DNA of 64,000 nucleotides from a virus. The notes beneath the pieces were generated by a model, which saw only the letters and a program-made list of their open reading frames with translations, was not told the DNA's origin and made no database searches. Both the position numbers and the translations under genes were made by a program. This document shows positions 1 through 64,000 of the stretch, one piece after another (positions within the stretch are counted from its first letter, which is position 1; each line of letters opens with the position of its first letter). The DNA is taken from IMG/VR virus record IMGVR_UViG_3300042385_000896, positions 1 to 64,000 of that record. One strand, given 5' to 3'.

Positions 1-650
1 TCTCACCTGAAGTTCCATTCTCACCTGAAGTTCCATTCTCACCTGATGTTCCATTCTCTCCCGAAGTTCCGCTTTCACCTGAAGTTCCGCTTTCACCTGA
101 AGTACCACTTAATCCGCTAGTACCGCTCTCACCCGAAGTTCCATTCTCTCCCGAAGTTCCATTCTCTCCCGAAGTTCCGCTTTCACCTGAAGTTCCACTT
201 AATCCGCTAGTTCCGCTTTCACCTGAAGTTCCACTTAATCCGCTAGTACCGCTCTCACCTGAAGTACCGCTCTCACCTGAAGTACCGCTCTCACCTGAAG
301 TTCCATTCTCACCTGAAGTTCCATTCTCACCTGATGTTCCATTCTCTCCCGAAGTTCCGCTTTCACCTGAAGTTCCGCTTTCACCTGAAGTACCACTTAA
401 TCCGCTAGTACCGCTCTCACCCGAAGTTCCATTCTCTCCCGAAGTTCCACTTTCACCCGAAGTTCCATTCTCTCCCGAAGTTCCATTCTCACCCGAAGTT
501 CCATTCTCACCTGAAGTTCCATTCTCGCCTGAAGTTCCATTCTCGCCTGAAGTTCCATTCTCGCCTGAAGTTCCATTCTCTCCTGAAGTTCCGCTTTCAC
601 CACTTGACCCTGAGGTTCCTGAAGTTCCTGAAGTACCAGTTCCACCACCT
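1..650 (-). repeat. 18-bp coding repeats with a 288-bp higher-order duplication
   Basis: The repeat part of the fibre gene consists of 18-bp units encoding GENGTS, GESGTS or GLSGTS. Bases 1-161 are identical to 289-449, an exact copy at an offset of 288 bp (16 units, 96 residues). The copy probably extends past the left window edge. The DNA is much more uniform here than in the other two repeat genes. Confidence 0.9.
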
Positions 651-868
651 GAGGTTTTTAAGACTAAATCTAAGTCGGTAATACCACTAAGATACCAATA
701 TTCAACAATATCAGTTACTCCCGTTAAAATACCCACAGTTAATCCAATATATCTATTTGCGGTAATAACACTGGTGTTAGCAAATGTTGTACTAGAATAT
801 GGCCCAAACCTACTATCTAATGGTTTTGGTGAAAAAGTTGTTAAATTATCATTTATTATAATACCCAT
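1..868 (-). CDS. Collagen-like phage fibre protein, N-terminal part (C-terminus beyond window edge)
   Basis: The open frame reads leftwards from ATG at 868 and leaves the window at base 1 without a stop. Residues 1 to about 70 form a globular head with the motifs PLDSRFGP and EYWYLSG, of the kind found at the start of phage tail-fibre proteins. From about residue 71 the protein is strict Gly-X-Y repeats, mostly GENGTS and GLSGTS with some GESGTS. Glu-Asn triplets distinguish it from the two larger fibres in this window. The start lies 4 bases after the stop of the upstream gene, which suggests co-transcription. No proline occurs in the repeats, unlike animal collagen. Role as a tail or side fibre is inferred from architecture. 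Confidence 0.8.
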   Translation of the reverse strand, partial: MGIIINDNLTTFSPKPLDSRFGPYSSTTFANTSVITANRYIGLTVGILTGVTDIVEYWYLSGITDLDLVLKTSGGGTGTSGTSGTSGSSGESGTSGENGTSGENGTSGENGTSGENGTSGENGTSGENGTSGENGTSGESGTSGENGTSGESGTSGLSGTSGESGTSGESGTSGENGTSGENGTSGENGTSGESGTSGESGTSGESGTSGLSGTSGESGTSGLSGTSGESGTSGENGTSGENGTSGESGTSGLSGTSGESGTSGESGTSGENGTSGENGTSGENGTSGE

Positions 869-872
869 ATCT

Positions 873-2036
873 TTAAGAATTTCTTAGTTGCATTACGCCC
901 GTTGTAGTTGTTTGATAATTAGAAATATAAATATCAAAATTTATGCTACTCCAGTAGCTGCTAGGACTTGTAACCGATTGAATTATCGGTGACCCAAATA
1001 AATTACCACTTCCACCAATACCACCACTATTCAATGAGTCAACAAACCAAACAGTTTTGTCAGTATAATTTGAAAAGTGAGCAAACCATAGATATTCGGA
1101 CGATGCGGCGAATGTGATATTAATAGTTCCTGATGCGGAAGATAGAACTTTATTTGCCGAGTTTGCTTGTATTGCACTTGAGATACTACTTGCGTTTGGT
1201 AATGTACTTGATACCCCATAGAAAAATGGATAGATACCTGTATACGTCACCACCGAAGTTGCAAAATTATTTGACGAGTCTTGAGGTGCGTTAGTACTTC
1301 TAACTAACGGGGTTCGAGTATCATTAACACCTTTATTATTTTTTTTAACAACTCCCGCAAGATAATTACCATCGGCATTATAAGTTGTTGTCGTAGACTG
1401 ATTACCACCTGTTGGTGCTGGTATAGTATAACTATCGGTATATGGGGATGGACTTATTGTGAATCCCGAATTTGGATTGTTTAAATCCGTATAACCGAAT
1501 TGTGCTGGTATGTCTGTTGCCGATGAACTTGATAATGTTGTGTCAGTTAAAATCGGTGTCCCATCTCTAAAAATCCTAAGTTGATTATAAATTCCTGCAT
1601 CATTTTTAACCGCAGAAACCGTTATATTTGAGGTGAGATTTGACCCAACCTCAACAGTTGAATTTGATACACCTCCTATTGATATTGTTGGTATTGTATA
1701 TGTTGGGGGTTCTGTCGGGAATAGTAACTCGTCAAACAACGAAACAAAAGTTTTACCCGATAATTGAGCAACGGTGGTTCCTCCTGATAATCCACCAACG
1801 GCACTTGCCATAGAAATCGTAGGGTCTAATAAGGTATTATAAGTTGTGTATAATACACCACCATCAACACCTAACCCCGTATTTGCCGAAATACTAATAT
1901 TAGAACCCGTAAATGATGAAAAATATATTGCTTCAGTCCTTCCAGAACTTATAGGGTTATAATTAACGATTGCCAACAACGAGTCTGAATAACCTGTTGA
2001 TGCTAAGGGGAGTGAGGATATTGGTAAATCTGCCAT
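873..2036 (-). CDS. Phage structural protein, possibly fibre or baseplate associated
   Basis: This is a 387-residue Ser/Thr/Asn/Gly-rich protein with no Cys. It begins MADLPISSLPLASTGYSDSL, the kind of N-terminus seen in phage fibre and appendage proteins. Residues about 120-260 look like an Ig-like or other beta-sandwich region, and the C-terminal 150 residues are also beta-rich. I recognise no enzyme motif. It sits between the truncated collagen-like fibre (4 bases downstream) and the (PT)n protein upstream, so a virion appendage role is likely. A TATTTATA element lies 8 nt before the ATG. Confidence 0.65.
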   Translation of the reverse strand: MADLPISSLPLASTGYSDSLLAIVNYNPISSGRTEAIYFSSFTGSNISISANTGLGVDGGVLYTTYNTLLDPTISMASAVGGLSGGTTVAQLSGKTFVSLFDELLFPTEPPTYTIPTISIGGVSNSTVEVGSNLTSNITVSAVKNDAGIYNQLRIFRDGTPILTDTTLSSSSATDIPAQFGYTDLNNPNSGFTISPSPYTDSYTIPAPTGGNQSTTTTYNADGNYLAGVVKKNNKGVNDTRTPLVRSTNAPQDSSNNFATSVVTYTGIYPFFYGVSSTLPNASSISSAIQANSANKVLSSASGTINITFAASSEYLWFAHFSNYTDKTVWFVDSLNSGGIGGSGNLFGSPIIQSVTSPSSYWSSINFDIYISNYQTTTTGVMQLRNS

Positions 2037-2044
2037 AGTTTAGT

Positions 2045-2052
2045 TATAAATA
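2045..2052 (-). promoter_or_regulatory. Candidate late promoter element TATTTATA
   Basis: Read on the minus strand this is TATTTATA, 8 nt before the ATG of the gene ending at 873. The same octamer precedes many virion genes in this window. It is the reverse complement of the T4 late promoter TATAAATA. Promoter function is inferred. Confidence 0.4.
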
Positions 2053-2076
2053 TTATACTTTAGATTATTGTGTTTA

Positions 2077-2670
2077 TTATGTAATGATTATTCTACCCCC
2101 ATTTTCTTGTAAGATTAGGAATAAATCTTCTTGTGATAGGTAGTTACTCCCTGTTGTTGGTGTAGGTGTCGGAGTTGGCGTTGGTCCAGGTGGTGTAGGT
2201 GTAGGACATGTGTTATTAATACAAGGTAAACCAATAGTAATTGTAACATCAGACCCCGCAACTGGTTGACTACCACAATAATAAACCGAAGTTCCTGAAT
2301 ATACCACAGTGTTTAATATAGTACCATCACACTGTGTTAAACTAATTGGGTAATTTAGATTACCATATAAATTGTTAAATCCAATACAATCACAATCACC
2401 ATGTGTTGGTGATGGTGTCGGTGTTGGTGTTGGTGTCGGTGTTGGTGTGGGAGTAATACAAGATATTATTTGGAAATAATCACACGACGTACTATCGGTT
2501 ACTTTTAATATTATTTGGGCTGCAGGTTGTAATAATGTTGGTACTGTAACGGTAATTGGAGCTGAAGAAACACCTGTCGCAACTACATAGCAATAAGTTA
2601 ACGTAACATCACAAATTGTAATGGTATACGGACTAACACCAGTAAACGAAAGTATTTCAATTGATTGCAT
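2077..2670 (-). CDS. Cys-containing beta-domain protein with (PT)n linkers
   Basis: This 197-residue protein has three parts. An N-terminal domain (about 1-72) has the motifs IEILSFTGVSPY, CDV and KVTDSTSC. A (PT)n linker leads to a middle Cys-rich domain (GDCDCIGF onward), and a second (PT)n linker leads to a 22-residue tail ending in GGRIIIT. The N-terminal domain is clearly related to the 100-residue protein ending at 30710, which shares IEI, GV, PY, CDV, IDS-x-x-C and a final C. Paired cysteines suggest disulphides and extracellular exposure on the virion. The linkers are typical of extended, possibly O-glycosylated spacers. Function unknown; an adhesin or decoration role is an inference. 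Confidence 0.65.
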   Translation of the reverse strand: MQSIEILSFTGVSPYTITICDVTLTYCYVVATGVSSAPITVTVPTLLQPAAQIILKVTDSTSCDYFQIISCITPTPTPTPTPTPTPSPTHGDCDCIGFNNLYGNLNYPISLTQCDGTILNTVVYSGTSVYYCGSQPVAGSDVTITIGLPCINNTCPTPTPPGPTPTPTPTPTTGSNYLSQEDLFLILQENGGRIIIT

Positions 2671-2673
2671 TAC

Positions 2674-2681
2674 TATAAATA
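2674..2681 (-). promoter_or_regulatory. Candidate late promoter element TATTTATA
   Basis: On the minus strand TATTTATA lies only 3 nt before the ATG at 2670, so a transcript started from it would be essentially leaderless or would miss this start. A weaker copy (TATTTATG) lies at 2700-2707. Confidence 0.35.
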
Positions 2682-2762
2682 TACACCTGAACGGTTTACC
2701 ATAAATAGATAATTAACTAAACTTGGGGTATAATTTTTGAGTTTTTATTTTATATTTTACTT

Positions 2763-3704
2763 ATGAAAAAAATATGTCTTGATTTATCGGAAGCAAAGGC
2801 AATCGGGGATACCCTTTGCTCAACCCCCGTACTTAGAAAACTACATCAATCATATGACTCAAAAGTTACCGTTGTAACTAATTTCCCTGAATTATTTAAA
2901 AATCATCCTTTGGTTGAAAAGGTTTACCACTCGAATTCGGTTAATTTAGATTTCATTAAATCTAATTTTATAACTCATAATTCATTTTATGAGAATGGAC
3001 AAAAAAATAACCGAGGAGTTGAGTTTAAACATAACCGTATTGACATTAGACAATATCACGCAATTAAACTTGGTTTTATGTTAACCAAAGATGAAATGAA
3101 TATTGATTATATTCCTGATGAGTATGAACCAATTAAAGGATTACCTGAGAAATATGTACTAATACACCCCGTCCAAAATTGGCCAAGCAGAACTTGGGAT
3201 GCGGTTAAATGGATGGAATTAAGTAAAAAATTAAACGACCATAATATTAGTGTAATTTCAGTTGGTAAAGACTCAAGTGAGGTTGGATTTTTTAATGTTA
3301 AAAAACCAATTTTTAATTTTGAGATTAAAAATGGCCTTAATTTAATGAATAAAACCACATTAAGTCAATCGTGGCATTTAATTAATAAATCATTGTGTTT
3401 TGTCACAATGGATTCAGGATTACTTCATTTAGCAGGAACAACTGATTCAGAAATCATTCAATTAGGAAGTTCTATCAATTACGAATTTAGAGCCCCATAT
3501 CGAAATAATTCACAAGAATATAAATACCATTATGTTGGTGGTGGTTGTAGTCTGTTTTGTGGTTCAGATATAAAATACGGAGTTAAAGAATGGGGGGATA
3601 TCCAAGGGGTACCACCTTTAATTAATTGTTTAGAAAATAAACCAACATTTGAGTGCCATCCCTCAGTTGAGCAAGTGTTTAATAAAATTTTAGAAATTAT
3701 ATGA
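2763..3704 (+). CDS. GT9-family glycosyltransferase (heptosyltransferase-like)
   Basis: This 313-residue protein has the GT-B layout of family GT9 (ADP-heptose transferases). The N-terminal half opens KAIGDTLCSTPVLRKL, the usual acceptor-side motif (GDxLxxTPxLRxL). The C-terminal half has HPVQNWPSRTWD, the counterpart of the GT9 nucleotide-sugar site, and VTMDSGLLHLA, matching the conserved D-S/T-G-x-x-H motif. A Cys-bearing tail (GGCSLFCG, FECHPS) recalls the metal-finger tail of TibC-type enzymes. It is the first gene of the plus-strand glycosyltransferase operon and its 3' end overlaps the next start by 4 bases. The sugar donor is not determinable from sequence. Confidence 0.82.
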   Translation: MKKICLDLSEAKAIGDTLCSTPVLRKLHQSYDSKVTVVTNFPELFKNHPLVEKVYHSNSVNLDFIKSNFITHNSFYENGQKNNRGVEFKHNRIDIRQYHAIKLGFMLTKDEMNIDYIPDEYEPIKGLPEKYVLIHPVQNWPSRTWDAVKWMELSKKLNDHNISVISVGKDSSEVGFFNVKKPIFNFEIKNGLNLMNKTTLSQSWHLINKSLCFVTMDSGLLHLAGTTDSEIIQLGSSINYEFRAPYRNNSQEYKYHYVGGGCSLFCGSDIKYGVKEWGDIQGVPPLINCLENKPTFECHPSVEQVFNKILEII

Positions 3705-4726
3705 AAATAGGAATATTACTTTCCGCATACAACTCCGAAGAATATATTGATGAGTGTTTACGTCCTTGGATAAACTTAAAAAATGAATTAGACATTACTA
3801 TTGGTTGTAATAGTGGTATGTACCAGGAATATATTAATTTTGGATTTAAACCAAAGAATAAAGAGACTCTAACTAAATTAATAAATTATGAATTAGACTT
3901 TTTAATCACCACAGGAATGAAATCATTGTTTGGTGAAAATGAGAGTAAGAATAATGTTTTACATGTCTTAAAGAATAATTGTGATTTAGTTTGGATTGTG
4001 GATTCTGATGAGTTTTACACCGAAGACGAAATTAGAAATATTTTAAATTTTATTCAGGAAACACCTCAATACGATTGGTATTCGGTTAACCTTAAAAATT
4101 ACACATTTACAAAACAGTTATGGGTGGATGGTTTCTGTCCACCAAGAATTTTTAGAACCAATAGGAATGGAGGGATAACTCATTTTTATTTTGACAACCA
4201 TATCTTATATAACGATGGTGAAACTTTTGAATCTAAACCAACAATTTCGATACCAAGAGATATTGCATGGGTTAAACATTATTCTTGGTTAAATGAGGAT
4301 AGTAGGTCTAAAGAAAAAATCAGTTACCAACAACAAAGATTTGTCGGTGGTTGTTCATTTATTTGGGACGATAAAACCAACTCTTTAAAATATTCAGAAA
4401 ACTTTTACGAAAGTCGTGGTTTGGAAAAACCAATTTTACACGAATCAATTGATATCTCCTCAAATGAATTTACAATTGATTTTATTAGAAATGAGAATAA
4501 ATTTTATATTAAAAATATAACTAAACCACAATCACTAAATTTTAGATTTTTTGATGGACAGACAGGGGACCAAATTTATGAAACATTTTTAAACATTCTA
4601 CCCAAAACAACTTATTTTGTGTGGCCGTCATCAATTATATTTCACGAAATTAATGAGTTCAAAAAATTCAGAGTTGAGGTGACATTAAACAAACAAATAA
4701 TCCATAACGAATTTATACACATATAA
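3701..4726 (+). CDS. GT-A glycosyltransferase (GT2-like) with C-terminal beta-domain
   Basis: The N-terminus (IGILLSAYNSEEYIDECL) is a GT2-like nucleotide-sugar fold. The sequence VWIVDSDEFYTEDEI near residue 100 provides the DxD metal-binding motif, and WVKHYSW is a plausible acceptor-side motif. Residues about 245-341 form a separate beta-rich domain of the type attached to most enzymes in this operon. The gene overlaps the preceding GT9 gene by 4 bases and ends 1 base before the next start, so translation is probably coupled. Substrate unknown. Confidence 0.75.
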   Translation: MKIGILLSAYNSEEYIDECLRPWINLKNELDITIGCNSGMYQEYINFGFKPKNKETLTKLINYELDFLITTGMKSLFGENESKNNVLHVLKNNCDLVWIVDSDEFYTEDEIRNILNFIQETPQYDWYSVNLKNYTFTKQLWVDGFCPPRIFRTNRNGGITHFYFDNHILYNDGETFESKPTISIPRDIAWVKHYSWLNEDSRSKEKISYQQQRFVGGCSFIWDDKTNSLKYSENFYESRGLEKPILHESIDISSNEFTIDFIRNENKFYIKNITKPQSLNFRFFDGQTGDQIYETFLNILPKTTYFVWPSSIIFHEINEFKKFRVEVTLNKQIIHNEFIHI

Positions 4727-4727
4727 T

Positions 4728-5681
4728 ATGAATAATATTTTTACAGTAACTAATATTGAAGAGAATGGTATAATCCATTTTGACTTTAATGGTGATGACA
4801 TAAAAGAAATATACGAGGTCTCAATTATTGATAACAATACGGGATTAACCGTACATAAATCAAACATGGGGTTACGAAAAGGAACCAATTGGTGGATATC
4901 GACTGGTGAATCTAACGCAAAAAGACTTAGAAACATAACCTTATCCATTATGTATGGTGACCTACAATATTCTCAGGAATTAAAACTATTTGGTCAAAAT
5001 AGATTTTTAGTAATTAACTCAAAACAAGTTAAATTATCTCACTTGGGGGATGATTTATTTCCAATTGTTACTGAGATTTTTTACGATAAAGTATATGAGA
5101 GGGATTTTGTTAGACTTAGCATCAATGATACGGTTGTTGATATTGGGGCGAATTACGGAGTATTCTCATTATACTCACAAATGTTTAACCCATCTAACGT
5201 TTATGCGGTAGAACCTCTTAAGGCTACATTTAAAAGTATGAAAAAGAATCTTTCCGAACACGGAGTAACTTGTATTAATAAGGCGGTTAGTAATGAGAAT
5301 GGGTTTGAGAAATTTATGATAACCGAAGTTAATGGTAATAATTTTTCACAAAAAAACGAAAGTGGGTTTCACCCATCAACAGTGATTGGTGAAGAGATTG
5401 TTGAGACTATCACTATTAACCAATTAATTTCTGACTACGATATCGACAGAATTGATTTTTTAAAAGTTGATTGTGAAGGTGGTGAGTTGGATTTATTCCG
5501 AACAATTGATAAAGAATATTTACAAAATAATATTGGTAAAATTGCAATGGAATACCACTCAAAAGAAATTTACGATGAAGTTTTAGATATACTAAAATCA
5601 AACAACTTTATAATTGAGGATACTTTAGGGTCTAACGATATCGGATTAATTTACGCATATAATATTAATTTAATAAAATAA
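4728..5681 (+). CDS. FkbM-family methyltransferase with N-terminal beta-domain
   Basis: The SAM-binding motif VDIGANYGVFSLY is near residue 138, followed by YAVEPLKATF and by the FkbM signature FLKVDCEGGELDLF near residue 245. FkbM-type enzymes methylate sugar hydroxyls, among other substrates. The first 95 residues are an additional beta-rich domain (motifs DNNTGLTVHKS and NWWIS) resembling the accessory domains of the neighbouring glycosyltransferases. The stop overlaps the next ATG by 1 base. O-methylation of a glycan built by this operon is the simplest role. Confidence 0.82.
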   Translation: MNNIFTVTNIEENGIIHFDFNGDDIKEIYEVSIIDNNTGLTVHKSNMGLRKGTNWWISTGESNAKRLRNITLSIMYGDLQYSQELKLFGQNRFLVINSKQVKLSHLGDDLFPIVTEIFYDKVYERDFVRLSINDTVVDIGANYGVFSLYSQMFNPSNVYAVEPLKATFKSMKKNLSEHGVTCINKAVSNENGFEKFMITEVNGNNFSQKNESGFHPSTVIGEEIVETITINQLISDYDIDRIDFLKVDCEGGELDLFRTIDKEYLQNNIGKIAMEYHSKEIYDEVLDILKSNNFIIEDTLGSNDIGLIYAYNINLIK

Positions 5682-8368
5682 TGAAAAAGAAAAAAATATT
5701 AGTTGTTTCTCCTCATTTAAGTACTGGAGGAGCGCCTCAAGTCACATTAAATAAAATACAATTAATTAACAATGAATATGAAATCAAATGTGTTGAGTAC
5801 GCATTTGTTGCTTGGACGTTTGTCGTTCAAAGAAATCAAATACAAGAATTACTTGGTGATAATTTCCATTCTTTAGGGGAAGATAAAAACGAGTTAATTA
5901 GAATTGTTAATGAGTTTAAACCTGATGTTGTTAGTATGGAAGAATTTCCTGAATTTTTCATGGATGATTCTGTCACAAAAGAATTATATAGGGAAGATAG
6001 GGAATACACAATATTTGAAACCACACATGATTCTAGTTTTTCTGTTTCACATAAAAGATGGTTCCCCGATAAATTTATATTCGTAAGTGCGTATAACGCA
6101 TTTAGATATTCTATATATGATATTCCGTATGACATTGTTGAATACCCTGTAGACTATAAAGAAAAAAATAAAAAACAAAACCAAGAATTATTAGATTTAG
6201 ACCCAACATATAAACATGTTTTAAATGTTGGATTGTTCACGGCAAGAAAAAATCAATCCTATATTTTTGACATCGCACATAAATTAAAGGATTATAAAAT
6301 AAAATTTCATTTTTTGGGTAATCAGGCCGAAAACTTCCAATCATATTGGGGTCCGTTGATTAAAAATAAACCTGATAACTGCGTTGTTTGGGGAGAAAGA
6401 AAAGACGTACAATCATTTATTGAAGCGTCGGACTTATTCTTGTTTCCTTCAAAAGGTGACAGAAACAATAAAGAATTAAACCCAATCGCCTTAAAAGAGG
6501 CTTTGGAGTATAGAATCCCAATGATGATGTATAACTTGGATGTTTATTGTGGAAAATACGATAAGTACGAAAATATAACATTTTTAACAGGAGATATTAA
6601 TCATGATACATCAAAATTACTATCATTATTAAATCCTTATAAAGAAAAATATGATAATAATGAGTTAGTTATTGTTGGTACTTATCCGAATACTAAATCA
6701 CGAGAAAAATTAACTATCGAATGTATTAAGTCTGTTAAAAAATTAGGTCGAAAAGTAATGTTGGTTTCTCATTATCCAGTGTCGAACGATATTCAAAAAA
6801 TGGTCGACTATTATATTTTTGATTCAAATAACCCAACAACAGAACATTCTTATTATACTAAGTTTTATAATTATAAATCAGAGTTTGATGTTGAGATTAA
6901 CATTAACGGATTAAAAGATACTAACCAATCATTACCTGTTTTAACTAATTTAATTAATGGGTTTAAATCCGCAAAAGATTTTAATTTTAATAAAGTATTT
7001 TACATAACCTACGATGTTATATTACATCATGATGATATTGAATATGTTAATCAATCATTTAAATTGTTGGATGAAAAAGACGCATTCTTATGTACTTTAC
7101 CTACGGCGTTTAATGTTGGTATTGAGACTACCGCAATGACGTTTAAAACTGATTTCTTTTTAGAAAAATTTTCACATATAATAACTAAAGAAATTTACAA
7201 ATCAGAATGTAGAATAAATAATTGTCAAAACTTCTTAGAGGATTTCTTTTATAAGAAATTAATTCACGAACCAACAGTTAATGTCATTACAAATGATAGT
7301 CATACATTCTTAATTAATTCAGGTAAAGGAGTCTCATCTAATTCAGAATACTATTCTATATTACCAATTATTAATAACGAGAATAAATGGGTGTTTTATT
7401 TCTACACATATAATATTGATGACAGAACAGTTAGTGTTGAGATTAATAAAAATAACGAAACCATTTATTCTAAATCATTTAATATTCTACAAACCCGAGA
7501 ATTCTTAAAAGAAATTGACTACGATGGAGTTCCAATAGAGATTAAGTTAACCTTTTTTGAGGGTGGAGTTCAATATAAATCAGAATCTTACATATTAAAT
7601 AATGAAACAATAATTAGTTACAAAAATAATGGATGGTTTAAGTATAAACGATTACCTAAAATTAAATTAGTTCATTTACAAACAACAAATAACGATGAGA
7701 GAGAAATCTTATCAAGAGAGTCGTTACAACAAGTATCAAAATACGGTATTGAATATGTTTTACATACAAATGAACTATACAAATCTATACCTCCATCACA
7801 TAATTGTGTTAGACCACAATGTGTGTCTATGGAACTTTTTGATGAAGAGACAACAAACCGACTAGGTACTGCACTAACACCAGCACATTACGGATGTTTT
7901 GAATCATTTAAAAATGGTATTATATCTGAATTCGATAAAGATTTGGATTTCTTAATTGTTTGTGAGGGAGACTGTTTAATTGAGGTCCCTATTGAGGAAT
8001 TCATTGATAAAGTTAAACAAGTGTGTGATACCGTTATCGAATCGGACATACAATATTTTTCATTTGGGGACACTAAAACATTAGACTTCGCTTGGCATCA
8101 ATCAAATGTGATTAAAGAAATCCCGAACCAAGACTTGTTGTTTATTACTGATAAAATTATTGGGTTACAATGTATTATGTTCCCAAGAAAAACTAGAGAA
8201 TTCTTATACGAACAATTACGTAATCATAAGTGGGATTGTGCTGACTCATATTTCAACCTTATTTTTATCGAACATGGGTTAAATATGGGTATTCTAAAAA
8301 ACAGAATTACAACTCAAGCTGATGGAGTGTCATTAATCGATAAGGAATTTAAAACATTTATTAAGTAA
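5681..8368 (+). CDS. Three-domain glycosyltransferase (GT4 + GT2-like + GT25-like)
   Basis: This 895-residue protein appears to carry three catalytic domains. Residues 1 to about 320 are GT4-like, with an N-terminal VVSPHLSTGGAPQVTLNK and NPIALKEALEY as the E-x7-E region. Residues about 327-565 begin LVIVGTYPNTKSREKL and are closely related to the separate proteins encoded at 8368 and 10010. A beta-rich segment follows at about 566-650. Residues about 656-895 resemble GT25/LPS-type transferases (LTPAHYGCFESFKNGI, then LIVCEGDCLIE in place of the usual EDD). Such multi-domain enzymes often assemble an oligosaccharide on one acceptor. Start and stop overlap both neighbours by 1 base. Confidence 0.75.
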   Translation: MKKKKILVVSPHLSTGGAPQVTLNKIQLINNEYEIKCVEYAFVAWTFVVQRNQIQELLGDNFHSLGEDKNELIRIVNEFKPDVVSMEEFPEFFMDDSVTKELYREDREYTIFETTHDSSFSVSHKRWFPDKFIFVSAYNAFRYSIYDIPYDIVEYPVDYKEKNKKQNQELLDLDPTYKHVLNVGLFTARKNQSYIFDIAHKLKDYKIKFHFLGNQAENFQSYWGPLIKNKPDNCVVWGERKDVQSFIEASDLFLFPSKGDRNNKELNPIALKEALEYRIPMMMYNLDVYCGKYDKYENITFLTGDINHDTSKLLSLLNPYKEKYDNNELVIVGTYPNTKSREKLTIECIKSVKKLGRKVMLVSHYPVSNDIQKMVDYYIFDSNNPTTEHSYYTKFYNYKSEFDVEININGLKDTNQSLPVLTNLINGFKSAKDFNFNKVFYITYDVILHHDDIEYVNQSFKLLDEKDAFLCTLPTAFNVGIETTAMTFKTDFFLEKFSHIITKEIYKSECRINNCQNFLEDFFYKKLIHEPTVNVITNDSHTFLINSGKGVSSNSEYYSILPIINNENKWVFYFYTYNIDDRTVSVEINKNNETIYSKSFNILQTREFLKEIDYDGVPIEIKLTFFEGGVQYKSESYILNNETIISYKNNGWFKYKRLPKIKLVHLQTTNNDEREILSRESLQQVSKYGIEYVLHTNELYKSIPPSHNCVRPQCVSMELFDEETTNRLGTALTPAHYGCFESFKNGIISEFDKDLDFLIVCEGDCLIEVPIEEFIDKVKQVCDTVIESDIQYFSFGDTKTLDFAWHQSNVIKEIPNQDLLFITDKIIGLQCIMFPRKTREFLYEQLRNHKWDCADSYFNLIFIEHGLNMGILKNRITTQADGVSLIDKEFKTFIK

Positions 8369-9345
8369 TGAAAAAATTAATAGTTATCGGAGCATACCCG
8401 AATACACCAAAAAAAGAACAAGTTCTAATTAATGAAATAAACTCATTAAAAAATAGTGGTTTTGATTTTATGTTAGTTAGTCATTACCCTGTATCAATTG
8501 AATTACAATCAATGGTTGAGTATTATATTTACGATAAAAACCAAACTTTAACACCATTAGATAAATCACCGTATTATTGGTTTAAAACCGACTCTTTTTT
8601 CTTAAGGGTTAATAACTCAAGACATTCGTTACCGATTTGTCAAAATATGTTTAACGCATTTAAATTTGCCGATATAAAAAAATACGATTTTGTTTATTTT
8701 ATTGAGAATGATAATTTATTCTCGGAAAATGATGTTACAAAATTAAATCAATTGGTTGATACTATGGTTGAGGAAAGAAAGAAATGTATTTTCTTTAAAC
8801 CTGAGGGGTATAGAGATAGTGGGTCTTATGTTTATGAGACACAACTATTCGGGATTACACCTTCCTACTTTAATGAAATTTTAAAATTACCTGTCACAGA
8901 AAATGAGTGGTACGAACACTTAATGCCGTTAACATTAGAGTTGGCGTTTTTCCAAAAATTACAACATTATGAGCATGAGTTTTTAATAATCAACGAACAC
9001 TCAAGTGAGTATTTTAATGAAAGTGATATTAATTTATTTAGGGTTGAGAATTTTATGATTGAGGTATTACATAACGTTAAAGACCCATCAACACCAATAT
9101 TATATTGTCACAGTGGTGTCAGAAATTCATATGAATATCGAGTCGTTGTTAAAATGAATAATAAAGTCATTACAGATAAAATTGTTTATCCTACACATTG
9201 GTTTTATATACCACTATCTTTAAGAGACGATAAATTAATAATTGAGGTGTACGAAAATGATACAATAGAATATGTGAAAACATTAGTATTAAATGAGGAT
9301 AGTTTAGAACAAATAAAAGAAAAAGGATTAATTGAATTTAATTAA
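8368..9345 (+). CDS. Glycosyltransferase-like protein, paralogue of the middle domain of the upstream gene
   Basis: The N-terminus LIVIGAYPNTPKKEQ and the segment MLVSHYPVSIELQSMVEYY match domain two of the 895-residue protein (GTYPNTKSREK; MLVSHYPVSNDIQKMVDYY). YFIENDNLFSENDV probably supplies the acidic metal-binding motif of a GT-A fold. Residues about 235-325 are the beta-rich accessory domain. The protein is 325 residues, typical for a single GT domain plus accessory module. It starts within the stop of the previous gene and ends one base before the next ATG. Donor and acceptor unknown. Confidence 0.65.
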   Translation: MKKLIVIGAYPNTPKKEQVLINEINSLKNSGFDFMLVSHYPVSIELQSMVEYYIYDKNQTLTPLDKSPYYWFKTDSFFLRVNNSRHSLPICQNMFNAFKFADIKKYDFVYFIENDNLFSENDVTKLNQLVDTMVEERKKCIFFKPEGYRDSGSYVYETQLFGITPSYFNEILKLPVTENEWYEHLMPLTLELAFFQKLQHYEHEFLIINEHSSEYFNESDINLFRVENFMIEVLHNVKDPSTPILYCHSGVRNSYEYRVVVKMNNKVITDKIVYPTHWFYIPLSLRDDKLIIEVYENDTIEYVKTLVLNEDSLEQIKEKGLIEFN

Positions 9346-10008
9346 ATGAAAAGAGATATTAGATTAGTTAGTATATTTAATAAACCAATGGTGGTATTTG
9401 ATGGCCCTGAATGTATTTCAGATGACATAGTAAAATACAATAATTTTTGGGAATTTAAGATTGTTAACAAATGGTTACATTTTTTTCCTAAAAACGGTCT
9501 TTATCTGGATATTGGGGCTAACATAGGTAATCACTGCGTACAATTAAAACATTATTTACCAAATATATCTATTTGGGCTTTTGAGCCGTATTTTGAAAAT
9601 TATGAATTACTTAGATTAAACACTAAACAATTGGATAACGTACATTGTTTTTGTTTAGGTGTTGGTAGTTGTAATTCCATGGTACATTTCGACAATGGTC
9701 ATGACTCTAATAGTGGTGTTGTTAAAGTAGTTGAGTATAGTAATAACACTAATTTAGTAATTTCTTTAGATACATTTAATTTACCCGAACCCGTTAAGTT
9801 TATTAAAATTGATGTTGAGGGATTTGAAAAATCTTCGTTTGAAGGAATGGTTAATTTATTAGAAAAAGATAAACCGATGATTTGGTTAGAAGATATTGGT
9901 GGGGACGCGGTCACGTTTTTACTAATGAAAGATTATATCATTGTCGATTCTCAGGAAGAGAGTAGAGATTATTTAATGGTTCACATAACCAACAAACACA
10001 AATATTAA
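9346..10008 (+). CDS. FkbM-family methyltransferase (short form)
   Basis: This 220-residue protein has the SAM site LYLDIGANIGNHCV near residue 52, AFEPYFENYELL as the acidic motif II, and the FkbM signature FIKIDVEGFEKSSFEG near residue 152. It lacks the N-terminal beta-domain of the other FkbM protein in this operon (4728-5681), so the two probably act on different positions or substrates. It lies directly between two paralogous glycosyltransferase-like genes with gaps of 0 and 1 bases. Confidence 0.85.
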   Translation: MKRDIRLVSIFNKPMVVFDGPECISDDIVKYNNFWEFKIVNKWLHFFPKNGLYLDIGANIGNHCVQLKHYLPNISIWAFEPYFENYELLRLNTKQLDNVHCFCLGVGSCNSMVHFDNGHDSNSGVVKVVEYSNNTNLVISLDTFNLPEPVKFIKIDVEGFEKSSFEGMVNLLEKDKPMIWLEDIGGDAVTFLLMKDYIIVDSQEESRDYLMVHITNKHKY

Positions 10009-10009
10009 A

Positions 10010-10999
10010 ATGAAATCAATTTGTTTAGTCGCGTCTCACACACCAACAAAAGAAAAACAAGATGCGTTAAGAAATTTAATTAGAAAATTAAAAAAAGAAA
10101 AAAAGGACATTTTTCTAATAACCCATAGTTTTACCCCATCTGACATTATATCTGATGTTAACTATCATTTTTATGATAGTGAAAACGAATTTGTCGACGA
10201 AGACAATTTAAAAGGATGGGGTCACATTGAACTTTTTGGAAATACCTTGGTAAGTAAAGATGTTATAAAACAATCAACATCAATTTTACCTTGTACTAGA
10301 AATCTATTCTTTGGGATGTTTATTTCTAAAATGTTGGGGTATAATGTATTACATTATATTGAATACGATTCGGAAATAACCGACATTAAAGTTATTGATA
10401 ATAATGACGTTTTACTTAAAGATTATGATTGTGTTTATTATTTAACAAAACGAGGGTTCGACGGGGATTCAGACCATTTATTTGGCCCATACTCAGCATA
10501 TAACCTTAATTCATATACGTATGATGAATTGTTGTGGAATCGAGAAAAAATTTTACACGAGTTTTCAAAAGAAGATAATAATCTTTTAGTTGAGAAGGTA
10601 TCAGAATCTTTATTAATTAATAATAAAAATTTTATATCATTTGATAAGTCAGAATTATTAAACCAAGGGCTAAATGCCGATACCATTAAAAGTAATACAG
10701 ATTCTCCTGTAGTGTTTAAGACATTATTTTATGATGACAATAAACTACATGTGTATTGTAATAATAGTAACCCAAATAAAATTAACGAAAATATTGACAT
10801 TATCATTAACGATAACACCTATTTAAATATTCCTATGATAAAACCAAACACGTTTCATTTTAGAACTATTGGTGAATTAAAGGACATTAAAAAAGTAAAA
10901 TTATATTCAAATAATATATTAATATTTGAATATCAATTAGATGATGATGAAGTTATTGAAAAATTTAAAAAAAATAACAAATTAATTAAAAATAATTAA
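10010..10999 (+). CDS. Divergent glycosyltransferase-like protein with beta accessory domain
   Basis: The N-terminus (SICLVASHTPTKEKQDAL, FLITHSFTPSDIISDVNYHFYD) aligns with the proteins starting at 8368 and with domain two of the protein starting at 5681, making it a third, more divergent paralogue. LHYIEYDSEITDI could be the acidic metal site. Residues about 235-329 are the beta-rich accessory domain seen in its neighbours. No other domain is recognisable. Catalytic activity is less certain than for the two paralogues. Confidence 0.55.
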   Translation: MKSICLVASHTPTKEKQDALRNLIRKLKKEKKDIFLITHSFTPSDIISDVNYHFYDSENEFVDEDNLKGWGHIELFGNTLVSKDVIKQSTSILPCTRNLFFGMFISKMLGYNVLHYIEYDSEITDIKVIDNNDVLLKDYDCVYYLTKRGFDGDSDHLFGPYSAYNLNSYTYDELLWNREKILHEFSKEDNNLLVEKVSESLLINNKNFISFDKSELLNQGLNADTIKSNTDSPVVFKTLFYDDNKLHVYCNNSNPNKINENIDIIINDNTYLNIPMIKPNTFHFRTIGELKDIKKVKLYSNNILIFEYQLDDDEVIEKFKKNNKLIKNN

Positions 11000-11000
11000 T

Positions 11001-13103
11001 ATGAATATAACACAAGTAACACCAGGAATTATTTCCATACCCCCAAATGGATGGGGTGCCGTTGAAAAGATAATTTTTAACTACAATAACCATTTAAACT
11101 CATTAGGTCATATTTCTGATATAAAGTATTTAAATGGGGTTGACATTAACAATACCGATATTGTTCACATTCATATCGCAAATTTAGCTATTGAAGCGTA
11201 TGAACGAGGTATACCTTACATTTTTTCATTACACGACCATCATGTTGTGTATAATGGTAAAGATTCATTTAACTATCAACAAAATTTAGAAGCAATCCAA
11301 AAGTCTGTTATTTCATTTTGTCATGCGGAGTTCTTAGTGGATTACTTTAGTGAGACTGATAAATTATTTTATTTATCTCACGGAGTTGATACTAAATTCT
11401 TTAAAGTAGACCAACCTTATCGAACGGAACATAAATTATTGTGTTTAGCGAACAACGGTATTGGAGGAGACTCGTCTTACGATAGAAAAGGATTTAGATA
11501 TGCTATTGAAGCGGCTAAGTCATTGGGGTTACCAATAACAATTGCTGGCCCTGAAAATAACCATAACTTTTTTGAACACCACAAAGACTTATTAGAATAT
11601 GATAAGTTAACACTATTATTAACAAATCCAAATGAGGATGAGATATTAGAATTATACAAATCGCATTCAATTTTTCTACACCCATCTTGTTTAGAGGCGG
11701 GTCATCCTAATTTAACATTACTTGAAGCAATTTCTTGTGGAATACCAATTGTTGGTACTTATAGTGGTACCCAAAAAATTAAAGGTATGATTGTTTGTGA
11801 ACTTAACACTAATTCTGTCATAAACGGAATACAAGATATTATTAATAATTATAATTTTTATGTGTCCCAAACACTGAAGAATAGAGAAAAATTTGATTGG
11901 TTGGTAATTTGTGAGCGTATGTTAAAAATGTATGAAGTAACTAAATTAATTAAAAAAGAATATAACTCAAATGATACAAAAGAATTATTAGTTGATAATA
12001 TTGAAAATACAGAAAAATTTGTACCTGTTGTTGAAGAAGATATTGATTGTGTTATACATTTCGTCAATAATCCTTTTTTAGAAATTAAAGGTTCTGGCGT
12101 AAAGTCATACAAAGTACAATTTTATGATAAAGAAAATTTATACTACTCAACCGAGTTAAAACCAAATATGTGGACTAAACTATCTAGACAGTATTATACT
12201 GATTGGGATGTTAAAGTTCTTGATGGTGAGGAATTAATTTATGAATATAAACCAAATTTTATTAACAAAAGAGTATTCATTTCATTCGATTCTCGTTCTC
12301 TTGGGGATAGTATTGCTTGGATACCATATGTTTTAGAATTTAAGAAGAAACACAATTGTCATGTTATTGTTTCAACATTTTGGAATAAGTTATTTGAAAA
12401 ATCTTACTCTGAGATTGAGTTTGTTTCACCAGGAAGTACGGTTCATGATTTAATTGGTATGTATACAATTGGGTGGTTCTATGATACAAATAAAGAACCC
12501 GAATTACCAAATACAATCCCATTACAAAAAGCAATAACAAATATTATTGGTTTAGAGTTTAACGAAATTAAACCAAACATTGATTTTATTCCATCAGAAC
12601 GACCATTTACGGAAAAGTATATTACGATTGCAAATGAATCAACCGCGGGAGTTAAGTATTGGAATAATCCTAATGGGTGGAGGGAACTAATTGATTACTT
12701 AGTATCTAAAGGATATAGGGTCATTAATGTATCTAAAGAAAGTGACCGAATGGATGGTGTGACAAAACTAAAGGACACGTCAATTGAGAACACAATGAAT
12801 TGTATTCATCATAGTGAGTTCTTTATTGGTTTATCAAGTGGATTATCTTGGTTGACATGGGCATTAGGAAAACATGTTGTTATGATTTCTAACTTTACCG
12901 AACCTGACCATGAGTTTACTTCTAATTGCACAAGAATCACTAACCCATCAGTTTGTAACGGGTGTTGGAATAATCCAATGTTTAAATTTGATAAGGGTGA
13001 TTGGAATTGGTGTCCTGAACATAAAGGAACAGAAAGACAGTTTGAATGCCATAAATCGATAACCTCTCAAATGGTTATTGACAGAATACAACATTTATTA
13101 TAA
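11001..13103 (+). CDS. Bifunctional glycosyltransferase: GT4 domain fused to a TibC/BAHT-type O-heptosyltransferase domain
   Basis: Residues 1 to about 315 are a GT4 domain (PPNGWGAVEKIIFNYNNHL at the start, HPSCLEAGHPNLTLLEAISC as the E-x7-E region). Residues about 345-425 are a beta-domain (IHFVNNPFLEIKGSG, NMWTKLSRQYYTDWDVKV) of the type preceding autotransporter strand-loop-strand O-heptosyltransferases. Residues about 427-700 are the GT9-like catalytic domain: SLGDSIAWIPYVLEF, STFWN, KYWNNPNGWRELIDYL, FIGLSSGLSWLTWALGK. The tail has the TibC-type metal finger with Cys near 652, 655, 671 and 683 (CNGC, WNWCPEHKGTERQFEC). TibC-family enzymes O-heptosylate Ser in repeat regions of bacterial autotransporters. 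Here the obvious Ser/Thr-rich acceptors are the neighbouring giant fibres; this link is inferred. Confidence 0.85.
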   Translation: MNITQVTPGIISIPPNGWGAVEKIIFNYNNHLNSLGHISDIKYLNGVDINNTDIVHIHIANLAIEAYERGIPYIFSLHDHHVVYNGKDSFNYQQNLEAIQKSVISFCHAEFLVDYFSETDKLFYLSHGVDTKFFKVDQPYRTEHKLLCLANNGIGGDSSYDRKGFRYAIEAAKSLGLPITIAGPENNHNFFEHHKDLLEYDKLTLLLTNPNEDEILELYKSHSIFLHPSCLEAGHPNLTLLEAISCGIPIVGTYSGTQKIKGMIVCELNTNSVINGIQDIINNYNFYVSQTLKNREKFDWLVICERMLKMYEVTKLIKKEYNSNDTKELLVDNIENTEKFVPVVEEDIDCVIHFVNNPFLEIKGSGVKSYKVQFYDKENLYYSTELKPNMWTKLSRQYYTDWDVKVLDGEELIYEYKPNFINKRVFISFDSRSLGDSIAWIPYVLEFKKKHNCHVIVSTFWNKLFEKSYSEIEFVSPGSTVHDLIGMYTIGWFYDTNKEPELPNTIPLQKAITNIIGLEFNEIKPNIDFIPSERPFTEKYITIANESTAGVKYWNNPNGWRELIDYLVSKGYRVINVSKESDRMDGVTKLKDTSIENTMNCIHHSEFFIGLSSGLSWLTWALGKHVVMISNFTEPDHEFTSNCTRITNPSVCNGCWNNPMFKFDKGDWNWCPEHKGTERQFECHKSITSQMVIDRIQHLL

Positions 13104-13474
13104 TGAATATAGAAGTTTCAATTGGGGAAATAGTTGACAAATTAACTATCCTAAGAATTAAAAAAAATAATATAACAGATAAAGGTAAACTTTTTAATGT
13201 TATTACAGAATACGATTATCTATATGATGTTGTATTTAATCAATTAAAAATTGAATCAGATGATTTTTATAATCTATTATTGGTTAATGAACGTCTTTGG
13301 GATATTGAAGACCTTATTAGAGATAAAGAAAGAGATAAGGTATTTGACACCGAATTCATAGAATTAGCTCGGTCCGTTTATGTAACAAACGATAAACGAG
13401 CAGAATTAAAGAAAGAGATTAATTTAAAATATGGGTCTCTTTTTGTTGAAGAGAAGTCATACAAGGAATATTAA
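13103..13474 (+). CDS. DUF6165-like protein
   Basis: This 123-residue, highly charged, mostly helical protein has the motifs VSIGEIVDKLTILRIK, WDIEDLIRDKER and FIELARSVYVTNDKRAELKK, which match the small family DUF6165. Members are commonly located beside glycosyltransferases and have no known activity. It overlaps the preceding heptosyltransferase-type gene by 1 base and is the last gene of the operon, followed at once by a terminator. A regulatory or complex-forming role with the glycosyltransferases is a guess. Confidence 0.75.
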   Translation: MNIEVSIGEIVDKLTILRIKKNNITDKGKLFNVITEYDYLYDVVFNQLKIESDDFYNLLLVNERLWDIEDLIRDKERDKVFDTEFIELARSVYVTNDKRAELKKEINLKYGSLFVEEKSYKEY

Positions 13475-13502
13475 AAAAGGGAGTCAAACGACTCCCTTTT
13501 TT
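13473..13502. terminator. Bidirectional intrinsic terminator between convergent genes
   Basis: A perfect hairpin (GGGAGTC, loop AAAC, GACTCCC) is flanked by A6 on the left and T6 on the right, so it can terminate both the glycosyltransferase operon and the giant fibre gene. Confidence 0.9.
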
Positions 13503-13505
13503 ATT

Positions 13506-16500
13506 TTAATATAGTATTGAGAGTGTCCAAGTAAATCGAACTTTATTTGGGGTAGCTAGACGACTACTAATACCAACAATAAACATACCGTCACATTGAG
13601 ATATTGGGTCATAATATGTAACTTGTGACCCAATACATACGGACTTGGTATTTGGATTATAATTATATACATCTTCGAAAATTATAGTAGGTTGTGACAC
13701 CCCAATCTGACTTAACTCTGAACATTTAACCCACGATACACTCACACCCACCTGGTCAGCACCTACTGCGGTATCGCAAAATACATGACCACAAAGATTT
13801 ATTTTAAATGGTGGTACCGACGTATCGTATAGATTAGGAATTGCACAAGAACCATTCTGAGTGGGGAATGGAGTCCCAACACCACTAACTATTGGACTTA
13901 AGACAGTCCATTCACATCCATTCCATCCGCAAGCCGAGTCTCCAATACGATAATTGTCGAGAGATTCATTCACTTGAAAGTCACCAATGGTTGCTGAAGT
14001 TGAAGCAATTACATATATCTTTGAGCAGTCAATTCCAACGGTAATTGCTCCACCACCATCATCAACCGCCGTTATACAAGTACCCGCAAAATTTAAACTA
14101 ACCGCACTTGATGTTACTAAAGTACCCTCATCGTAAATCGCAATGGAACCACCACCACCACCTGATGTACCTGAAGTTCCTGCAACACCCGTCAATCCGC
14201 TTGAACCTGAACTTCCTGATGAACCTGAACTTCCTGAACTACCTGAGCTACCCGAAGAACCTGATGTTCCACTTGTTCCTGATGTTCCTGAAGAACCTGA
14301 AGTACCTCTAGTACCTGATGTTCCTGAACTTCCTGAAGAACCGCTACTTCCTGAACTTCCTGATGAACCACTTGTTCCTGACGTTCCGCTAGTTCCTGAT
14401 GAACCTGAAGTACCTCTAGTACCCGATGTTCCACTTGAACCTGAAGTTCCGTTTGTTCCCGATTTACCATTATAAACCCATGAAATTGTACATACATCAC
14501 CACTGGTTAACACACCACTTCCAACTAAACTTGAAGAAAAGTTAATATCAAACCATGTAGTGTTATCAACTATGGTTGTTATCTCATAAATTGCAATATT
14601 AGAATTATCCCCTAATTTAGTTACTTGGAAAAATACTTTATTACCTAATCCAACAACTAACGCAAGAGCTTTAAACCAATTTGTATAATTAGTCCCAGCA
14701 TAGTCTAATACATTAATTGTCAAATTGTTATATAACCCTTGAGTTGCATTACTTGTCGCGAAACGTGTTGCTAATGGGTCCAACCCAACCCCAACTCCTT
14801 TATATTCCCATCTACCTGAGTTTGACCCATCATTTGCGGTAATACCACTTGTTCCTGACGAACCTGAAGTACCTGAAGTACCTGACGAACCTGAAGTACC
14901 TCTAGTACCCGATGTTCCACTTGAACCTGAAGAACCACTACTTCCTGAACTTCCTGATGAACCTGAATTTCCGCTAGTACCACTTGAACCTGATGAACCT
15001 GATGAACCTGATGAACCTGATGAACCTGATGAACCTGATACTCCACTTGTTCCTGAAGACCCTGATGAGCCGCTACTTCCTGATGAGCCCGATGAACCTG
15101 ATGTTCCACTTGTTCCTGATGTTCCTGAAGAACCTGAAGTACCTCTAGTACCTGATGTTCCTGAACTTCCTGAAGAACCTGAACTACCTGATGTACCGCT
15201 ACTTCCTGAACTACCTGATGTACCACTACTTCCTGAACTACCTGAAGAACCACTTGAACCTGAACTTCCTGATGAACCTGAATTTCCGCTAGTACCACTT
15301 GAACCTGAACTTCCTGATGAACCTGAACTTCCTGAAGTTCCGCTAGTACCGCTTGACCCTGAATTTCCTGATGTCCCACTTGTTCCTGAAACGCCCGATG
15401 CTCCTGAAACTCCTGACGTACCCGCAGTTCCTGACGAACCACTTGAACCTGAACTACCTGAAGAACCACTTGAACCTGACGTTCCTGATGAACCTGAACT
15501 ACCTGATGTTCCGCTAGTTCCTGAAGAACCGCTTGAACCTGAACTTCCTGACGTTCCACTTGTACCTGATGTTCCTGAAGAACCTGAAGTACCTCTAGTA
15601 CCCGATGTTCCACTTGAACCTGAACTTCCTGAACTACCACTTGAACCCGATGTTCCACTTGTTCCTGATGAACCTGAACTTCCACTTGAACCTGATGAAC
15701 CTGAACTACCACTTGAACCTGAAATTCCACTAGTTCCTGAACTACCGCTACTTCCACTTGAACCTGAACTACCTGAAGAACCACTTGTACCTGAACTTCC
15801 TGAAGAACCGCTAACACCTGAAGTTCCTGAAGAACCACTTGACCCTGAAGAACCACTTGTACCTGAAGTTCCTGAAGAACCGCTTGAACCTGAACTTCCT
15901 GAAGAACCACTTGAACCTGAACTTCCCGAAGAACCGCTTGAACCACTTGTTCCTGATGTTCCGCTAGTTCCTGATGAACCTGAAGTACCTCTAGTTCCCG
16001 ATGTTCCACTTGTCCCTGATTTACCACTTCCAACCCAATTTATACAATGATTATAATTGTTTGTCCATGAACTAACACCTCCACTATTAACCGCCACAGA
16101 CACTGTGTAAACATTGCCCGCTAATGAAACTGAGTTTACGGTATATATCCCAACCAATCCTGTTTCAACTTCAACAACTGTTATATAAGCACTACCCGCA
16201 CCATTTGCAGTTACGTAGTTTTGTAACCCTGTCCACCAAGCCGATGTATCAACACTAGGATTATATGATGTTTTATTTACGTATATTGTGTTTAAACTAT
16301 TAATAACGTTTACAGGTCCGTAAGAAATACGAGTTGATGCTGGTATAGTTGTATTCGAAGTATCTGATAACCATGTGATACATGATGAAGCTCCATTAAC
16401 CCCACTCGTACCCGCAGTTCCTGAAGAACCTGAAGTACCTCTAGTACCTGATGTTCCGCTTGAACCTGAACTTCCTGAACTACCTGAAGAACCTGATGTT

Positions 16501-19500
16501 CCGCTAGTTCCTGATGAACCTGAACTACCTGAAGAACCACTAACACCTGAGCTTCCTGATGAACCACTTGACCCTGAAGAACCACTTGTACCTGAACTTC
16601 CTGAAGAACCGCTAACACCTGAAGTTCCTGATGAGCCTGAACTTCCTGATGAACCTGAGCTTCCTGAAGAACCACTACTTCCTGATGTTCCGCTAGTTCC
16701 TGAAGAACCTGATGTTCCGCTAGTTCCTGATGAACCTGAAGTACCTCTAGTACCCGATGTCCCACTTGAACCCGAAGAACCTGAACTACCACTACTACCC
16801 GAAGAACCTGACGTTCCACTTGTTCCTGATGAACCGCTACTACCACTTGACCCTGAACTACCTGATGTTCCCGCAGTTCCTGAAGAACCGCTTGAACCTG
16901 AACTACCACTTGAACCTGACGTTCCGCTAGTTCCCGCAGTCCCACTTAAACCTGAAGTCCCACTTGTTCCTGAACTACCTGACGTACCTCTAGTACCTGA
17001 AGTTCCACTAGAACCTGAAGAACCACTACTACCAGATGAACCTGATGTTCCTGATGTTCCACTTATCCCCGAACTACCGCTAGAACCCGAACTACCACTC
17101 GAACCTGATGTACCTGAAGTTCCACTAGAACCTGAACTTCCTGAAGAACCTGAAGAACCACTTGAACCTGATGACCCGCTACTTCCTGATGTACCAGCAG
17201 TCCCTGAAGTACCACTTACACCACTTGAACCTGAACTTCCTGAAGAACCACTACTTCCTGATGTTCCGCTAGTACCTGATGTTCCGCTAGTACCTGATGT
17301 ACCGCTCACACCACTAGTACCACTTGACCCCGAAGTACCTCTTGTACCTGAAGTTCCTGAACTACCGCTAGAACCACTTGACCCTGACGTACCTGATGAA
17401 CCACTACTACCACTTGAACCCGAAGAACCACTAGTTCCTGAACTACCTGATGTTCCCGCAGTTCCTGATGAACCGCTACTGCCGCTTGACCCTGAACTAC
17501 CTGATGTTCCCGCAGTTCCTGATGAACCACTTGAACCTGAAGAACCGCTTGAGCCTGACGTTCCGCTAGTACCTGATGTTCCACTTAAACCTGAAGTCCC
17601 ACTTGTTCCTGAACTACCTGACGTACCTCTAGTACCTGAAGTTCCACTAGAACCTGAAGAACCACTTGTTCCCGAAGAACCTGAAGAACCACTACTACCA
17701 GATGAACCTGATGTTCCTGAACTTCCTGAAGACCCACTTGAACCTGAACTTCCTGATGAACCTGATGTTCCACTTGTACCTGACAAACCTGACGAACCAC
17801 TACTACCTGAAGAACCTGACGTTCCGCTAGTTCCTGATGAACCGCTACTACCGCTTGAACCTGAACTACCACTAGACCCACTTGTTCCACTTGTACCTGA
17901 AGAACCACTTGACCCTGAAGTTCCGCTAGTTCCTGCAGTCCCATTTAATCCTGAAGTTCCACTTGTTCCTGAAGAACCTGAAGTACCTCTAGTTCCTGAT
18001 GTACCCGAACTTCCTGAAGAACCGCTACTACCACTAGTACCTGATGAACCGCTACTACCACTTGACCCCGAACTACCTGATGTTCCTGAAGAGCCACTAC
18101 TCCCACTCGAACCTGAACTTCCTGAAGAGCCCGATGTTCCGCTAGTTCCTGATGTACCACTTACCCCCGAACTTCCACTTGAACCTGAACTACCTGAAGA
18201 ACCACTACTACCTGATGTTCCGCTAGTGCCTGAAGTACCACTTAATCCTGATGTTCCTGAAGAACCACTACTACCACTTGAACCTGACGTTCCGCTAGTT
18301 CCACTTGTTCCCGAAGAACCTGACGTACCTCTTGTTCCTGAAGTTCCACTACTACCACTAGAACCTGAACTACCTGATGAACCGCTTGTCCCTGAAGTAC
18401 CACTTGAGCCTGACGACCCGCTACTACCGCTTGAACCTGAACTACCACTTGAACCTGAACTTCCTGATGAACCACTTGTTCCCGCAGTCCCACTTGAGCC
18501 AGATGTACCTGACGAACCACTACTTCCACTAGAACCTGAAGTTCCACTTGTACCTGATGAACCACTTGTTCCACTTGTACCTGAAGACCCTGACGTACCT
18601 CTAGTTCCTGATGTTCCTGATGAACCACTACTTCCACTTGAACCTGAACTACCTGACGAACCACTTGAACCTGAGGTTCCTGATGAACCACTTGAACCTG
18701 AAGTACCGCTAGTTCCTGATGAACCACTTGTTCCACTTGAGCCTGAACTACCCGAAGAACCTGATGACCCTGAACTTCCTGACGTACCTGATGTACCACT
18801 CGAACCTGATGTTCCACTAGTTCCTGACGTACCGCTTACTCCCGAACTTCCACTTGAACCTGAAGAACCACTAGACCCTGAACTACCTGACGAACCGCTT
18901 GTTCCCGCAGTTCCACTTGAGCCAGATGTACCCGCAGTTCCTGATGAACCCGAACTACCACTACTCCCACTTGAACCTGAAGACCCACTTGTTCCACTTG
19001 TTCCTGATGAACCACTACTACCACTTGAGCCTGATGTTCCGCTAGTTCCTGATGTTCCGCTAGTTCCACTTGTCCCTGAAGAACCTGACGTACCTCTTGT
19101 TCCTGAAGTACCTGAAGAACCACTACTACCGCTTGAACCTGATGTACCGCTTGAACCTGATGTACCCGAAGAACCGCTAGAACCTGATGTTCCACTTGTA
19201 CCTGCAGTCCCTGAACTTCCACTACTTCCTGACGAACCGCTAGAACCTGATGTTCCACTTGTACCAGCACTACCTGATGTACCCGCAGTCCCTGAACTTC
19301 CACTACTTCCTGATGAACCACTAGAACCTGATGTTCCGCTTGAACCTGAACTACCTGAAGAACCACTTGAACCTGATGTTCCGCTAGTTCCTGATGAACC
19401 GCTTGAACCTGAACTACCTGATGTACCTGAAGTTCCGCTAGTCCCCGAAGAACCTGATGAACCCGAACTTCCGCTTGTACCCGATGTTCCTGAAGAACCA

Positions 19501-22500
19501 CTCGAGCCCGAACTTCCACTACTTCCTGATGTACCCGCAGTTCCTGAAGAACCACTACTACCACTTGAACCTGAACTACCTGAAGTTCCGCTTGTTCCCG
19601 CACTTCCTGATGTGCCCGCAGTTCCTGAAGAACCACTTGACCCAGAAGAACCTGAACTACCACTACTACCTGATGTTCCGCTAGTACCTGAGGTTCCGCT
19701 TATACCACTCGTACCACTTGACCCTGAAGAACCTGACGTTCCACTTGTTCCAGATGTACCACTTGAGCCCGAACTCCCTGACGTTCCGCTTGTTCCTGAT
19801 GAACCTGACGTTCCGCTCGTACCTGAACTACCCGCAGTTCCTGATGAGCCTGATGAGCCTGAAGTTCCAGAAGAACCACTTGTACCTGAACTTCCACTAC
19901 TTCCTGAAGAACCTGAAGAACCACTCGACCCTGATGTTCCTGAACTTCCACTAGAACCTGACGTTCCCGCAGTTCCTGATGTTCCGCTACTTCCACTCGA
20001 ACCCGAACTACCGCTTGAACCTGATGAACCGCTTGTACCTGACGAGCCACTTGAGCCTGAACTTCCACTCGTACCAGCAGTTCCTGATGAGCCACTACTT
20101 CCGCTTGAACCCGATGAACCTGATGTACCACTCGTTCCTGATGTACCACTCGTTCCCGAAGAACCTGACGTACCTCTAGTTCCTGATGTTCCACTCGAAC
20201 CTGATGTTCCTGAAGAACCACTTGAACCTGAACTACCTGAACTACCTGAAGAACCGCTAGTACCTGAAGACCCTGATGTTCCACTACTTCCACTTGAACC
20301 CGAAGAACCTGATGTACCATTAGTTCCATTAACACCACTAATTCCACTTGAACCTGAAGTTCCGCTAGTACCTGACGAACCTGATGTTCCGCTAGTCCCC
20401 GAAGAACCTGACGTACCTCTAGTTCCAGAAGTTCCTGAAGAACCGCTACTACCACTCGAACCCGAAGACCCACTTGACCCCGAACTACCGCTAGTACCTG
20501 CAGTCCCTGATGAGCCACTTGTACCCGCAGTCCCTGATGAACCACTACTTCCACTTGAACCTGACGTTCCACTTGTTCCTGATGTTCCTGAAGAACCTGA
20601 AGTACCTCTAGTTCCTGATGTACCCGAACTTCCTGAAGAACCACTTGTTCCTGATGACCCTGAAGTACCGCTAGTTCCTGAAGAACCACTCGAACCCGAA
20701 CTTCCACTACTTCCTGATGTACCCGCAGTTCCTGAAGAACCGCTTGTTCCTGATGTCCCACTTGTACCAGTACTACCTGAAGTACCTGAAGAACCACTTG
20801 AACCTGATGAACCACTACTTCCACTTGACCCTGAGGTACCTGATGAACCTGAAGTTCCTGATGAACCTGAAGTTCCTGATGTTCCACTACTTCCGCTTGT
20901 TCCACTACTTCCGCTTGAACCCGAACTACCTGAAGAACCACTTGTTCCGCTAGTTCCTGATGAACCTGAAGTACCTGATGTTCCGCTTGAACCCGAACTA
21001 CCTGAAGAACCACTTGAACCTGAACTTCCACTAGAACCTGACGTTCCCGCAGTTCCTGATGAACCTGACGTTCCCGAAGTTCCTGATGAACCTGATGTTC
21101 CGCTAGTTCCAGATGTTCCTGAAGAACCTGAACTACCACTTGAGCCTGACGTACCGCTTGTCCCCGAGGAACCTGACGAGCCACTACTACCACTTGAACC
21201 TGAAGTTCCACTTGAACCTGAACTACCTGATGAGCCACTTGTTCCCGCAGTTCCACTTGAACCTGATGTTCCGCTAGTTCCTGAAGAACCACTTGAACCA
21301 GATGAACCTGATGTCCCACTTGTACCAGCACTACCTGAAGAACCACTTGAACCTGAGCTTCCTGAAGAACCTGAGGTTCCTGATGTACCACTTACACCTG
21401 AACTTCCGCTTGAACCTGAACTACCTGATGTTCCGCTAGTTCCTGAAGAACCACTTGTACCCGCAGTACCACTTGAACCTGAACTACCTGACGACCCACT
21501 TGAACCTGAACTACCTGACGAACCACTTGTTCCGCTAGTCCCTGATGAACCGCTTGTTCCTGATGTTCCACTTGTACCAGCACTACCTGAAGTTCCTGAA
21601 GAACCGCTAGTACCGCTTGAACCTGAACTTCCTGATGAACCTGATGTTCCACTTGTACCAGCACTACCTGATGTACCCGCAGTTCCTGAAGACCCACTTG
21701 AACCTGAACTACCACTACTTCCACTTGAGCCTGATGTTCCACTTGTACCTGAACTACCTGACGTTCCACTAGTACCTGAAGAGCCCGAAGTTCCGCTTGT
21801 TCCCGAACTACCTGAAGTACCTGAAGAACCACTTGTTCCTGAAGAACCTGAACTACCTGAAGTACCCGCAGTTCCTGATGAACCCGAACTACCACTACTT
21901 CCACTTGAGCCTGATGTTCCACTTGAACCTGAAGTACCACCTGTTCCTGATGTACCTGAAGAACCACTAGACCCCGAAGAACCTGATGTTCCTGATGTAC
22001 CACTTACACCACTTGAGCCTGAAGTACCCGCAGTTCCTGAACTACCTGACGTACCACTTGTTCCGCTTGAACCTGAAGACCCTGATGTACCACTACTACC
22101 AGATGACCCGCTAGAGCCTGAACTTCCACTTGTGCCCGCAGTCCCTGAAGAACCTGAACTTCCTGATGTACCTGAAGACCCACTAGACCCTGAACTTCCG
22201 CTTGTTCCCGCAGTTCCTGATGAACCACTACTTCCACTTGAACCTGATGTTCCTGAAGTTCCACTCAATCCTGATGAACCACTTGAACCTGAAGACCCTG
22301 ATGTACCAGCAGTTCCTGATGAACCACTACTTCCACTTGAACCTGATGTTCCGCTTGTTCCTGATGAACCCGAAGACCCACTTGAACCTGATGAACCGCT
22401 ACTACCACTTGAGCCAGACGTACCCGAAGTTCCTGATGAACCACTACTTCCACTTGAACCCGATGTTCCGCTTGTACCTGACGAACCACTTGTTCCCGAA

Positions 22501-22859
22501 CTACCTGATGTTCCACTTGTTCCTGATGTTCCGTTAATACCAATAATTAACCATCCAGTACCATTACTCTGTACATAAAGAGAATTATCTGTGGTTAATG
22601 TTTTAGTAGTACTACCATCAATTGTTTGGCTTGACGTTGTATTTACCGTTATGGTCGCTGACCCTGTATTTTTAACAACGTATATTTTACCCGAAATACC
22701 AACTGAGGTGGGTAATGTTACTGAAAATGGGGCATTCGAAGACCCCTCGATAAGATAATCATCAGTTGACACGCTATAAGCACTTGACACTGATTTATAA
22801 GGTACTGTTACGCCACCTAAAGATTTGACCCCATTGCGGGCTATGAATTCATTTGCCAT
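13506..22859 (-). CDS. Giant collagen-like Gly-Ser/Thr repeat fibre protein (3,117 residues)
   Basis: Residues 1-110 form a beta-rich attachment head (MANEFIARNGVKSLGG, FSVTLPTSVGISGKIYVVKN). Residues about 111-2900 are Gly-X-Y triplets, overwhelmingly GTS and GSS with rare GTA, GVS, GLS, GIS and GNS. About 18 modules of the form GTSGTRGTSGSSGTSG carry the only Arg residues. Two homologous globular inserts of about 130 residues (about 2153-2280 and 2672-2802) interrupt the repeats, each followed by GKSGT. The C-terminal 215 residues are a Cys-containing globular tip (DSACGWNGCEW, CDTAVGADQV). There is no proline in the repeats. Virion fibre with a distal receptor-binding tip is the likely role. 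The Ser/Thr density makes it a prime acceptor candidate for the adjacent glycosyltransferases. Confidence 0.88.
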   Translation of the reverse strand: MANEFIARNGVKSLGGVTVPYKSVSSAYSVSTDDYLIEGSSNAPFSVTLPTSVGISGKIYVVKNTGSATITVNTTSSQTIDGSTTKTLTTDNSLYVQSNGTGWLIIGINGTSGTSGTSGSSGTSGSSGTSGTSGSSGSSGSSGTSGTSGSSGSSGSSGSSGSSGSSGTSGTSGSSGSSGSSGTAGTSGSSGSSGSSGLSGTSGTSGSSGSSGSSGTAGTSGSSGSSGSSGTSGSSGSSGTAGTSGSSGSSGSSGSSGTSGSSGSSGTSGTSGSSGTAGTSGSSGVSGTSGTSGSSGSSGSSGTSGTGGTSGSSGTSGSSGSSGSSGSSGTAGTSGSSGSSGTSGSSGTSGSSGTSGTSGSSGTSGTSGSSGTSGTSGSSGSSGSSGSSGSSGTAGTSGSAGTSGTSGSSGSSGSSGTSGSSGTSGSAGTSGTSGTSGSSGTSGTSGSSGSSGSSGSSGSSGSSGTAGTSGSSGTSGTSGSSGSSGSSGVSGTSGTSGSSGSSGSSGSSGSAGTSGTSGSSGSSGSSGTSGTSGSSGTAGTSGSSGSSGSSGTSGSSGSSGSSGSSGTSGTSGSSGSSGSSGTSGTSGTSGSSGTSGTSGSSGTAGTSGSSGSSGSSGSSGSSGSSGTSGTSGSSGTSGTSGSSGSSGSSGSSGTSGSSGTSGTSGSSGTSGSSGTSGSSGSSGSSGSSGSSGTSGSTGTSGTSGTSGSSGTAGTSGSSGSSGSSGSSGTSGTSGSSGTSGSSGSSGTSGTRGTSGSSGTSGTSGTSGSSGSSGSSGTAGTSGSSGTAGTSGSSGSSGSSGSSGSSGSSGTSGTRGTSGSSGTSGTSGSSGTSGTSGSSGISGVNGTNGTSGSSGSSGSSGTSGSSGTSGSSGSSGSSGSSGSSGTSGSSGTSGTRGTSGSSGTSGTSGTSGTSGSSGSSGSSGSSGTAGTSGSSGSSGSSGTSGSSGSSGSSGSSGSSGTSGTAGTSGSSGSSGTSGSSGSSGSSGSSGSSGTSGSSGTSGSSGSSGTAGSSGTSGTSGSSGTSGTSGSSGSSGTSGTSGTSGSSGSSGTSGISGTSGTSGTSGSSGSSGSSGSSGSSGTAGTSGSAGTSGTSGSSGSSGSSGSSGTAGTSGSSGSSGSSGSSGTSGTSGSSGSSGSSGTSGTSGTSGSSGSSGSSGTSGTSGSSGSSGSSGSSGTSGSSGSSGSSGSSGTAGTSGSAGTSGTSGSSGSSGSSGSSGTAGTSGTSGSSGSSGTSGSSGTSGSSGSSGSSGTSGTRGTSGSSGTSGTSGTSGTSGTSGSSGSSGSSGTSGTSGSSGSSGSSGSSGSSGTAGTSGSSGTAGTSGSSGSSGSSGSSGSSGSSGVSGTSGTSGTSGSSGTSGTSGSSGSSGSSGSSGSSGTSGSSGTSGTSGSSGSSGTSGSSGSSGSSGSSGSSGSSGTSGTRGTSGSSGTSGTSGSSGTSGTSGSSGSSGSSGTSGSSGTAGTSGSSGSSGSSGSSGSSGSSGSSGSSGTSGTSGSSGSSGSSGSSGTSGTRGTSGSSGTSGTSGTSGSSGSSGSSGTSGLSGTSGTSGTSGSSGSSGSSGSSGSSGVSGTSGTSGTSGSSGSSGSSGSSGSSGTSGSSGSSGSSGSSGTSGSSGSSGSSGTSGTRGTSGSSGTSGTSGLNGTAGTSGTSGSSGSSGTSGTSGSSGSSGSSGSSGSSGTSGTSGSSGSSGSSGLSGTSGTSGSSGSSGSSGSSGSSGTSGSSGSSGSSGSSGTSGSSGSSGTSGTRGTSGSSGTSGTSGLSGTSGTSGTSGSSGSSGSSGSSGTAGTSGSSGSSGSSGSSGTAGTSGSSGTSGSSGSSGSSGSSGTSGSSGSSGSSGTSGTRGTSGSSGTSGVSGTSGTSGTSGTSGTSGSSGSSGSSGSSGVSGTSGTAGTSGSSGSSGSSGSSGSSGSSGSSGTSGTSGSSGSSGSSGSSGISGTSGTSGSSGSSGSSGSSGTSGTRGTSGSSGTSGTSGLSGTAGTSGTSGSSGSSGSSGSSGTAGTSGSSGSSGSSGSSGTSGTSGSSGSSGSSGSSGSSGTSGTRGTSGSSGTSGTSGSSGTSGTSGSSGSSGSSGSSGSSGSSGTSGVSGSSGSSGTSGSSGSSGSSGSSGVSGSSGSSGSSGTSGTSGSSGSSGSSGSSGTSGTRGTSGSSGTAGTSGVNGASSCITWLSDTSNTTIPASTRISYGPVNVINSLNTIYVNKTSYNPSVDTSAWWTGLQNYVTANGAGSAYITVVEVETGLVGIYTVNSVSLAGNVYTVSVAVNSGGVSSWTNNYNHCINWVGSGKSGTSGTSGTRGTSGSSGTSGTSGTSGSSGSSGSSGSSGSSGSSGSSGSSGTSGTSGSSGSSGSSGTSGVSGSSGSSGTSGSSGSSGSSGSSGSSGTSGISGSSGSSGSSGSSGSSGSSGTSGTSGSSGSSGSSGSSGTSGTRGTSGSSGTSGTSGTSGSSGSSGSSGTSGTSGSSGSSGTSGSSGSSGSSGSSGSSGTAGTSGVSGASGVSGTSGTSGNSGSSGTSGTSGSSGSSGSSGSSGTSGNSGSSGSSGSSGSSGSSGSSGTSGSSGSSGTSGSSGSSGSSGTSGTRGTSGSSGTSGTSGTSGSSGSSGSSGSSGSSGTSGVSGSSGSSGSSGSSGSSGSSGTSGNSGSSGSSGSSGSSGSSGTSGTRGTSGSSGTSGTSGSSGTSGITANDGSNSGRWEYKGVGVGLDPLATRFATSNATQGLYNNLTINVLDYAGTNYTNWFKALALVVGLGNKVFFQVTKLGDNSNIAIYEITTIVDNTTWFDINFSSSLVGSGVLTSGDVCTISWVYNGKSGTNGTSGSSGTSGTRGTSGSSGTSGTSGTSGSSGSSGSSGSSGSSGTSGTRGTSGSSGTSGTSGTSGSSGSSGSSGSSGSSGSSGSSGLTGVAGTSGTSGGGGGSIAIYDEGTLVTSSAVSLNFAGTCITAVDDGGGAITVGIDCSKIYVIASTSATIGDFQVNESLDNYRIGDSACGWNGCEWTVLSPIVSGVGTPFPTQNGSCAIPNLYDTSVPPFKINLCGHVFCDTAVGADQVGVSVSWVKCSELSQIGVSQPTIIFEDVYNYNPNTKSVCIGSQVTYYDPISQCDGMFIVGISSRLATPNKVRFTWTLSILY
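14160..22530 (-). repeat. Gly-Ser/Thr triplet repeat region with about 18 Arg-marked super-repeats
   Basis: A 9-bp coding periodicity (GlyThrSer, GlySerSer) runs through almost the whole fibre gene. The amino acid pattern is uniform while synonymous codons are shuffled from unit to unit. The repeat is interrupted at 14460-14845 and 16020-16405 by the two globular insert modules. Confidence 0.9.
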
Positions 22860-22912
22860 TATATTTTTCTTTTTTCACTTTCCAAAAGAAAATTCTTCTA
22901 TGTTTATTAACT

Positions 22913-22920
22913 TATAAATA
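22913..22920 (-). promoter_or_regulatory. Candidate late promoter element TATTTATA
   Basis: TATTTATA on the minus strand lies 53 nt before the ATG at 22859, leaving an A-rich leader. Of the sites in this window it has one of the most ordinary promoter-to-start distances. Confidence 0.45.
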
Positions 22921-22947
22921 TGTTATCATAACCTTTTCTCTTTTTAA

Positions 22948-22988
22948 AATAAAAAAAACCACCATATAATTTGAGTAATATGGTGGTT
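22948..22988 (-). terminator. Intrinsic terminator downstream of the 2,550-residue fibre gene
   Basis: An 11-bp perfect stem (AACCACCATAT / ATATGGTGGTT) is followed on the minus strand by a run of eight T. It lies just past the stop of the fibre gene ending at 23010 and before the promoter element of the next fibre gene. Confidence 0.85.
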
Positions 22989-23009
22989 ATTAATTAATAT
23001 GTTTTTATT

Positions 23010-26000
23010 TTAGAAGACAATCCTTGTTCCTACACTTATATCCCAAGTTCCGCCTCCAATTGCTGCGTACAACTCAAGATTTGAACCTATAATTACTGTG
23101 TAGAATTTAACCGCCACCGTTGAAGCGTTTAAATCAGGTGTTGAACTATCAGTAAATGCCGTATTAGTTCCGTCCCACACTGTCATAATAATACCACTTC
23201 TCATCGCGTTTGTTCCAGAATCGTATACGTAATAATCAAATGTTGCACTTGAACCTGATGCGAATGGAAAACGACAAATTAATGTTGTTGTTGTAACACC
23301 TGTTTCTCTACATGATTGTAATGACTGATTACCTTGTTCAATAGTGTCACCTGTTATTCCTAAAGTAGTACCATCAAAGGTTAAATTAGGTTCTGATGTT
23401 ATACCACCCGCACCATCTGAAGTTAATACTTCATTATCATTACCTGATACGACAGGAGATAAACCACTTGTACCTGAAGAACCTGATGTCCCACTTGTCC
23501 CTGATGTCCCACTAGTTCCTTGCAAACCACTTGTTCCGCTCGTACCCGTAGTTCCCGAAGAACCACTTGTACCCGATGTTCCTGAAGAACCGCTTGTTCC
23601 TGATGAACCAGAACTACCTGATGTTCCGCTTGAGCCCGAACTACCCGATGTTCCTGATGAGCCACTCGTACCTGAAGTTCCGCTCGTACCCGATGTTCCT
23701 GAACTACCTGACGTACCCGATGTTCCTGAACTACCTGACGTACCCGATGTTCCTGAAGAACCACTTGTTCCTGATGTTCCACTACTTCCTGATGTACCTG
23801 CAGTTCCACTTGAACCCGATGTTCCTGAAGAACCTGAAGACCCGCTTGTTCCTGAAGAACCTGACGTTCCACTTGTACCACTAGACCCTGAACTACCTGA
23901 GGAACCACTTGAACCTGATGTTCCACTTGTACCCGCAGTTCCTGAAGAACCCGAACTACCACTAGAACCTGATGTTCCCGATGTTCCACTACTTCCGCTT
24001 GTACCCGCGGTTCCTGATGAACCCGATGTTCCACTACTCCCTGAAGTTCCTGATGAACCTGAACTACCTGATGTTCCGCTTGTACCCGCAGTTCCTGATG
24101 AACCACTTGTTCCTGAACTACCCGAAGAACCCGAAGTTCCACTACTTCCACTAGAACCTGATGAACCCGAAGAACCGCTTGACCCCGATGTTCCACTACT
24201 TCCACTTGTACCCGCAGTTCCTGAAGAACCGCTACTTCCTGAAGAACCACTTGACCCCGATGAACCGCTTGTTCCTGAACTACCCGATGTTCCACTACTT
24301 CCGCTTGTGCCTGATGTACCTGCAGTTCCTGAAGAACCGCTTGTTCCTGATGTTCCTGAAGACCCCGAACTACCACTAGAACCTGAAGACCCCGAACTAC
24401 CACTTGAACCTGAAGTTCCGCTAGTTCCTGAAGAACCACTTGACCCCGACGAACCTGAACTTCCTGACGTTCCACTAGTACCCGCAGTTCCTGAAGAGCC
24501 GCTACTACCGCTTGAACCTGAACTACCTGAAGTTCCTGATGAACCACTTGAACCTGATGAACCGCTACTACCACTTGAGCCAGACGTACCTGAAGTTCCT
24601 GATGAACCTGATGTACCTGCAGTTCCTGAAGAACCACTTGTCCCACTAGACCCTGATGAACCTGATGAGCCACTTGAACCTGAACTACCGCTAGTGCCTG
24701 ATGTACCCGAGCTACCACTTGTTCCTGACGAACCACTTGTTCCACTTGAGCCCGAACTACCTGATGAACCTGATGTTCCTGATGAGCCACTCGTACCTGA
24801 AGTTCCGCTAGTTCCTGAAGAACCTGATGAGCCACTCGTACCTGAAGAACCGCTAGTTCCTGAAGAACCTGAAGTTCCACTAGTTCCTGAAGAACCACTT
24901 GTCCCCGACGTTCCTGAACTACCCGATGTACCACTTGAACCTGAACTACCTGACGTTCCCGATGTTCCACTACTTCCACTAGAACCTGAACTACCACTAG
25001 AACCTGATGTTCCACTTGTACCTGAAGAACCGCTTGACCCTGATGTTCCACTACTTCCACTTGTACCTGCAGTACCTGAAGAACCGCTTGACCCCGATGA
25101 ACCGCTTGTCCCACTAGACCCTGATGAACCTGAACTACCACTAGAACCTGAACTTCCTGATGTACCTGAACTTCCGCTAGTACCTGATGTTCCGCTAGTC
25201 CCACTTGTACCCGCAGAACCTGAAGTTCCTGATGACCCGTTAGTTCCTGATGAACCACTTGAACCTGAAGTTCCGCTAGTTCCTGAAGAACCACTTGTCC
25301 CTGACGTACCTGAACTTCCGCTAGTTCCTGATGAACCACTTGTACCTGATGTTCCGCTAGTACCTGATGTTCCTGAAGAACCACTTGTCCCTGACGTACC
25401 TGAACTTCCGCTAGTTCCTGAAGAACCACTTGAACCTGATGACCCTGAACTTCCACTAGTTCCTGAAGTACCACTTGAACCTGAAGTTCCGCTAGTTCCT
25501 GAACTTCCGTTAGTTCCTGATGAACCACTTGTTCCTGATGAACCACTTGTTCCTGATGAACCACTTGTTCCTGATGAACCGCTTGTTCCTGAAGTACCCG
25601 AAGAACCTGACGTTCCACTTGTTCCCGATGAACCACTTGAACCCGATGTTCCTGATGAACCATTAGTTCCTGAAGTACCCGAAGAACCTGACGTTCCACT
25701 TGTTCCCGATGAACCACTTGTACCTGAACTACCGCTAGTTCCTGATGAACCTGAACTTCCTGACGTTCCGCTTGTACCCGCAGTACCTGACGAACCACTA
25801 GACCCTGAACTTCCTGATGAACCTGAACTTCCTGATGTTCCACTTGTTCCGCTAGACCCTGAAGAACCGCTTGACCCCGATGTTCCGCTAGTTCCTGATG
25901 AACCACTAGTTCCTGACGAACCTGAAGTACCACTTGAACCTGATGTTCCTGAAGAACCCGATGTTCCTGAAGAACCATCTGTTCCGCTAGTTCCTGACGA

Positions 26001-29000
26001 ACCACTTGAACCTGATGTCCCCGATGAACCTGAACTACCGCTAGTGCCTGATGTACCCGAGCTACCACTTGTTCCTGACGAACCACTTGAACCTGATGAC
26101 CCGCTTGTACCTGAAGACCCACTTGTTCCACTAGAACCTGATGTCCCACTTGACCCTGAAGTTCCTGATGAGCCACTTGTTCCGCTTGAACCAGATGTAC
26201 CACTTGTTCCTGATGAACCATTTACACCACTAATACCACTTGAGCCTGAAGTTCCGCTACTACCATCCGTTCCTGATGAACCATCTGTTCCACTTGTACC
26301 TGAACTACCGTCAGTTCCGCTTGTTCCTGAAGTTCCACTTGACCCATCTGTTCCTGATGAACCATCTGTTCCACTAGTACCTGATGTTCCTGATGAACCA
26401 TCTGTTCCACTAGTACCTGATGTTCCTGATGAGCCATCCGTACCTGAAGTACCACTAGTTCCTGAAGAACCATCTGTACCACTTGTTCCGCTAGTTCCTG
26501 AAGAACCATCAGTTCCGCTAGTTCCTGAAGAACCATCAGTTCCACTTGTACCTGAACTACCATCAACACCACTTAATCCACTTGAACCTGATGTTCCTGA
26601 AGTACCTGAACTACCGCTAGTTCCTGATGAACCTGAACTTCCACTTGTTCCCGATGAACCATCAGTACCTGAAGTACCACTAGTTCCCGAAGAACCATCT
26701 ATTCCTGAAGTTCCTGAAGAACCATCAACACCACTTAATCCGCTTGAACCCGATGTTCCTGAAGAACCATCAGTTCCGCTTGTTCCTGATGAACCATCGG
26801 TTCCACTAGTACCTGATGTTCCTGAAGAGCCGTCTGTACCTGAAGTTCCTGAAGAACCGTCTGTTCCTGATGTTCCTGAAGAACCGTCTGTTCCTGAAGT
26901 TCCACTTGTTCCTGAAGAACCATCGGTTCCACTTGTTCCTGAAGAACCATCGGTTCCACTAGTACCTGATGTTCCTGAAGAGCCGTCTGTACCTGAAGTA
27001 CCACTACTTCCTGAAGAACCATCAGTTCCCGAACTTCCGCTAGTTCCTGAAGAGCCGTCTGTACCTGATGTACCGCTAGTTCCTGAAGAGCCGTCTGTAC
27101 CTGATGTACCACTAGTTCCTGAAGAACCATCAGTTCCTGAACTCCCACTAGTCCCTGAAGAACCATCTGTTCCGCTTGTTCCTGAAGAACCATCTGTTCC
27201 TGAAGTACCTGAACTTCCACTTGTTCCTGAAGAACCATCTGTTCCGCTTGTTCCTGAAGAACCGTCAACACCACTTAATCCACTTGAACCTGATGTTCCA
27301 CTACTCCCATTAGTTCCACTTGTTCCTGAACTACCATCTGTTCCTGAAGTTCCACTAGTACCTGAAGAGCCATCTGTTCCCGAAGTTCCTGAAGAACCAT
27401 CTGTTCCTGATGAACCATCTGTTCCGCTAGTTCCTGATGAACCATCTGTTCCACTAGTACCTGAAGTACCTGATGAACCATCTGTTCCGCTAGTGCCTGA
27501 AGAACCGTCAGTTCCGCTTGTTCCTGAACTACCATCCGTACCGCTTGTTCCTGAACTACCATCAGTCCCACTTGTTCCTGACGAACCACTTGTTCCTGAT
27601 GAACCATCTGTTCCTGAAGAACCACTGGTCCCCGATGAACCGTTAGTACCGCTTGTTCCTGATGAACCATTCACACCACTAATACCACTTGAACCTGACG
27701 AGCCATCTGTCCCGCTAGTTCCTGAAGAACCGTCAGTACCACTTGTTCCTGAACTTCCTGAAGAACCGCTAGTCCCTGAAGAACCATCCGTTCCACTTGT
27801 TCCTGAAGAACCATCTGTACCTGAACTTCCACTAGTTCCTGAACTTCCACTAGTTCCTGAAGAACCATCTGTTCCTGAACTACCGTCAGTTCCGCTAGTT
27901 CCTGAAGAACCATCAACACCACTTAATCCACTTGAACCCGAGGTTCCTGAACTACCATCTGTCCCACTTGTACCTGATGTACCGCTAGTTCCTGAAGAGC
28001 CGTCTGTACCTGATGTACCACTAGTTCCTGAAGAACCATCAGTTCCTGAACTCCCACTAGTCCCTGAAGAACCGTCAGTTCCGCTTGTACCTGAAGAACC
28101 ATCAACACCGCTTAATCCGCTTGACCCCGATGTTCCTGAAGAACCATCAGTTCCGCTAGTTCCTGAACTACCGTCAGTACCCGAACTTCCACTTGTTCCC
28201 GATGACCCATCTGTTCCTGAAGTACCTGATGAACCATCTGTCCCTGAAGTACCTGAAGAACCATCTGTTCCACTAGTACCTGAACTACCATCTGTTCCAC
28301 TTGTTCCTGAGGAACCGCCTGAACCTGAAGAACCGCTTGTACCAGAACTTCCACTTGTACCTGAAGAACCATCAGTACCCGAACTTCCACTTGTACCTGA
28401 AGAACCATCAGTTCCGCTTGTTCCTGAAGAACCATCAGTACCGCTAGTTCCTGAAGAACCACTTGACCCCGATGTTCCTGAAGTACCTGAACTACCGTCA
28501 GTACCGCTAGTTCCTGATGAACCATCTGTTCCTGAAGTACCTGAACTTCCACTTGTTCCTGAAGAACCATCTGTTCCTGAAGTACCTGAAGAACCATCAA
28601 CACCACTTAATCCACTTGAACCTGATGTTCCACTTGTTCCTGAAGAACCATCTGTTCCGCTTGTTCCACTAGTACCTGAAGAACCATCAGTTCCGCTTGT
28701 TCCTGAAGAACCATCAGTACCGCTAGTTCCTGAAGAACCGTCTGTTCCGCTTGTTCCTGAAGAACCGTCAACACCACTTAATCCACTTGAACCTGATGTT
28801 CCACTTGTTCCCGATGACCCATCTGTTCCGCTAGTTCCACTTGTTCCTGATGAACCATCTGTTCCGCTAGTTCCTGAAGAACCGTTAGTACCACTAGTTC
28901 CTGATGAACCATCTGTTCCTGAACTACCGCTTGTCCCTGATGAACCATCTGTTCCGCTTGTTCCTGAAGAACCTGACGTACCATTAGTTCCGTTAACACC

Positions 29001-30662
29001 ACTAATTCCACTTGAACCCGAGGTACCACTTGAACCATCGGTACCACTTGTTCCTGAACTACCGTCAGTTCCACTTGTTCCTGAAGAACCATCAGTTCCT
29101 GAAGTACCTGAACTCCCACTTGTTCCTGAAGAACCGCTAGTCCCTGAAGAACCATCCGTTCCACTTGTTCCTGAAGAACCATCTGTTCCTGAACTTCCGC
29201 TTGTTCCTGAACTACCGTCAGTTCCGCTAGTTCCTGATGAACCATCTGTTCCTGAACTACCGTCAGTTCCACTTGTTCCTGAAGAACCATCAACACCACT
29301 TAATCCGCTTGAACCCGAAGTGCCTGAACTTCCGTCAGTTCCACTTGTTCCTGATGAACCATCTGTTCCTGAACTTCCGCTAGTTCCTGATGAACCATCT
29401 GTTCCTGAAGTTCCTGAACTACCGTCAGTTCCGCTTGTACCTGAACTACCATCTGTACCACTTGAGCCCGATGTTCCTGAAGAACCATCTGTTCCACTAG
29501 TTCCTGATGAACCATCTGTTCCTGAACTACCGTCAGTACCGCTTGTTCCTGAAGAACCGTCAATACCACTAGTTCCTGAACTACCGTCAGTTCCACTTGT
29601 ACCTGAACTACCGTCAGTTCCACTTGTACCTGAACTACCATTGGTACCACTTGTTCCGCTTGAGCCCGATGTTCCTGAAGAACCATCTGTTCCTGATGTT
29701 CCTGAAGACCCACTATTTCCTGACGTACCTGAACTACCATCGGTCCCACTAATACCTGAAGTCCCTGAAGAACCATTAACACCACTTATACCACTAGACC
29801 CTGAAGTTCCCGAAGAACCATCAGCACCTGAAGTTCCCGAACTACCGTCAGTTCCTGAAGTTCCTGAAGAACCGTCAATCCCACTTGTTCCTGAAGAACC
29901 TGACGTTCCTGAAGAACCGTCAGTCCCACTTGTTCCTGAACTACCATCAGTACCTGAAGTACCTGATGAACCATCAGTACCCGAACTTCCACTAGTCCCT
30001 GAAGAGCCGTTAGTCCCTGAAGAGCCGTTAGTCCCTGAAGAGCCGTTAGTTCCTGAAGAACCACTACTACCAGAAGAACCACTACTACCTGACGTACCCG
30101 ATGTTCCTGATGAACCACTTTCACCCGAAGAACCCGATGAACCCGATGAACCGTTAGTTCCTGAAGAACCGTTAGTTCCTGAAGAACCGTTAGTTCCTGA
30201 AGAACCACTACTACCAGAAGAACCACTTGAACCTGAACTTCCTGATGAACCACTTGAACCTGAACTTCCTGATGAACCACTTGTTCCACTAGAACCTGAT
30301 ATTCCTGAAGTACCACTTGAACCTGATGTTCCTTTAGTTCCTGAACTACCCGAAGAACCGCTACTTCCTGATGTTCCACTACTTCCTGAAGAACCACTTA
30401 AACCTGAAGTACCATTTTGACCACTTGAACCTGACGAACCATTAACACCACTTGTTCCTGATGAACCATTAACACCACTTGTTCCTGCAGTACCTGAAGT
30501 ACCAGCAAGGGATAGAGCATCCGCAATTTGTTGGATACTTGCTTTATATGATGAACCTGCGGGGTTTTGTGATGTATCACCCGTAATGACAATGTGTACA
30601 ATGTCATCTGGAGATACTATCGGAGCTTGGGTTCTGTCGGTCAGTCTTTGATAATTCGGCAT
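23010..30662 (-). CDS. Giant collagen-like Gly-Ser/Thr/Asp repeat fibre protein (2,550 residues)
   Basis: Residues 1-54 form a head (MPNYQRLTDRTQAPIVSPDD, SSYKASIQQIADALSLAG) typical of phage fibre N-termini. Residues about 55-2395 are Gly-X-Y triplets in two zones. Up to about residue 1480 a nine-residue unit GTDGSSGTS dominates, with markers GLSGVDG and GISGVNG. Beyond that the repeat becomes almost Asp-free GTS/GSS like the neighbouring 3,117-residue fibre. The last 155 residues form a globular tip (CRETGVTTTTLICRFPF, FDYYVYDSGTNAMRSGIIM, GGGTWDISVGTRIVF). A terminator follows the gene. Role as a long virion fibre is inferred from architecture. Confidence 0.87.
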   Translation of the reverse strand: MPNYQRLTDRTQAPIVSPDDIVHIVITGDTSQNPAGSSYKASIQQIADALSLAGTSGTAGTSGVNGSSGTSGVNGSSGSSGQNGTSGLSGSSGSSGTSGSSGSSGSSGTKGTSGSSGTSGISGSSGTSGSSGSSGSSGSSGSSGSSGSSGSSGSSGTNGSSGTNGSSGTNGSSGSSGSSGESGSSGTSGTSGSSGSSGSSGSSGTNGSSGTNGSSGTNGSSGTSGSSGTDGSSGTSGTDGSSGTSGTDGSSGTSGSSGTSGIDGSSGTSGTDGSSGTSGADGSSGTSGSSGISGVNGSSGTSGISGTDGSSGTSGNSGSSGTSGTDGSSGTSGSSGTSGTNGSSGTSGTDGSSGTSGTDGSSGTSGIDGSSGTSGTDGSSGTDGSSGTSGTDGSSGTSGSSGTDGSSGTSGTDGSSGTSGTDGSSGTSGSSGTDGSSGTSGTDGSSGTSGSSGLSGVDGSSGTSGTDGSSGTDGSSGTSGTDGSSGTSGSSGTDGSSGTSGTDGSSGTSGSSGTSGSSGTSGTDGSSGTSGTDGSSGTSGTDGSSGTSGSSGISGVNGTNGTSGSSGTSGTDGSSGTSGSSGTDGSSGTSGTNGSSGTSGTDGSSGTSGTSGTDGSSGTSGTSGSSGLSGVDGSSGTSGTDGSSGTSGTDGSSGTSGTDGSSGTSGTSGTDGSSGTSGTSGSSGLSGVDGSSGTSGTDGSSGTSGSSGTSGTDGSSGTSGTDGSSGTSGTSGSSGSSGTSGTDGSSGTSGTDGSSGTSGSSGTDGSSGTSGSSGTSGSSGSGGSSGTSGTDGSSGTSGTDGSSGTSGTDGSSGTSGTDGSSGTSGSSGTDGSSGTSGTDGSSGTSGSSGLSGVDGSSGTSGTDGSSGTSGSSGTDGSSGTSGTSGTDGSSGTSGTSGTSGTDGSSGTSGSSGLSGVDGSSGTSGTDGSSGTDGSSGTSGSSGTSGSSGTDGSSGTSGTDGSSGTSGSSGSSGTSGTDGSSGTSGTDGSSGSSGISGVNGSSGTSGTNGSSGTSGSSGTDGSSGTSGSSGTSGTDGSSGTSGTDGSSGTSGTDGSSGTSGTDGSSGTSGTSGTDGSSGTSGTDGSSGTDGSSGTSGTDGSSGTSGTSGTDGSSGTSGTNGSSGTSGSSGLSGVDGSSGTSGTDGSSGTSGSSGTSGTDGSSGTSGTDGSSGTSGSSGTDGSSGTSGTSGTDGSSGTSGTSGTDGSSGTSGSSGTDGSSGSSGTSGTDGSSGTSGTSGTDGSSGTSGTDGSSGTSGTSGTDGSSGTSGTDGSSGTSGTDGSSGTSGTSGTDGSSGTSGTDGSSGTSGSSGLSGVDGSSGTSGIDGSSGTSGTSGTDGSSGTSGSSGSSGTSGSSGTSGTSGSSGLSGVDGSSGTSGTDGSSGTSGTDGSSGTSGTSGTDGSSGTSGTSGTDGSSGTSGTSGTDGSSGTSGTSGTDGSSGTDGSSGTSGTSGTDGSSGTSGTDGSSGTDGSSGTSGSSGISGVNGSSGTSGTSGSSGTSGSSGTSGSSGTSGSSGTSGSSGTSGSSGSSGSSGTSGSSGTSGTSGSSGSSGTSGSSGSSGTSGTDGSSGTSGSSGTSGSSGTSGSSGTSGSSGTSGTSGSSGSSGSSGTSGTSGSSGSSGSSGSSGSSGTAGTSGTSGSSGSSGTSGSSGTSGSSGTSGTSGSSGTSGTNGSSGTSGSSGSSGTSGTSGSSGTSGTSGSSGTSGSSGTSGSSGTSGSSGTNGSSGTSGTSGSSGTSGTSGSSGSSGSSGSSGTSGSSGTSGTSGSSGTSGTSGTSGTSGSSGTSGSSGTSGTSGSSGTSGTSGSSGSSGTNGSSGTSGSAGTSGTSGTSGTSGSSGTSGSSGSSGSSGSSGSSGTSGSSGSSGSSGTAGTSGSSGTSGSSGSSGTSGTSGSSGSSGSSGSSGTSGTSGSSGSSGTSGSSGTSGTSGSSGTSGTSGSSGTSGSSGTSGSSGSSGTSGTSGTSGSSGTSGSSGSSGSSGTSGSSGTSGSSGTSGTSGSSGSSGSSGSSGSSGTSGSSGTAGTSGSSGTSGTSGSSGSSGSSGSSGSSGTSGSSGSSGSSGSSGTAGTSGTSGSSGSSGSSGSSGTSGTSGSSGSSGSSGSSGSSGSSGTSGTSGSSGTAGTSGTSGSSGTSGSSGTSGSSGSSGSSGSSGSSGTAGTSGSSGTSGSSGSSGSSGSSGSSGTSGSSGSSGTSGSSGTAGTSGTSGSSGSSGTSGSSGTSGSSGTAGTSGSSGTSGTSGSSGSSGSSGTAGTSGTSGSSGSSGSSGSSGTSGTSGSSGTSGSSGSSGTSGSSGTAGTSGSSGTSGTSGSSGTSGTSGSSGTSGTSGSSGTSGTSGTSGTSGSSGTSGSSGSSGTSGSSGSSGTSGSSGTSGTSGSSGTTGTSGTSGLQGTSGTSGTSGTSGSSGTSGLSPVVSGNDNEVLTSDGAGGITSEPNLTFDGTTLGITGDTIEQGNQSLQSCRETGVTTTTLICRFPFASGSSATFDYYVYDSGTNAMRSGIIMTVWDGTNTAFTDSSTPDLNASTVAVKFYTVIIGSNLELYAAIGGGTWDISVGTRIVF
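23470..30510 (-). repeat. 27-bp (GTDGSSGTS) and 9-bp (GTS/GSS) coding repeats in two zones
   Basis: The Asp-marked 27-bp unit occupies roughly 26220-30060, while 23470-26220 encodes plain GTS/GSS triplets. The switch lies near 26220, next to a GISGVNGSSG marker. Confidence 0.88.
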
Positions 30663-30678
30663 CTTTTTAGTCTATATG

Positions 30679-30686
30679 TATAAATA
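30679..30686 (-). promoter_or_regulatory. Candidate late promoter element TATTTATA
   Basis: On the minus strand TATTTATA is followed by 16 nt and then the ATG of the 2,550-residue fibre gene. Confidence 0.4.
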
Positions 30687-30709
30687 TGAATCTTTTCATA
30701 ATTTGGTTT

Positions 30710-31012
30710 TTATTGGTCTTCGAATATATAAATATTTGCATCCATGAAAATAAAGATTTCTCCGTCTTGATAAATCTTACCTTTCTCGTCACAATAAATT
30801 ATTCCGAACTTTTCGCACCCCAAAGAGTCTATGATTTTTATTCCAACGGCGGGGGCTGAATTGAATGTGGTTGGTAGTACAATAGATATTGATGGAGGTA
30901 CTTGAGTGTTAATAGTTGAAATTAAAACACATTGATTCCCATACACATCACACGCATATAAATCATACGGTAATGTAACTCCAGAAACTCCAGTAATCTC
31001 AATTTGTGTCAT
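30710..31012 (-). CDS. Small Cys-containing beta-domain protein, paralogue of the N-terminal domain of the protein at 2077-2670
   Basis: This 100-residue protein has MTQIEITGVSGVTLPY, ACDVYGNQC and KIIDSLGCEKFGIIYC. It aligns over its first 75 residues with the (PT)n protein encoded at 2077-2670 but lacks linker and Cys-rich domain. The C-terminal tail (KIYQDGEIFIFMD) is a short beta-hairpin-like end comparable in position to that protein's QEDLFLILQENGG tail. Four cysteines suggest disulphides. Probably a small virion decoration or adaptor; function unknown. Confidence 0.6.
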   Translation of the reverse strand: MTQIEITGVSGVTLPYDLYACDVYGNQCVLISTINTQVPPSISIVLPTTFNSAPAVGIKIIDSLGCEKFGIIYCDEKGKIYQDGEIFIFMDANIYIFEDQ

Positions 31013-31016
31013 ATTG

Positions 31017-31024
31017 AATAAATA
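31017..31024 (-). promoter_or_regulatory. Candidate late promoter element TATTTATT
   Basis: On the minus strand CTATTTATT is followed by CAAT and the ATG at 31012, so the element ends only 4 nt before the start codon. Confidence 0.35.
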
Positions 31025-31049
31025 GTTAGTATTTACTTTAACTCTTTTT

Positions 31050-31081
31050 TAAAACAAAAAATCCCCCAAGGGTTGGAGGAC
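31050..31081 (-). terminator. Intrinsic terminator downstream of the LamG-like gene
   Basis: In minus-strand RNA the stem is UCCUCCAA / UUGGGGGA with one G-U wobble, followed by a run of six T. On the plus strand the same position would be a C-A mismatch, which fits use in the minus direction. Confidence 0.8.
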
Positions 31082-31103
31082 TTTATTTATGTTTTTATAG
31101 TTA

Positions 31104-32138
31104 TTAATAAGGAGTGTCAGAACTACGTGTTATTGCCCCAACAATAACGGTACTACCTAAATTACTAAGGTCTTGTTGAAAAGAGGGTGAATTTAATGAG
31201 TCAATTAAAAGAACACAGTCACCATCATTAATTTGATTAGTGGACGCACCTCCGTAAGGATTTGCACCTTGTATTGGTAATAATGAACTTTTGGGGGTTG
31301 TAAACCCACTTGTATATACAATATTTCTACATATCCTTATATCAGTAAGTTTCGCATCTAAAAAATTACTACTCGATAGTAAAGAGCCAAAATAAATTAA
31401 ACCAATAGTGTTACTAATCAGAGTGTTAGGTATTCCAACGGCAGTTTTGTCATTACCATCAAAATAGACTTTAACTTGACCATTGTCACATGTAATTGCA
31501 ATGTGTTGCCAAACATTTGTTGACAATGGTAGAGATATCGCATTACCAGTGGATAATCCGTGAAGACAACTATCTGATGGGTCAATATATAAATTTAAAT
31601 CACCACCACCAAATGAAGCACTTTGACTAAATATGTATTGGTTACTACCTGTTGATACTGGATTTCCAAAATACCAAAATTCAATTGTAAAGAATTCATT
31701 AACTGTACCAATATGAGTAGGAATAATCCTTGCCGTATTAGAACTATTTGGAAATATTAACGAACCTGGATTTACTTCCCAAGAAGACCAATGTCCAAAA
31801 CCGTTCATCCAAATATACGCCTCGTCACCTGTTGTGTAAGTTTTACTACTAACAAATCCCGCCTTTTCAACAAATGAAATTTCATTTAACGACAACGACC
31901 TCCAAAATCCTACATACGCAGAAATCCCTAACGGATTTGGTTGTGTTCCTGTTGGAACTGAGTGAGCGATTACATACCCAAGGTCTTCATCGGGTCCGTT
32001 CCACCATTGAATTCCACCTGGTTGTAATGTGTAGTCTTGGTCGTCAACCCCAATAGTTAATGTACTATTAAATACTCGGATAGCCCCATTGATTAGTGAT
32101 AATGTTGGATTATATGCAAATGGTCTTGATGTTGACAT
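31104..32138 (-). CDS. Concanavalin A/LamG-like domain virion protein
   Basis: Residues about 120-310 have the LamG-type pattern: FFTIEFWYFGNPVSTGSNQY, LSTNVWQHIAITCDNGQVKV, YFDGNDKTAVG, then LTDIRICRNIVYTSGFT. Such domains in phages bind carbohydrates or form trimeric fibre tips. The N-terminal 110 residues contain paired Trp and Tyr residues (IQWWNGPDEDLGYV) and are unassigned. The gene sits between Cys-rich and (PT)n appendage genes and is followed by a terminator. A glycan-binding adhesin role is inferred. Confidence 0.75.
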   Translation of the reverse strand: MSTSRPFAYNPTLSLINGAIRVFNSTLTIGVDDQDYTLQPGGIQWWNGPDEDLGYVIAHSVPTGTQPNPLGISAYVGFWRSLSLNEISFVEKAGFVSSKTYTTGDEAYIWMNGFGHWSSWEVNPGSLIFPNSSNTARIIPTHIGTVNEFFTIEFWYFGNPVSTGSNQYIFSQSASFGGGDLNLYIDPSDSCLHGLSTGNAISLPLSTNVWQHIAITCDNGQVKVYFDGNDKTAVGIPNTLISNTIGLIYFGSLLSSSNFLDAKLTDIRICRNIVYTSGFTTPKSSLLPIQGANPYGGASTNQINDGDCVLLIDSLNSPSFQQDLSNLGSTVIVGAITRSSDTPY

Positions 32139-32154
32139 AGTTTTTTTTTTATTT

Positions 32155-32162
32155 AATAAATA
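32155..32162 (-). promoter_or_regulatory. Candidate late promoter element TATTTATT
   Basis: On the minus strand GATATTTATT is followed by an A-rich 16-nt leader and the ATG at 32138. Confidence 0.4.
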
Positions 32163-32195
32163 TCTTTTATTTTTATTTTATTCTTAAACTTAATA

Positions 32196-32693
32196 TTATA
32201 AACCAATTGTTGGTGTTACACAAGGGGTGCGAGTTAATGTTGGTGTTGGTCTTGGAGCACGAGTTGGTTTTGGGGTTGGTGTTGGGGTGGCGCAAGGGTC
32301 AAAAGTAGGGGTTGGTGTTGGGTGTAGTGTTGGAGTTGGTGTTTTGGTTGGTTTAGGCGTTTTAGTTGGTTGTGGGGGGCAAGGAGTGTCTGTTGGTGTT
32401 GGTGTTGGCGTACTTGTAGGAATAGGAGTTGGGGTACTTGTAGGTGTTGGTGTAGGTGTTGGTGATGGAATTGGTCTAACAACAGTTAAGAAGTTAGGGC
32501 AGTCAGAATTAATAACTAATATAGTATAAACACCATAAACCTCTCTTGGGGGAGTTAATAAGTTAGGTTCAAATAAAAAAGGTAATAATACATCACCTAA
32601 ATTAATAGCGTCCATACTGTTGTCAGGTTTAAAAACAACATTAGCAATTTGACCATTATAATTGATACTAGATATTACAATTGTTTCATTCAT
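32196..32693 (-). CDS. (PT)n-tail protein with a small N-terminal beta-domain
   Basis: Residues 1-73 form a beta-domain ([40 protein letters not shown]). The remaining 90 residues are low-complexity Pro-Thr sequence: [10 protein letters not shown], then [20 protein letters not shown], interspersed with isolated Cys and basic residues. The SDCPNFL motif recalls the small Cys domains of the proteins at 2077 and 30710. The ATG overlaps the stop of the 1,001-residue gene by 4 bases (ATGA), so the two are probably translated together and may act together. Thr-rich linkers are possible O-glycosylation targets. Confidence 0.6.
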
Positions 32694-35600
32694 ATACTTA
32701 AATTATTTGGGTCACAATCACAATTGATATCAACAACTGTTACAGTTCCTCCACCATTAAGTTTAATTACATTGATGGCACATTTATAAGTTATGGTAAC
32801 ATATAATGGTACATCAATAACTTCGACAGTATTATCACAATATAAAATTTGATACGTTGAACCAGTTCCAGGTCCAAATCCACTATATAATTGGAATGTT
32901 TTGCAACAAGATGAACAATCTCCAATAACCGTATACGTCAGAAAATTTATATGCTGTATTCCTGCACCGCCTCCATATAGACAACTACCTATAATATTTG
33001 GTAGTGGTACCCAATTATTCATTCCCCCAATTGGTGTAAGACTATTTATAGGAAGATATGCGAGTGGGTTAGGTAATGGATAATATGTGGACATATCCTC
33101 TAAAATCCAATAATTATTTATATTATCCCAAGAAATCCTCATTAATACGGTGGGTGGGGCGATAGAGTAATAAGTGAAATAATATGATGATTTACCATTA
33201 ATCTGAGTTGAAGGACTTATATTTGATGGTAATGCAATTGTACCAGTACAATCCGTTAAATCATCAATAAAACGAATACACTCTCCAGGTGTATAAACCG
33301 TAGGTGTAGGTGTAGGTGTAGGTGTTGGTGTTGAAGTTGGTGTTGAAGTTGGTGTTGAAGTGTTAGTCGGTGTTGGTGTTGGGGTGTTAGTTGGTGTTGG
33401 GGTCGGTGAATATGTGGTTGTAGTTGTTGTTAAATTTGAGGTTGTAGTTGTTGTTGTTAAATTTGAGGTTGTAGTTGTTGTCGTTAAATTTGAGGTTGTT
33501 GTTGTCGTTGTGGTTAAATTTGTGGTGGTGGTTGTTGTTGTTTCTCCAGATATTTGGTATGTAAAGTCGTTAGGTAAACAAACCGATGTCGAGCAGTCAG
33601 GACAATCAGGGTTAAACATTCTGAAAGTATTTTTTAATAAATTAAAGTTGTGTTTTACCTCAGGAGCCGATAATGGGGTAACATACATTCTAAATTGTGA
33701 AATGGCACCATCAAAAGTTCCCGCAAAATTCTGTTCAATTAATATATTAGTTTTTAACCCATTAAATGTTGTCCCCGATAAATCATTAATTGGGAAATTT
33801 TCAGGGTCTTGAATATAAGGTCCGTAAGGTTGCGTCATAGATGAAAAAGTTAAATTTTCTCTAAGTCCTTGGGTACCTCCACCCCACGATATATTAAATG
33901 GAACACCAACTTGTTTTTCTTTGTCGGTATCTAACCCTCTTGGGATAATCTCCTCAAAATTTTCAATTGTATGAAATAATTTACCATTAACGTAAATCTT
34001 AAGTCTCCCATTTCGATATAATTTATCAATTAACCATTTTTCATTTAATCTAACCAACTCAATTTGTTCTGATGTTTTACCACCAATTTGAGTGTATGGT
34101 ATTGTAATTAATGATGTTGCATTATTTGCTAATGATTCTAAATAAAGTTTTTCAGTTATATCACCAAGTCCTCCTCGATACCATAAATCACACGTATCTA
34201 ACCATGTATATCTTTCCCATACCGCATCTACTTGAAACCAATGTTCCTCCTCTAACCACGCGGGATTCTCTAATAAACATGTAGGGTAAATTGGGGGTGT
34301 ACAATAATCAACAATAGTGTGTCCTGTAGTGTACGTAATTCCACTTGTTTCACAAGAACCCGTAGTAACACAGTCTCCTGTGAATTTTAACATTCTAACT
34401 CCGATACCAGGATTTTTTGGGTCACCACATAATCTAAAAGATAATGCGTTTGACATAGAATCATATATTGGATTTGTTTCACAAGTATTTTCGATTGATG
34501 TAAATCCTGTATTACAGTTATAACAAGTTGTGGTTGTTGTACAAACATCACATGATGGTGTGCAAACAGGTGGTAGTTCACAATCAGGTATTGGCGTTGG
34601 AGGGGGTGTTGGTGTTGGTGTTGGGATAATTATAGTGTCGCATATGTGTGTTTGACATTCCCACCCACAAGTTTCACAAGGGTCTAAATTACAATCACAA
34701 CCACAAGTAATTTTCTTTTCTGGGTCTCCATTACAACTACTACACCCATAATTAACGTGAGGGTCATGAATATTATTTACTGACCTTGGCGGATAAACAA
34801 ATACACATCTACTATCCGTAATTGTTCTATTACAACAAGCACATGTTTGTAGTTGAGTTAGACCTGATGTTACTCGATTGTACCCCGAAAAACACAATGG
34901 ACTACCACTGGCGTGGTGATAAAATTTATTTTCAGCTCTAGTTCCAAAATAAAAAAAAGTATTCTTATTGTTTGGATAAATTTCATTAAGAGTTGTTTCA
35001 TTAGGTAATGGAGAATACTCATTGATAAGTCTTGGTTTCAAAACCATTTCAACGGACCATCCTTTATTCATTCTTTCAGGAAAAATCTCATAATCAAAAC
35101 CAAATAATTTATAAAACCCTTGATAAAAACCACCATATAATTCGTGGTATCTACCCTCAAAAGGGCTTGATTTACTAACCACTTCGTATAAAACGGTTTT
35201 ATTAAACCCCGAAAATCTTACGTTAGGTAAATTGGTGTGACCTGTAACTTGATGTAACTTTAATCTTCGGTCGTAATACATTCTATTGAATTTTAAATAA
35301 TCAGAATATAAACCTTTAGTGAATGTTATCGTTTCACCCGTCATTTGGTTGACTAATCCGTTGTCAACACCTGTTAACCCAATATCACATGATGTTGATG
35401 ATGAGTAACAAGTCAAATCATCATTATTTGGATTGTAATAATTTTGAGATACAAAAATATTATTATTATTGTATTGTTTATATGAAAGTGTTTGGTTTTG
35501 AACACTTAAAGGATTGTTAATGTCAAAATAAACAGGAAGTCGGTTTCCGTATGTTTGTGCAATCAAATATGGGGAGAAAACAACCTCTTGATTGTAGTCT

Positions 35601-35695
35601 TGTTCATCTGAGGTCAAAGACATATCATTGGAATCTAAATTAAGTTTTAGAGACCAATTTGAGCGGACGTATTGATTTATATTTTGACTTGCCAT
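32690..35695 (-). CDS. Large virion appendage protein: LamG-like region, Cys-rich cluster, poly-Thr and (PT)n linkers
   Basis: This 1,001-residue protein begins [20 protein letters not shown]. Residues about 200-690 look like a split concanavalin A/LamG-like domain ([12 protein letters not shown] early, [17 protein letters not shown] and [20 protein letters not shown] late). A Cys-rich segment at about 285-400 ([27 protein letters not shown], a short PT linker, [13 protein letters not shown]) is inserted into it. Residues about 718-798 are a linker of repeated TTTTTTSNL followed by (PT)n. The last 200 residues form a second Cys-containing domain. Likely a tail-tip or whisker-like adhesin. Repeats in the linker give GTT-rich DNA at 33300-33545. 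Confidence 0.7.
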
Positions 35696-35704
35696 CTTTT
35701 TTAT

Positions 35705-35712
35705 GATAAATA
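35705..35712 (-). promoter_or_regulatory. Candidate late promoter element TATTTATC
   Basis: On the minus strand GAGTATTTATC lies 9 nt before the ATG at 35695. It forms a divergent pair with the plus-strand site at 35726. Confidence 0.4.
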
Positions 35713-35725
35713 CTCTAAATCGAAG

Positions 35726-35733
35726 TATTTATT
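35726..35733 (+). promoter_or_regulatory. Candidate late promoter element TATTTATT
   Basis: GTATTTATTG lies 12 nt before the ATG at 35746 on the plus strand, back to back with the minus-strand element at 35705. Confidence 0.4.
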
Positions 35734-35745
35734 GGAAAATGTGTT

Positions 35746-36582
35746 ATGATAAATTTTAACAAAGAATACTACAGTAATAATTATTACTTCTTTTTAAAAG
35801 ATAGAGGAGACCAAATCTCCTTATACTATTCTATTGCTGACACTTTAACCGAATCTAGAAAAAAAGACAAAAAAATGGACTTCGATAAAAAAGATTCGAA
35901 AAAAGTTAAAGATGTTGTAAATAATATTTTAAAATCAAAAGAAAAACAAACAACAATTGATATTGAGGATAAATTAAAAGGTGTAAAAAAATCTTCGGGT
36001 GAGATTGGTGAGTTAGTTGATTCTGACGGAACTATGTTAAGTTCAAGAATTCCTTTGATAAATTTAACCCTTTCCCCAAGAAAAACAATGGACCAAACTG
36101 TTGTTATGGCTAGAACAACAAATGACCCTGTAACAAGAGGTTACCGTGTTTATTATGGTGAGAGTGAAGAAGAAAAAGAAAATATTGTGTCAGAAGTTGA
36201 CTATTCAGAAGCCTTTGGATATGTTGAGACTGAAGGAAAAGATTTTAAAGAAACTATAAATATATTAAAAAAGATGGGTGTTGAGAATCCCGTACAAAGA
36301 GCAAAAGAATTTGGTAAATTACCCAAAGCTAAGAAAGTTGGTGGTAAATTAAAACAAAGACTTTCTGAAAAAGATAGTATTGAAGAACAACAAAAAGAAA
36401 AAATGATTAAAATGGTTGAGGACATCTTAACTAAGAAATCTAAAGATAGTTCAGACGTTGTAAAACGTGATGAAAGCGTTAGTAAGATATTAGTTAAAAA
36501 TTTACAATCAATTAAAAAATTAGCAGATAAAGAAGGTATCAGTATTTCTAAATTAATTAACATATTAAAATCAAATGAATAA
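35746..36582 (+). CDS. Hypothetical phage protein, Lys/Glu-rich
   Basis: This 278-residue protein has no recognised family. Residues 35-90 and 200-278 are highly charged and probably helical (KKDSKKVKDVVNNILKSKEK; IEEQQKEKMIKMVEDILTKK). The centre (SSRIPLINLTLSPRKTMDQT, TRGYRVYYGESEEEKENIV) looks like a small folded domain. The last 8 bases overlap the next gene, suggesting an operon with the four small genes that follow. Preceded by a TATTTATT element, so probably late. Confidence 0.6.
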   Translation: MINFNKEYYSNNYYFFLKDRGDQISLYYSIADTLTESRKKDKKMDFDKKDSKKVKDVVNNILKSKEKQTTIDIEDKLKGVKKSSGEIGELVDSDGTMLSSRIPLINLTLSPRKTMDQTVVMARTTNDPVTRGYRVYYGESEEEKENIVSEVDYSEAFGYVETEGKDFKETINILKKMGVENPVQRAKEFGKLPKAKKVGGKLKQRLSEKDSIEEQQKEKMIKMVEDILTKKSKDSSDVVKRDESVSKILVKNLQSIKKLADKEGISISKLINILKSNE

Positions 36583-37045
36583 AGATTTATATGGAAATAA
36601 ATTTTCTCTACCTGAGGAGGTTGTAAGTTATTTACAACAGTGTCATGATGCCGCGGGAGGTGCTGACGAAAGTGTTGAGGGTTATAAGAGAAACAAAGAA
36701 CTAAGAGATAGTCGTGAAGTTACATATCAACAATTAAAACGAATGAAAAATTGGTTTGATAAGTTTGAGGGTGACGAAAATGATTTATCTTATATTTTAA
36801 ATGGGGGTCATTATGTTAAAAATTGGGTTCACAACACCTTAACTTCAATGAGAGATAATGTACACAATACTAAAAAGAATAAATCTGAGGTTTTACCTAA
36901 TCAATTTATTCAGCCACATGAGAAGAATGACATGACAACGATTAATAGACCTAGTAAAAGTCACAAATCAACCGTTGATAAATATGACACTGCTATCATG
37001 GAAAATTTAACTAGAATAAACGATTTAATTAAAAAAATAATATAA
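36575..37045 (+). CDS. Hypothetical phage protein
   Basis: This 156-residue protein has a helical N-terminal half containing FSLPEEVVSYLQQCHDAAGG and YQQLKRMKNWFDKFEG, then a charged C-terminal half. The 8-base overlap with the upstream gene and the 1-base gap to the next fit an operon. No catalytic motif seen; family unknown to me. Confidence 0.6.
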   Translation: MNKDLYGNKFSLPEEVVSYLQQCHDAAGGADESVEGYKRNKELRDSREVTYQQLKRMKNWFDKFEGDENDLSYILNGGHYVKNWVHNTLTSMRDNVHNTKKNKSEVLPNQFIQPHEKNDMTTINRPSKSHKSTVDKYDTAIMENLTRINDLIKKII

Positions 37046-37046
37046 T

Positions 37047-37340
37047 ATGCCAACAACAGAACCAATTAGTTTCGAGCAACCTAAAAATGATTTATCATCA
37101 ATTGCTGAGATGGAGAGAGCAAAATTATTCCCAAAGAATGATTATAAACCAACAAACCAATATTCTGCGGTTAATCCTGACGCTATTGCCGATGGAGATG
37201 CTCAAGGTAAAGGTACTGGAGGATTTTTAGATGTTTATAATCAAGGTGCGGGAGCAATCCAAGACATTTTAGAGAGAAAGGCCGAGGTAGTTATTAATGA
37301 ATTTAAACCCAACTCACCGTATACTACACCAAGTGCATAA
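37047..37340 (+). CDS. Small hypothetical phage protein
   Basis: This 97-residue protein has low-complexity ends (MPTTEPISFEQPKNDLSS; NEFKPNSPYTTPSA) and a Gly/Ala-rich centre (GKGTGGFLDVYNQGAGAI). It is probably a structural or scaffolding accessory, but nothing in the sequence decides this. The TAATG-type junction with the next gene (stop overlapping ATG by 1 base) supports real translation. Confidence 0.55.
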   Translation: MPTTEPISFEQPKNDLSSIAEMERAKLFPKNDYKPTNQYSAVNPDAIADGDAQGKGTGGFLDVYNQGAGAIQDILERKAEVVINEFKPNSPYTTPSA

Positions 37341-37774
37341 TGAAACTTTACAACACAGTTAAATCTCTTATTTTAGAAGTAGCGTCGATTGACTCAATCG
37401 TTGATGCTATAAAAAAAAGAAATAAGATAGTAATTTACTATGATGGTGATGAGCCAGGTGGTAGAGGGTTAAGAGAAATCGAACCTGTTTGTCTTGGGTA
37501 TAGTAAGTCAGATAATCCTGTTTTAAGAGCTTGGGATAATGAAGGGTCTTCTCATACCGCGTATAAAGGCGAACAACCTTTACCTGGGTGGAGATTATTC
37601 AGAGTTGATAAAATATTATCATTTAAACCAACGGGAGAAAATTTTGATTCATCTAAACCAGGATATAATCCATCAGGGGACAAAAGTATGAATAGAGTTA
37701 TTATTAACGCAGTGTTTAATCAACAACCAACGGAACCAACGGAACCAACGGAACCAACGGAACCAATACAATAA
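37340..37774 (+). CDS. WYL-like domain protein without a DNA-binding domain
   Basis: Residues 15-95 match the WYL fold pattern: DAIKKRNKIVIYYDGDEPGG, LREIEPVCLGYSKSDNPVLR, PGWRLFRVDKILSFKPTG. WYL domains are Sm-like ligand- or nucleic-acid-binding modules, usually fused to an HTH in regulators; no HTH is present here. The N-terminus MKLYNTVKSLILEVAS resembles the short LxE-ending peptides of other virion-region proteins in this window. The C-terminus is a 9-bp repeat encoding PTEPTEPTEPTEP. A structural or regulatory role is open. Confidence 0.65.
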   Translation: MKLYNTVKSLILEVASIDSIVDAIKKRNKIVIYYDGDEPGGRGLREIEPVCLGYSKSDNPVLRAWDNEGSSHTAYKGEQPLPGWRLFRVDKILSFKPTGENFDSSKPGYNPSGDKSMNRVIINAVFNQQPTEPTEPTEPTEPIQ

Positions 37775-37781
37775 TTAAGAT

Positions 37782-38366
37782 ATGACAAACGAAAACGACT
37801 TAATACAAAAATTAATGGTATCTAAGGCTATTATGGATAAACATAATAATACCCCAAGAGCGGGTAATAATTTAAATATGACAAGTCCAATGGTTCAGGA
37901 TTACGAAGCCCCACAAGCCAAGTATAACTTACCACAAGAATTTATGCAGGAATCTGTAACTCAATCAGTTCCTTCAACACAACAACCAATAACCAAAGAT
38001 AGGGTTATGTCATCTAAATTACCTGATGAGATTAAAAGGTTAATGATAGAACATCCAATCAATCAACCAAACTCAATGGCAGGACCTTCATTATCTAATG
38101 ATTTGATTGATAAAGCCGCAAGATTGATGAATGTTGACGCTAAAGGAACTCCAAGAGGACCTCAACCAAAAAGAGTTACCGAACAATCAATACCGACTCA
38201 AGATTTGTCAAGTTTAAAAGAATTGTTAAGAGAAGTTGTTGAAGAGGTTTTATTAGAAAATGGATTAATCGCCGAATCAACCCAAAAATCAAATGAAGTA
38301 TTTTCTTTTAAGGTAGGTAAGCATATATTTGAAGGTAAGGTTACTAAGATAAAAAAAATATCTTAA
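37782..38366 (+). CDS. Hypothetical phage protein with amphipathic helix
   Basis: This 194-residue protein has a disordered, Gln/Asn/Pro-rich N-terminal 90 residues, a segment SLSNDLIDKAARLMNVDAKG, and a helix LSSLKELLREVVEEVLLENG near 143-165, followed by a small beta-strand end (VFSFKVGKHIFEGKVTKIKK). The helix resembles the peptides preceding candidate prohead-protease sites elsewhere in the window. It is the last gene before a strong terminator. Function unknown. Confidence 0.58.
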   Translation: MTNENDLIQKLMVSKAIMDKHNNTPRAGNNLNMTSPMVQDYEAPQAKYNLPQEFMQESVTQSVPSTQQPITKDRVMSSKLPDEIKRLMIEHPINQPNSMAGPSLSNDLIDKAARLMNVDAKGTPRGPQPKRVTEQSIPTQDLSSLKELLREVVEEVLLENGLIAESTQKSNEVFSFKVGKHIFEGKVTKIKKIS

Positions 38367-38385
38367 AAACAAGTTTACTCTAAAG

Positions 38386-38416
38386 AAAACCCCCCTCATA
38401 ACTATGTGGGGGTTTT
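38386..38416 (+). terminator. Intrinsic terminator
   Basis: The hairpin AAAACCCCC ... CATA AC TATG ... GGGGGTTTT is followed by T-rich sequence, ending the operon that begins at 35746. About 60 AT-rich bases then lead to the next gene. Confidence 0.85.
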
Positions 38417-38478
38417 TTATTTTATAAGGTTGATATTCTATTATTTTCTTATTATATTTTCTAAGACAATTTTATATT

Positions 38479-39699
38479 ATGAAAGAAAAAATTAATGTTT
38501 TAGTACTACCAAGTGATAAAAGTGGTGTTGGGAAATTTCGTTCTATCGACCCTCACGTACATTTACAAAATTTATATCCTGACGACTTCCATTTAGACAT
38601 TGACTACGAACCAAAAATCAATGACCCAAATTATTGGAAAAAATATCAAATCGTTCACGTACATAGAAATATTGGTAGTAATTACGACAATACTCCACTA
38701 ATCATTAGAAAGTTAAAATCACTAGGAATTATCGTTATTGTTGACATTGATGATTATTGGTTACCAACAAAAGAACATCCTATTCATCAAATAATTGTTC
38801 AACAAAAAATTAACGAAAAAATTGTTGCAAACTTAAAAGAAGCTGATTATGTTACAACAACAACAGATATTTTTGCAAATGAAATTAGAAGGTTTAATAA
38901 AAATGTTGTTGTATTCCCCAATGCAATTAACCCAAAAGAACCTCAATTCAATCAACCAACCGTTGAATCAGATAGAATTAGAGTTGGGTGGTTAGGTGGC
39001 TCATCTCACTTACATGATTTAATGTTACTACAAGGGTTCACTCAAAGAAATGGTAAGGACATTAATGACAAAATTCAATATGTTATTTGTGGGTTTGATA
39101 CTCGTGGTACTGTTACTGAGATTAATCCACAAACGGGGGAACAAAAACGTAGAGACATTTTACCTCACGAAACTGTGTGGGCAAAATATGAAGAGATTTT
39201 TACAAACAATTATAATTTAGTTGATGAGGATTATAAAAAATTCTTAATGGAATATAAAGAACAAGATTATGTTTCAAATAAAGAATTACCTTATCTTAGA
39301 GTTTGGACAAAACCTGTTACCACATATGCAATGAATTATTCTAAATTTGATATTTCATTAGCTCCAATCAAAAATCACGTCTTTAATAGAATGAAATCTC
39401 AGTTAAAAGTTATTGAAGCAGGATTTTATAAGAAAGCGTTAATCGCGTCTGAAATAGGTCCATATACAATCGACTTGAAACATTGTATGAAGAATGGTAA
39501 CTTTGTTGATGGTAATGCTTTATTAGTCGGTGAGCAAAGAAATCATAGTGATTGGTCGAAACACATCAAAAAGTTAGTTCAAAACCCTAATTTGATTACA
39601 GATATGGGAGAAAGATTATATGAAACGGTTAAAGACAAATACGATTTAAATACCGTAACAAAAAATAGAGCAGAATTTTATAAATCATTAATTAAATAA
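38479..39699 (+). CDS. GT4-like glycosyltransferase
   Basis: This 406-residue GT-B type protein has VLVLPSDKSGVGKFRSIDP at the N-terminus, IVIVDIDDYWLPTKEHPIH (an acidic motif common in phage-encoded GT4-like proteins), VVVFPNAINP, then IRVGWLGGSSHLHDL at the start of the C-terminal half, and KSQLKVIEAGFYKKALIASE as the E-x7-E region. It opens the second sugar locus after a terminator and an AT-rich gap, 2 bases before the nucleotidyltransferase gene. Acceptor unknown. Confidence 0.8.
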   Translation: MKEKINVLVLPSDKSGVGKFRSIDPHVHLQNLYPDDFHLDIDYEPKINDPNYWKKYQIVHVHRNIGSNYDNTPLIIRKLKSLGIIVIVDIDDYWLPTKEHPIHQIIVQQKINEKIVANLKEADYVTTTTDIFANEIRRFNKNVVVFPNAINPKEPQFNQPTVESDRIRVGWLGGSSHLHDLMLLQGFTQRNGKDINDKIQYVICGFDTRGTVTEINPQTGEQKRRDILPHETVWAKYEEIFTNNYNLVDEDYKKFLMEYKEQDYVSNKELPYLRVWTKPVTTYAMNYSKFDISLAPIKNHVFNRMKSQLKVIEAGFYKKALIASEIGPYTIDLKHCMKNGNFVDGNALLVGEQRNHSDWSKHIKKLVQNPNLITDMGERLYETVKDKYDLNTVTKNRAEFYKSLIK

Positions 39700-39700
39700 T

Positions 39701-40159
39701 ATGTATAATAAAAAAGGTAAAGTTGGGTTCACCGCAGGTAATTTTGATTTATTACACCCAGGTTATATTTACACTTTTGAAGCGGCAAAAGAAAAGTGTG
39801 ATTACTTTATGGTCTTTTTACAAAGAGACCCGTCTGAGACAAGATTTACAAAGTATAAACCAGTCGTTCCATTATATGAAAGATATAAAACTTTAATGTC
39901 AATAAAGTATGTTGATGAAGTTGTGACATATCAAACTGAAGAGGATTTAATAAAACTTATTGAGTTTTATAAACCTGATGTTAGAATTTTAGGTGACGAT
40001 TATATTGGTAAGAGGTTTACTGGAGACCATCTACCAATTGAGGTAGTTTACACCACAAGGTCTCACAATTGGTCAACAACTAAAATCAAAGATTTAATCA
40101 CAATACAAACATTGAAACAAAACCCTGAAATTTTAAAAAATTTAGAGACAAATGATTAA
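39701..40159 (+). CDS. Cytidylyltransferase-like nucleotidyltransferase (TagD/RfaE2-type)
   Basis: This 152-residue protein has GFTAGNFDLLHPGYIYTFEA, the counterpart of the GxFDxxHxGH nucleotide site. The pattern YVDEVV ... RILGDDYIGKRF ... VEVVYTTRSHNWSTTKIK matches glycerol-3-phosphate cytidylyltransferases better than the HldE adenylyltransferase domain; the final STTK replaces the usual ISTTxIK motif. The second His of HxGH is Tyr here (HPGY). It would activate a phosphorylated sugar or polyol for the neighbouring transferases. It overlaps the exonuclease gene by 8 bases. Confidence 0.78.
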   Translation: MYNKKGKVGFTAGNFDLLHPGYIYTFEAAKEKCDYFMVFLQRDPSETRFTKYKPVVPLYERYKTLMSIKYVDEVVTYQTEEDLIKLIEFYKPDVRILGDDYIGKRFTGDHLPIEVVYTTRSHNWSTTKIKDLITIQTLKQNPEILKNLETND

Positions 40160-40871
40160 AATACCTATTACTAAAATTTTGTTTCTTGATATAGAAACAG
40201 TTGGGATTGAAAAAGACTTCGATACTTGTGTTGAAAAACGTCCTGAAATTGCACATCAATTCGATAAGTATTTCGATTGGTTTTTAAAACGATTCCCTGA
40301 AGACGCAATTAAAGGGGAAAACGAAGATGAAAGAAAAAATATTATATTCTCAACAAGAACCGCGCTGGTACCCGAATTTGCAAAGATTGTATGTGTTAGT
40401 GTTGCCTTTGTTATGGATAATGGTGAAGTTAAAAAACAAACGTTTTCTGGTGATGATGAGGAACAATTATTACGTGATTGTCAGAAATTATTGGACCGTT
40501 GTGGAAGATTGGATTTCTTTCTGTGTGGGCATAATCTAAAGAATTTTGATATTCCAATGATGGCTAAAAGAATGATTATTAATGGATTACTTCCACCATC
40601 AATTTTACCGTCATACGATACAAAACCATGGGAAATTAAAGCCATCGACACTAAAGAAATTTGGCAATATGGTGCTTATACGGCGATTGGTTCATTAGAT
40701 TTAATGTGTACCTCAATGGAGATTCCATCACCAAAAGAAGGTGAAATCACAGGAGATAAAGTACATAATTCATATTGGAACCATGGTAAATTAAAAGAAA
40801 TCTCAGAATACTGTGAACGAGACGTTAACGTATTAATTGAGGTGATAAAAAAATTAAAAGAACTTAAATAA
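40152..40871 (+). CDS. DEDDy-type 3'-5' exonuclease (PolB-exonuclease-like)
   Basis: This 239-residue protein has the three Exo motifs: ILFLDIETVG at 8-17 (Exo I), FLCGHNLKNFDIPMMAKR near 126 (Exo II) and ISEYCERDVNVLIEVI near 218 (Exo III, the conserved Tyr-x3-Asp arrangement). It matches the family of predicted PolB-like exonucleases encoded alone by bacteria and phages. DNA replication or repair proofreading is the expected role. It lies between sugar genes and dUTPase, so this operon mixes nucleotide and glycan functions. Confidence 0.85.
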   Translation: MIKIPITKILFLDIETVGIEKDFDTCVEKRPEIAHQFDKYFDWFLKRFPEDAIKGENEDERKNIIFSTRTALVPEFAKIVCVSVAFVMDNGEVKKQTFSGDDEEQLLRDCQKLLDRCGRLDFFLCGHNLKNFDIPMMAKRMIINGLLPPSILPSYDTKPWEIKAIDTKEIWQYGAYTAIGSLDLMCTSMEIPSPKEGEITGDKVHNSYWNHGKLKEISEYCERDVNVLIEVIKKLKELK

Positions 40872-41473
40872 TGTCAGAAGAAATAGATTTAGATTTTTTA
40901 AAGAAAAAAGCCGAAGAGCTAAAATCAATACTATCAATGTCAGAAAACAATGATATTGATTATAATCAAATCCTTGAGGAGTTTGGTGTTGATGTTAAAC
41001 AATTAGAAGTTGATATGAAAAACTATAAAGCTCAGTTAGAATTAGGTTTTAATAAACTACATCTTGATGCCGTAACCCCAAGTTATAACTACCCAAGTGA
41101 TTCTGGATTTGATTTATACTCAGTTGAAGATATTACAATTGAGGGACTTGGTAGAGGTTTAGTTCCGACAGGATTATCATTTGACATTAAAGATGGATAT
41201 GAAATTCAAGTTAGGTCTAAAAGTGGGTTAGCCATTAATCAAGGTTTAATGTGTTTAAACTCTCCAGGAACGGTAGATAATGGATATACAGGTGAAGTAA
41301 AAGTAATTATATTTAATACAAATAAAGAACCTTTTACAATTACTAAAGGTATGAAAGTTGCTCAAGCAGTTTTATGTCCCGTAGTTAATGGTGGTTGGGT
41401 TTATTTGGATGAGAGAAATGAAGTAACAAAAAAAGACCGTAATAGTAACGGATTCGGTTCAACAGGAATTTAA
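40871..41473 (+). CDS. dut: dUTP diphosphatase
   Basis: All five trimeric dUTPase motifs are present: PSDSGFDLYS (1), VRSKSGLAINQG (2), PGTVDNGYTGEVKVIIFN (3), MKVAQAVLCPV (4) and the C-terminal NSNGFGSTG (5). The enzyme hydrolyses dUTP to dUMP, lowering uracil incorporation. A 60-residue charged N-terminal extension (SEEIDLDFLKKKAEEL) precedes the catalytic core and is unusual for the family; its role is unknown. Its start overlaps the exonuclease stop by 1 base. Confidence 0.95.
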   Translation: MSEEIDLDFLKKKAEELKSILSMSENNDIDYNQILEEFGVDVKQLEVDMKNYKAQLELGFNKLHLDAVTPSYNYPSDSGFDLYSVEDITIEGLGRGLVPTGLSFDIKDGYEIQVRSKSGLAINQGLMCLNSPGTVDNGYTGEVKVIIFNTNKEPFTITKGMKVAQAVLCPVVNGGWVYLDERNEVTKKDRNSNGFGSTGI

Positions 41474-41474
41474 T

Positions 41475-42974
41475 ATGATAACAATAATTTATTCAACCCA
41501 TAAAGACGAAACTTATAATAACAAATTTAAACAACATTTGTTACAAACTGTTGGATTAAAACATGTTCAGATTTTAGAGTTTCAGAACAATAATCAATAC
41601 AGTTTGGCTGAGGTATATAACAAAGGTATATCACAATCAATTTATGATATTGTGGTTTGTTGTCATAACGACATCAAATTAGAAAATAATTGGGGTAAGA
41701 AATTATTTAAAGATTTCGAAAATAACCCTGATTACGGAATCATTGGGAAGGCAGGGTCAACATATTTTCCTGAATCAGGAGTCTATTGGGAACGAATGGC
41801 TCAAACAATGGTTGGTCATGTATATCACCAACCTGAGGGTCGTAAAAAATGGGTTAATAAGTATTCCGCAAAATTAGATGAATTAACACCAGTAGTGACT
41901 ATTGATGGTTTATTCATTTCATTCGATAAAACAAAAATAAAACATAATTTTAATGAGACTATTGGTAAGTTTCATTTTTATGACCACCCATTCTGTTTAA
42001 GTAATTATTTAGACGGGGTAAAAATTGGGGTTACATTTTCTTTTGATATTACCCACCAATCAGTTGGACGACCAAATGAGGAATTTTTTGAAAGTAAAAC
42101 TAAATTTTTAGAGAAGTTCTCGTCTAAATTGCCATTAGACTTAAAACCAAACAGTATTTACGTTCCTAAAATAAACGAAAAACCAACTAAAAATATTGGT
42201 AAAGTTTCGGTAATTATACCAACAAAAGATAAGTTCGAATTAATAAGTGAATGTATTCTATCTTTTTACGAACATTGTAACCCTAATTTATTTGACATTT
42301 TTATCGCCGACACTGGGTCAACTGATGAAAATAAAGAAAAACTTAAATCATTTATTTCTGATTATAATAATATTAAATTAATTGAATATGATTATTATAA
42401 TTTTGCAAAAATTAATAATGATGTGGTTAAAAACCATCTAAATAACACTCACGAATATTTGTTATTTTGTAATAATGATATTAAATTATTAAACAACGTT
42501 ATTTATGGTATGTTAAAAATATTCAAAACAACTCCAAAAGTTGGTACTGTCGGTTGTCGTCTACATTATTTAGATAATACCGTACAACATGATGGTATGG
42601 TAATTTATATTCATAACAATATAATACAATTAACACATTCGGGATTAAAAGGATATTATACTTATACACCATCAATAAAAAAAGTATTGGGGTCTACTGC
42701 AGCTCTATTAATGATTAATAAAACCATATTTGAAAAGTGTGGTTATTTTAACGAAAATTATCAAACTTGTTTAGAGGATGCGGAATTAAACATCAAATGT
42801 CTTTCATTAGGTCTAAATAATTATTATGACGGTAATTTAGTTGCTTATCACTATGAGAGTCAAACCAGAGGAGATAATGATGATAATTACCGTCAAGATT
42901 ACATTAACACTTTTTATCCTTTTATGATTAAAAACGAAAACAATATTAAACCTTTTATATTTAAATTAAACTAA
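41475..42974 (+). CDS. Two-domain GT2 glycosyltransferase
   Basis: Residues 1 to about 230 form a GT-A-like domain (ITIIYSTHKDETYNNKFKQH, DIVVCCHNDIKLENNWG with the acidic NDI site). Residues about 237-499 are a standard GT2 domain: VSVIIPTKDKFELISECILS, IADTGSTDENKEKL, YLLFCNNDIKLLN (DxD equivalent), NENYQTCLEDAELNIKCLSL (ED acid-base motif). The tandem architecture recalls bifunctional glycan-extending enzymes. It overlaps the aminotransferase gene by 1 base. Confidence 0.82.
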   Translation: MITIIYSTHKDETYNNKFKQHLLQTVGLKHVQILEFQNNNQYSLAEVYNKGISQSIYDIVVCCHNDIKLENNWGKKLFKDFENNPDYGIIGKAGSTYFPESGVYWERMAQTMVGHVYHQPEGRKKWVNKYSAKLDELTPVVTIDGLFISFDKTKIKHNFNETIGKFHFYDHPFCLSNYLDGVKIGVTFSFDITHQSVGRPNEEFFESKTKFLEKFSSKLPLDLKPNSIYVPKINEKPTKNIGKVSVIIPTKDKFELISECILSFYEHCNPNLFDIFIADTGSTDENKEKLKSFISDYNNIKLIEYDYYNFAKINNDVVKNHLNNTHEYLLFCNNDIKLLNNVIYGMLKIFKTTPKVGTVGCRLHYLDNTVQHDGMVIYIHNNIIQLTHSGLKGYYTYTPSIKKVLGSTAALLMINKTIFEKCGYFNENYQTCLEDAELNIKCLSLGLNNYYDGNLVAYHYESQTRGDNDDNYRQDYINTFYPFMIKNENNIKPFIFKLN

Positions 42975-43603
42975 TGGCACAAGGAATTTACCAAATAACA
43001 GAAAATTTTGAAACTAAACTATCCGAATATACAGGTGCGAAGTACGTTGTAACAGTGGATAATCAAAGTAACGCATTATTCTTATCACTAATGTATGAGA
43101 ATATTAAAGGTATGGAAATTGAGATTCCATCCAGAACATACCCATCGGTACCATGTGAGATTATTCATGCGGGAGGTAAGGTTAAATTTACCCCTGTTGA
43201 GGGTAAAACTATAAAAGGTGCGTACCAGTTGTCCCCAACAAAAGTTTGGGATTCGGCACTTAGGTTTACTAGTAATATGTACATACCTAACACTCATATG
43301 TGTATCTCATTCACAGGACCATACAAACACTTTAAACTGTCTAAGGGTGGTGCAATTTTAACAGACGACTATGATGCGTATCTTTGGTTCAAACGAGCAA
43401 GATATAGTGGGAGAAGAGAATGTTCATACCATGACGACCATTTTGATATGTTAGGTTGGAATTTTTATATGATGCCCGAATTAGCCGCGAGAGGTTATTT
43501 ATTAATGAATCAGTTCTATAATATGGATGGGACTCCAAAACATAATGAGGATTTAGAATTACCTTATCCAGATTTATCAAATTTTAAAATATATCAACAA
43601 TGA
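42974..43603 (+). CDS. Minimal DegT/DnrJ/EryC1-type sugar aminotransferase
   Basis: This 209-residue protein matches the large PLP domain of sugar aminotransferases: AKYVVTVDNQSNALFLSL, VWDSALRF (Asp contacting the PLP ring), ISFTGPYKHFKLSKGGAILT (region of the Schiff-base Lys), and MLGWNFYMMPELAARGYLLM. Typical members have about 370 residues, and the C-terminal domain is missing. The gene ends cleanly and overlaps the methyltransferase gene by 4 bases, so it looks like a genuine short form. It may make an amino sugar or act as a non-catalytic homologue. Confidence 0.75.
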   Translation: MAQGIYQITENFETKLSEYTGAKYVVTVDNQSNALFLSLMYENIKGMEIEIPSRTYPSVPCEIIHAGGKVKFTPVEGKTIKGAYQLSPTKVWDSALRFTSNMYIPNTHMCISFTGPYKHFKLSKGGAILTDDYDAYLWFKRARYSGRRECSYHDDHFDMLGWNFYMMPELAARGYLLMNQFYNMDGTPKHNEDLELPYPDLSNFKIYQQ

Positions 43604-44217
43604 AAAATTACAAATTTACAGAAGAATGGTTTACCAACGATGGGTTATCCGTATTAAATAATTTAGACCCAACAAAAGAAATTCATATCCTTGAGATAGG
43701 TTGTTTTGAGGGTAAATCCACTATTTGGTTTTTAGATAATATTTTACAAAACGACAAATCAACGATAACTTGTGTCGACCCATGGACTAATTTTAGTCAA
43801 GATAATAATAGTTTAAATTCTTACTTTAAAGATAACGCTGAATGGTTATTAAGTGAAAGAAAAACTAAAGAAATGTTTTTACATAATATTAATGAAAGTA
43901 CAAACGCCAATAAGGTAATCGTTAGGGAAGGTCTTTCAAATAAAGTCTTACCATTTTTAATTACTGAAGGAAAAATGTACGATATAATTTTTATTGACGG
44001 TAATCATACCGCACCATATGTTATGATGGATGCGATTATGTCATGGGAATTATTAAATGATAATGGTATTATTATTTTTGACGATTACTTATGGGAAATG
44101 AGTCGGCCAACAAACTTAAGACCGAAAGAATCTGTAGACTATTTTATGTTAACCTTTTCTGACTATATTACCGAATTACATTCAAATTACCGTAAAATAA
44201 TTAAAAAAATAAAATAA
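43600..44217 (+). CDS. Class I SAM-dependent methyltransferase
   Basis: This 205-residue protein has ILEIGCFEGKSTIWFLDNIL as motif I (E-x-G-x-x-x-G), ITCVDPW as motif II, and YDIIFIDGNHTAPYVMMDAI, the motif of the Methyltransf_24-like group, followed by GIIIFDDYLW. It directly follows the short aminotransferase and probably modifies the same sugar. No plausible transmembrane segment. Confidence 0.83.
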   Translation: MKNYKFTEEWFTNDGLSVLNNLDPTKEIHILEIGCFEGKSTIWFLDNILQNDKSTITCVDPWTNFSQDNNSLNSYFKDNAEWLLSERKTKEMFLHNINESTNANKVIVREGLSNKVLPFLITEGKMYDIIFIDGNHTAPYVMMDAIMSWELLNDNGIIIFDDYLWEMSRPTNLRPKESVDYFMLTFSDYITELHSNYRKIIKKIK

Positions 44218-44304
44218 AAAAATCGAGAATAGGTACAGGTGAGTTTGGAAGGAAAGTGAGTAATAATCTTTCTTTACTGTCTATAAAAATTAATTAAAAT
44301 AACT
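44218..44304 (+). other. Unassigned 87-bp intergenic segment
   Basis: This gap interrupts an otherwise overlapping operon. It contains GGTACAGGTGAG, GGAAGGAAAGTGAG and CTTTCTTTACTG, with a possible weak stem (GAAAG/CTTTC) but no T-rich terminator and no TATTTATA or TAnnTTTG element. It might be a processing site or a remnant. Confidence 0.3.
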
Positions 44305-44862
44305 ATGTTTTATACTAAAGAAGAATTAAAATTAATTGGATTTAAATCAATTGGGGAAAATGTTTTGATTTCAAACAAATGTTCAATTTACAATCCACGG
44401 AACATATCGATAGGTAACAATGTTAGAATTGATGATTTTTGTGTGATTAGCGCTGGTGAAGGTGGAATTAAAATAGGTAACTATGTTCACATTGCCGTTT
44501 TTTGTAGTTTAATCGGGAACGGTAAAATAACACTTGACGATTTTTCAGGATTATCATCAAGAGTATCAATATACAGTTCAACTGATGATTATAGTGGTAA
44601 TTTTTTAACAAATCCAACAGTAAGTAAAGAATACACTAATGTTATATCAGGTGATGTTAGGTTAGGTAAACACGTTATTGTTGGTGCGGGGAGTGTGATA
44701 TTACCAAATGTTAATATTGATGACCATAGTTCTGTTGGTTCGTTATCATTAGTGACTAAAGATGTTGAAAAGTCTAAAATTGTTGTTGGTATACCATCTA
44801 AGGTCATAAAAAATAGAGAAAATAATTTATACAGTTTAGAATGCGAGTTTCTGAAAAAATAA
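44305..44862 (+). CDS. Left-handed beta-helix acyltransferase (hexapeptide repeat)
   Basis: This 185-residue protein has repeated hexapeptides such as ISIGNNVRIDDFCVIS, IKIGNYVHIAVFCSLIG, VRLGKHVIVGAGSVILPNVN and the typical end GIPSKVIKNRE. Sugar O- or N-acetyltransferases of this fold transfer acyl groups from CoA or ACP donors. Location after a sugar aminotransferase suggests N-acylation of an amino sugar. The 3' end overlaps the MaoC-like gene by 22 bases. Confidence 0.85.
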   Translation: MFYTKEELKLIGFKSIGENVLISNKCSIYNPRNISIGNNVRIDDFCVISAGEGGIKIGNYVHIAVFCSLIGNGKITLDDFSGLSSRVSIYSSTDDYSGNFLTNPTVSKEYTNVISGDVRLGKHVIVGAGSVILPNVNIDDHSSVGSLSLVTKDVEKSKIVVGIPSKVIKNRENNLYSLECEFLKK

Positions 44863-45209
44863 CTATAACAGATAAAATGGTGAGGGATTTTTCCGAACTG
44901 TCTGGAGATAAAAATCCAATCCACTTAGATGATGAGTATTCCAAAAATAGTATATTTGGAAAAAGAATTGCACATGGAATGTTATTATCTTCCTTTTTTT
45001 CTAAGATAATTGCAACCTATTACCCTGGTGAAGGTTCAATATATTTAAAACAAGATTTAAATTTTAAAAACCCTTGTTACATTAATGATGAGATTGAAAT
45101 TGTGATTGAGTTAGACAAAAAAGAAAATAATAAGTATTTTTTAAAAACAAAAATAATAAGAGACGATGTAGAAATTATTGATGGTAATGCGATAGTTTTA
45201 AAAAAATAA
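44841..45209 (+). CDS. MaoC-like hot-dog hydratase
   Basis: This 122-residue single hot-dog domain has the R-specific enoyl-CoA hydratase signature DFSELSGDKNPIHLDDEY with the catalytic Asp and His, and FGKRIAHGMLLSSFFSKI. Such enzymes hydrate trans-2-enoyl-CoA to 3-hydroxyacyl-CoA. It is rare among phage genes. Its overlap with the hexapeptide acyltransferase suggests that it shapes the acyl donor, for example a 3-hydroxyacyl group, or has been recruited as a sugar dehydratase. Both are inferences. Confidence 0.82.
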   Translation: MRVSEKITITDKMVRDFSELSGDKNPIHLDDEYSKNSIFGKRIAHGMLLSSFFSKIIATYYPGEGSIYLKQDLNFKNPCYINDEIEIVIELDKKENNKYFLKTKIIRDDVEIIDGNAIVLKK

Positions 45210-45227
45210 AGTAAAAACTAAATAATC

Positions 45228-45938
45228 ATGAAACTATCAATTATAATATCAACATACCAAAGAACAGATAACTCAACACCTTTTTACTTAAAAAGAGCGT
45301 TAGATTGTGTTTTTAATCAAACTCATGAAGATTTTAAAGTTTACGTTATTGGAGACAAGTACGAAGATAATGAAGAGTTTATTAACATATGTAAAAGTTA
45401 CGATAAAGATAAACTCTATTTTGAAAACCTCCCGTTTGCTAAAGAAAGGGACCGTTATGGTAAAGGGTATGCTCTTTGGTCTTACGGTGGTGTTAACGCG
45501 GTTAACTACGGAATTGATAAATCATTAGACGATGGAAACTATTATATTTGTCATTTGGACCATGACGACGTATGGGAACCAAATCATTTAGAAGTAATTA
45601 ATAAATGTCTATTAAATACAAACGCCGATTGGGTTTGTACTAAGTCAACTTACTTGTCACCAGAAAAAACTATGCCAAAAATAATTGGTATCGAAAATCA
45701 TTATATTAATTTTCTACCAAGTTATGCGACATTAATCCATTCTTCAGTATGTATGAATTTTAATACAATACCATTTAAATATCGTGATTTATTTGATGAA
45801 ACAGGGGTTGTTGGGTTACCCTCTGATGGTGAATTATGGAATAGATGTAGAGAACATATATTAAAAAATAACTTAAAAAGTTATTTAATTAACTCAATAA
45901 CCTGTCACCATGATGAAGAAGGATTTGAAAGAAATTGA
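45228..45938 (+). CDS. GT2 glycosyltransferase
   Basis: This 236-residue GT-A protein has KLSIIISTYQRTDNSTPF, LKRALDCVFNQTHEDFKVYV (both GT2 hallmarks) and ICHLDHDDVWEPNHLEVI with the DxD-type DHDD motif. It is shorter than two-domain forms and lacks membrane segments. Last gene of the second sugar operon, 60 bases before PhoH. Confidence 0.87.
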   Translation: MKLSIIISTYQRTDNSTPFYLKRALDCVFNQTHEDFKVYVIGDKYEDNEEFINICKSYDKDKLYFENLPFAKERDRYGKGYALWSYGGVNAVNYGIDKSLDDGNYYICHLDHDDVWEPNHLEVINKCLLNTNADWVCTKSTYLSPEKTMPKIIGIENHYINFLPSYATLIHSSVCMNFNTIPFKYRDLFDETGVVGLPSDGELWNRCREHILKNNLKSYLINSITCHHDEEGFERN

Positions 45939-45997
45939 TTTACATAAACAGTAACTAAAGTATATTTTAAAAAACAATTAACATTTAAGTTTTTAAC

Positions 45998-46735
45998 ATG
46001 ACAGAAAGAAAAAAAAGAAGTACAGTACCACCAAAACCAGTTGATGAGTACAAACCAAGACTAACAAAAAAAGAATTAATATCACAAATCATAAAGAAAA
46101 AATCTAAAGAGAAGTTTCTTTCGGAAAGTCAAAGAAAGTATTATGACATTTTAACTAATAGTCAAATTACCATTTGTTCAGGACCTGCAGGTGTTGGTAA
46201 AAGTTACATAGCGATGAAAGCGGCGGTAGATTTACTCGCAGACCCTACAACACCTTATGAAAAAATCATTATTGTAAGACCCGCAGTTGAGGCCGAAGAA
46301 AAATTAGGTTCACTCCCTGGTAATGTTGAAGAGAAATTAGACCCTTACATTTTCCCATCGTATTATTTATTAAATAAGATTATTGGTAAAGAAGCGAGAG
46401 AAAAATTAAAAGAGATTGAAGCTATCGAAGTTTTTGCATTGGCCTACATGAGAGGTATGAACATCGACAATTCAATTCTACTATTCGAGGAGGCTCAGAA
46501 CTCAACACCAAGTCAAATGAAATTATTATTAACAAGGATTGGGTTTAATTCTAAATTCTTCCTTTCAGGTGACTTAGAACAATTTGACCGACATAAAGAT
46601 AAAACTCAGACAGGGTTGTGGGACGCACTACAAAAGTTTCAAAATATGGATGATATTGGAACATTCGAATTCAAACCTGAAGATGTGGTTAGAAACCCAT
46701 TAATTAGTAAAATCCTAAAAAGATACGAAAACTAA
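45998..46735 (+). CDS. phoH: PhoH-like ATPase
   Basis: This 245-residue protein has Walker A CSGPAGVGKSYIAMKAA near 60, IIIVRPAVEAEEKLGSLPG, Walker B ILLFEEAQNSTPSQMKLLLT near 158 and FLSGDLEQFD. PhoH proteins are P-loop ATPases/RNA helicase-like and are very common in large phages; their phage role is unsettled. An approximately 25-residue basic N-terminal tail precedes the domain. A strong terminator follows. Confidence 0.93.
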   Translation: MTERKKRSTVPPKPVDEYKPRLTKKELISQIIKKKSKEKFLSESQRKYYDILTNSQITICSGPAGVGKSYIAMKAAVDLLADPTTPYEKIIIVRPAVEAEEKLGSLPGNVEEKLDPYIFPSYYLLNKIIGKEAREKLKEIEAIEVFALAYMRGMNIDNSILLFEEAQNSTPSQMKLLLTRIGFNSKFFLSGDLEQFDRHKDKTQTGLWDALQKFQNMDDIGTFEFKPEDVVRNPLISKILKRYEN

Positions 46736-46745
46736 AATAATTACG

Positions 46746-46791
46746 AACCCAATAAGTATAAATTCAATTTAATTTACTTATTGGGTTTTTT
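46746..46791 (+). terminator. Intrinsic terminator after phoH
   Basis: A perfect 13-bp stem (AACCCAATAAGTA / TACTTATTGGGTT) with a 16-nt loop is followed by a T run. Confidence 0.88.
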
Positions 46792-46809
46792 ACATATTTT
46801 TTTACGTAT

Positions 46810-47406
46810 ATGAGAATAGGTATAGAAATTAATGGTGTTCTACGAAACACTTTAGACAAAATAGAACAAACTTATCAAAAATTCATGATTGATAAGACTG
46901 ACGGTATTGAGGAAGAAAACACCTTCAATTACGAGATAACAACACCTGTTGATAGTCTTGATTTAAAAAAACATTTTAGTTTTGAAAATGATGAGGAGTT
47001 ATACTCATTCTTGTATGAAGAATTTCCTATGGAAATTTTTGGACATGCTCAATCAGCAGAATACTCAACATTTAACGATTTAAATGAAATCTACTTAAAA
47101 TTAAGAAATGAACATGATTTAATTATTATTTCTGACGAAATTAATAAATCAAAACCCGCTTCATTATTTTTCTTATCTAAATTTGGATGCGAATTTGAAA
47201 AGGTAAAATTCTATAGTAATTTAACAATTAACTCTATGTGGGATGAAATTGATGTTTTACTTACCGCAAATCCCGCACTATTATTAGACCATCCATCAGA
47301 TAAAACATTAATTAAATATGAAACAATTTATAACAATAATGTTGAATCGGAATACACAATAAACACAATCAAAGAATTGGAAGATAAATTAAAAATTATT
47401 TTATAA
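46810..47406 (+). CDS. HAD-like protein with degenerate catalytic motif
   Basis: This 198-residue protein has a start RIGIEINGVLRNTLDK in the place of the HAD/5'(3')-nucleotidase motif DxDGVLxD. The nucleophile Asp is Glu and the general acid Asp is Asn. LIIISDEINKSKPASLFFLS resembles motif II, and the end (DVLLTANPALLLDHPSDKTL) the fourth region. It may be an inactive HAD relative with a binding or structural role. The stop overlaps the next ATG by 1 base. Confidence 0.6.
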   Translation: MRIGIEINGVLRNTLDKIEQTYQKFMIDKTDGIEEENTFNYEITTPVDSLDLKKHFSFENDEELYSFLYEEFPMEIFGHAQSAEYSTFNDLNEIYLKLRNEHDLIIISDEINKSKPASLFFLSKFGCEFEKVKFYSNLTINSMWDEIDVLLTANPALLLDHPSDKTLIKYETIYNNNVESEYTINTIKELEDKLKIIL

Positions 47407-47681
47407 TGTTAAAAATATTAGGAGAACATTACTATTTGGATTTAGATAAGATTGACGAATATATCCAAATAAAACAAGAGCCGTCATCTTCTTCGGGTGA
47501 AACCGATAGTACACAAATTAATATCGTAAAATACGAAACGATTAAACTCATGTTAGATGTTATTATGGATGATGGAGATGAAGTCGACGAAACTTTAGCA
47601 GGTAAAGGGTCAGAGATTACAATTCCATTTAAATTAGCCTTTAACACACTTTTAAATAAAAAATTACTAAATAAATACTAA
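47406..47681 (+). CDS. Small acidic hypothetical protein
   Basis: This 91-residue protein has ILGEHYYLDLDKIDEYIQIK, a Ser-rich loop, and MLDVIMDDGDEVDETLAGKG. No family recognised. Tight spacing to both neighbours supports expression. Confidence 0.55.
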   Translation: MLKILGEHYYLDLDKIDEYIQIKQEPSSSSGETDSTQINIVKYETIKLMLDVIMDDGDEVDETLAGKGSEITIPFKLAFNTLLNKKLLNKY

Positions 47682-47685
47682 TACA

Positions 47686-48750
47686 ATGAATAAAGAACAA
47701 ATTTCAAAATTAGAACAGTCAGTTCAAAACATGAAAGATAAGAAATCAAGAATCTATCTTTTAGTTCAGGATACTAAGGGTAATGCCAAAGCATCAATCG
47801 CCTACATTTATAATTTAGGAATGGCATTATTAAACGAAGGATATAACCCAATCATTTTACATGAGAAACCTGATTATACAGGAGTATCAGGATGGTTAGG
47901 TGAATCATACATGACATCATTACCTCATAAATCTATCGAAGGTCAAAACTTAGAGGTTTCACCTGAAGATTTTATTGTTATCCCTGAATTATACGGATTT
48001 GTAATGAGTCAAATCGCTAAATTACCTTGTGGTAAAATTGTGTTATGTCAAGCTTATGACCACGTATTGGAAACATTACAACCAGGTCAATCTTGGTCAC
48101 AATTAGGGTTTTACAAATGTATTACTACATCAGAAACCCAAATGGAGTTTTTAGAAAACTTAATGAAAGGTATTTCTTATGATGTTTTAAAACCATTCAT
48201 TTCGGAATCATTCACCAAACAAACATTACCACCAAAACCAATTGTTGCAGTCCATTCAAGAGACCAAAGAGATTCGGTTAATTTAATTAAATCTTTCTAC
48301 ATAAAATTCCCTCAATATAGATGGGTCACTTTTAGAGATATGAGAGGTTTATCCGAAGAAGAATTTTCTAAATCATTAAAAGAAAGTTTCTTATCTGTAT
48401 GGATTGATGAAACAAGTGCTTATGGTACATTCCCATTAGAATCAATGACTTGCGGGGTACCTGTTTTAGGTTTAACACCAAACTTACTACCATCTTGGAT
48501 GTCAGAGGATAATGGTATATGGATTAACAATAAAAATCAAATGGTTGATTTTGTTGCTGACTTCTTACAAAATTGGTTGGAGGACAATGTTAACCCTAAT
48601 TTATATGAGGAAATGATTAAAACAGTTGAGAATTTACCAACAAAAAAAGAATTCAATGAGGTTTCGGTAAAATTATTTACTGATTATATTAACACAAGAT
48701 TTGCCTCATTTCAAGAACAATTAACTAAACTAGAAACTATCGAAGAGTAA
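47686..48750 (+). CDS. GT4-like glycosyltransferase
   Basis: This 354-residue protein has an N-terminal GT-B half (RIYLLVQDTKGNAKASIAYI, GYNPIILHEKPDY) and a C-terminal half with AYGTFPLESMTCGVPVLGLT, the GT4-type E-x7-E region, plus PNLLPSWMSEDNGIWI. The usual DxGPLR-type motif is weak, so activity is likely but not certain. It is followed by the GT2-like gene with a 1-base gap. Confidence 0.7.
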   Translation: MNKEQISKLEQSVQNMKDKKSRIYLLVQDTKGNAKASIAYIYNLGMALLNEGYNPIILHEKPDYTGVSGWLGESYMTSLPHKSIEGQNLEVSPEDFIVIPELYGFVMSQIAKLPCGKIVLCQAYDHVLETLQPGQSWSQLGFYKCITTSETQMEFLENLMKGISYDVLKPFISESFTKQTLPPKPIVAVHSRDQRDSVNLIKSFYIKFPQYRWVTFRDMRGLSEEEFSKSLKESFLSVWIDETSAYGTFPLESMTCGVPVLGLTPNLLPSWMSEDNGIWINNKNQMVDFVADFLQNWLEDNVNPNLYEEMIKTVENLPTKKEFNEVSVKLFTDYINTRFASFQEQLTKLETIEE

Positions 48751-48751
48751 T

Positions 48752-49564
48752 ATGGAAAACACACAAAAATTTGACGTATCGGTTATTTTACCAATTAAGT
48801 CAGGAAAAGCAAACGGATTTACTGAATATTTTGAAAAATGTATTGAGTCATTAAAAAATCAAAAAGTTGGTATCAATGAATTAATTATAGTTCACACTAA
48901 CGAAACACATATTGTAGATTACTTAAATCAATTTGATTTTGGTACTTTAAATGTAGTTAAAGTTGCGTGGACAAAAGACGCTAACTACGCATCACAAATA
49001 AATCATGGTGTGAGGTCGGCAAAATCTAAATGGGTTTCTCTATTTGAGTTTGACGATGAGTATTCAAGTATTTGGTTTAAAAACGTTGAGGTCTACGCTA
49101 ACTCATATCCTGATGTTGACGCATTCTTACCTATCGTTGTTGATACAGACCAAACAGGTAAATTTGCAGGATTTACAAATGAGGCAACATTCGCAGCAAA
49201 CTTCACACCAGAAATGGGTATTTTAACTCATGAAACTTTATTAGAATATCAGAATTTTCAAACTTCAGGTATGGTTATTAAAACATCATCTTTTATTGAT
49301 TTTGGTTTAATTAAACCATCATTCAAATTAACATTTGGATATGAATTTTTCTTAAGAATGACACATAACTCAGTTAAGATTATGTCAATACCTAAGATTG
49401 GGTATAAACATGTTAACTTGAGAGACGGGTCTATTTTTTGGAATTATAAAAATGGTGACGATAGATTAACGGAAGGTGAAGTAAGATTTTGGATTGACTC
49501 GGCCAAAAAAGAATACTTTTTTATTAACGACAGGGCCATAAAGTATGAACCCCAAACAGTTTAA
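48752..49564 (+). CDS. GT2-like glycosyltransferase
   Basis: This 270-residue protein has FDVSVILPIKSGKANGFTEY, ELIIVHTNETHIVDYL and WVSLFEFDDEYSSIWFKN, in which FDDE supplies the acidic metal site. YKHVNLRDGSIFWNY in the last third resembles the acceptor-side region. The stop overlaps the sigma factor ATG by 1 base, so glycosyltransferase and late regulator share an operon. Confidence 0.72.
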   Translation: MENTQKFDVSVILPIKSGKANGFTEYFEKCIESLKNQKVGINELIIVHTNETHIVDYLNQFDFGTLNVVKVAWTKDANYASQINHGVRSAKSKWVSLFEFDDEYSSIWFKNVEVYANSYPDVDAFLPIVVDTDQTGKFAGFTNEATFAANFTPEMGILTHETLLEYQNFQTSGMVIKTSSFIDFGLIKPSFKLTFGYEFFLRMTHNSVKIMSIPKIGYKHVNLRDGSIFWNYKNGDDRLTEGEVRFWIDSAKKEYFFINDRAIKYEPQTV

Positions 49565-50313
49565 TGACAGAAATTATTAATTTAACAGGAAACACCAATG
49601 TTGAGTTAAAAAAGAAAGGTAGAAAACCAACACAATTAAATTATTTTGATGTTCCCGAAGAGCAGGCCGTTGTTAGATTTTTAGAATCAACCTCCTACGA
49701 AGAACGAAATAAAATTTATAATGATTTTTTAAAAAAACCTTTAGATAAGATGATATCTTCGATAATTCGAAGATACAAATTATATAGAAAAGACATGGAC
49801 TTTACGGAGATACATGTAGACACTCACTCATTCTTAATGACAAAAATTGAAAAGTTTAAACCCTCTAGAGAGAAAAAAGCTTATTCATATTTTGGTACAA
49901 TCTGTAAGAATTATCTTATGGGTCAAATTATTAAGGACCAAAAAGAAACTAACCGAAAAATATCATATGAAGATATCTCAACGAGTATAGAAAATAACCC
50001 TAACTTTTCTTACAGTATAGAAAAAGAAGGTATTGATTCAGAAAAAGTAATTAAAAACTTTTTACTTGAGTTAGATAATTTGCTAGAAAATGAGAGTTTA
50101 TCGGAAAACGAAATCAAACTAGGTCATGCGTTACATGACCTTTTTGAGAATTATGAATCTATTTTTATCGGTAACGATAATAATAAATTTAATAAAAATA
50201 TTATACTACTCTCATTAAGGGAAATGACTAATTTGTCAACCAAAGAAATTAGGGGGTCAATGAAGAAATACAAAACAATGTATTATACTTTAGTGGAGAA
50301 TATGGTTAAATAA
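49564..50313 (+). CDS. Late sigma factor, T4 gp55-like
   Basis: This 249-residue protein has a sigma region 2-like segment: MISSIIRRYKLYRKDMDFTE, then SFLMTKIEKFKPSREKKAYS and YFGTICKNYLMGQIIKDQKE, matching the gp55 arrangement in which a short helical core ends with the AYxTxxxxN..xxxIKKE-type segment. The end (ILLSLREMTNLSTKEIRGSM) looks like a small HTH, as in sigma region 4. In T4, gp55 directs RNA polymerase to TATAAATA late promoters. Here a recurrent TATTTATA element precedes virion genes, one copy just after this gene. Confidence 0.75.
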   Translation: MTEIINLTGNTNVELKKKGRKPTQLNYFDVPEEQAVVRFLESTSYEERNKIYNDFLKKPLDKMISSIIRRYKLYRKDMDFTEIHVDTHSFLMTKIEKFKPSREKKAYSYFGTICKNYLMGQIIKDQKETNRKISYEDISTSIENNPNFSYSIEKEGIDSEKVIKNFLLELDNLLENESLSENEIKLGHALHDLFENYESIFIGNDNNKFNKNIILLSLREMTNLSTKEIRGSMKKYKTMYYTLVENMVK

Positions 50314-50327
50314 AATTTTATAGTTAA

Positions 50328-50335
50328 TATTTATT
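50328..50335 (+). promoter_or_regulatory. Candidate late promoter element TATTTATT
   Basis: AATATTTATTG lies between the sigma factor stop and the ATG at 50339, only 3 nt before the start codon. Confidence 0.35.
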
Positions 50336-50338
50336 GTA

Positions 50339-50716
50339 ATGGGAAGACCACAAAAAAAAGAAATTAATTTAACTAAAGAGTCGATGTTATCTTTGATGCA
50401 AGAAATCTATAATGAACTTGTTGAACAAAGAAACACTGCGATTAGAATACAAAATAAAATGTTGACAATGATGAAAGAACCTGAAGATATGACTCTAATA
50501 GGTCCTGTTATTGAAAAGCAACAAAAAATCATTAACGATTGTGTTGAAAAGAAATTAACATTATCTAAACTGCAATCTACTATGTGGGAAAAATCTAATA
50601 CCGCAGGAAGTGGTAGTTTCTCAATTACTGATTTAGGTGTGGATGATGATTTATTAGAAAATTTAATACTAAAAGACGCGTCTAAACCTGACGGGTCTTA
50701 CAAAATGAAAAACTAA
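50339..50716 (+). CDS. Hypothetical phage protein, coiled-coil-like
   Basis: This 125-residue, helical, charged protein has KESMLSLMQEIYNELVEQRN and GPVIEKQQKIINDCVEKKLT, then an acidic tail (DLGVDDDLLENLILKDASKP). It starts the late virion block after the sigma factor gene. It could be a small structural or terminase-related protein, but no motif decides. Confidence 0.55.
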   Translation: MGRPQKKEINLTKESMLSLMQEIYNELVEQRNTAIRIQNKMLTMMKEPEDMTLIGPVIEKQQKIINDCVEKKLTLSKLQSTMWEKSNTAGSGSFSITDLGVDDDLLENLILKDASKPDGSYKMKN

Positions 50717-50721
50717 CTAAA

Positions 50722-52629
50722 ATGGCATCATTAGATTTAGGTCTTGATTATAAAGACGCACAAAAAAAGATTGCGGCGACCACCACATATAAGGATTTAA
50801 AAACTCAATATGATGACACTTCTAAAAAAGCTGGAGAGTCTTTTGATACTGCCAAACAAAACGTTACTGAGTCTATAGATAAAGTCAAAGAACAGACTAA
50901 AAGATTTCAAAGGGAAATCAAAAATCAATTTGAACAATTACTAGATATTAATAATCTTACTGGTGGTAAGGGAGGTAGTTCAATTAGTTACGTTAAAAAA
51001 ACATTAATTAGGGTTATTAAGAATATTGAACCTAAAATTATTGAGCTTCTTATGGAAGAAGCAATAAATGCGGTTGGTTGTGACCAACAACAAACATATG
51101 CGGCTCAGGTGGTGTATGTTAAAGTAAGTTCAATAGACTTGATTAACCTATTAAAAAAAGACCCGTCAAGTAAAGAAGGTAAAGTCTTATACGAAAGAAA
51201 TCCTGTTAACGTACAACTTTATCCATTCTCAATGAACAAAGAGTTGTATCAAAGAATTCAAAGTGGTCAACCTTACTCAACTGACAACGGTCAACAATAT
51301 ATTGGTCAATCAGGACAAGCGTTATTTGATATTCAATACGTTGACACAAATAACTTAGGAGAAACTGGTCCGTGGTTTAAGGTAACTCTACCTAATAGAG
51401 CAAACAATATTAATAAAGTTGGTACTTTTTTAGCCGATTATTATAGAACAACTAAAGTTGTTGAGTTCACAAATATTATGGCAAATATTATGGAGTCATT
51501 AAGTGGAGCCATATCTATTAGTGCAAATGTTGGAGTAGCTCAAGCCGAAGACACTAATAAACTTATGTTAATCATCCAAAGGGTTTTAGGTTTATGTTTT
51601 GATAATAAAAAAGAAATCGATGTTAGTGGTATTGCAAAATTAGCCGAACTCGATGATATTGATGAGTCGTTTTTTGAATTCACAGATATTGATTTACGTA
51701 ATATTGACCAAAGAGTAACTAACATTAAAAATGGTGTGATTGAATTTGAGGATTGTGGTAATGTTAAATTACCCGTTAATTATGATGACATTCTAAATGA
51801 TTTAGGTACATTAAATTTTATTGAGGATAAGGATTTAGTCGATGCTGCTGACGCATTAACTCAAACATTAATTAACAATCCTGAATGGCAAGGTTTTGCT
51901 ATTGAGGGGAATATTAAAGCCACGGTAGATTTAAACTTCCTTAAATTAATCGTTCAAGGAATTGCCGCGTCGTTACTATCTCCAAAAGTATTATTACCAA
52001 TATTTGTAATGTTAAAATCATTAGGTCAAACATTTGTTGATGGTGTTAACTCATTCGTCGCTTTCATGAAAACATTTAAAAAGTTTTTTATAAACTTAAT
52101 GTCAAAAATAGGAGCTTTATTTGTTAAGGAACTTTTTGAAATAATTAAAAAAGATATTTTAAATTTAATCCAATCAGTAATTCAAGATGTTGCTAGAGAA
52201 AAAATGGATAAAAGAATTATTATGATTTTAAAGTTAATCCAACTTATAATTGTTGTGGCTCAGTTTATATCGGATTGGCGTAAATGTAAGAGTGTTATTG
52301 ATGAAATTCTATCATTGTTAAAGATTGCGACTTCTGGATGGGGTGGTGAAATACCATTACCTCTATTATTTGCATCTCAATTTATGGATGGATATTCTGA
52401 ATCTCGTGCGTTTATTGGAGCTATTGAGGAAATGCAAAAACTTGGTATCCCAACAGGTACAATGCCAGATGGAAGTCCTAATTTAGATGTTCTAAAAATG
52501 TTAGGGCAAATGAAATCTATGTCATCGGAAGAGGCTGAAAATGGTAAGGTACAAATTGCAATACCACCATTAACAATGACACCAGCAGGTCTGACAGTTC
52601 CTTCGAGTGCTTTCGGTAAAAAAATGTAA
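50722..52629 (+). CDS. Large virion protein, probably baseplate or tail associated
   Basis: This 635-residue protein begins with a charged coiled-coil (about 10-75), followed by a mixed domain with QLYPFSMNKELYQRIQSGQP. Hydrophobic helices lie at about 415-450 (LLSPKVLLPIFVMLKSLG) and 496-516 (IIMILKLIQLIIVVAQFISD). The end is Pro/Gly-rich (IPPLTMTPAGLTVPSSAFGK). Immediately downstream are a 70-residue protein and the baseplate hub, so a baseplate or tail-tip role is likely. Hydrophobic helices could take part in membrane penetration; this is inference. Confidence 0.6.
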   Translation: MASLDLGLDYKDAQKKIAATTTYKDLKTQYDDTSKKAGESFDTAKQNVTESIDKVKEQTKRFQREIKNQFEQLLDINNLTGGKGGSSISYVKKTLIRVIKNIEPKIIELLMEEAINAVGCDQQQTYAAQVVYVKVSSIDLINLLKKDPSSKEGKVLYERNPVNVQLYPFSMNKELYQRIQSGQPYSTDNGQQYIGQSGQALFDIQYVDTNNLGETGPWFKVTLPNRANNINKVGTFLADYYRTTKVVEFTNIMANIMESLSGAISISANVGVAQAEDTNKLMLIIQRVLGLCFDNKKEIDVSGIAKLAELDDIDESFFEFTDIDLRNIDQRVTNIKNGVIEFEDCGNVKLPVNYDDILNDLGTLNFIEDKDLVDAADALTQTLINNPEWQGFAIEGNIKATVDLNFLKLIVQGIAASLLSPKVLLPIFVMLKSLGQTFVDGVNSFVAFMKTFKKFFINLMSKIGALFVKELFEIIKKDILNLIQSVIQDVAREKMDKRIIMILKLIQLIIVVAQFISDWRKCKSVIDEILSLLKIATSGWGGEIPLPLLFASQFMDGYSESRAFIGAIEEMQKLGIPTGTMPDGSPNLDVLKMLGQMKSMSSEEAENGKVQIAIPPLTMTPAGLTVPSSAFGKKM

Positions 52630-52631
52630 TT

Positions 52632-52844
52632 ATGACAAAAAAAGAACAATCGGAAAAAGCCGTAAAAATAATAAAAGACTACAAATCACACTCAAATAAA
52701 GATTTGACTTTTGTTATGGATTTTATTCAGGAAGATTTTAAATTTACCAAAGATGCGGTCATTAAAATGACCGAACATTTAGATAAATTAGAATTAACTT
52801 ACAATACTATTCTTAAAGAATATCAAAACAGAACTATTAAATAA
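52632..52844 (+). CDS. Small helical hypothetical protein
   Basis: This 70-residue charged helical protein ([40 protein letters not shown]) sits 2 bases after the large virion protein and overlaps the hub gene by 1 base. It may be a chaperone or minor tail protein. Confidence 0.55.
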
Positions 52845-54424
52845 TGAAAATAGACCAATCTAATAAGTATCAAATTATATTTCCTGGTATCGTTTACGAT
52901 AACCAAGACCCGATGATGTTAGGTAGACTTAGAGTAATACCTGAAACACAAACATATAGTGATATTTTAGCTTCAGTTCCTGATTGGAATGAGGAAATAG
53001 ATAAATGGACTTCTAAAGACCCGTTAATTTTTTTACCATTACTACCTTTTTATTTTAGCCAAGTACCGAAAAAAGACGAGTACGTACATATTATATATCA
53101 AAATAAAAAATTTAATTTCCAAAGTCAATTTTATATTCAAGGACCGTTTTCGTCACCAATGACAACACCTTTTGAGTATTATCAAGGCGCTAAGAAATTT
53201 TTAGCTGCGGGAGATAGAATTAAACAAGGTATTTCGATTAAAAATAGTGATGGGCAATATCGTAACAAAGATAGTTATGGTGTATTTCCCGAACCTGGTG
53301 ATAACGCATTGTTAGGACGTGGTTCCGCCGATGTAGTTGTTAAAGAAAATGAGGTTTTAATTAGAGCGGGTAAAACAAAAGTATTAAGTACAACACAATT
53401 ACCTGTTGGAAATGCGATGAGGTCATTCTTACAACTTTCAAATTTTACCCAACAAAAAGTTTTATTACCCCAAGAAAGTCAAGCTAGATTAGTTGAAAAT
53501 GTAAAGGTAGTTAAAAAAATAATAATCTGGGATATTGAAAATTTAGAAAACACTCAAAATGTTTTTAATGGGTCTGTTGGATTATACAATGTAATACCAA
53601 GTCAGAAAGTTAACAGTAAAAATTTTAAGTCCGACACTATCCTTAACTTAAGTGTTGGTACCGATTATAGTGGCCCTATTGAGGAAGTAAAATTTACCGC
53701 CAAAAGTTTTAACGAATCATTAACTTTAATTAATAAATTTAGTGATGGAGTTTTTAAAAAATTTATTGATTTACCTAATTATGTTGTTAACAACCAATTA
53801 CGTAATATACCTCAAGACCAAATATTTCCATTTGTTGTTACCCCATCAAAATTAACTTATGAAAAAGGTGTTAAATTCTCACCATCACAAGTTGTAAATG
53901 ATGTTGCGGAACTAACTAATTATGTTAATTTTTATAGTAAAATTAAATTAAATATGGGGTTAGTTAATAGTGGGTGGTTTTTAGTTTGGGAAAACAAAAA
54001 TGGAACTGCACTTATTGGACCTCAAGGGGATATTAAAACTGAAACAGTTACTCCATCCGAGTTTGTACCTTCAGATGTCACTTATGGTGTCTTAGGAGCT
54101 CAAAAAATTTATTTACTATCTCAAGACTCTACAGGACCTAAAGGTAAGATTAGTTTAAGTCAAACTTTATATGGTATACCACAAGATAAATTTATTGGTG
54201 ACGAAAGTAGTATTTTTAATAAGACATACCCAACAACAAGAGGTGATGAGTTAATGAAACTACTTAGAAAAATATTTTCATTTGTTACTGGTCACGTACA
54301 TCCTGTGGCTACGGCACCACCTATTCCTGTTGCCGCAGGTAACGGACAAACCTCCGCAGAAATTAATGCAATTCTTGCTGACGCAGAAAATACCATCCTA
54401 AATCAAAATATCCGAATTAATTGA
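52844..54424 (+). CDS. Baseplate hub protein with gp5/VgrG-like OB-fold N-terminus
   Basis: This 526-residue protein opens with [20 protein letters not shown], the start of the OB-fold of T4 gp5 and related hub proteins (GxVxDNxDPxxxGRLRV). [20 protein letters not shown] follows as in the same fold. Internal regions are beta-rich. Near the C-terminus [20 protein letters not shown] resembles the His-rich segment seen near the ends of such proteins. No lysozyme domain is evident, unlike T4 gp5. It is expected at the centre of the baseplate. Confidence 0.78.
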
Positions 54425-54432
54425 TATTTATA
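54425..54432 (+). promoter_or_regulatory. Candidate late promoter element TATTTATA
   Basis: GATATTTATAAG starts directly after the hub gene stop and ends 14 nt before the ATG at 54447. Confidence 0.45.
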
Positions 54433-54446
54433 AGTAAAACACTTAA

Positions 54447-55922
54447 ATGTCAATTAATAACTCCTACTTTAGTAAGAACAATACTATCATATCCAACAGT
54501 TTCACCAATACTGGTAGAAACCCAGTTACGGAATTGTTTTATGGTTCTACCGCAGTGTCTCAATATCCTAGTGGGTATAGTAGATTCATATTCGATTTAG
54601 ACCTTTCATTACTATTTCAGAAGATAAATGACGGTACAATTTCTACAACTTGTAACGACACAATTGTTCACACTTTAAGAATGGTGAATACCTCAACCTT
54701 TGATATTGAGTTATTAAACACCTCAACATCTCAAGGTAGAAAAAGAGCCACGTCATTTGATTTAATTTTATTCAGAATCCCATACATTAATAACAACCCA
54801 CTAAACCCACAGATTTGGGATGAAGGTGTTGGTTATGATTTTGCTGATTTAGTTTATGAATATAGTGATACGGACAAATCTTTTTCTGATAGACCCTCGA
54901 ATTGGTTTCAAACAACGACAATTGGTGTTTGGACTGAGCCTGGTGTCTACAATAACTTAAACAGTGGGGTTGTTCCTTTTAGCTCATTAACTATCGTTGA
55001 CACACAACATTTTGAATTTGGTAATGAGAACGTTAGTTTTGACATGACTAGTGAAATTAATTCAATTATTGATGGTTCATTAACTAATGTCACAGGATGG
55101 GGAATTGCTTACAAACCTCAGGTCGAAAACTTATCAGGTCTTACTGATACCTATGAAACTCAATTTTTTACAAGACATACTCAAACATTTTACGAACCAT
55201 TTTTAGAAACAAACTATAATGACCTTATTGAAGATGATAGAAACTTATTTTCTTTAGGTAGAACAAACAAACTTTATTTGTACTTGTTTGATAACGGTAA
55301 CCCAATCAATTTAGACAATAATCCAAGTGTTACTATTATGGATTCATCGGGAAATGACATTCCTGGATTAACAGGGTTAACCGCTTGTCAAAGAACTAAA
55401 GGTGTTTATGAAATTGTTATACCACCAATAATTGGTTATAAAACACCATGTATGTTTACTGATAAATGGTACAACTTAAATTACAATGGTTTCCCATTAC
55501 CCCAATCGTTTAATGAGTTTACAATACAACCATTAAAAAATTCAATTCAGATTGGTACTAATTCAGTCGACCCTAAATTATATGGGTTTGACTTTTATGG
55601 TATTAAACAAGATGAAAAAATATACAATACTGATATTAGAAAAGTTGGTGTTGTCATTAAACAAGCTTACACAACTCAAAAACTTTTACAAAATGTTGAC
55701 GCTCACTACAGAGTATATGTTAGAGAAGGCCAGACTGAGGTTGAGGTTCAAGGTTGGACCAAAATCAACAGGACGCCAAACGAATATTATTTTATGTTTG
55801 ACACTAGGGATAAAATACCTAACGAGTATTATATAGATATTAAGGTGGATAGTAGTGGAGAGATAAATACATACAAACGACAAGTTAAATTTCAAATCGT
55901 TAATATGAAGTATTTAGATTAA
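54447..55922 (+). CDS. Virion structural protein with several beta-domains
   Basis: This 491-residue protein has an N-terminal part (FYGSTAVSQYPSGYSRFIFD, later YKPQVENLSGLTDTYETQFF) resembling DNRLRE-type beta-jellyroll domains. Residues about 265-370 are another beta-domain, and the last 110 residues (VDAHYRVYVREGQTEVEVQG) a third. It lies between the baseplate hub gene and the Cys-rich gene, so a baseplate wedge, fibre-attachment or adhesin role is likely. No enzyme motif found. Confidence 0.6.
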   Translation: MSINNSYFSKNNTIISNSFTNTGRNPVTELFYGSTAVSQYPSGYSRFIFDLDLSLLFQKINDGTISTTCNDTIVHTLRMVNTSTFDIELLNTSTSQGRKRATSFDLILFRIPYINNNPLNPQIWDEGVGYDFADLVYEYSDTDKSFSDRPSNWFQTTTIGVWTEPGVYNNLNSGVVPFSSLTIVDTQHFEFGNENVSFDMTSEINSIIDGSLTNVTGWGIAYKPQVENLSGLTDTYETQFFTRHTQTFYEPFLETNYNDLIEDDRNLFSLGRTNKLYLYLFDNGNPINLDNNPSVTIMDSSGNDIPGLTGLTACQRTKGVYEIVIPPIIGYKTPCMFTDKWYNLNYNGFPLPQSFNEFTIQPLKNSIQIGTNSVDPKLYGFDFYGIKQDEKIYNTDIRKVGVVIKQAYTTQKLLQNVDAHYRVYVREGQTEVEVQGWTKINRTPNEYYFMFDTRDKIPNEYYIDIKVDSSGEINTYKRQVKFQIVNMKYLD

Positions 55923-55927
55923 TAAGA

Positions 55928-55935
55928 TATTTATA
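55928..55935 (+). promoter_or_regulatory. Candidate late promoter element TATTTATA
   Basis: GATATTTATAATA lies 85 nt upstream of the ATG at 56021. The AT-rich leader includes a 12-codon open frame starting at 55947, possibly spurious. Confidence 0.42.
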
Positions 55936-56020
55936 ATAAAAACAAAATGTTAAATAATATAAAATTATTAAATTTTACATTATAACCTATAAAAATTAAA
56001 AAAAAAATAACACAAAAGAT

Positions 56021-56623
56021 ATGGCAAATTATATTATAAATGAATGTTTAACTAATGATGTATACATTCTTTCTGCAGCAACGTTAACTTTGGGGGCCAC
56101 AGTAGAGTTCGATATTAGCGAGGCTCGATTTTGTGGTACTGTTGGGGCAGTAACAGAAAGCGCGGAAACTCTAAATATATCCTTTGTTCAATTACACGAC
56201 GATTGTTGTACGTGTTTAAGTGGTCTTACAGAGTCTTTAAATTTTAAATTTATAGGATGTAATGACTTAGAAGTGTTTAATATTGAAGCAACTAATTTTT
56301 GTCGTGAATATGGTACTCCTACAACAGGTATTACTTATGAAATACAATTTGGTTCTGAAACACCATTTTGTGCTACTTTTGATGAGTTATCACTAACGGG
56401 TGAAACAAATTATCATTACAGTTCAGGGCCATTTTTAGATTGTGAAGATTGTAAAAATCTACCACCATTATCGTCTAACACTGAAACCACCATATGCCAG
56501 GAAATATGCGACAATTCGGTAATTACAATAATTCCTCCACATCCAACCTATACAAATAGTGCTGGTAGAGAAGTTGTTCAAATGAACGCGGTTCTTATTG
56601 GTGGTAACGGATTAAACGGGTAA
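56021..56623 (+). CDS. Cys-rich virion protein
   Basis: This 200-residue acidic protein has more than a dozen Cys in close pairs (LHDDCCTCLSGLTESLNFKF, DCEDCKN, CQEICDNS). The beta-strand pattern is reminiscent of the Cys-rich small domains in the left-hand appendage genes. Secretion signals are absent, so the cysteines may form disulphides or bind metal after release of the virion. The end VVQMNAVLIGGNGLNG is Gly/Asn-rich. An intrinsic terminator follows. Confidence 0.58.
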   Translation: MANYIINECLTNDVYILSAATLTLGATVEFDISEARFCGTVGAVTESAETLNISFVQLHDDCCTCLSGLTESLNFKFIGCNDLEVFNIEATNFCREYGTPTTGITYEIQFGSETPFCATFDELSLTGETNYHYSSGPFLDCEDCKNLPPLSSNTETTICQEICDNSVITIIPPHPTYTNSAGREVVQMNAVLIGGNGLNG

Positions 56624-56653
56624 TTAGTAAGACTAATAATAAAAAATACAAGA

Positions 56654-56687
56654 AATAACCTTAATTATTTTAAGGTTATTTTTTTTT
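56654..56687 (+). terminator. Intrinsic terminator after the Cys-rich virion gene
   Basis: An 11-bp perfect stem (AATAACCTTAA / TTAAGGTTATT) with loop TTATT is followed by seven T. Confidence 0.9.
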
Positions 56688-56709
56688 GTCAATATTTTTA
56701 CTATCTTTG
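56679..56709 (+). promoter_or_regulatory. Host-type promoter with TATCTTTG -7 box
   Basis: TATCTTTG at 56702-56709 matches the Bacteroidota -7 consensus TAnnTTTG. An upstream TTTG at 56685 is too close (13-nt spacer) for the usual 19, but T-rich sequence at 56679-56682 is at the right distance. It drives the gene at 56745. Confidence 0.55.
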
Positions 56710-56744
56710 TACTTAAGATAATGTAATCAACATACAACAAAAAA

Positions 56745-57155
56745 ATGAAAATATATTTAAAGAGGGTTCTAAAGAGATGGTACACTAAATTTACTCTTTG
56801 GCACAAGTATCGATTTTTCACAGAAAAAAGTCGACTATCGGAAAATGAAAAGATTTGTACCGCAATTTGTCGTAGACTTATTAATCATCCTGATTCTAAA
56901 TTTTTAATTGCTCCACTATCAGGTAAGAAATATATCAAGAATGTTACGTTAGGTTTATTTATCCTTATGGACGATAGAAAAATTAGTATTACCAATCACG
57001 TATACCATTATGATATAGTTTTGTCTCAGAGAGATTGGGAAAAATTAAATGTTTTGTATGATAACAAAACAGAGATTATGAGACAAGGGTACGAAGATGA
57101 AATAAAATCACAAATAGTTCATTCTTTATCATCAATATTAGAAAAAATTGCTTAA
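56745..57155 (+). CDS. Small basic hypothetical protein
   Basis: This 136-residue protein has a strongly basic, aromatic N-terminus (MKIYLKRVLKRWYTKFTLWH), then CTAICRRLINHPDSKFLIAP and ITNHVYHYDIVLSQRDWEKL. It is transcribed from a host-type promoter, so probably expressed early. It may take over a host function; nothing specific is recognised. Confidence 0.6.
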   Translation: MKIYLKRVLKRWYTKFTLWHKYRFFTEKSRLSENEKICTAICRRLINHPDSKFLIAPLSGKKYIKNVTLGLFILMDDRKISITNHVYHYDIVLSQRDWEKLNVLYDNKTEIMRQGYEDEIKSQIVHSLSSILEKIA

Positions 57156-57160
57156 CTTTG
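57125..57160 (+). promoter_or_regulatory. Host-type promoter with TAACTTTG -7 box
   Basis: TAACTTTG at 57153-57160 fits TAnnTTTG and ends 4 nt before the ATG at 57165, so the mRNA would be nearly leaderless. The -33 box is poorly defined. Confidence 0.5.
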
Positions 57161-57164
57161 TAAT

Positions 57165-57560
57165 ATGAAAAAATTAATCACACTCATCGTTTTAGTCTTA
57201 ACCACATGTGTTGGTTTCGCTCAGGTTGAATCCTCTATTAAGAAGGCGGGGAACTTCTATGAGTTAAGTGATTTATGGGTTAAAGATTCCGTATCCGTTA
57301 AGTTGTTACTTAACACATACAAGATTGATATCACTAATCTTGATTCAGTTAGATTTTTCAAGGACTTCAAACTTAATCAAACGTTACATAATGAATTCAC
57401 ATACGATTCATACGTATATATCCAAGATAAGAAAACAGGGGTTGTCACATTAGATAGTATTCCACATACTAATACTCATCCTAAGTTAGGTAAGTATGTT
57501 TTAATCTACTGCTTTGATGACTACACTGATAAGAAAATTATCAACATCAAAGTGTTCTAA
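57165..57560 (+). CDS. Secreted small protein with signal peptide
   Basis: This 131-residue protein has a clear signal peptide (MKKLITLIVLVLTTCVGFAQ, probable cleavage after Ala19, a form typical of Flavobacteria). The mature part is predicted alpha/beta (SVKLLLNTYKIDITNLDSVR, LGKYVLIYCFDDYTDKKIIN). Its preceding Cys is not in a good lipobox. Export suggests a periplasmic or surface role such as superinfection exclusion, which is speculative. Confidence 0.65.
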   Translation: MKKLITLIVLVLTTCVGFAQVESSIKKAGNFYELSDLWVKDSVSVKLLLNTYKIDITNLDSVRFFKDFKLNQTLHNEFTYDSYVYIQDKKTGVVTLDSIPHTNTHPKLGKYVLIYCFDDYTDKKIINIKVF

Positions 57561-57562
57561 AT

Positions 57563-57594
57563 AAAAAAGAGGTCTAATGACCTCTTTTTTTTTT
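57563..57594. terminator. Bidirectional intrinsic terminator between convergent genes
   Basis: The perfect hairpin AAAAAAGAGGTC / GACCTCTTTTTT with loop TAAT has A and T flanks on both sides and lies between the plus-strand secreted-protein gene and the minus-strand OmpA-like gene. Confidence 0.9.
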
Positions 57595-59038
57595 ATTCTG
57601 TATAATCTTTAATTTTAATTACAAACCTTCTATTAGGTTGTGTTTGGTCAGTAGTAGTTGATTTTTCTTTTGTCCATCCTGGCCCGAACTCAGTCGTTTC
57701 ACCTTTACCAATAGGGGTCATAACAATACCCGTTTTCTCTTTAATCATATTAGCGATTGTATTTGCTCTTTGTTGTGATAAACATTGATTATACTCACCA
57801 ATAGTTTTAGATGATTGACATGCAGGTAATTTACCAATTATTCTATCGTTAGGGTCTTTATCTCTTGATGAATATCCGATAATTAATGGGACGTTTTGTA
57901 ATAAGAATTTACCATACTTAGGATATGTTTTCAAGTAACCATTTAAATTAGAAATAAATTTATCAATCTTATCTTGAGCTTCAGGTTTTAATTCTGTTTT
58001 GTCAAATACGAACGGTTCTGTAATATCCAAACTAATATTAGTCGGTGTTGGTGTTGTTTTTTTTGATGACCCACCAATTGTAACTTCAGTACCAGGTCTT
58101 GCGCCAGGATATAACATCACATAATACCCTTTTCCACCCTTCTTATAATACATCATAGGTGAAATGGTAGTATCTTTAGATTCGGTCATTCCGATTGATT
58201 TTAAGACACTTATGTCCTCTGCAACAATATTACCCGTGTAAACAACTGGTTTACCGATTGAGGCCTTATTAGGAACACCTTCAGGTGCCACGGCAATAAA
58301 TTTGTATCTTACATTATTATATTGTCCAGGTTGTATATCAGAACGAACTATATCATTCCAATAAAACTCTGTGAATTCGATATTTGTTCTATAGTCCTCG
58401 TCAAGTACTTCACCTGTTTTAACATCTACTTTGAAGTCGTATAACTCCCCGTTTAATGCGTAGTCTGGTTTTACTTCACCTGTTGATTTATTAAATAATA
58501 CCGTGTATAATTTTCCATCAATAATTTTAAATCCTAAACCTGTTGCACCTAACTTATAATAAGTTTTTTCATCATCTTGTTCAGATAAAATTCTTTTTAC
58601 CATTCGAATAATATCACCTTCGTTAAGTTTAATTACTTTCTTTTCACCAACAACTACAGTGTCTTTTTTTATTTCAATCCACTCTTTTAGAGTTGTGATT
58701 GGTACAATACTTTTTTTACCTCCAGGTGTTTGGTTTATATTATTACCTTCATCATCACCAGATGTTAAAGTAGGGTGATTCTTAATATAATTGGAGATGT
58801 TTTTTGCTTTATTTTCCATCTTTTTAATTTTCTTTTTAGGGGTACTCATTTTACCGTCATAACTGTCGTATCCCAACTCAGTATTGACATACTTTGATAC
58901 GGGTGTTATAAATGGTTGTAACGACTCTTTACTAAATTCTCTAACACCAGGTTGTAAAGGAGAAACATAGGACCCTCTACCCCCATTACTGTCAGAAGTT
59001 GCCTCGAGTAATACTTTCTTTATTAATTGATTTAGCAT
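57593..59038 (-). CDS. Phage protein with C-terminal OmpA-like domain
   Basis: This 481-residue protein begins MLNQLIKKVLLEATSDSNGG, a short helix ending LLE-A and resembling the capsid protein cleavage region. A second similar helix (IIRMVKRILSEQ) lies near 142-153. Residues about 345-481 resemble the OmpA C-terminal peptidoglycan-binding fold (FVFDKTELKPEAQDKIDKFI, CLSQQRANTIANMIKEKTGI, PIGKGETTEFGPGWT, QPNRRFVIKI). It lacks a signal peptide, so it would be a virion protein rather than an outer-membrane protein. Binding of host peptidoglycan during entry is a plausible inference. Confidence 0.72.
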   Translation of the reverse strand: MLNQLIKKVLLEATSDSNGGRGSYVSPLQPGVREFSKESLQPFITPVSKYVNTELGYDSYDGKMSTPKKKIKKMENKAKNISNYIKNHPTLTSGDDEGNNINQTPGGKKSIVPITTLKEWIEIKKDTVVVGEKKVIKLNEGDIIRMVKRILSEQDDEKTYYKLGATGLGFKIIDGKLYTVLFNKSTGEVKPDYALNGELYDFKVDVKTGEVLDEDYRTNIEFTEFYWNDIVRSDIQPGQYNNVRYKFIAVAPEGVPNKASIGKPVVYTGNIVAEDISVLKSIGMTESKDTTISPMMYYKKGGKGYYVMLYPGARPGTEVTIGGSSKKTTPTPTNISLDITEPFVFDKTELKPEAQDKIDKFISNLNGYLKTYPKYGKFLLQNVPLIIGYSSRDKDPNDRIIGKLPACQSSKTIGEYNQCLSQQRANTIANMIKEKTGIVMTPIGKGETTEFGPGWTKEKSTTTDQTQPNRRFVIKIKDYTE

Positions 59039-59055
59039 AGATATTTTAGTATACT

Positions 59056-59063
59056 TATAAATA
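59056..59063 (-). promoter_or_regulatory. Candidate late promoter element TATTTATA
   Basis: On the minus strand GATATATTTATAAG lies 17 nt before the ATG at 59038. Confidence 0.45.
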
Positions 59064-59086
59064 TATCAAAAAAAGATATTTTCACA

Positions 59087-59320
59087 ATGGAAGAACAACA
59101 ATTATTTGGAAAACTATTCGACACAATACCTCTACTAACTGAGGACCATTTAGACGTGCTACTACAATCTATGGATAAAGACAATGCTTCATACCTATTA
59201 ATACAAGCGGTTAAGAAGGCATACCACGAGGGGGTTTATTCTTTAGGTGAGGCAGAGGTTGTATCAAGAGCAATTAGAGTTATGTCAAAACAGGAAATTA
59301 AAAATGAAACAGAAGATTAA
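59087..59320 (+). CDS. Small hypothetical phage protein
   Basis: This 77-residue helical protein (FDTIPLLTEDHLDVLLQSMD, EGVYSLGEAEVVSRAIRVMS) overlaps the methylglyoxal synthase start by 17 bases. No family recognised. Confidence 0.6.
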   Translation: MEEQQLFGKLFDTIPLLTEDHLDVLLQSMDKDNASYLLIQAVKKAYHEGVYSLGEAEVVSRAIRVMSKQEIKNETED

Positions 59321-59687
59321 ATTAGCGTTAATCGCTCACGACGGTAAGAAGGCCGATATGGTATCATTCGTAATGAAACGACTACCTTTCTTCACTTCAG
59401 ATAATGTTGAAGTAGTTGCCACAGGTACAACAGGAAAACATTTAAAACATGCTGGATTAACTAAGGTTGAGACGATGTTAAGTGGTCCTATGGGTGGTGA
59501 CGCTCAGATTGCGTCAATGATTGTAAACAAAGAAGTCGATATAGTTATATTCTTTATCGACCCCTTAGAAGTTCATCCACATCAAGTAGATGTTAGTATG
59601 TTATTAAGAATTTGTAATGTCCATGACATTGCAATCGCTACGAATTATTCTACCGCTAGTAGATTAATCAGTCCCTTAGAAGATTAA
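59304..59687 (+). CDS. mgsA: Methylglyoxal synthase
   Basis: The start at 59304 gives 127 residues beginning MKQKIKLALIAHDGKKADMV; an upstream in-frame start would add an unrelated tail inside the preceding gene. Compared with E. coli MgsA the conserved positions all shift by about five: ALIAHD (12-13), ATGTTGK (39-45), LSGPMGGDAQ with Asp66, FFIDP with Asp86, HPH with His93, and Asp96. These match the catalytic Asp and phosphate-binding residues. The enzyme converts dihydroxyacetone phosphate to methylglyoxal and phosphate. It probably shifts host glycolytic carbon or phosphate during infection. The stop overlaps the convergent gene by 4 bases. Confidence 0.9.
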   Translation: MKQKIKLALIAHDGKKADMVSFVMKRLPFFTSDNVEVVATGTTGKHLKHAGLTKVETMLSGPMGGDAQIASMIVNKEVDIVIFFIDPLEVHPHQVDVSMLLRICNVHDIAIATNYSTASRLISPLED

Positions 59688-60166
59688 ACCGTTAAGCTAT
59701 CAACAGGTTCATCTGTTGCTGACGCAACTGTAGTTCCAGCGGGTGTTTGTACTCCTGCGGGTGTTTGTACTCCTGCAGGTGTTTGTACTCCTGCGGGTGT
59801 TTGAGTTCCCGAACTTTTACTCAAATCAATACCCGTACAAGCATTAATTGCGTTCATAGTATTAGTACCGTATATACCATCCTCAACTAATTTTTTAGAT
59901 ATCTTAGTACATTTATCGTTAATTTTAACTTGTACATCTAAAACTTTTTGTTTACATCTTGTAGGATTTTTAGTTGTTGTACAATCTACTTTTCTATCTT
60001 GGGATGCAGGAGCTGCGGTTGCAGGAGCTGCGGTTGCAGGAGTTGCGGTTGCAGGAGCTGCAGTTACAGGAGCTGGTGTTTGTTCCATTAATCTATTTTT
60101 ATACGTGTTATGTAAATTTAAAATAGACTCTTTTTCAGATTCAGTTATTTTTATAATTTTCTTCAT
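59684..60166 (-). CDS. Virion-type protein with ILNLH N-terminal peptide and peptidoglycan-binding-like motif
   Basis: This 160-residue protein begins MKKIIKITESEKESILNLHN and the peptide ends RLMEQ. It continues with an Ala/Pro/Thr repeat (PATAAPATAAPA, 15-bp DNA repeat at about 60005-60065), a Cys domain (RKVDCTTTKNPTRCKQKVLD) ending in KKLVEDGIYGTNTMNAINAC, which resembles PG_binding_1 (VDGxxGxxTxxAV), and a C-terminal TPAGVQ repeat (18-bp units at about 59735-59810). The N-terminal peptide is shared with the next gene upstream. A virion function is likely. Confidence 0.6.
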   Translation of the reverse strand: MKKIIKITESEKESILNLHNTYKNRLMEQTPAPVTAAPATATPATAAPATAAPASQDRKVDCTTTKNPTRCKQKVLDVQVKINDKCTKISKKLVEDGIYGTNTMNAINACTGIDLSKSSGTQTPAGVQTPAGVQTPAGVQTPAGTTVASATDEPVDSLTV

Positions 60167-60182
60167 TTTAATAATTAATAAT

Positions 60183-61058
60183 TTAAAGTTTAGTCAATAC
60201 CATATCTAAATCTGTATCTGAAGGTATTGTTGGTTGTTTAACTTTTGTCTTAGTATTTGTCTTAGTATTAGACGATTCTTTACCACAAGAATAACTGGCC
60301 ATAGTTCCGTCGACCAATTTTTTTCTACCATTCCCGTAATAAACCACCCCATCAATTATGTAAGCAATACTACCGTCACTCAATTTTGATGATTTCGCTT
60401 TTGGGTTACTTGGAATACAAGGAAATTTTTCAAATCCCTTTACGACACTTGATTCCTTTTGTGCCGCCAATTTTTTACCAAGGTCAACACTGTTTTCATA
60501 TGCGTCTAATAATGGTAAAAAAACATATTGTTTCCATTCACCCTCAGAATCGATGTCCCCATCAATTGCTGCGAATAAACTTTCACCATGTCTTGTATTA
60601 TATATGTTTGACATCGCACATAAATCAGGAATTGTTGTGATTTTTTGTAGATTACTTTTAATTGCATCCTCATCAGTACCCATACCATCAACCGCTGCGT
60701 TAATACCATCGGCAATACCATTTAATGTGGCTCTACTCAGTGTTGATTTACCAACTTCTTTTAAATTTCCACAAGCTTGTAAAATTTTTTCGGCACCTTT
60801 GTAAGAATAATTCCCACCATTAATTAATCCGTTAATTAATCCAATCGCTCCACCGATAATTGCTCCTGGAACTAAACCAACGGCTCCACCAATTGCAGCA
60901 CCTGTTGCCATTGACGCCATTACACCATCTTCGGCTAACTCATTTTCAGATGACATCATAGTGTCGTCTTCTTTAAGATATTGTTTTTTAGTTGCTTCTT
61001 TATGAAGATTTAGAATTCTTTTAGATTCTTCTTCATTTAAAAAATATAATTTTTTCAT
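60183..61058 (-). CDS. Virion-type protein with ILNLH N-terminal peptide, glycine zipper and annexin-like segment
   Basis: This 291-residue protein begins MKKLYFLNEEESKRILNLHK, closely resembling the N-terminus of its downstream neighbour. Residues about 50-85 are a glycine-zipper hydrophobic stretch (ATGAAIGGAVGLVPGAIIGG and IGGAIGLINGLING). Residues about 110-180 resemble an annexin repeat: DGINAAVDGMGTDEDAIKSN, then the Asp-rich IDGDIDSEGEW. The C-terminal part has SIAYIIDGVVYYGNGRKKLV and a Thr/Lys linker. Membrane interaction, perhaps calcium-dependent, is an inference. Confidence 0.6.
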   Translation of the reverse strand: MKKLYFLNEEESKRILNLHKEATKKQYLKEDDTMMSSENELAEDGVMASMATGAAIGGAVGLVPGAIIGGAIGLINGLINGGNYSYKGAEKILQACGNLKEVGKSTLSRATLNGIADGINAAVDGMGTDEDAIKSNLQKITTIPDLCAMSNIYNTRHGESLFAAIDGDIDSEGEWKQYVFLPLLDAYENSVDLGKKLAAQKESSVVKGFEKFPCIPSNPKAKSSKLSDGSIAYIIDGVVYYGNGRKKLVDGTMASYSCGKESSNTKTNTKTKVKQPTIPSDTDLDMVLTKL

Positions 61059-61076
61059 ACCTATTTCTGTTTAATA

Positions 61077-61084
61077 TATAAATA
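61077..61084 (-). promoter_or_regulatory. Candidate late promoter element TATTTATA
   Basis: On the minus strand AGATATTTATATATT lies 18 nt before the ATG at 61058. Confidence 0.45.
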
Positions 61085-61105
61085 TCTGTTTTTTCGAAAA
61101 AAAAG

Positions 61106-61135
61106 TTGTGGATTCAGTATATTTACTTATCTTTG
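61106..61135 (+). promoter_or_regulatory. Host-type promoter (TTG-N19-TATCTTTG) of a small RNA
   Basis: TTG at 61106-61108, a 19-nt spacer and TATCTTTG at 61128-61135 match the Bacteroidota promoter pattern closely. It is the best such match I see in the window and points into a gene-free stretch. Confidence 0.7.
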
Positions 61136-61139
61136 TAAT

Positions 61140-61252
61140 GTGGTTGAGGGAAACGATTCAGATACAACTAAATCAATCATAATGGTTAGGACGAAAACCT
61201 CCTAATTTGAACGGGATAGAAACGATTTAGATACTAAGTCCCGTTCTTTTTT
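61140..61252 (+). ncRNA. Candidate structured small RNA of about 110 nt
   Basis: Starting just after the TATCTTTG box and ending in a terminator hairpin, the transcript would hold three stems. One is GGTTGA (61142-61147) with TCAATC (61173-61178), or alternatively GTTG with CAAC. The second is TTAGGA (61186-61191) with TCCTAA (61200-61205). The third is GAACGGGA with TCCCGTTC at the end. Stems one and three carry the same 16-nt loop sequence, GAAACGATTYAGATAC, at 61150-61165 and 61219-61234, with one mismatch. No convincing open frame covers it (only 14 and 7 codons). Target or partner unknown. Confidence 0.65.
61209..61252 (+). terminator. Intrinsic terminator of the small RNA
   Basis: The 8-bp stem GAACGGGA (61209-61216) / TCCCGTTC (61239-61246) is followed by six T on the plus strand. 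On the minus strand there is no T run, so it is directional. Confidence 0.8.
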
Positions 61253-61664
61253 AAATCCAAATAACAAATTGGTCTTTACCAACTCTAAAAGATAAATCAT
61301 ACGATTCTCTAAAAACGGTAATTATAAGTAATTTCCAATAGGAGCCACCACCATGTTTTGGTACTATGACCATAGCGATTTCTTTTTCTTTTGATTTAAT
61401 AACAAATGCTACATCATCTTTAATCTCTCCTGTGGTAATTCCTTCCGCAATTTCTCGTCTACAACTCTCAATTATATATTTTAATTCACCGTTAGATATT
61501 TCTCTATCATTATAATCAGGAATATCAGTTCTGTTTTTTCTTTCATATGCGTGGGTAGTTCTATCAATCTCAAAACCAAAGGCAATTTCTATTTTGGCCA
61601 TAATATGCCCAATTTTCTTTTCTAATAATAAATGTTCTTTGATTAATCTACGTAATTCGCTCAT
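61251..61664 (-). CDS. Hypothetical virion-region protein
   Basis: The ATG at 61664 (MSELRRLIKEHLLLEKKIGH) is preferred. A TTG 24 bases upstream would place the TATTTATA element inside the coding region. The 137 residues include IEIAFGFEIDRTTHAYERKN, VAFVIKSKEKEIAMVIVPKH and a Gly-rich loop, suggesting a small alpha/beta domain. The N-terminal helix ending LLLE resembles other candidate targeting peptides here. Function unknown. Confidence 0.6.
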   Translation of the reverse strand: MSELRRLIKEHLLLEKKIGHIMAKIEIAFGFEIDRTTHAYERKNRTDIPDYNDREISNGELKYIIESCRREIAEGITTGEIKDDVAFVIKSKEKEIAMVIVPKHGGGSYWKLLIITVFRESYDLSFRVGKDQFVIWI

Positions 61665-61668
61665 ATAA

Positions 61669-61676
61669 TATAAATA
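61669..61676 (-). promoter_or_regulatory. Candidate late promoter element TATTTATA
   Basis: On the minus strand GTATTTATATTAT ends 4 nt before the ATG at 61664. Confidence 0.38.
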
Positions 61677-61681
61677 CTTGT

Positions 61682-61715
61682 AAAACAAAAAAAGGGACGA
61701 TTACTCGTCCCTTTT
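61682..61715 (-). terminator. Intrinsic terminator downstream of the major capsid gene
   Basis: The perfect stem AAAAGGGACGA / TCGTCCCTTTT with loop TTAC is followed by T7 on the minus strand. Confidence 0.9.
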
Positions 61716-61735
61716 CATATTATTTAAGATGTTGA

Positions 61736-63607
61736 TTATCTCAATTCTCTTAAGTCGAATGTTCTAACTCCATCAACTGTGATACGTCCGTAGAAACGGT
61801 TGTTAACCATTTTCTTAGCGTAACGTGTCATAATACCTTTAATAGGTGTGAAGTTGAATGGGTTATACATTGTAGGTGTTAATTGTAATGGTACATACGG
61901 TGCGTAGATGTAACCTGTGTCTAACAATGACGTTCCTTTATGTCCTACTAACACTGTGTTAGCTGGGAAGTAAGGGTCACGGTAAACTTGGTAACGACCT
62001 GCTAATGTTCCAACTCTTTCAATACCCATGTTGTATTGGTCTTGCTCTGGAGACGCGTTAGATACGTGGAAGTACTCTAAATCATCAAAAATAGCCGAAA
62101 TCTCAGAAGAAACTACAATCCAGTTAGCTCCACCTCTTAATGTAGATTTGTGGATTTGTGCTGACAATTGGTTAATTGCAGTAATTAATGTTTGATTCCA
62201 ATCTTTTTGAGTATAAGATGTAGTTTGAGAAATTCTTCTCCATCCGTTGTAATCCCAACGTAAGTTCCATGCCGCACCTTTACGTAAATCTCTTAAGATT
62301 TCACGGTCGATTTCAGCAGCAACTTGTTCAGATAATAAAGCCGTTAATTCAGCTTCAGCATCGATGTTGTGGAATGCAGCAACGTCTTGAGCTAACTCAG
62401 GAGACCATTGTGCTCTTAATTTTCTTTCTGTAACAGATACAGTAACTGAATCTAAGTCGAAAGAAACCTCACCGATTTTATCTTCAAATTCTAATTGTTC
62501 GTAACGTCTGAACGCTGCGTAGAATGATGTTCCTGAAGACGCTTCAGTAATAGTAGTACCTGTGTAACCATCTAAAGATGTAGAATCACAATCAGCACAT
62601 ACTGGACAAGATAAATCAACTTCTAAGTAGATACATCCGTTAGCGTCACATACGGTTTTAAACGAACCACCGTTACCTGCAGGGTTATTACCTGATGCCG
62701 CTGGCCAATTAGTTTGAACTGTATTACCGTAAGAAACGATTCCTTTACCATATTGTTGAGTAACAACTCTGAACAATAATGCTCCTGTTGAAACTGTACA
62801 TGGAGAACCTTCAGCAACTGTTAAACCAGCACCTGTAAAGATAACTAAATCAGATAAGAAAGATTCTGTATCCATTTCATTACCGTCAGGTCCGATTAAT
62901 TTACCAGCTCCTGTATCAGCGAAACCACACATTTTAACAATAACTTTTCTTGTGTTACCTGAAGCAATTTCAATACCATTTGCTGGTGCACCATCATTAA
63001 TAGTTGCATCAACTAATGACCCATTTGACCATGCTTGAATCAACGTACTTGCAGTGATTGCTGACCAACGACCTTTTGAATAATCGAATAAACCTGCTGG
63101 GTCTAAACCTGGTTCAGTTCCTTCGTAGAATAAGTCATAAAGGTTTTTAGCAACCGCTCCAGTTCCTGTGTAACCTGCATTTTGAGATGTTGGTCCGTTT
63201 GGTGCTCCTAGTGGTGCGTAGTGGTCTCCTGAAGATACATCACTCCATGGAGTGTTAGTACCACCTGAATACCCTTGAATTTTAGGTACAAAGAAGAATA
63301 ATTTACCGATTGGTAAATTCATCGCTTGTACTGATACGATGTCATTCGCTAATAATTTAGAGAATACACGTCTTACGATAGGGAATACAACAGTTTCAAA
63401 TGAACCTGAAGACCCGTCAGACGTTGCTTCGTTAATTAAGAAAGACGCTTGGTTCTCATATAACTGAGCTACGTTTTCTTTTAGGTGACCTTTAAGGCCT
63501 TCTAGGAATCCTAATTTATCCCATTTGTTGATAGTATCTTCTTTGATAACTTTAAGGTGTTTTAACCCGATGTTACCAACAAGACCTGATTCTAATAATG
63601 CTCCCAT
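61736..63607 (-). CDS. Major capsid protein, T4 gp23-like
   Basis: This 623-residue protein matches the gp23 family in its second half: WSPELAQDVAAFHNIDAEAE and LSEQVAAEIDREILRDLRKG, then YQVYRDPYFPANTVLVGHKG and TGYIYAPYVPLQLTPTMYNP. The N-terminal 60 residues are a charged helical propeptide ending in SFLINEATSDG. I58-x-E60 before A61 fits the T4 prohead protease consensus (L/I-x-E before A/G), close to the residue-65 cleavage of T4 gp23. A central insertion of about 100 residues with a CPVCADC cluster is unusual. A terminator follows; the probable scaffold gene precedes. Confidence 0.92.
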   Translation of the reverse strand: MGALLESGLVGNIGLKHLKVIKEDTINKWDKLGFLEGLKGHLKENVAQLYENQASFLINEATSDGSSGSFETVVFPIVRRVFSKLLANDIVSVQAMNLPIGKLFFFVPKIQGYSGGTNTPWSDVSSGDHYAPLGAPNGPTSQNAGYTGTGAVAKNLYDLFYEGTEPGLDPAGLFDYSKGRWSAITASTLIQAWSNGSLVDATINDGAPANGIEIASGNTRKVIVKMCGFADTGAGKLIGPDGNEMDTESFLSDLVIFTGAGLTVAEGSPCTVSTGALLFRVVTQQYGKGIVSYGNTVQTNWPAASGNNPAGNGGSFKTVCDANGCIYLEVDLSCPVCADCDSTSLDGYTGTTITEASSGTSFYAAFRRYEQLEFEDKIGEVSFDLDSVTVSVTERKLRAQWSPELAQDVAAFHNIDAEAELTALLSEQVAAEIDREILRDLRKGAAWNLRWDYNGWRRISQTTSYTQKDWNQTLITAINQLSAQIHKSTLRGGANWIVVSSEISAIFDDLEYFHVSNASPEQDQYNMGIERVGTLAGRYQVYRDPYFPANTVLVGHKGTSLLDTGYIYAPYVPLQLTPTMYNPFNFTPIKGIMTRYAKKMVNNRFYGRITVDGVRTFDLRELR

Positions 63608-63639
63608 TTTTTTGGTTTTTATTAATTTTTTAGTTTATT

Positions 63640-64000
63640 TTATTTTAATTTTGACATTAAATCTTTCATTCTTAAGAACTGAGGATTTTCGTATGTTTTA
63701 GACTCAATCAAGTTAGCCGAAGAACCTGTTGATGGAGAACTTTGAATGGTTCTTTCCATTGATTCATTCATTGGTTGACTTGTCGTAGCCGAAAGGTCAT
63801 CTTTTAATGTCTTATACAAGTTTTTAGATTCTTTAATAGTTTCAACACTATCAAAACGTCTTAAGATATTAATCTTCTCTTGTTTTGATGTCGAATGTTC
63901 TGTAAACAAACGTGTAGCATAAGCTAAGTTTGAATTAAACACTGCAACTTCGTTTAATTTATTTCTGAAAACGTTAAGTGCTTTTCTGTACTCTTCATTT
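63640..64000 (-). CDS. Probable prohead core/scaffold protein, C-terminal part (gp22-like position)
   Basis: The reading frame is open to the window edge; the first visible residues are NEEYRKALNVFRNKLNEVAV. A GTG at 63942 inside this helix is not a likely start. The 119 or so visible residues are helical and charged (FNSNLAYATRLFTEHSTSKQ, NILRRFDSVETIKESKNLYK) with a flexible Ser-rich C-terminus. Its place directly upstream of the gp23-like gene equals that of gene 22 in T4. The assignment rests on position and composition. Confidence 0.55.
   Translation of the reverse strand, partial: NEEYRKALNVFRNKLNEVAVFNSNLAYATRLFTEHSTSKQEKINILRRFDSVETIKESKNLYKTLKDDLSATTSQPMNESMERTIQSSPSTGSSANLIESKTYENPQFLRMKDLMSKLK

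What the first reader, a model, noticed from the sequence alone, without database searches (positions are those of the whole stretch)
2763..30662. Candidate phage protein-glycosylation system: TibC-type O-heptosyltransferase operon beside giant Ser/Thr-Gly fibres
Seen: an operon of glycosyltransferases and FkbM methyltransferases ends in a protein whose C-terminal domain has the TibC/BAHT motifs (SLGDSIAWIPYV, KYWNNPNGW, Cys finger). It is flanked on both sides by fibre genes whose repeats are nearly only Gly, Ser and Thr. Known: TibC-family enzymes O-heptosylate Ser in repeat regions of bacterial autotransporters, and Thr glycosylation can stabilise proline-free collagen-like helices. Inference: the phage glycosylates its own fibres, which would be stiffer, protease resistant and antigenically masked.
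Basis: partly seen in the sequence, partly recalled or inferred. Interest (0 to 1): 0.92.

Follow-up and report, generated by a model that had tools for sequence, protein, structure and literature searches.

The report
Sugar-coating kit for phage fibres
This phage carries a run of sugar-adding enzymes, led by a virus-type cousin of the bacterial enzyme TibC, beside genes for giant collagen-like fibres made almost only of glycine, serine and threonine; related phages often carry the same pairing, which suggests, without yet proving it, that the virus sugar-coats its own fibres.

Summary
The C-terminal half of 11001-13103 passes the curated TibC/AAH model (285 bits, cut-off 200) and keeps catalytic Asp110, Lys230, Trp305 and four iron-finger cysteines. 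The flanking proteins are proline-free Gly-X-Y (collagen-like) fibres: 684+132+36 and 783 triplets, plus a third cut by the contig start. The pairing recurs. Of 47 viral records sampled by fibre DNA alone, 21 carry TibC; of 44 controls, 3 do, 2 of which also carry the fibre. Of 57 clustered TibC loci with at least 5 kb downstream, 35 have such a fibre within about 10 kb, 32 on the opposite strand; other phage branches show a same-strand layout. Two corrections: the phage enzymes sampled fall outside the bacterial clade, lack the beta-hairpin thumb that closes the TibC dodecamer and mostly lack Arg286, which contacts the donor's adenine, so 'heptose' and 'dodecamer' should not be assumed; and no glycan has been shown. 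Best reading: a phage-encoded O-glycosylation and methylation pathway for its own fibres. Main rival: modification of host surface glycans. A named phage, Microcystis phage Mel-JY01, has both parts and allows a direct test.

The parts
1..868 (-). third Gly-Ser-Thr fibre gene: non-repeat N-terminus then 71 Gly-X-Y triplets, cut by the contig start
   Evidence: the window starts at base 1 of the 89,660-base record
2763..3704 (+). GT9-family glycosyltransferase
   Evidence: PF01075 55 bits; TIGR04414 only 32 bits, below cut-off
3701..4726 (+). GT2-like protein with a C-terminal extension
   Evidence: PF00535 20.7 bits, below its 23.3 cut-off
4728..5681 (+). predicted beta domain (about aa 5-86) plus FkbM methyltransferase
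   Evidence: TIGR01444 98.5 bits, cut-off 37.7; AlphaFold2 model mean pLDDT 76.4; methyltransferase fold, best Z 15.8
5681..8368 (+). three-part enzyme: GT4, a unit like 8368-9345, and a possible GT25-like C-terminus
   Evidence: PF00534 40.7 bits; middle unit matches 8368-9345; PF01755 in 6 of 18 family members at E<=1, best 0.0015, not in the window's own copy
8368..9345 (+). GT-A-fold protein, probable glycosyltransferase, with C-terminal beta domain
   Evidence: AlphaFold2 pLDDT 91.9; Foldseek/VIA hits to GT-A enzymes, glycogenin Z 14.1, 182 aligned, rmsd 3.5 A; no Pfam or NCBIfam family over cut-off
9346..10008 (+). FkbM methyltransferase
   Evidence: TIGR01444 68.5 bits, cut-off 37.7
10010..10999 (+). 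paralogue of 8368-9345 (N-terminal domain)
   Evidence: profile of the 8368-9345 N-terminus hits it at 2.3e-26
11001..13103 (+). GT4 glycosyltransferase fused to a TibC-type O-glycosyltransferase domain (C-terminal half, about 12108-13094)
   Evidence: PF00534 37.5 bits; TIGR04414 285.3 bits; active-site and iron-finger residues kept, thumb lost
13103..13474 (+). DUF6165 protein
   Evidence: PF19662 33.4 bits, cut-off 27; homologues in 19 of 69 TibC loci
13506..22859 (-). giant proline-free collagen-like fibre 1 (852 Gly-X-Y triplets in three arrays, non-repeat N-terminus, two inserts and C-terminus)
   Evidence: N-terminal part weakly like parts of proteins annotated as minor tail protein in Microbacterium phages, E 2e-3
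23010..30662 (-). giant proline-free collagen-like fibre 2 (783 uninterrupted triplets)
   Evidence: N-terminus weakly like a PHROG virion structural protein, E 0.005

Best explanation
A phage-encoded protein-glycosylation pathway for its own fibres. Step 1 (inferred): the TibC-type domain of 11001-13103 transfers a sugar from a nucleotide donor to Ser (perhaps Thr) hydroxyls of the Gly-Ser-Ser/Gly-Thr-Ser repeats; the catalytic base and the phosphate-binding Lys are conserved (shown). Step 2 (inferred): the fused GT4 domain and the GT9, GT2-like, GT-A and possibly GT25-like enzymes extend the glycan. Step 3 (inferred): the FkbM enzymes O-methylate sugars as caps. The fibres would then carry a dense glycan coat that stabilises a proline-free triple helix hundreds of nanometres long and shields it. 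Because the ring-closing thumb is gone (shown), the enzyme probably works as a dimer or other small assembly along a linear fibre, not as the dodecameric TibC ring. The sugar is not assigned.
For: Family and active site: (D110 70 of 71, K230 71 of 71, W305 70 of 71, Cys339/342/358/370 71 of 71 each). Co-occurrence: TibC in 21 of 47 records sampled by fibre DNA only against 3 of 44 controls, two of which also have the fibre; Fisher p 3.6e-5. Records of at least 90 kb: 11 of 15 against 1 of 12 (the one, G086, is itself fibre-positive), p 0.0014. Not just glycan-rich phages: among FkbM-positive records, TibC in 15 of 21 fibre-sampled against 0 of 7 fibre-negative controls, p 0.0014 (the fibre-positive control G086, with both, left out). 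Proximity: fibre run in 42 of 71 TibC loci (not de-duplicated) against 1 of 80 capsid-gene loci; in clustered loci 35 of 57 have it downstream, 32 on the opposite strand. Another layout in other branches: same-strand fibres near L404-L406, L408, L409, L414. Named phages: Mel-JY01 and the 735-kb LR756501. Of 19 loci from bacterial genomes, 18 have no such fibre within the stretch held; the exception, L432, groups with phage enzymes. TibC and FkbM share one open frame in G035 and G036.
Against: No biochemical data. 26 of 47 fibre records show no TibC, four of them at least 90 kb long. LR756504 has TibC but no match to the fibre pattern, and the control record G065 has TibC without a fibre. In 7 of the 21 TibC-positive fibre records no fibre run lies in the stretch fetched around TibC (up to about 10 kb each side). 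22 of the 57 clustered loci have no fibre downstream. TibC itself acts on a beta-helix, not on a collagen-like chain. Thumb point mutants of TibC fail to modify TibA, so the thumbless phage enzyme must work differently or may have another function. Fibre and sugar genes may simply share a host-interaction island; the counts are not corrected for phage phylogeny.
Confidence: 0.62

Rival explanations
1. The operon modifies host surface glycans (LPS O-chain or capsule) to block superinfection, as proposed for glycosyltransferases beside fibre genes in pelagimyophages.
For: PMC7029224 passages read GTs in the host-recognition cluster of T4-like phages that way. Several of the family names hit are LPS or exopolysaccharide enzymes. 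A second glycan gene set lies at 38479-49564.
Against: The TibC-type enzyme belongs to a family whose tested members modify proteins. It tracks one particular fibre type even among FkbM-positive phages.
Confidence: 0.18
2. The enzyme O-glycosylates another protein: a different virion protein or a host adhesin with beta-helical repeats.
For: The characterised BAHT substrates are beta-helical autotransporters. The phage has other adhesin-like proteins nearby, for example a concanavalin-like protein at 31104-32138 and Thr-Pro-rich proteins.
Against: No autotransporter or AIDA-type family was hit in the 39 window proteins scanned with Pfam. The gene pairing is with collagen-like fibres.
Confidence: 0.1
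3. No functional link: both genes sit in the variable host-interaction region of large phages and travel together by shared ancestry.
For: The records were not corrected for phage phylogeny, and 51 of 94 tree rows fall in one group with the window enzyme. The lineage-matched capsid set is small: 2 of 3 against 0 of 13, p 0.025.
Against: Same-strand and convergent layouts occur in different branches. The link holds in 90-kb-plus and FkbM-positive strata.
Confidence: 0.07
4. The enzymes hypermodify phage DNA.
For: Phage glycosyltransferases that modify DNA are known (passages of PMC12619734).
Against: TibC-type active site and iron finger. I recognised no base-modification gene among the 39 window proteins scanned with Pfam.
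Confidence: 0.03

Closest known systems
TibC and AAH, bacterial autotransporter heptosyltransferases (BAHT; TIGR04414; PDB 4rap, 4rb4)
   Same: passes the curated model; Asp110, Thr226, Lys230, Trp305, Phe368 and the four iron-finger cysteines are present; Ser at position 300 as in AAH
   Different: thumb with the hydrophobic Phe265-Val266 tip absent, Arg286 replaced by Thr, fused to a GT4 domain, neighbours are collagen-like fibres and no autotransporter was found, outside the bacterial clade (100/99 support)
Virion glycosylation in mycobacteriophages Che8, Corndog and Myrna (Freeman et al. 2023, not held; known to me through passages of PMC12619734 and PMC12363180)
   Same: phage-encoded glycosyltransferases that sugar-coat the phage's own virion
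   Different: there capsid and tail-tube subunits; enzyme families not compared here; here long fibres and a TibC-type enzyme, and no glycan shown
BclA, glycosylated collagen-like protein of Bacillus spores (review PMC8968730, passages)
   Same: glycosylated Gly-X-Y repeat protein in a prokaryotic setting
   Different: bacterial spore protein whose repeats hold proline (recalled); enzymes not compared here
Mimivirus collagen and the L230 lysyl hydroxylase/glucosyltransferase (review PMC9614988, passages)
   Same: virus-encoded glycosyltransferase for virus-encoded collagen-like protein
   Different: acts on hydroxylysine in a giant virus of amoebae; here Ser/Thr in a phage and another enzyme family, apart from a weak GT25-like domain
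Prophage-encoded collagen-like proteins of E. coli O157:H7 (PMC3368898, start of abstract in a listing only)
   Same: collagen-like sequences in phage genomes
   Different: not compared here; no glycosylation seen in what I read

Membership tests
BAHT (TIGR04414) | score over the curated cut-off across the full domain | tested here: met
   285.3 bits against 200, model 29-373 of 374
BAHT (TIGR04414) | catalytic base Asp110 and donor residues Thr226, Lys230, Trp305 | tested here: met
   all four present in the window-type enzyme; 70, 66, 71 and 70 of 71 phage enzymes; roles from PMC4358343 section 11
BAHT (TIGR04414) | four-cysteine iron finger | tested here: met
   71 of 71 phage enzymes at each of the four positions; iron binding itself not testable
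BAHT (TIGR04414) | beta-hairpin thumb with hydrophobic tip (Phe265, Val266) that closes the dodecamer | tested here: not met
   positions 265 and 266 are gaps in the window-type enzyme and in 61 of 71; no Phe at 265 in any of the 71; segment 254-284 is 20-23 residues in 54 of 71 against 31 in TibC; 18 of 19 loci from genomes keep 30-31 residues there
BAHT (TIGR04414) | Arg286 contacting donor adenine | tested here: not met
   Thr in the window-type enzyme; Arg in 10 of 71 phage enzymes against 17 of 19 loci from genomes
BAHT (TIGR04414) | partner autotransporter substrate nearby | tested here: not met
   no autotransporter or AIDA family hit in the 39 window proteins scanned with Pfam; the other 25 kb of the record were not scanned
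BAHT (TIGR04414) | transfers heptose from ADP-heptose to the protein | not testable with these tools
   needs enzyme assay
Collagen-like proteins | uninterrupted Gly-X-Y repeats | tested here: met
   684+132+36 and 783 triplets; Pfam Collagen 1076 bits for fibre 1
Collagen-like proteins | triple-helical fold | not testable with these tools
   no Pro to support it; needs CD or structure
Phage virion glycosylation (mycobacteriophage type) | glycan on virion protein | not testable with these tools
   needs mass spectrometry of virions
Phage virion glycosylation (mycobacteriophage type) | homologous glycosyltransferase | not tested
   the mycobacteriophage enzymes were not fetched

The most novel reading that the evidence does not exclude
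A virus-specific protein O-glycosylation system: TibC-type enzymes that have shed the dodecamer thumb and, mostly, the adenine-contacting Arg, often fused to GT4 and sometimes to FkbM domains, coat proline-free collagen-like phage fibres hundreds of nanometres long, the glycan replacing (hydroxy)proline as the stabiliser of the triple helix. It would occur from T4-like phages to huge phages of 735 kb.
Probability: 0.4. Interest if true: 0.87.

Novelty: new variant of a known kind. Interest (0 to 1): 0.72.

Why it matters
If true, it gives a function to a set of phage glycosyltransferase genes of a kind that the papers I read take for host-surface or DNA modifiers, shows how a proline-free collagen could be made stable, and adds a glycan layer to models of phage adsorption. 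Co-occurrence makes the idea testable by expression in E. coli and in a named phage (Mel-JY01). The thumbless enzymes also offer a natural experiment on why TibC needs its ring.

Tried and rejected
Shared beta domain: several operon proteins seemed to carry a TibC-like N-terminal beta-barrel. A profile of the TibC barrel hit 4728-5681 only weakly (i-E 0.04; one ORF of L407 without the TibC catalytic part scored 8e-15), and profile-profile comparison gave nothing convincing except that the beta domains of 5681-8368 and 8368-9345 are the same. Models show a beta domain at the N-terminus of 4728-5681 and at the C-terminus of 8368-9345, but the fold searches were filled by the catalytic domains, so the link to the TibC barrel is open.

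GT25: a collagen-galactosyltransferase-like C-terminus in 5681-8368 is only weakly supported. Human COLGALT1 is among the Foldseek hits of 8368-9345 (TMq 0.38), but so are many GT-A enzymes, so I draw nothing from it.

Donor synthesis: 39701-40159 scores about equally for the heptose adenylyltransferase domain (69.8 bits) and glycerol-3-phosphate cytidylyltransferase (69.2 bits), both below cut-off, so it does not decide the sugar.

Fibre ends: PHROG hits for the N-terminus of fibre 1 (unknown function, best 6e-8), one insert (1.6e-4) and the N-terminus of fibre 2 (0.005); none for either C-terminus or the third fibre's N-terminus; the second insert of fibre 1 was not scanned. The fibre 1 N-terminus matched actinophage proteins, but in the two records opened (one Microbacterium phage, one Microcystis phage) the match lies at the C-terminal end of the annotated protein, so it says little about attachment.

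Literature: ten searches. No listed title describes a phage TibC enzyme or a glycosylated phage collagen; listings of the broader ones were cut to the best 12-20. Passages or sections were read in PMC4358343, PMC8968730, PMC7029224, PMC9614988, PMC12619734 and PMC12363180; of all other papers I saw listings only.

Counting limits: the fibre DNA pattern is strict and misses real fibres (0 matches in Mel-JY01, though one search finds 149 triplets), so some 'fibre-negative' records may hold fibres. One search found 209 viral relatives of the TibC domain and kept the best 80, so the local survey leans to close relatives. Only 80 of 120 fibre stretches were listed, 78 distinct contigs, and only the 47 records of 30 kb or more were scanned. 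Controls were 28 of 80 listed arbitrary-word records of about 29 kb or more and 16 of 80 capsid-gene records of 40 kb or more. Nine records identical to the window (L002-L010) were left out of the 71 loci. The capsid loci are shorter on average (12.5 against 15.9 kb). Runs were counted from 8 triplets and from 6. The bacterial loci share a short peptide with the window enzyme, as the search requires.

Full report
What is there. The window is base 1-64000 of an 89,660-base virus record. A T4-like major capsid protein (Gp23, 247.6 bits) lies at 61736-63607 and PhoH at 45998-46735, so this is a T4-like tailed phage. The nearest named relatives by capsid protein, over about half of its length, are Microcystis phage Mel-JY01 (42% identity) and Flavobacterium phage immuto (41%), after one uncultured phage (46%); the host is not known. 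Nine + strand genes form a tight run at 2763-13474. They include a GT9 enzyme, a GT2-like protein, two FkbM methyltransferases, a GT4-containing three-part enzyme, two related proteins, of which 8368-9345 is predicted to have a GT-A fold, a GT4-TibC fusion and a DUF6165 protein.

The TibC call is right. TIGR04414 matches the C-terminal half of 11001-13103 with 285.3 bits against a cut-off of 200, and PDB TibC aligns over 319 residues. I numbered residues by TibC with the roles given in PMC4358343 (passages; sections 11, 12 and 9). Over 71 phage enzymes clustered at 90% identity, the catalytic Asp110 is present in 70 (one gap), Lys230 in 71, Trp305 in 70, Thr226 in 66 (5 Ser), and each iron-finger cysteine in 71.

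Two features are lost. Thumb positions 265 and 266 are gaps in 61 of 71, and the segment 254-284 is 20-23 residues in 54 of 71, 27-28 in 7 and 30-35 in 10, against 31 in TibC. In TibC, point mutants of the thumb tip fall to dimers and fail to modify TibA. Arg286, which contacts donor adenine, is Thr in the window-type enzyme and Arg in only 10 of 71; Pro300 is Ser in 54 of 71, as in AAH, which takes both heptose isomers. In 19 loci from bacterial genomes, 18 keep a 30-31-residue thumb segment and 17 keep Arg. In the tree, TibC and 18 of those 19 form one clade with 100/99 support; the 19th, L432 from a 'Polaromonas' assembly, falls among phage enzymes and has the fibre repeat beside it. Two phage enzymes (L402, L423) sit next to the bacterial clade, with a 31-residue segment that lacks the hydrophobic tip. 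The bootstrap had not fully settled and deep branches are weak. The phage enzymes sampled are thus viral relatives of BAHT, and I do not file the window enzyme as an autotransporter heptosyltransferase.

The fibres are real and extreme. Glycine occupies every third place without a break for 684, 132 and 36 triplets in fibre 1 and 783 in fibre 2, with no Pro in any triplet; residue shuffles of fibre 1 never exceed 10 (200 shuffles). Ser and Thr fill most X and Y places (1605 of 1704 and 1389 of 1566). As collagen triple helices (0.286 nm per residue, a recalled constant) the repeats would be about 730 and 670 nm long. A third fibre is cut by the contig start at 1-868. The N-terminal part of fibre 1 weakly resembles parts of proteins annotated as minor tail proteins in Microbacterium phages (E 2e-3), in the record opened at that protein's C-terminal end; virion membership is not shown.

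Co-occurrence. I sampled viral records by fibre DNA alone (80 of 120 stretches listed, 78 contigs, the 47 records of 30 kb or more scanned). TIGR04414 was found in 21 of 47, 20 over the cut-off. Controls were 28 records drawn by an arbitrary 15-base word and 16 relatives by capsid protein: 1 of 28 and 2 of 16 carried it. The fibre pattern occurred in 3 of the 44 controls, all capsid relatives, and both capsid relatives with TibC were among these three. Fisher tests: 21/47 against 3/44, p 3.6e-5; against the 28 word-drawn records only, p 1.4e-4; at least 90 kb, 11/15 against 1/12, p 0.0014; within the capsid set 2/3 against 0/13, p 0.025. FkbM occurs in 21 of 47 fibre records and 8 of 44 controls; within FkbM-positive records, TibC is in 15 of 21 fibre-sampled and 0 of 7 fibre-negative controls, p 0.0014 (the fibre-positive control G086, which has both, is left out). 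None of these tests corrects for phage phylogeny.

Proximity. The TibC scan found 209 viral relatives and kept the best 80. Of 71 of these loci (the nine window-identical ones left out, no other de-duplication), 42 hold a Ser/Thr-rich Gly-X-Y run of 8 or more triplets, against 1 of 80 capsid loci. After adding the 24 loci and clustering at 90%, 68 remain, 57 with at least 5 kb downstream; 35 of them have a run of 6 or more triplets downstream within the stretch held (about 10 kb at most), 32 on the opposite strand and 3 on the same; 11 have one upstream. The same-strand cases (L404-L406, L408, L409, L414) fall outside the 51-row group (support 89/97) that holds the window enzyme, so the pairing survives rearrangement. 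Of the 21 TibC-positive fibre records, 14 show the fibre in the stretch fetched around TibC and 7 do not (L410 is the same contig as L014 and stands behind it). In G035 and G036, TibC and FkbM lie in one open frame.

Named phages. Mel-JY01 (190 kb, host written as Microcystis elabens) has the TibC domain inside a CDS of about 1227 residues annotated only as FkbM and Gly-X-Y runs of 149, 21, 21 and 11 triplets on the + strand at its start, where the record annotates minus-strand CDSs instead. LR756501, a 735-kb metagenomic phage, has a full-length homologue of the GT4-TibC protein at 43% and 1132 fibre-pattern matches. Against the rule: LR756504 has TibC but no pattern match, and four fibre records of at least 90 kb lack TibC. 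Flavobacterium phage immuto, a capsid relative, has no pattern match and was not among the TibC hits.

Reading. The best-supported explanation is that the phage O-glycosylates its fibres with the TibC-type domain, extends the glycan with the other transferases and caps it with methyl groups. Conserved catalysis and the pairing are shown; acceptor, donor and benefit are inferred. The loss of the thumb suggests a different assembly, which would suit a linear fibre as against the beta-helix that TibC binds, but that is inference. The main rival is host-surface modification, the reading given for GTs beside fibres in pelagimyophages (PMC7029224 passages).

What is known. Phage virion glycosylation exists: capsid and tail-tube glycans in mycobacteriophages, with phage-encoded transferases (passages in PMC12619734 and PMC12363180; the primary paper is not held). 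Glycosylated collagen-like proteins exist on Bacillus spores (PMC8968730 passages) and a collagen glucosyltransferase in mimivirus (PMC9614988 passages). The review PMC8968730 describes bacteriophage collagens as only about 18 residues, though a listing shows a paper on collagen-like proteins in E. coli prophages (PMC3368898, start of abstract only). A full-text search for TibC with bacteriophage and heptosyltransferase found two papers, on Laribacter and on E. coli islands by title; 'glycosylated tail fiber' with phage found none. The combination here is a new variant of a known kind.

Noticed in passing
PP395634.1 1-2298 (L426): The Mel-JY01 record annotates minus-strand hypothetical proteins over a + strand Gly-X-Y fibre with a run of 149 triplets; antisense calls of this kind may hide such fibres in other records. 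The window shows the same trap: antisense ORFs of 2067 and 2358 aa over the two fibres.
   Followed up: partly
L432 10001-11294 (CALMEI010000048.1, labelled uncultured Polaromonas): A contig binned as a bacterium carries a phage-type TibC and the fibre repeat about 38 bases downstream on the opposite strand; it looks like a phage contig in the bin.
   Followed up: partly
5681-8368, 8368-9345, 10010-10999: Three operon proteins share a GT-A-like N-terminal unit, and the first two share a C-terminal beta domain; relatives occur in other TibC loci.
   Followed up: partly
39701-40159: Small nucleotidyltransferase scoring about equally for heptose-1-phosphate adenylyltransferase and glycerol-3-phosphate cytidylyltransferase, both below cut-off; could supply a sugar donor.
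   Followed up: no
38479-49564: A second set of glycan genes (GT2 enzymes, DegT-like fragment, methyltransferase, hexapeptide acetyltransferase) mixed with dUTPase and PhoH.
   Followed up: no
13103-13474: DUF6165 gene directly after the TibC fusion, with homologues in 19 of 69 TibC loci; role unknown.
   Followed up: no
2077-2670, 32196-32693, 32690-35695: Neighbouring minus-strand proteins with Thr-Pro repeats (TPTPTP), another possible O-glycosylation target.
   Followed up: no
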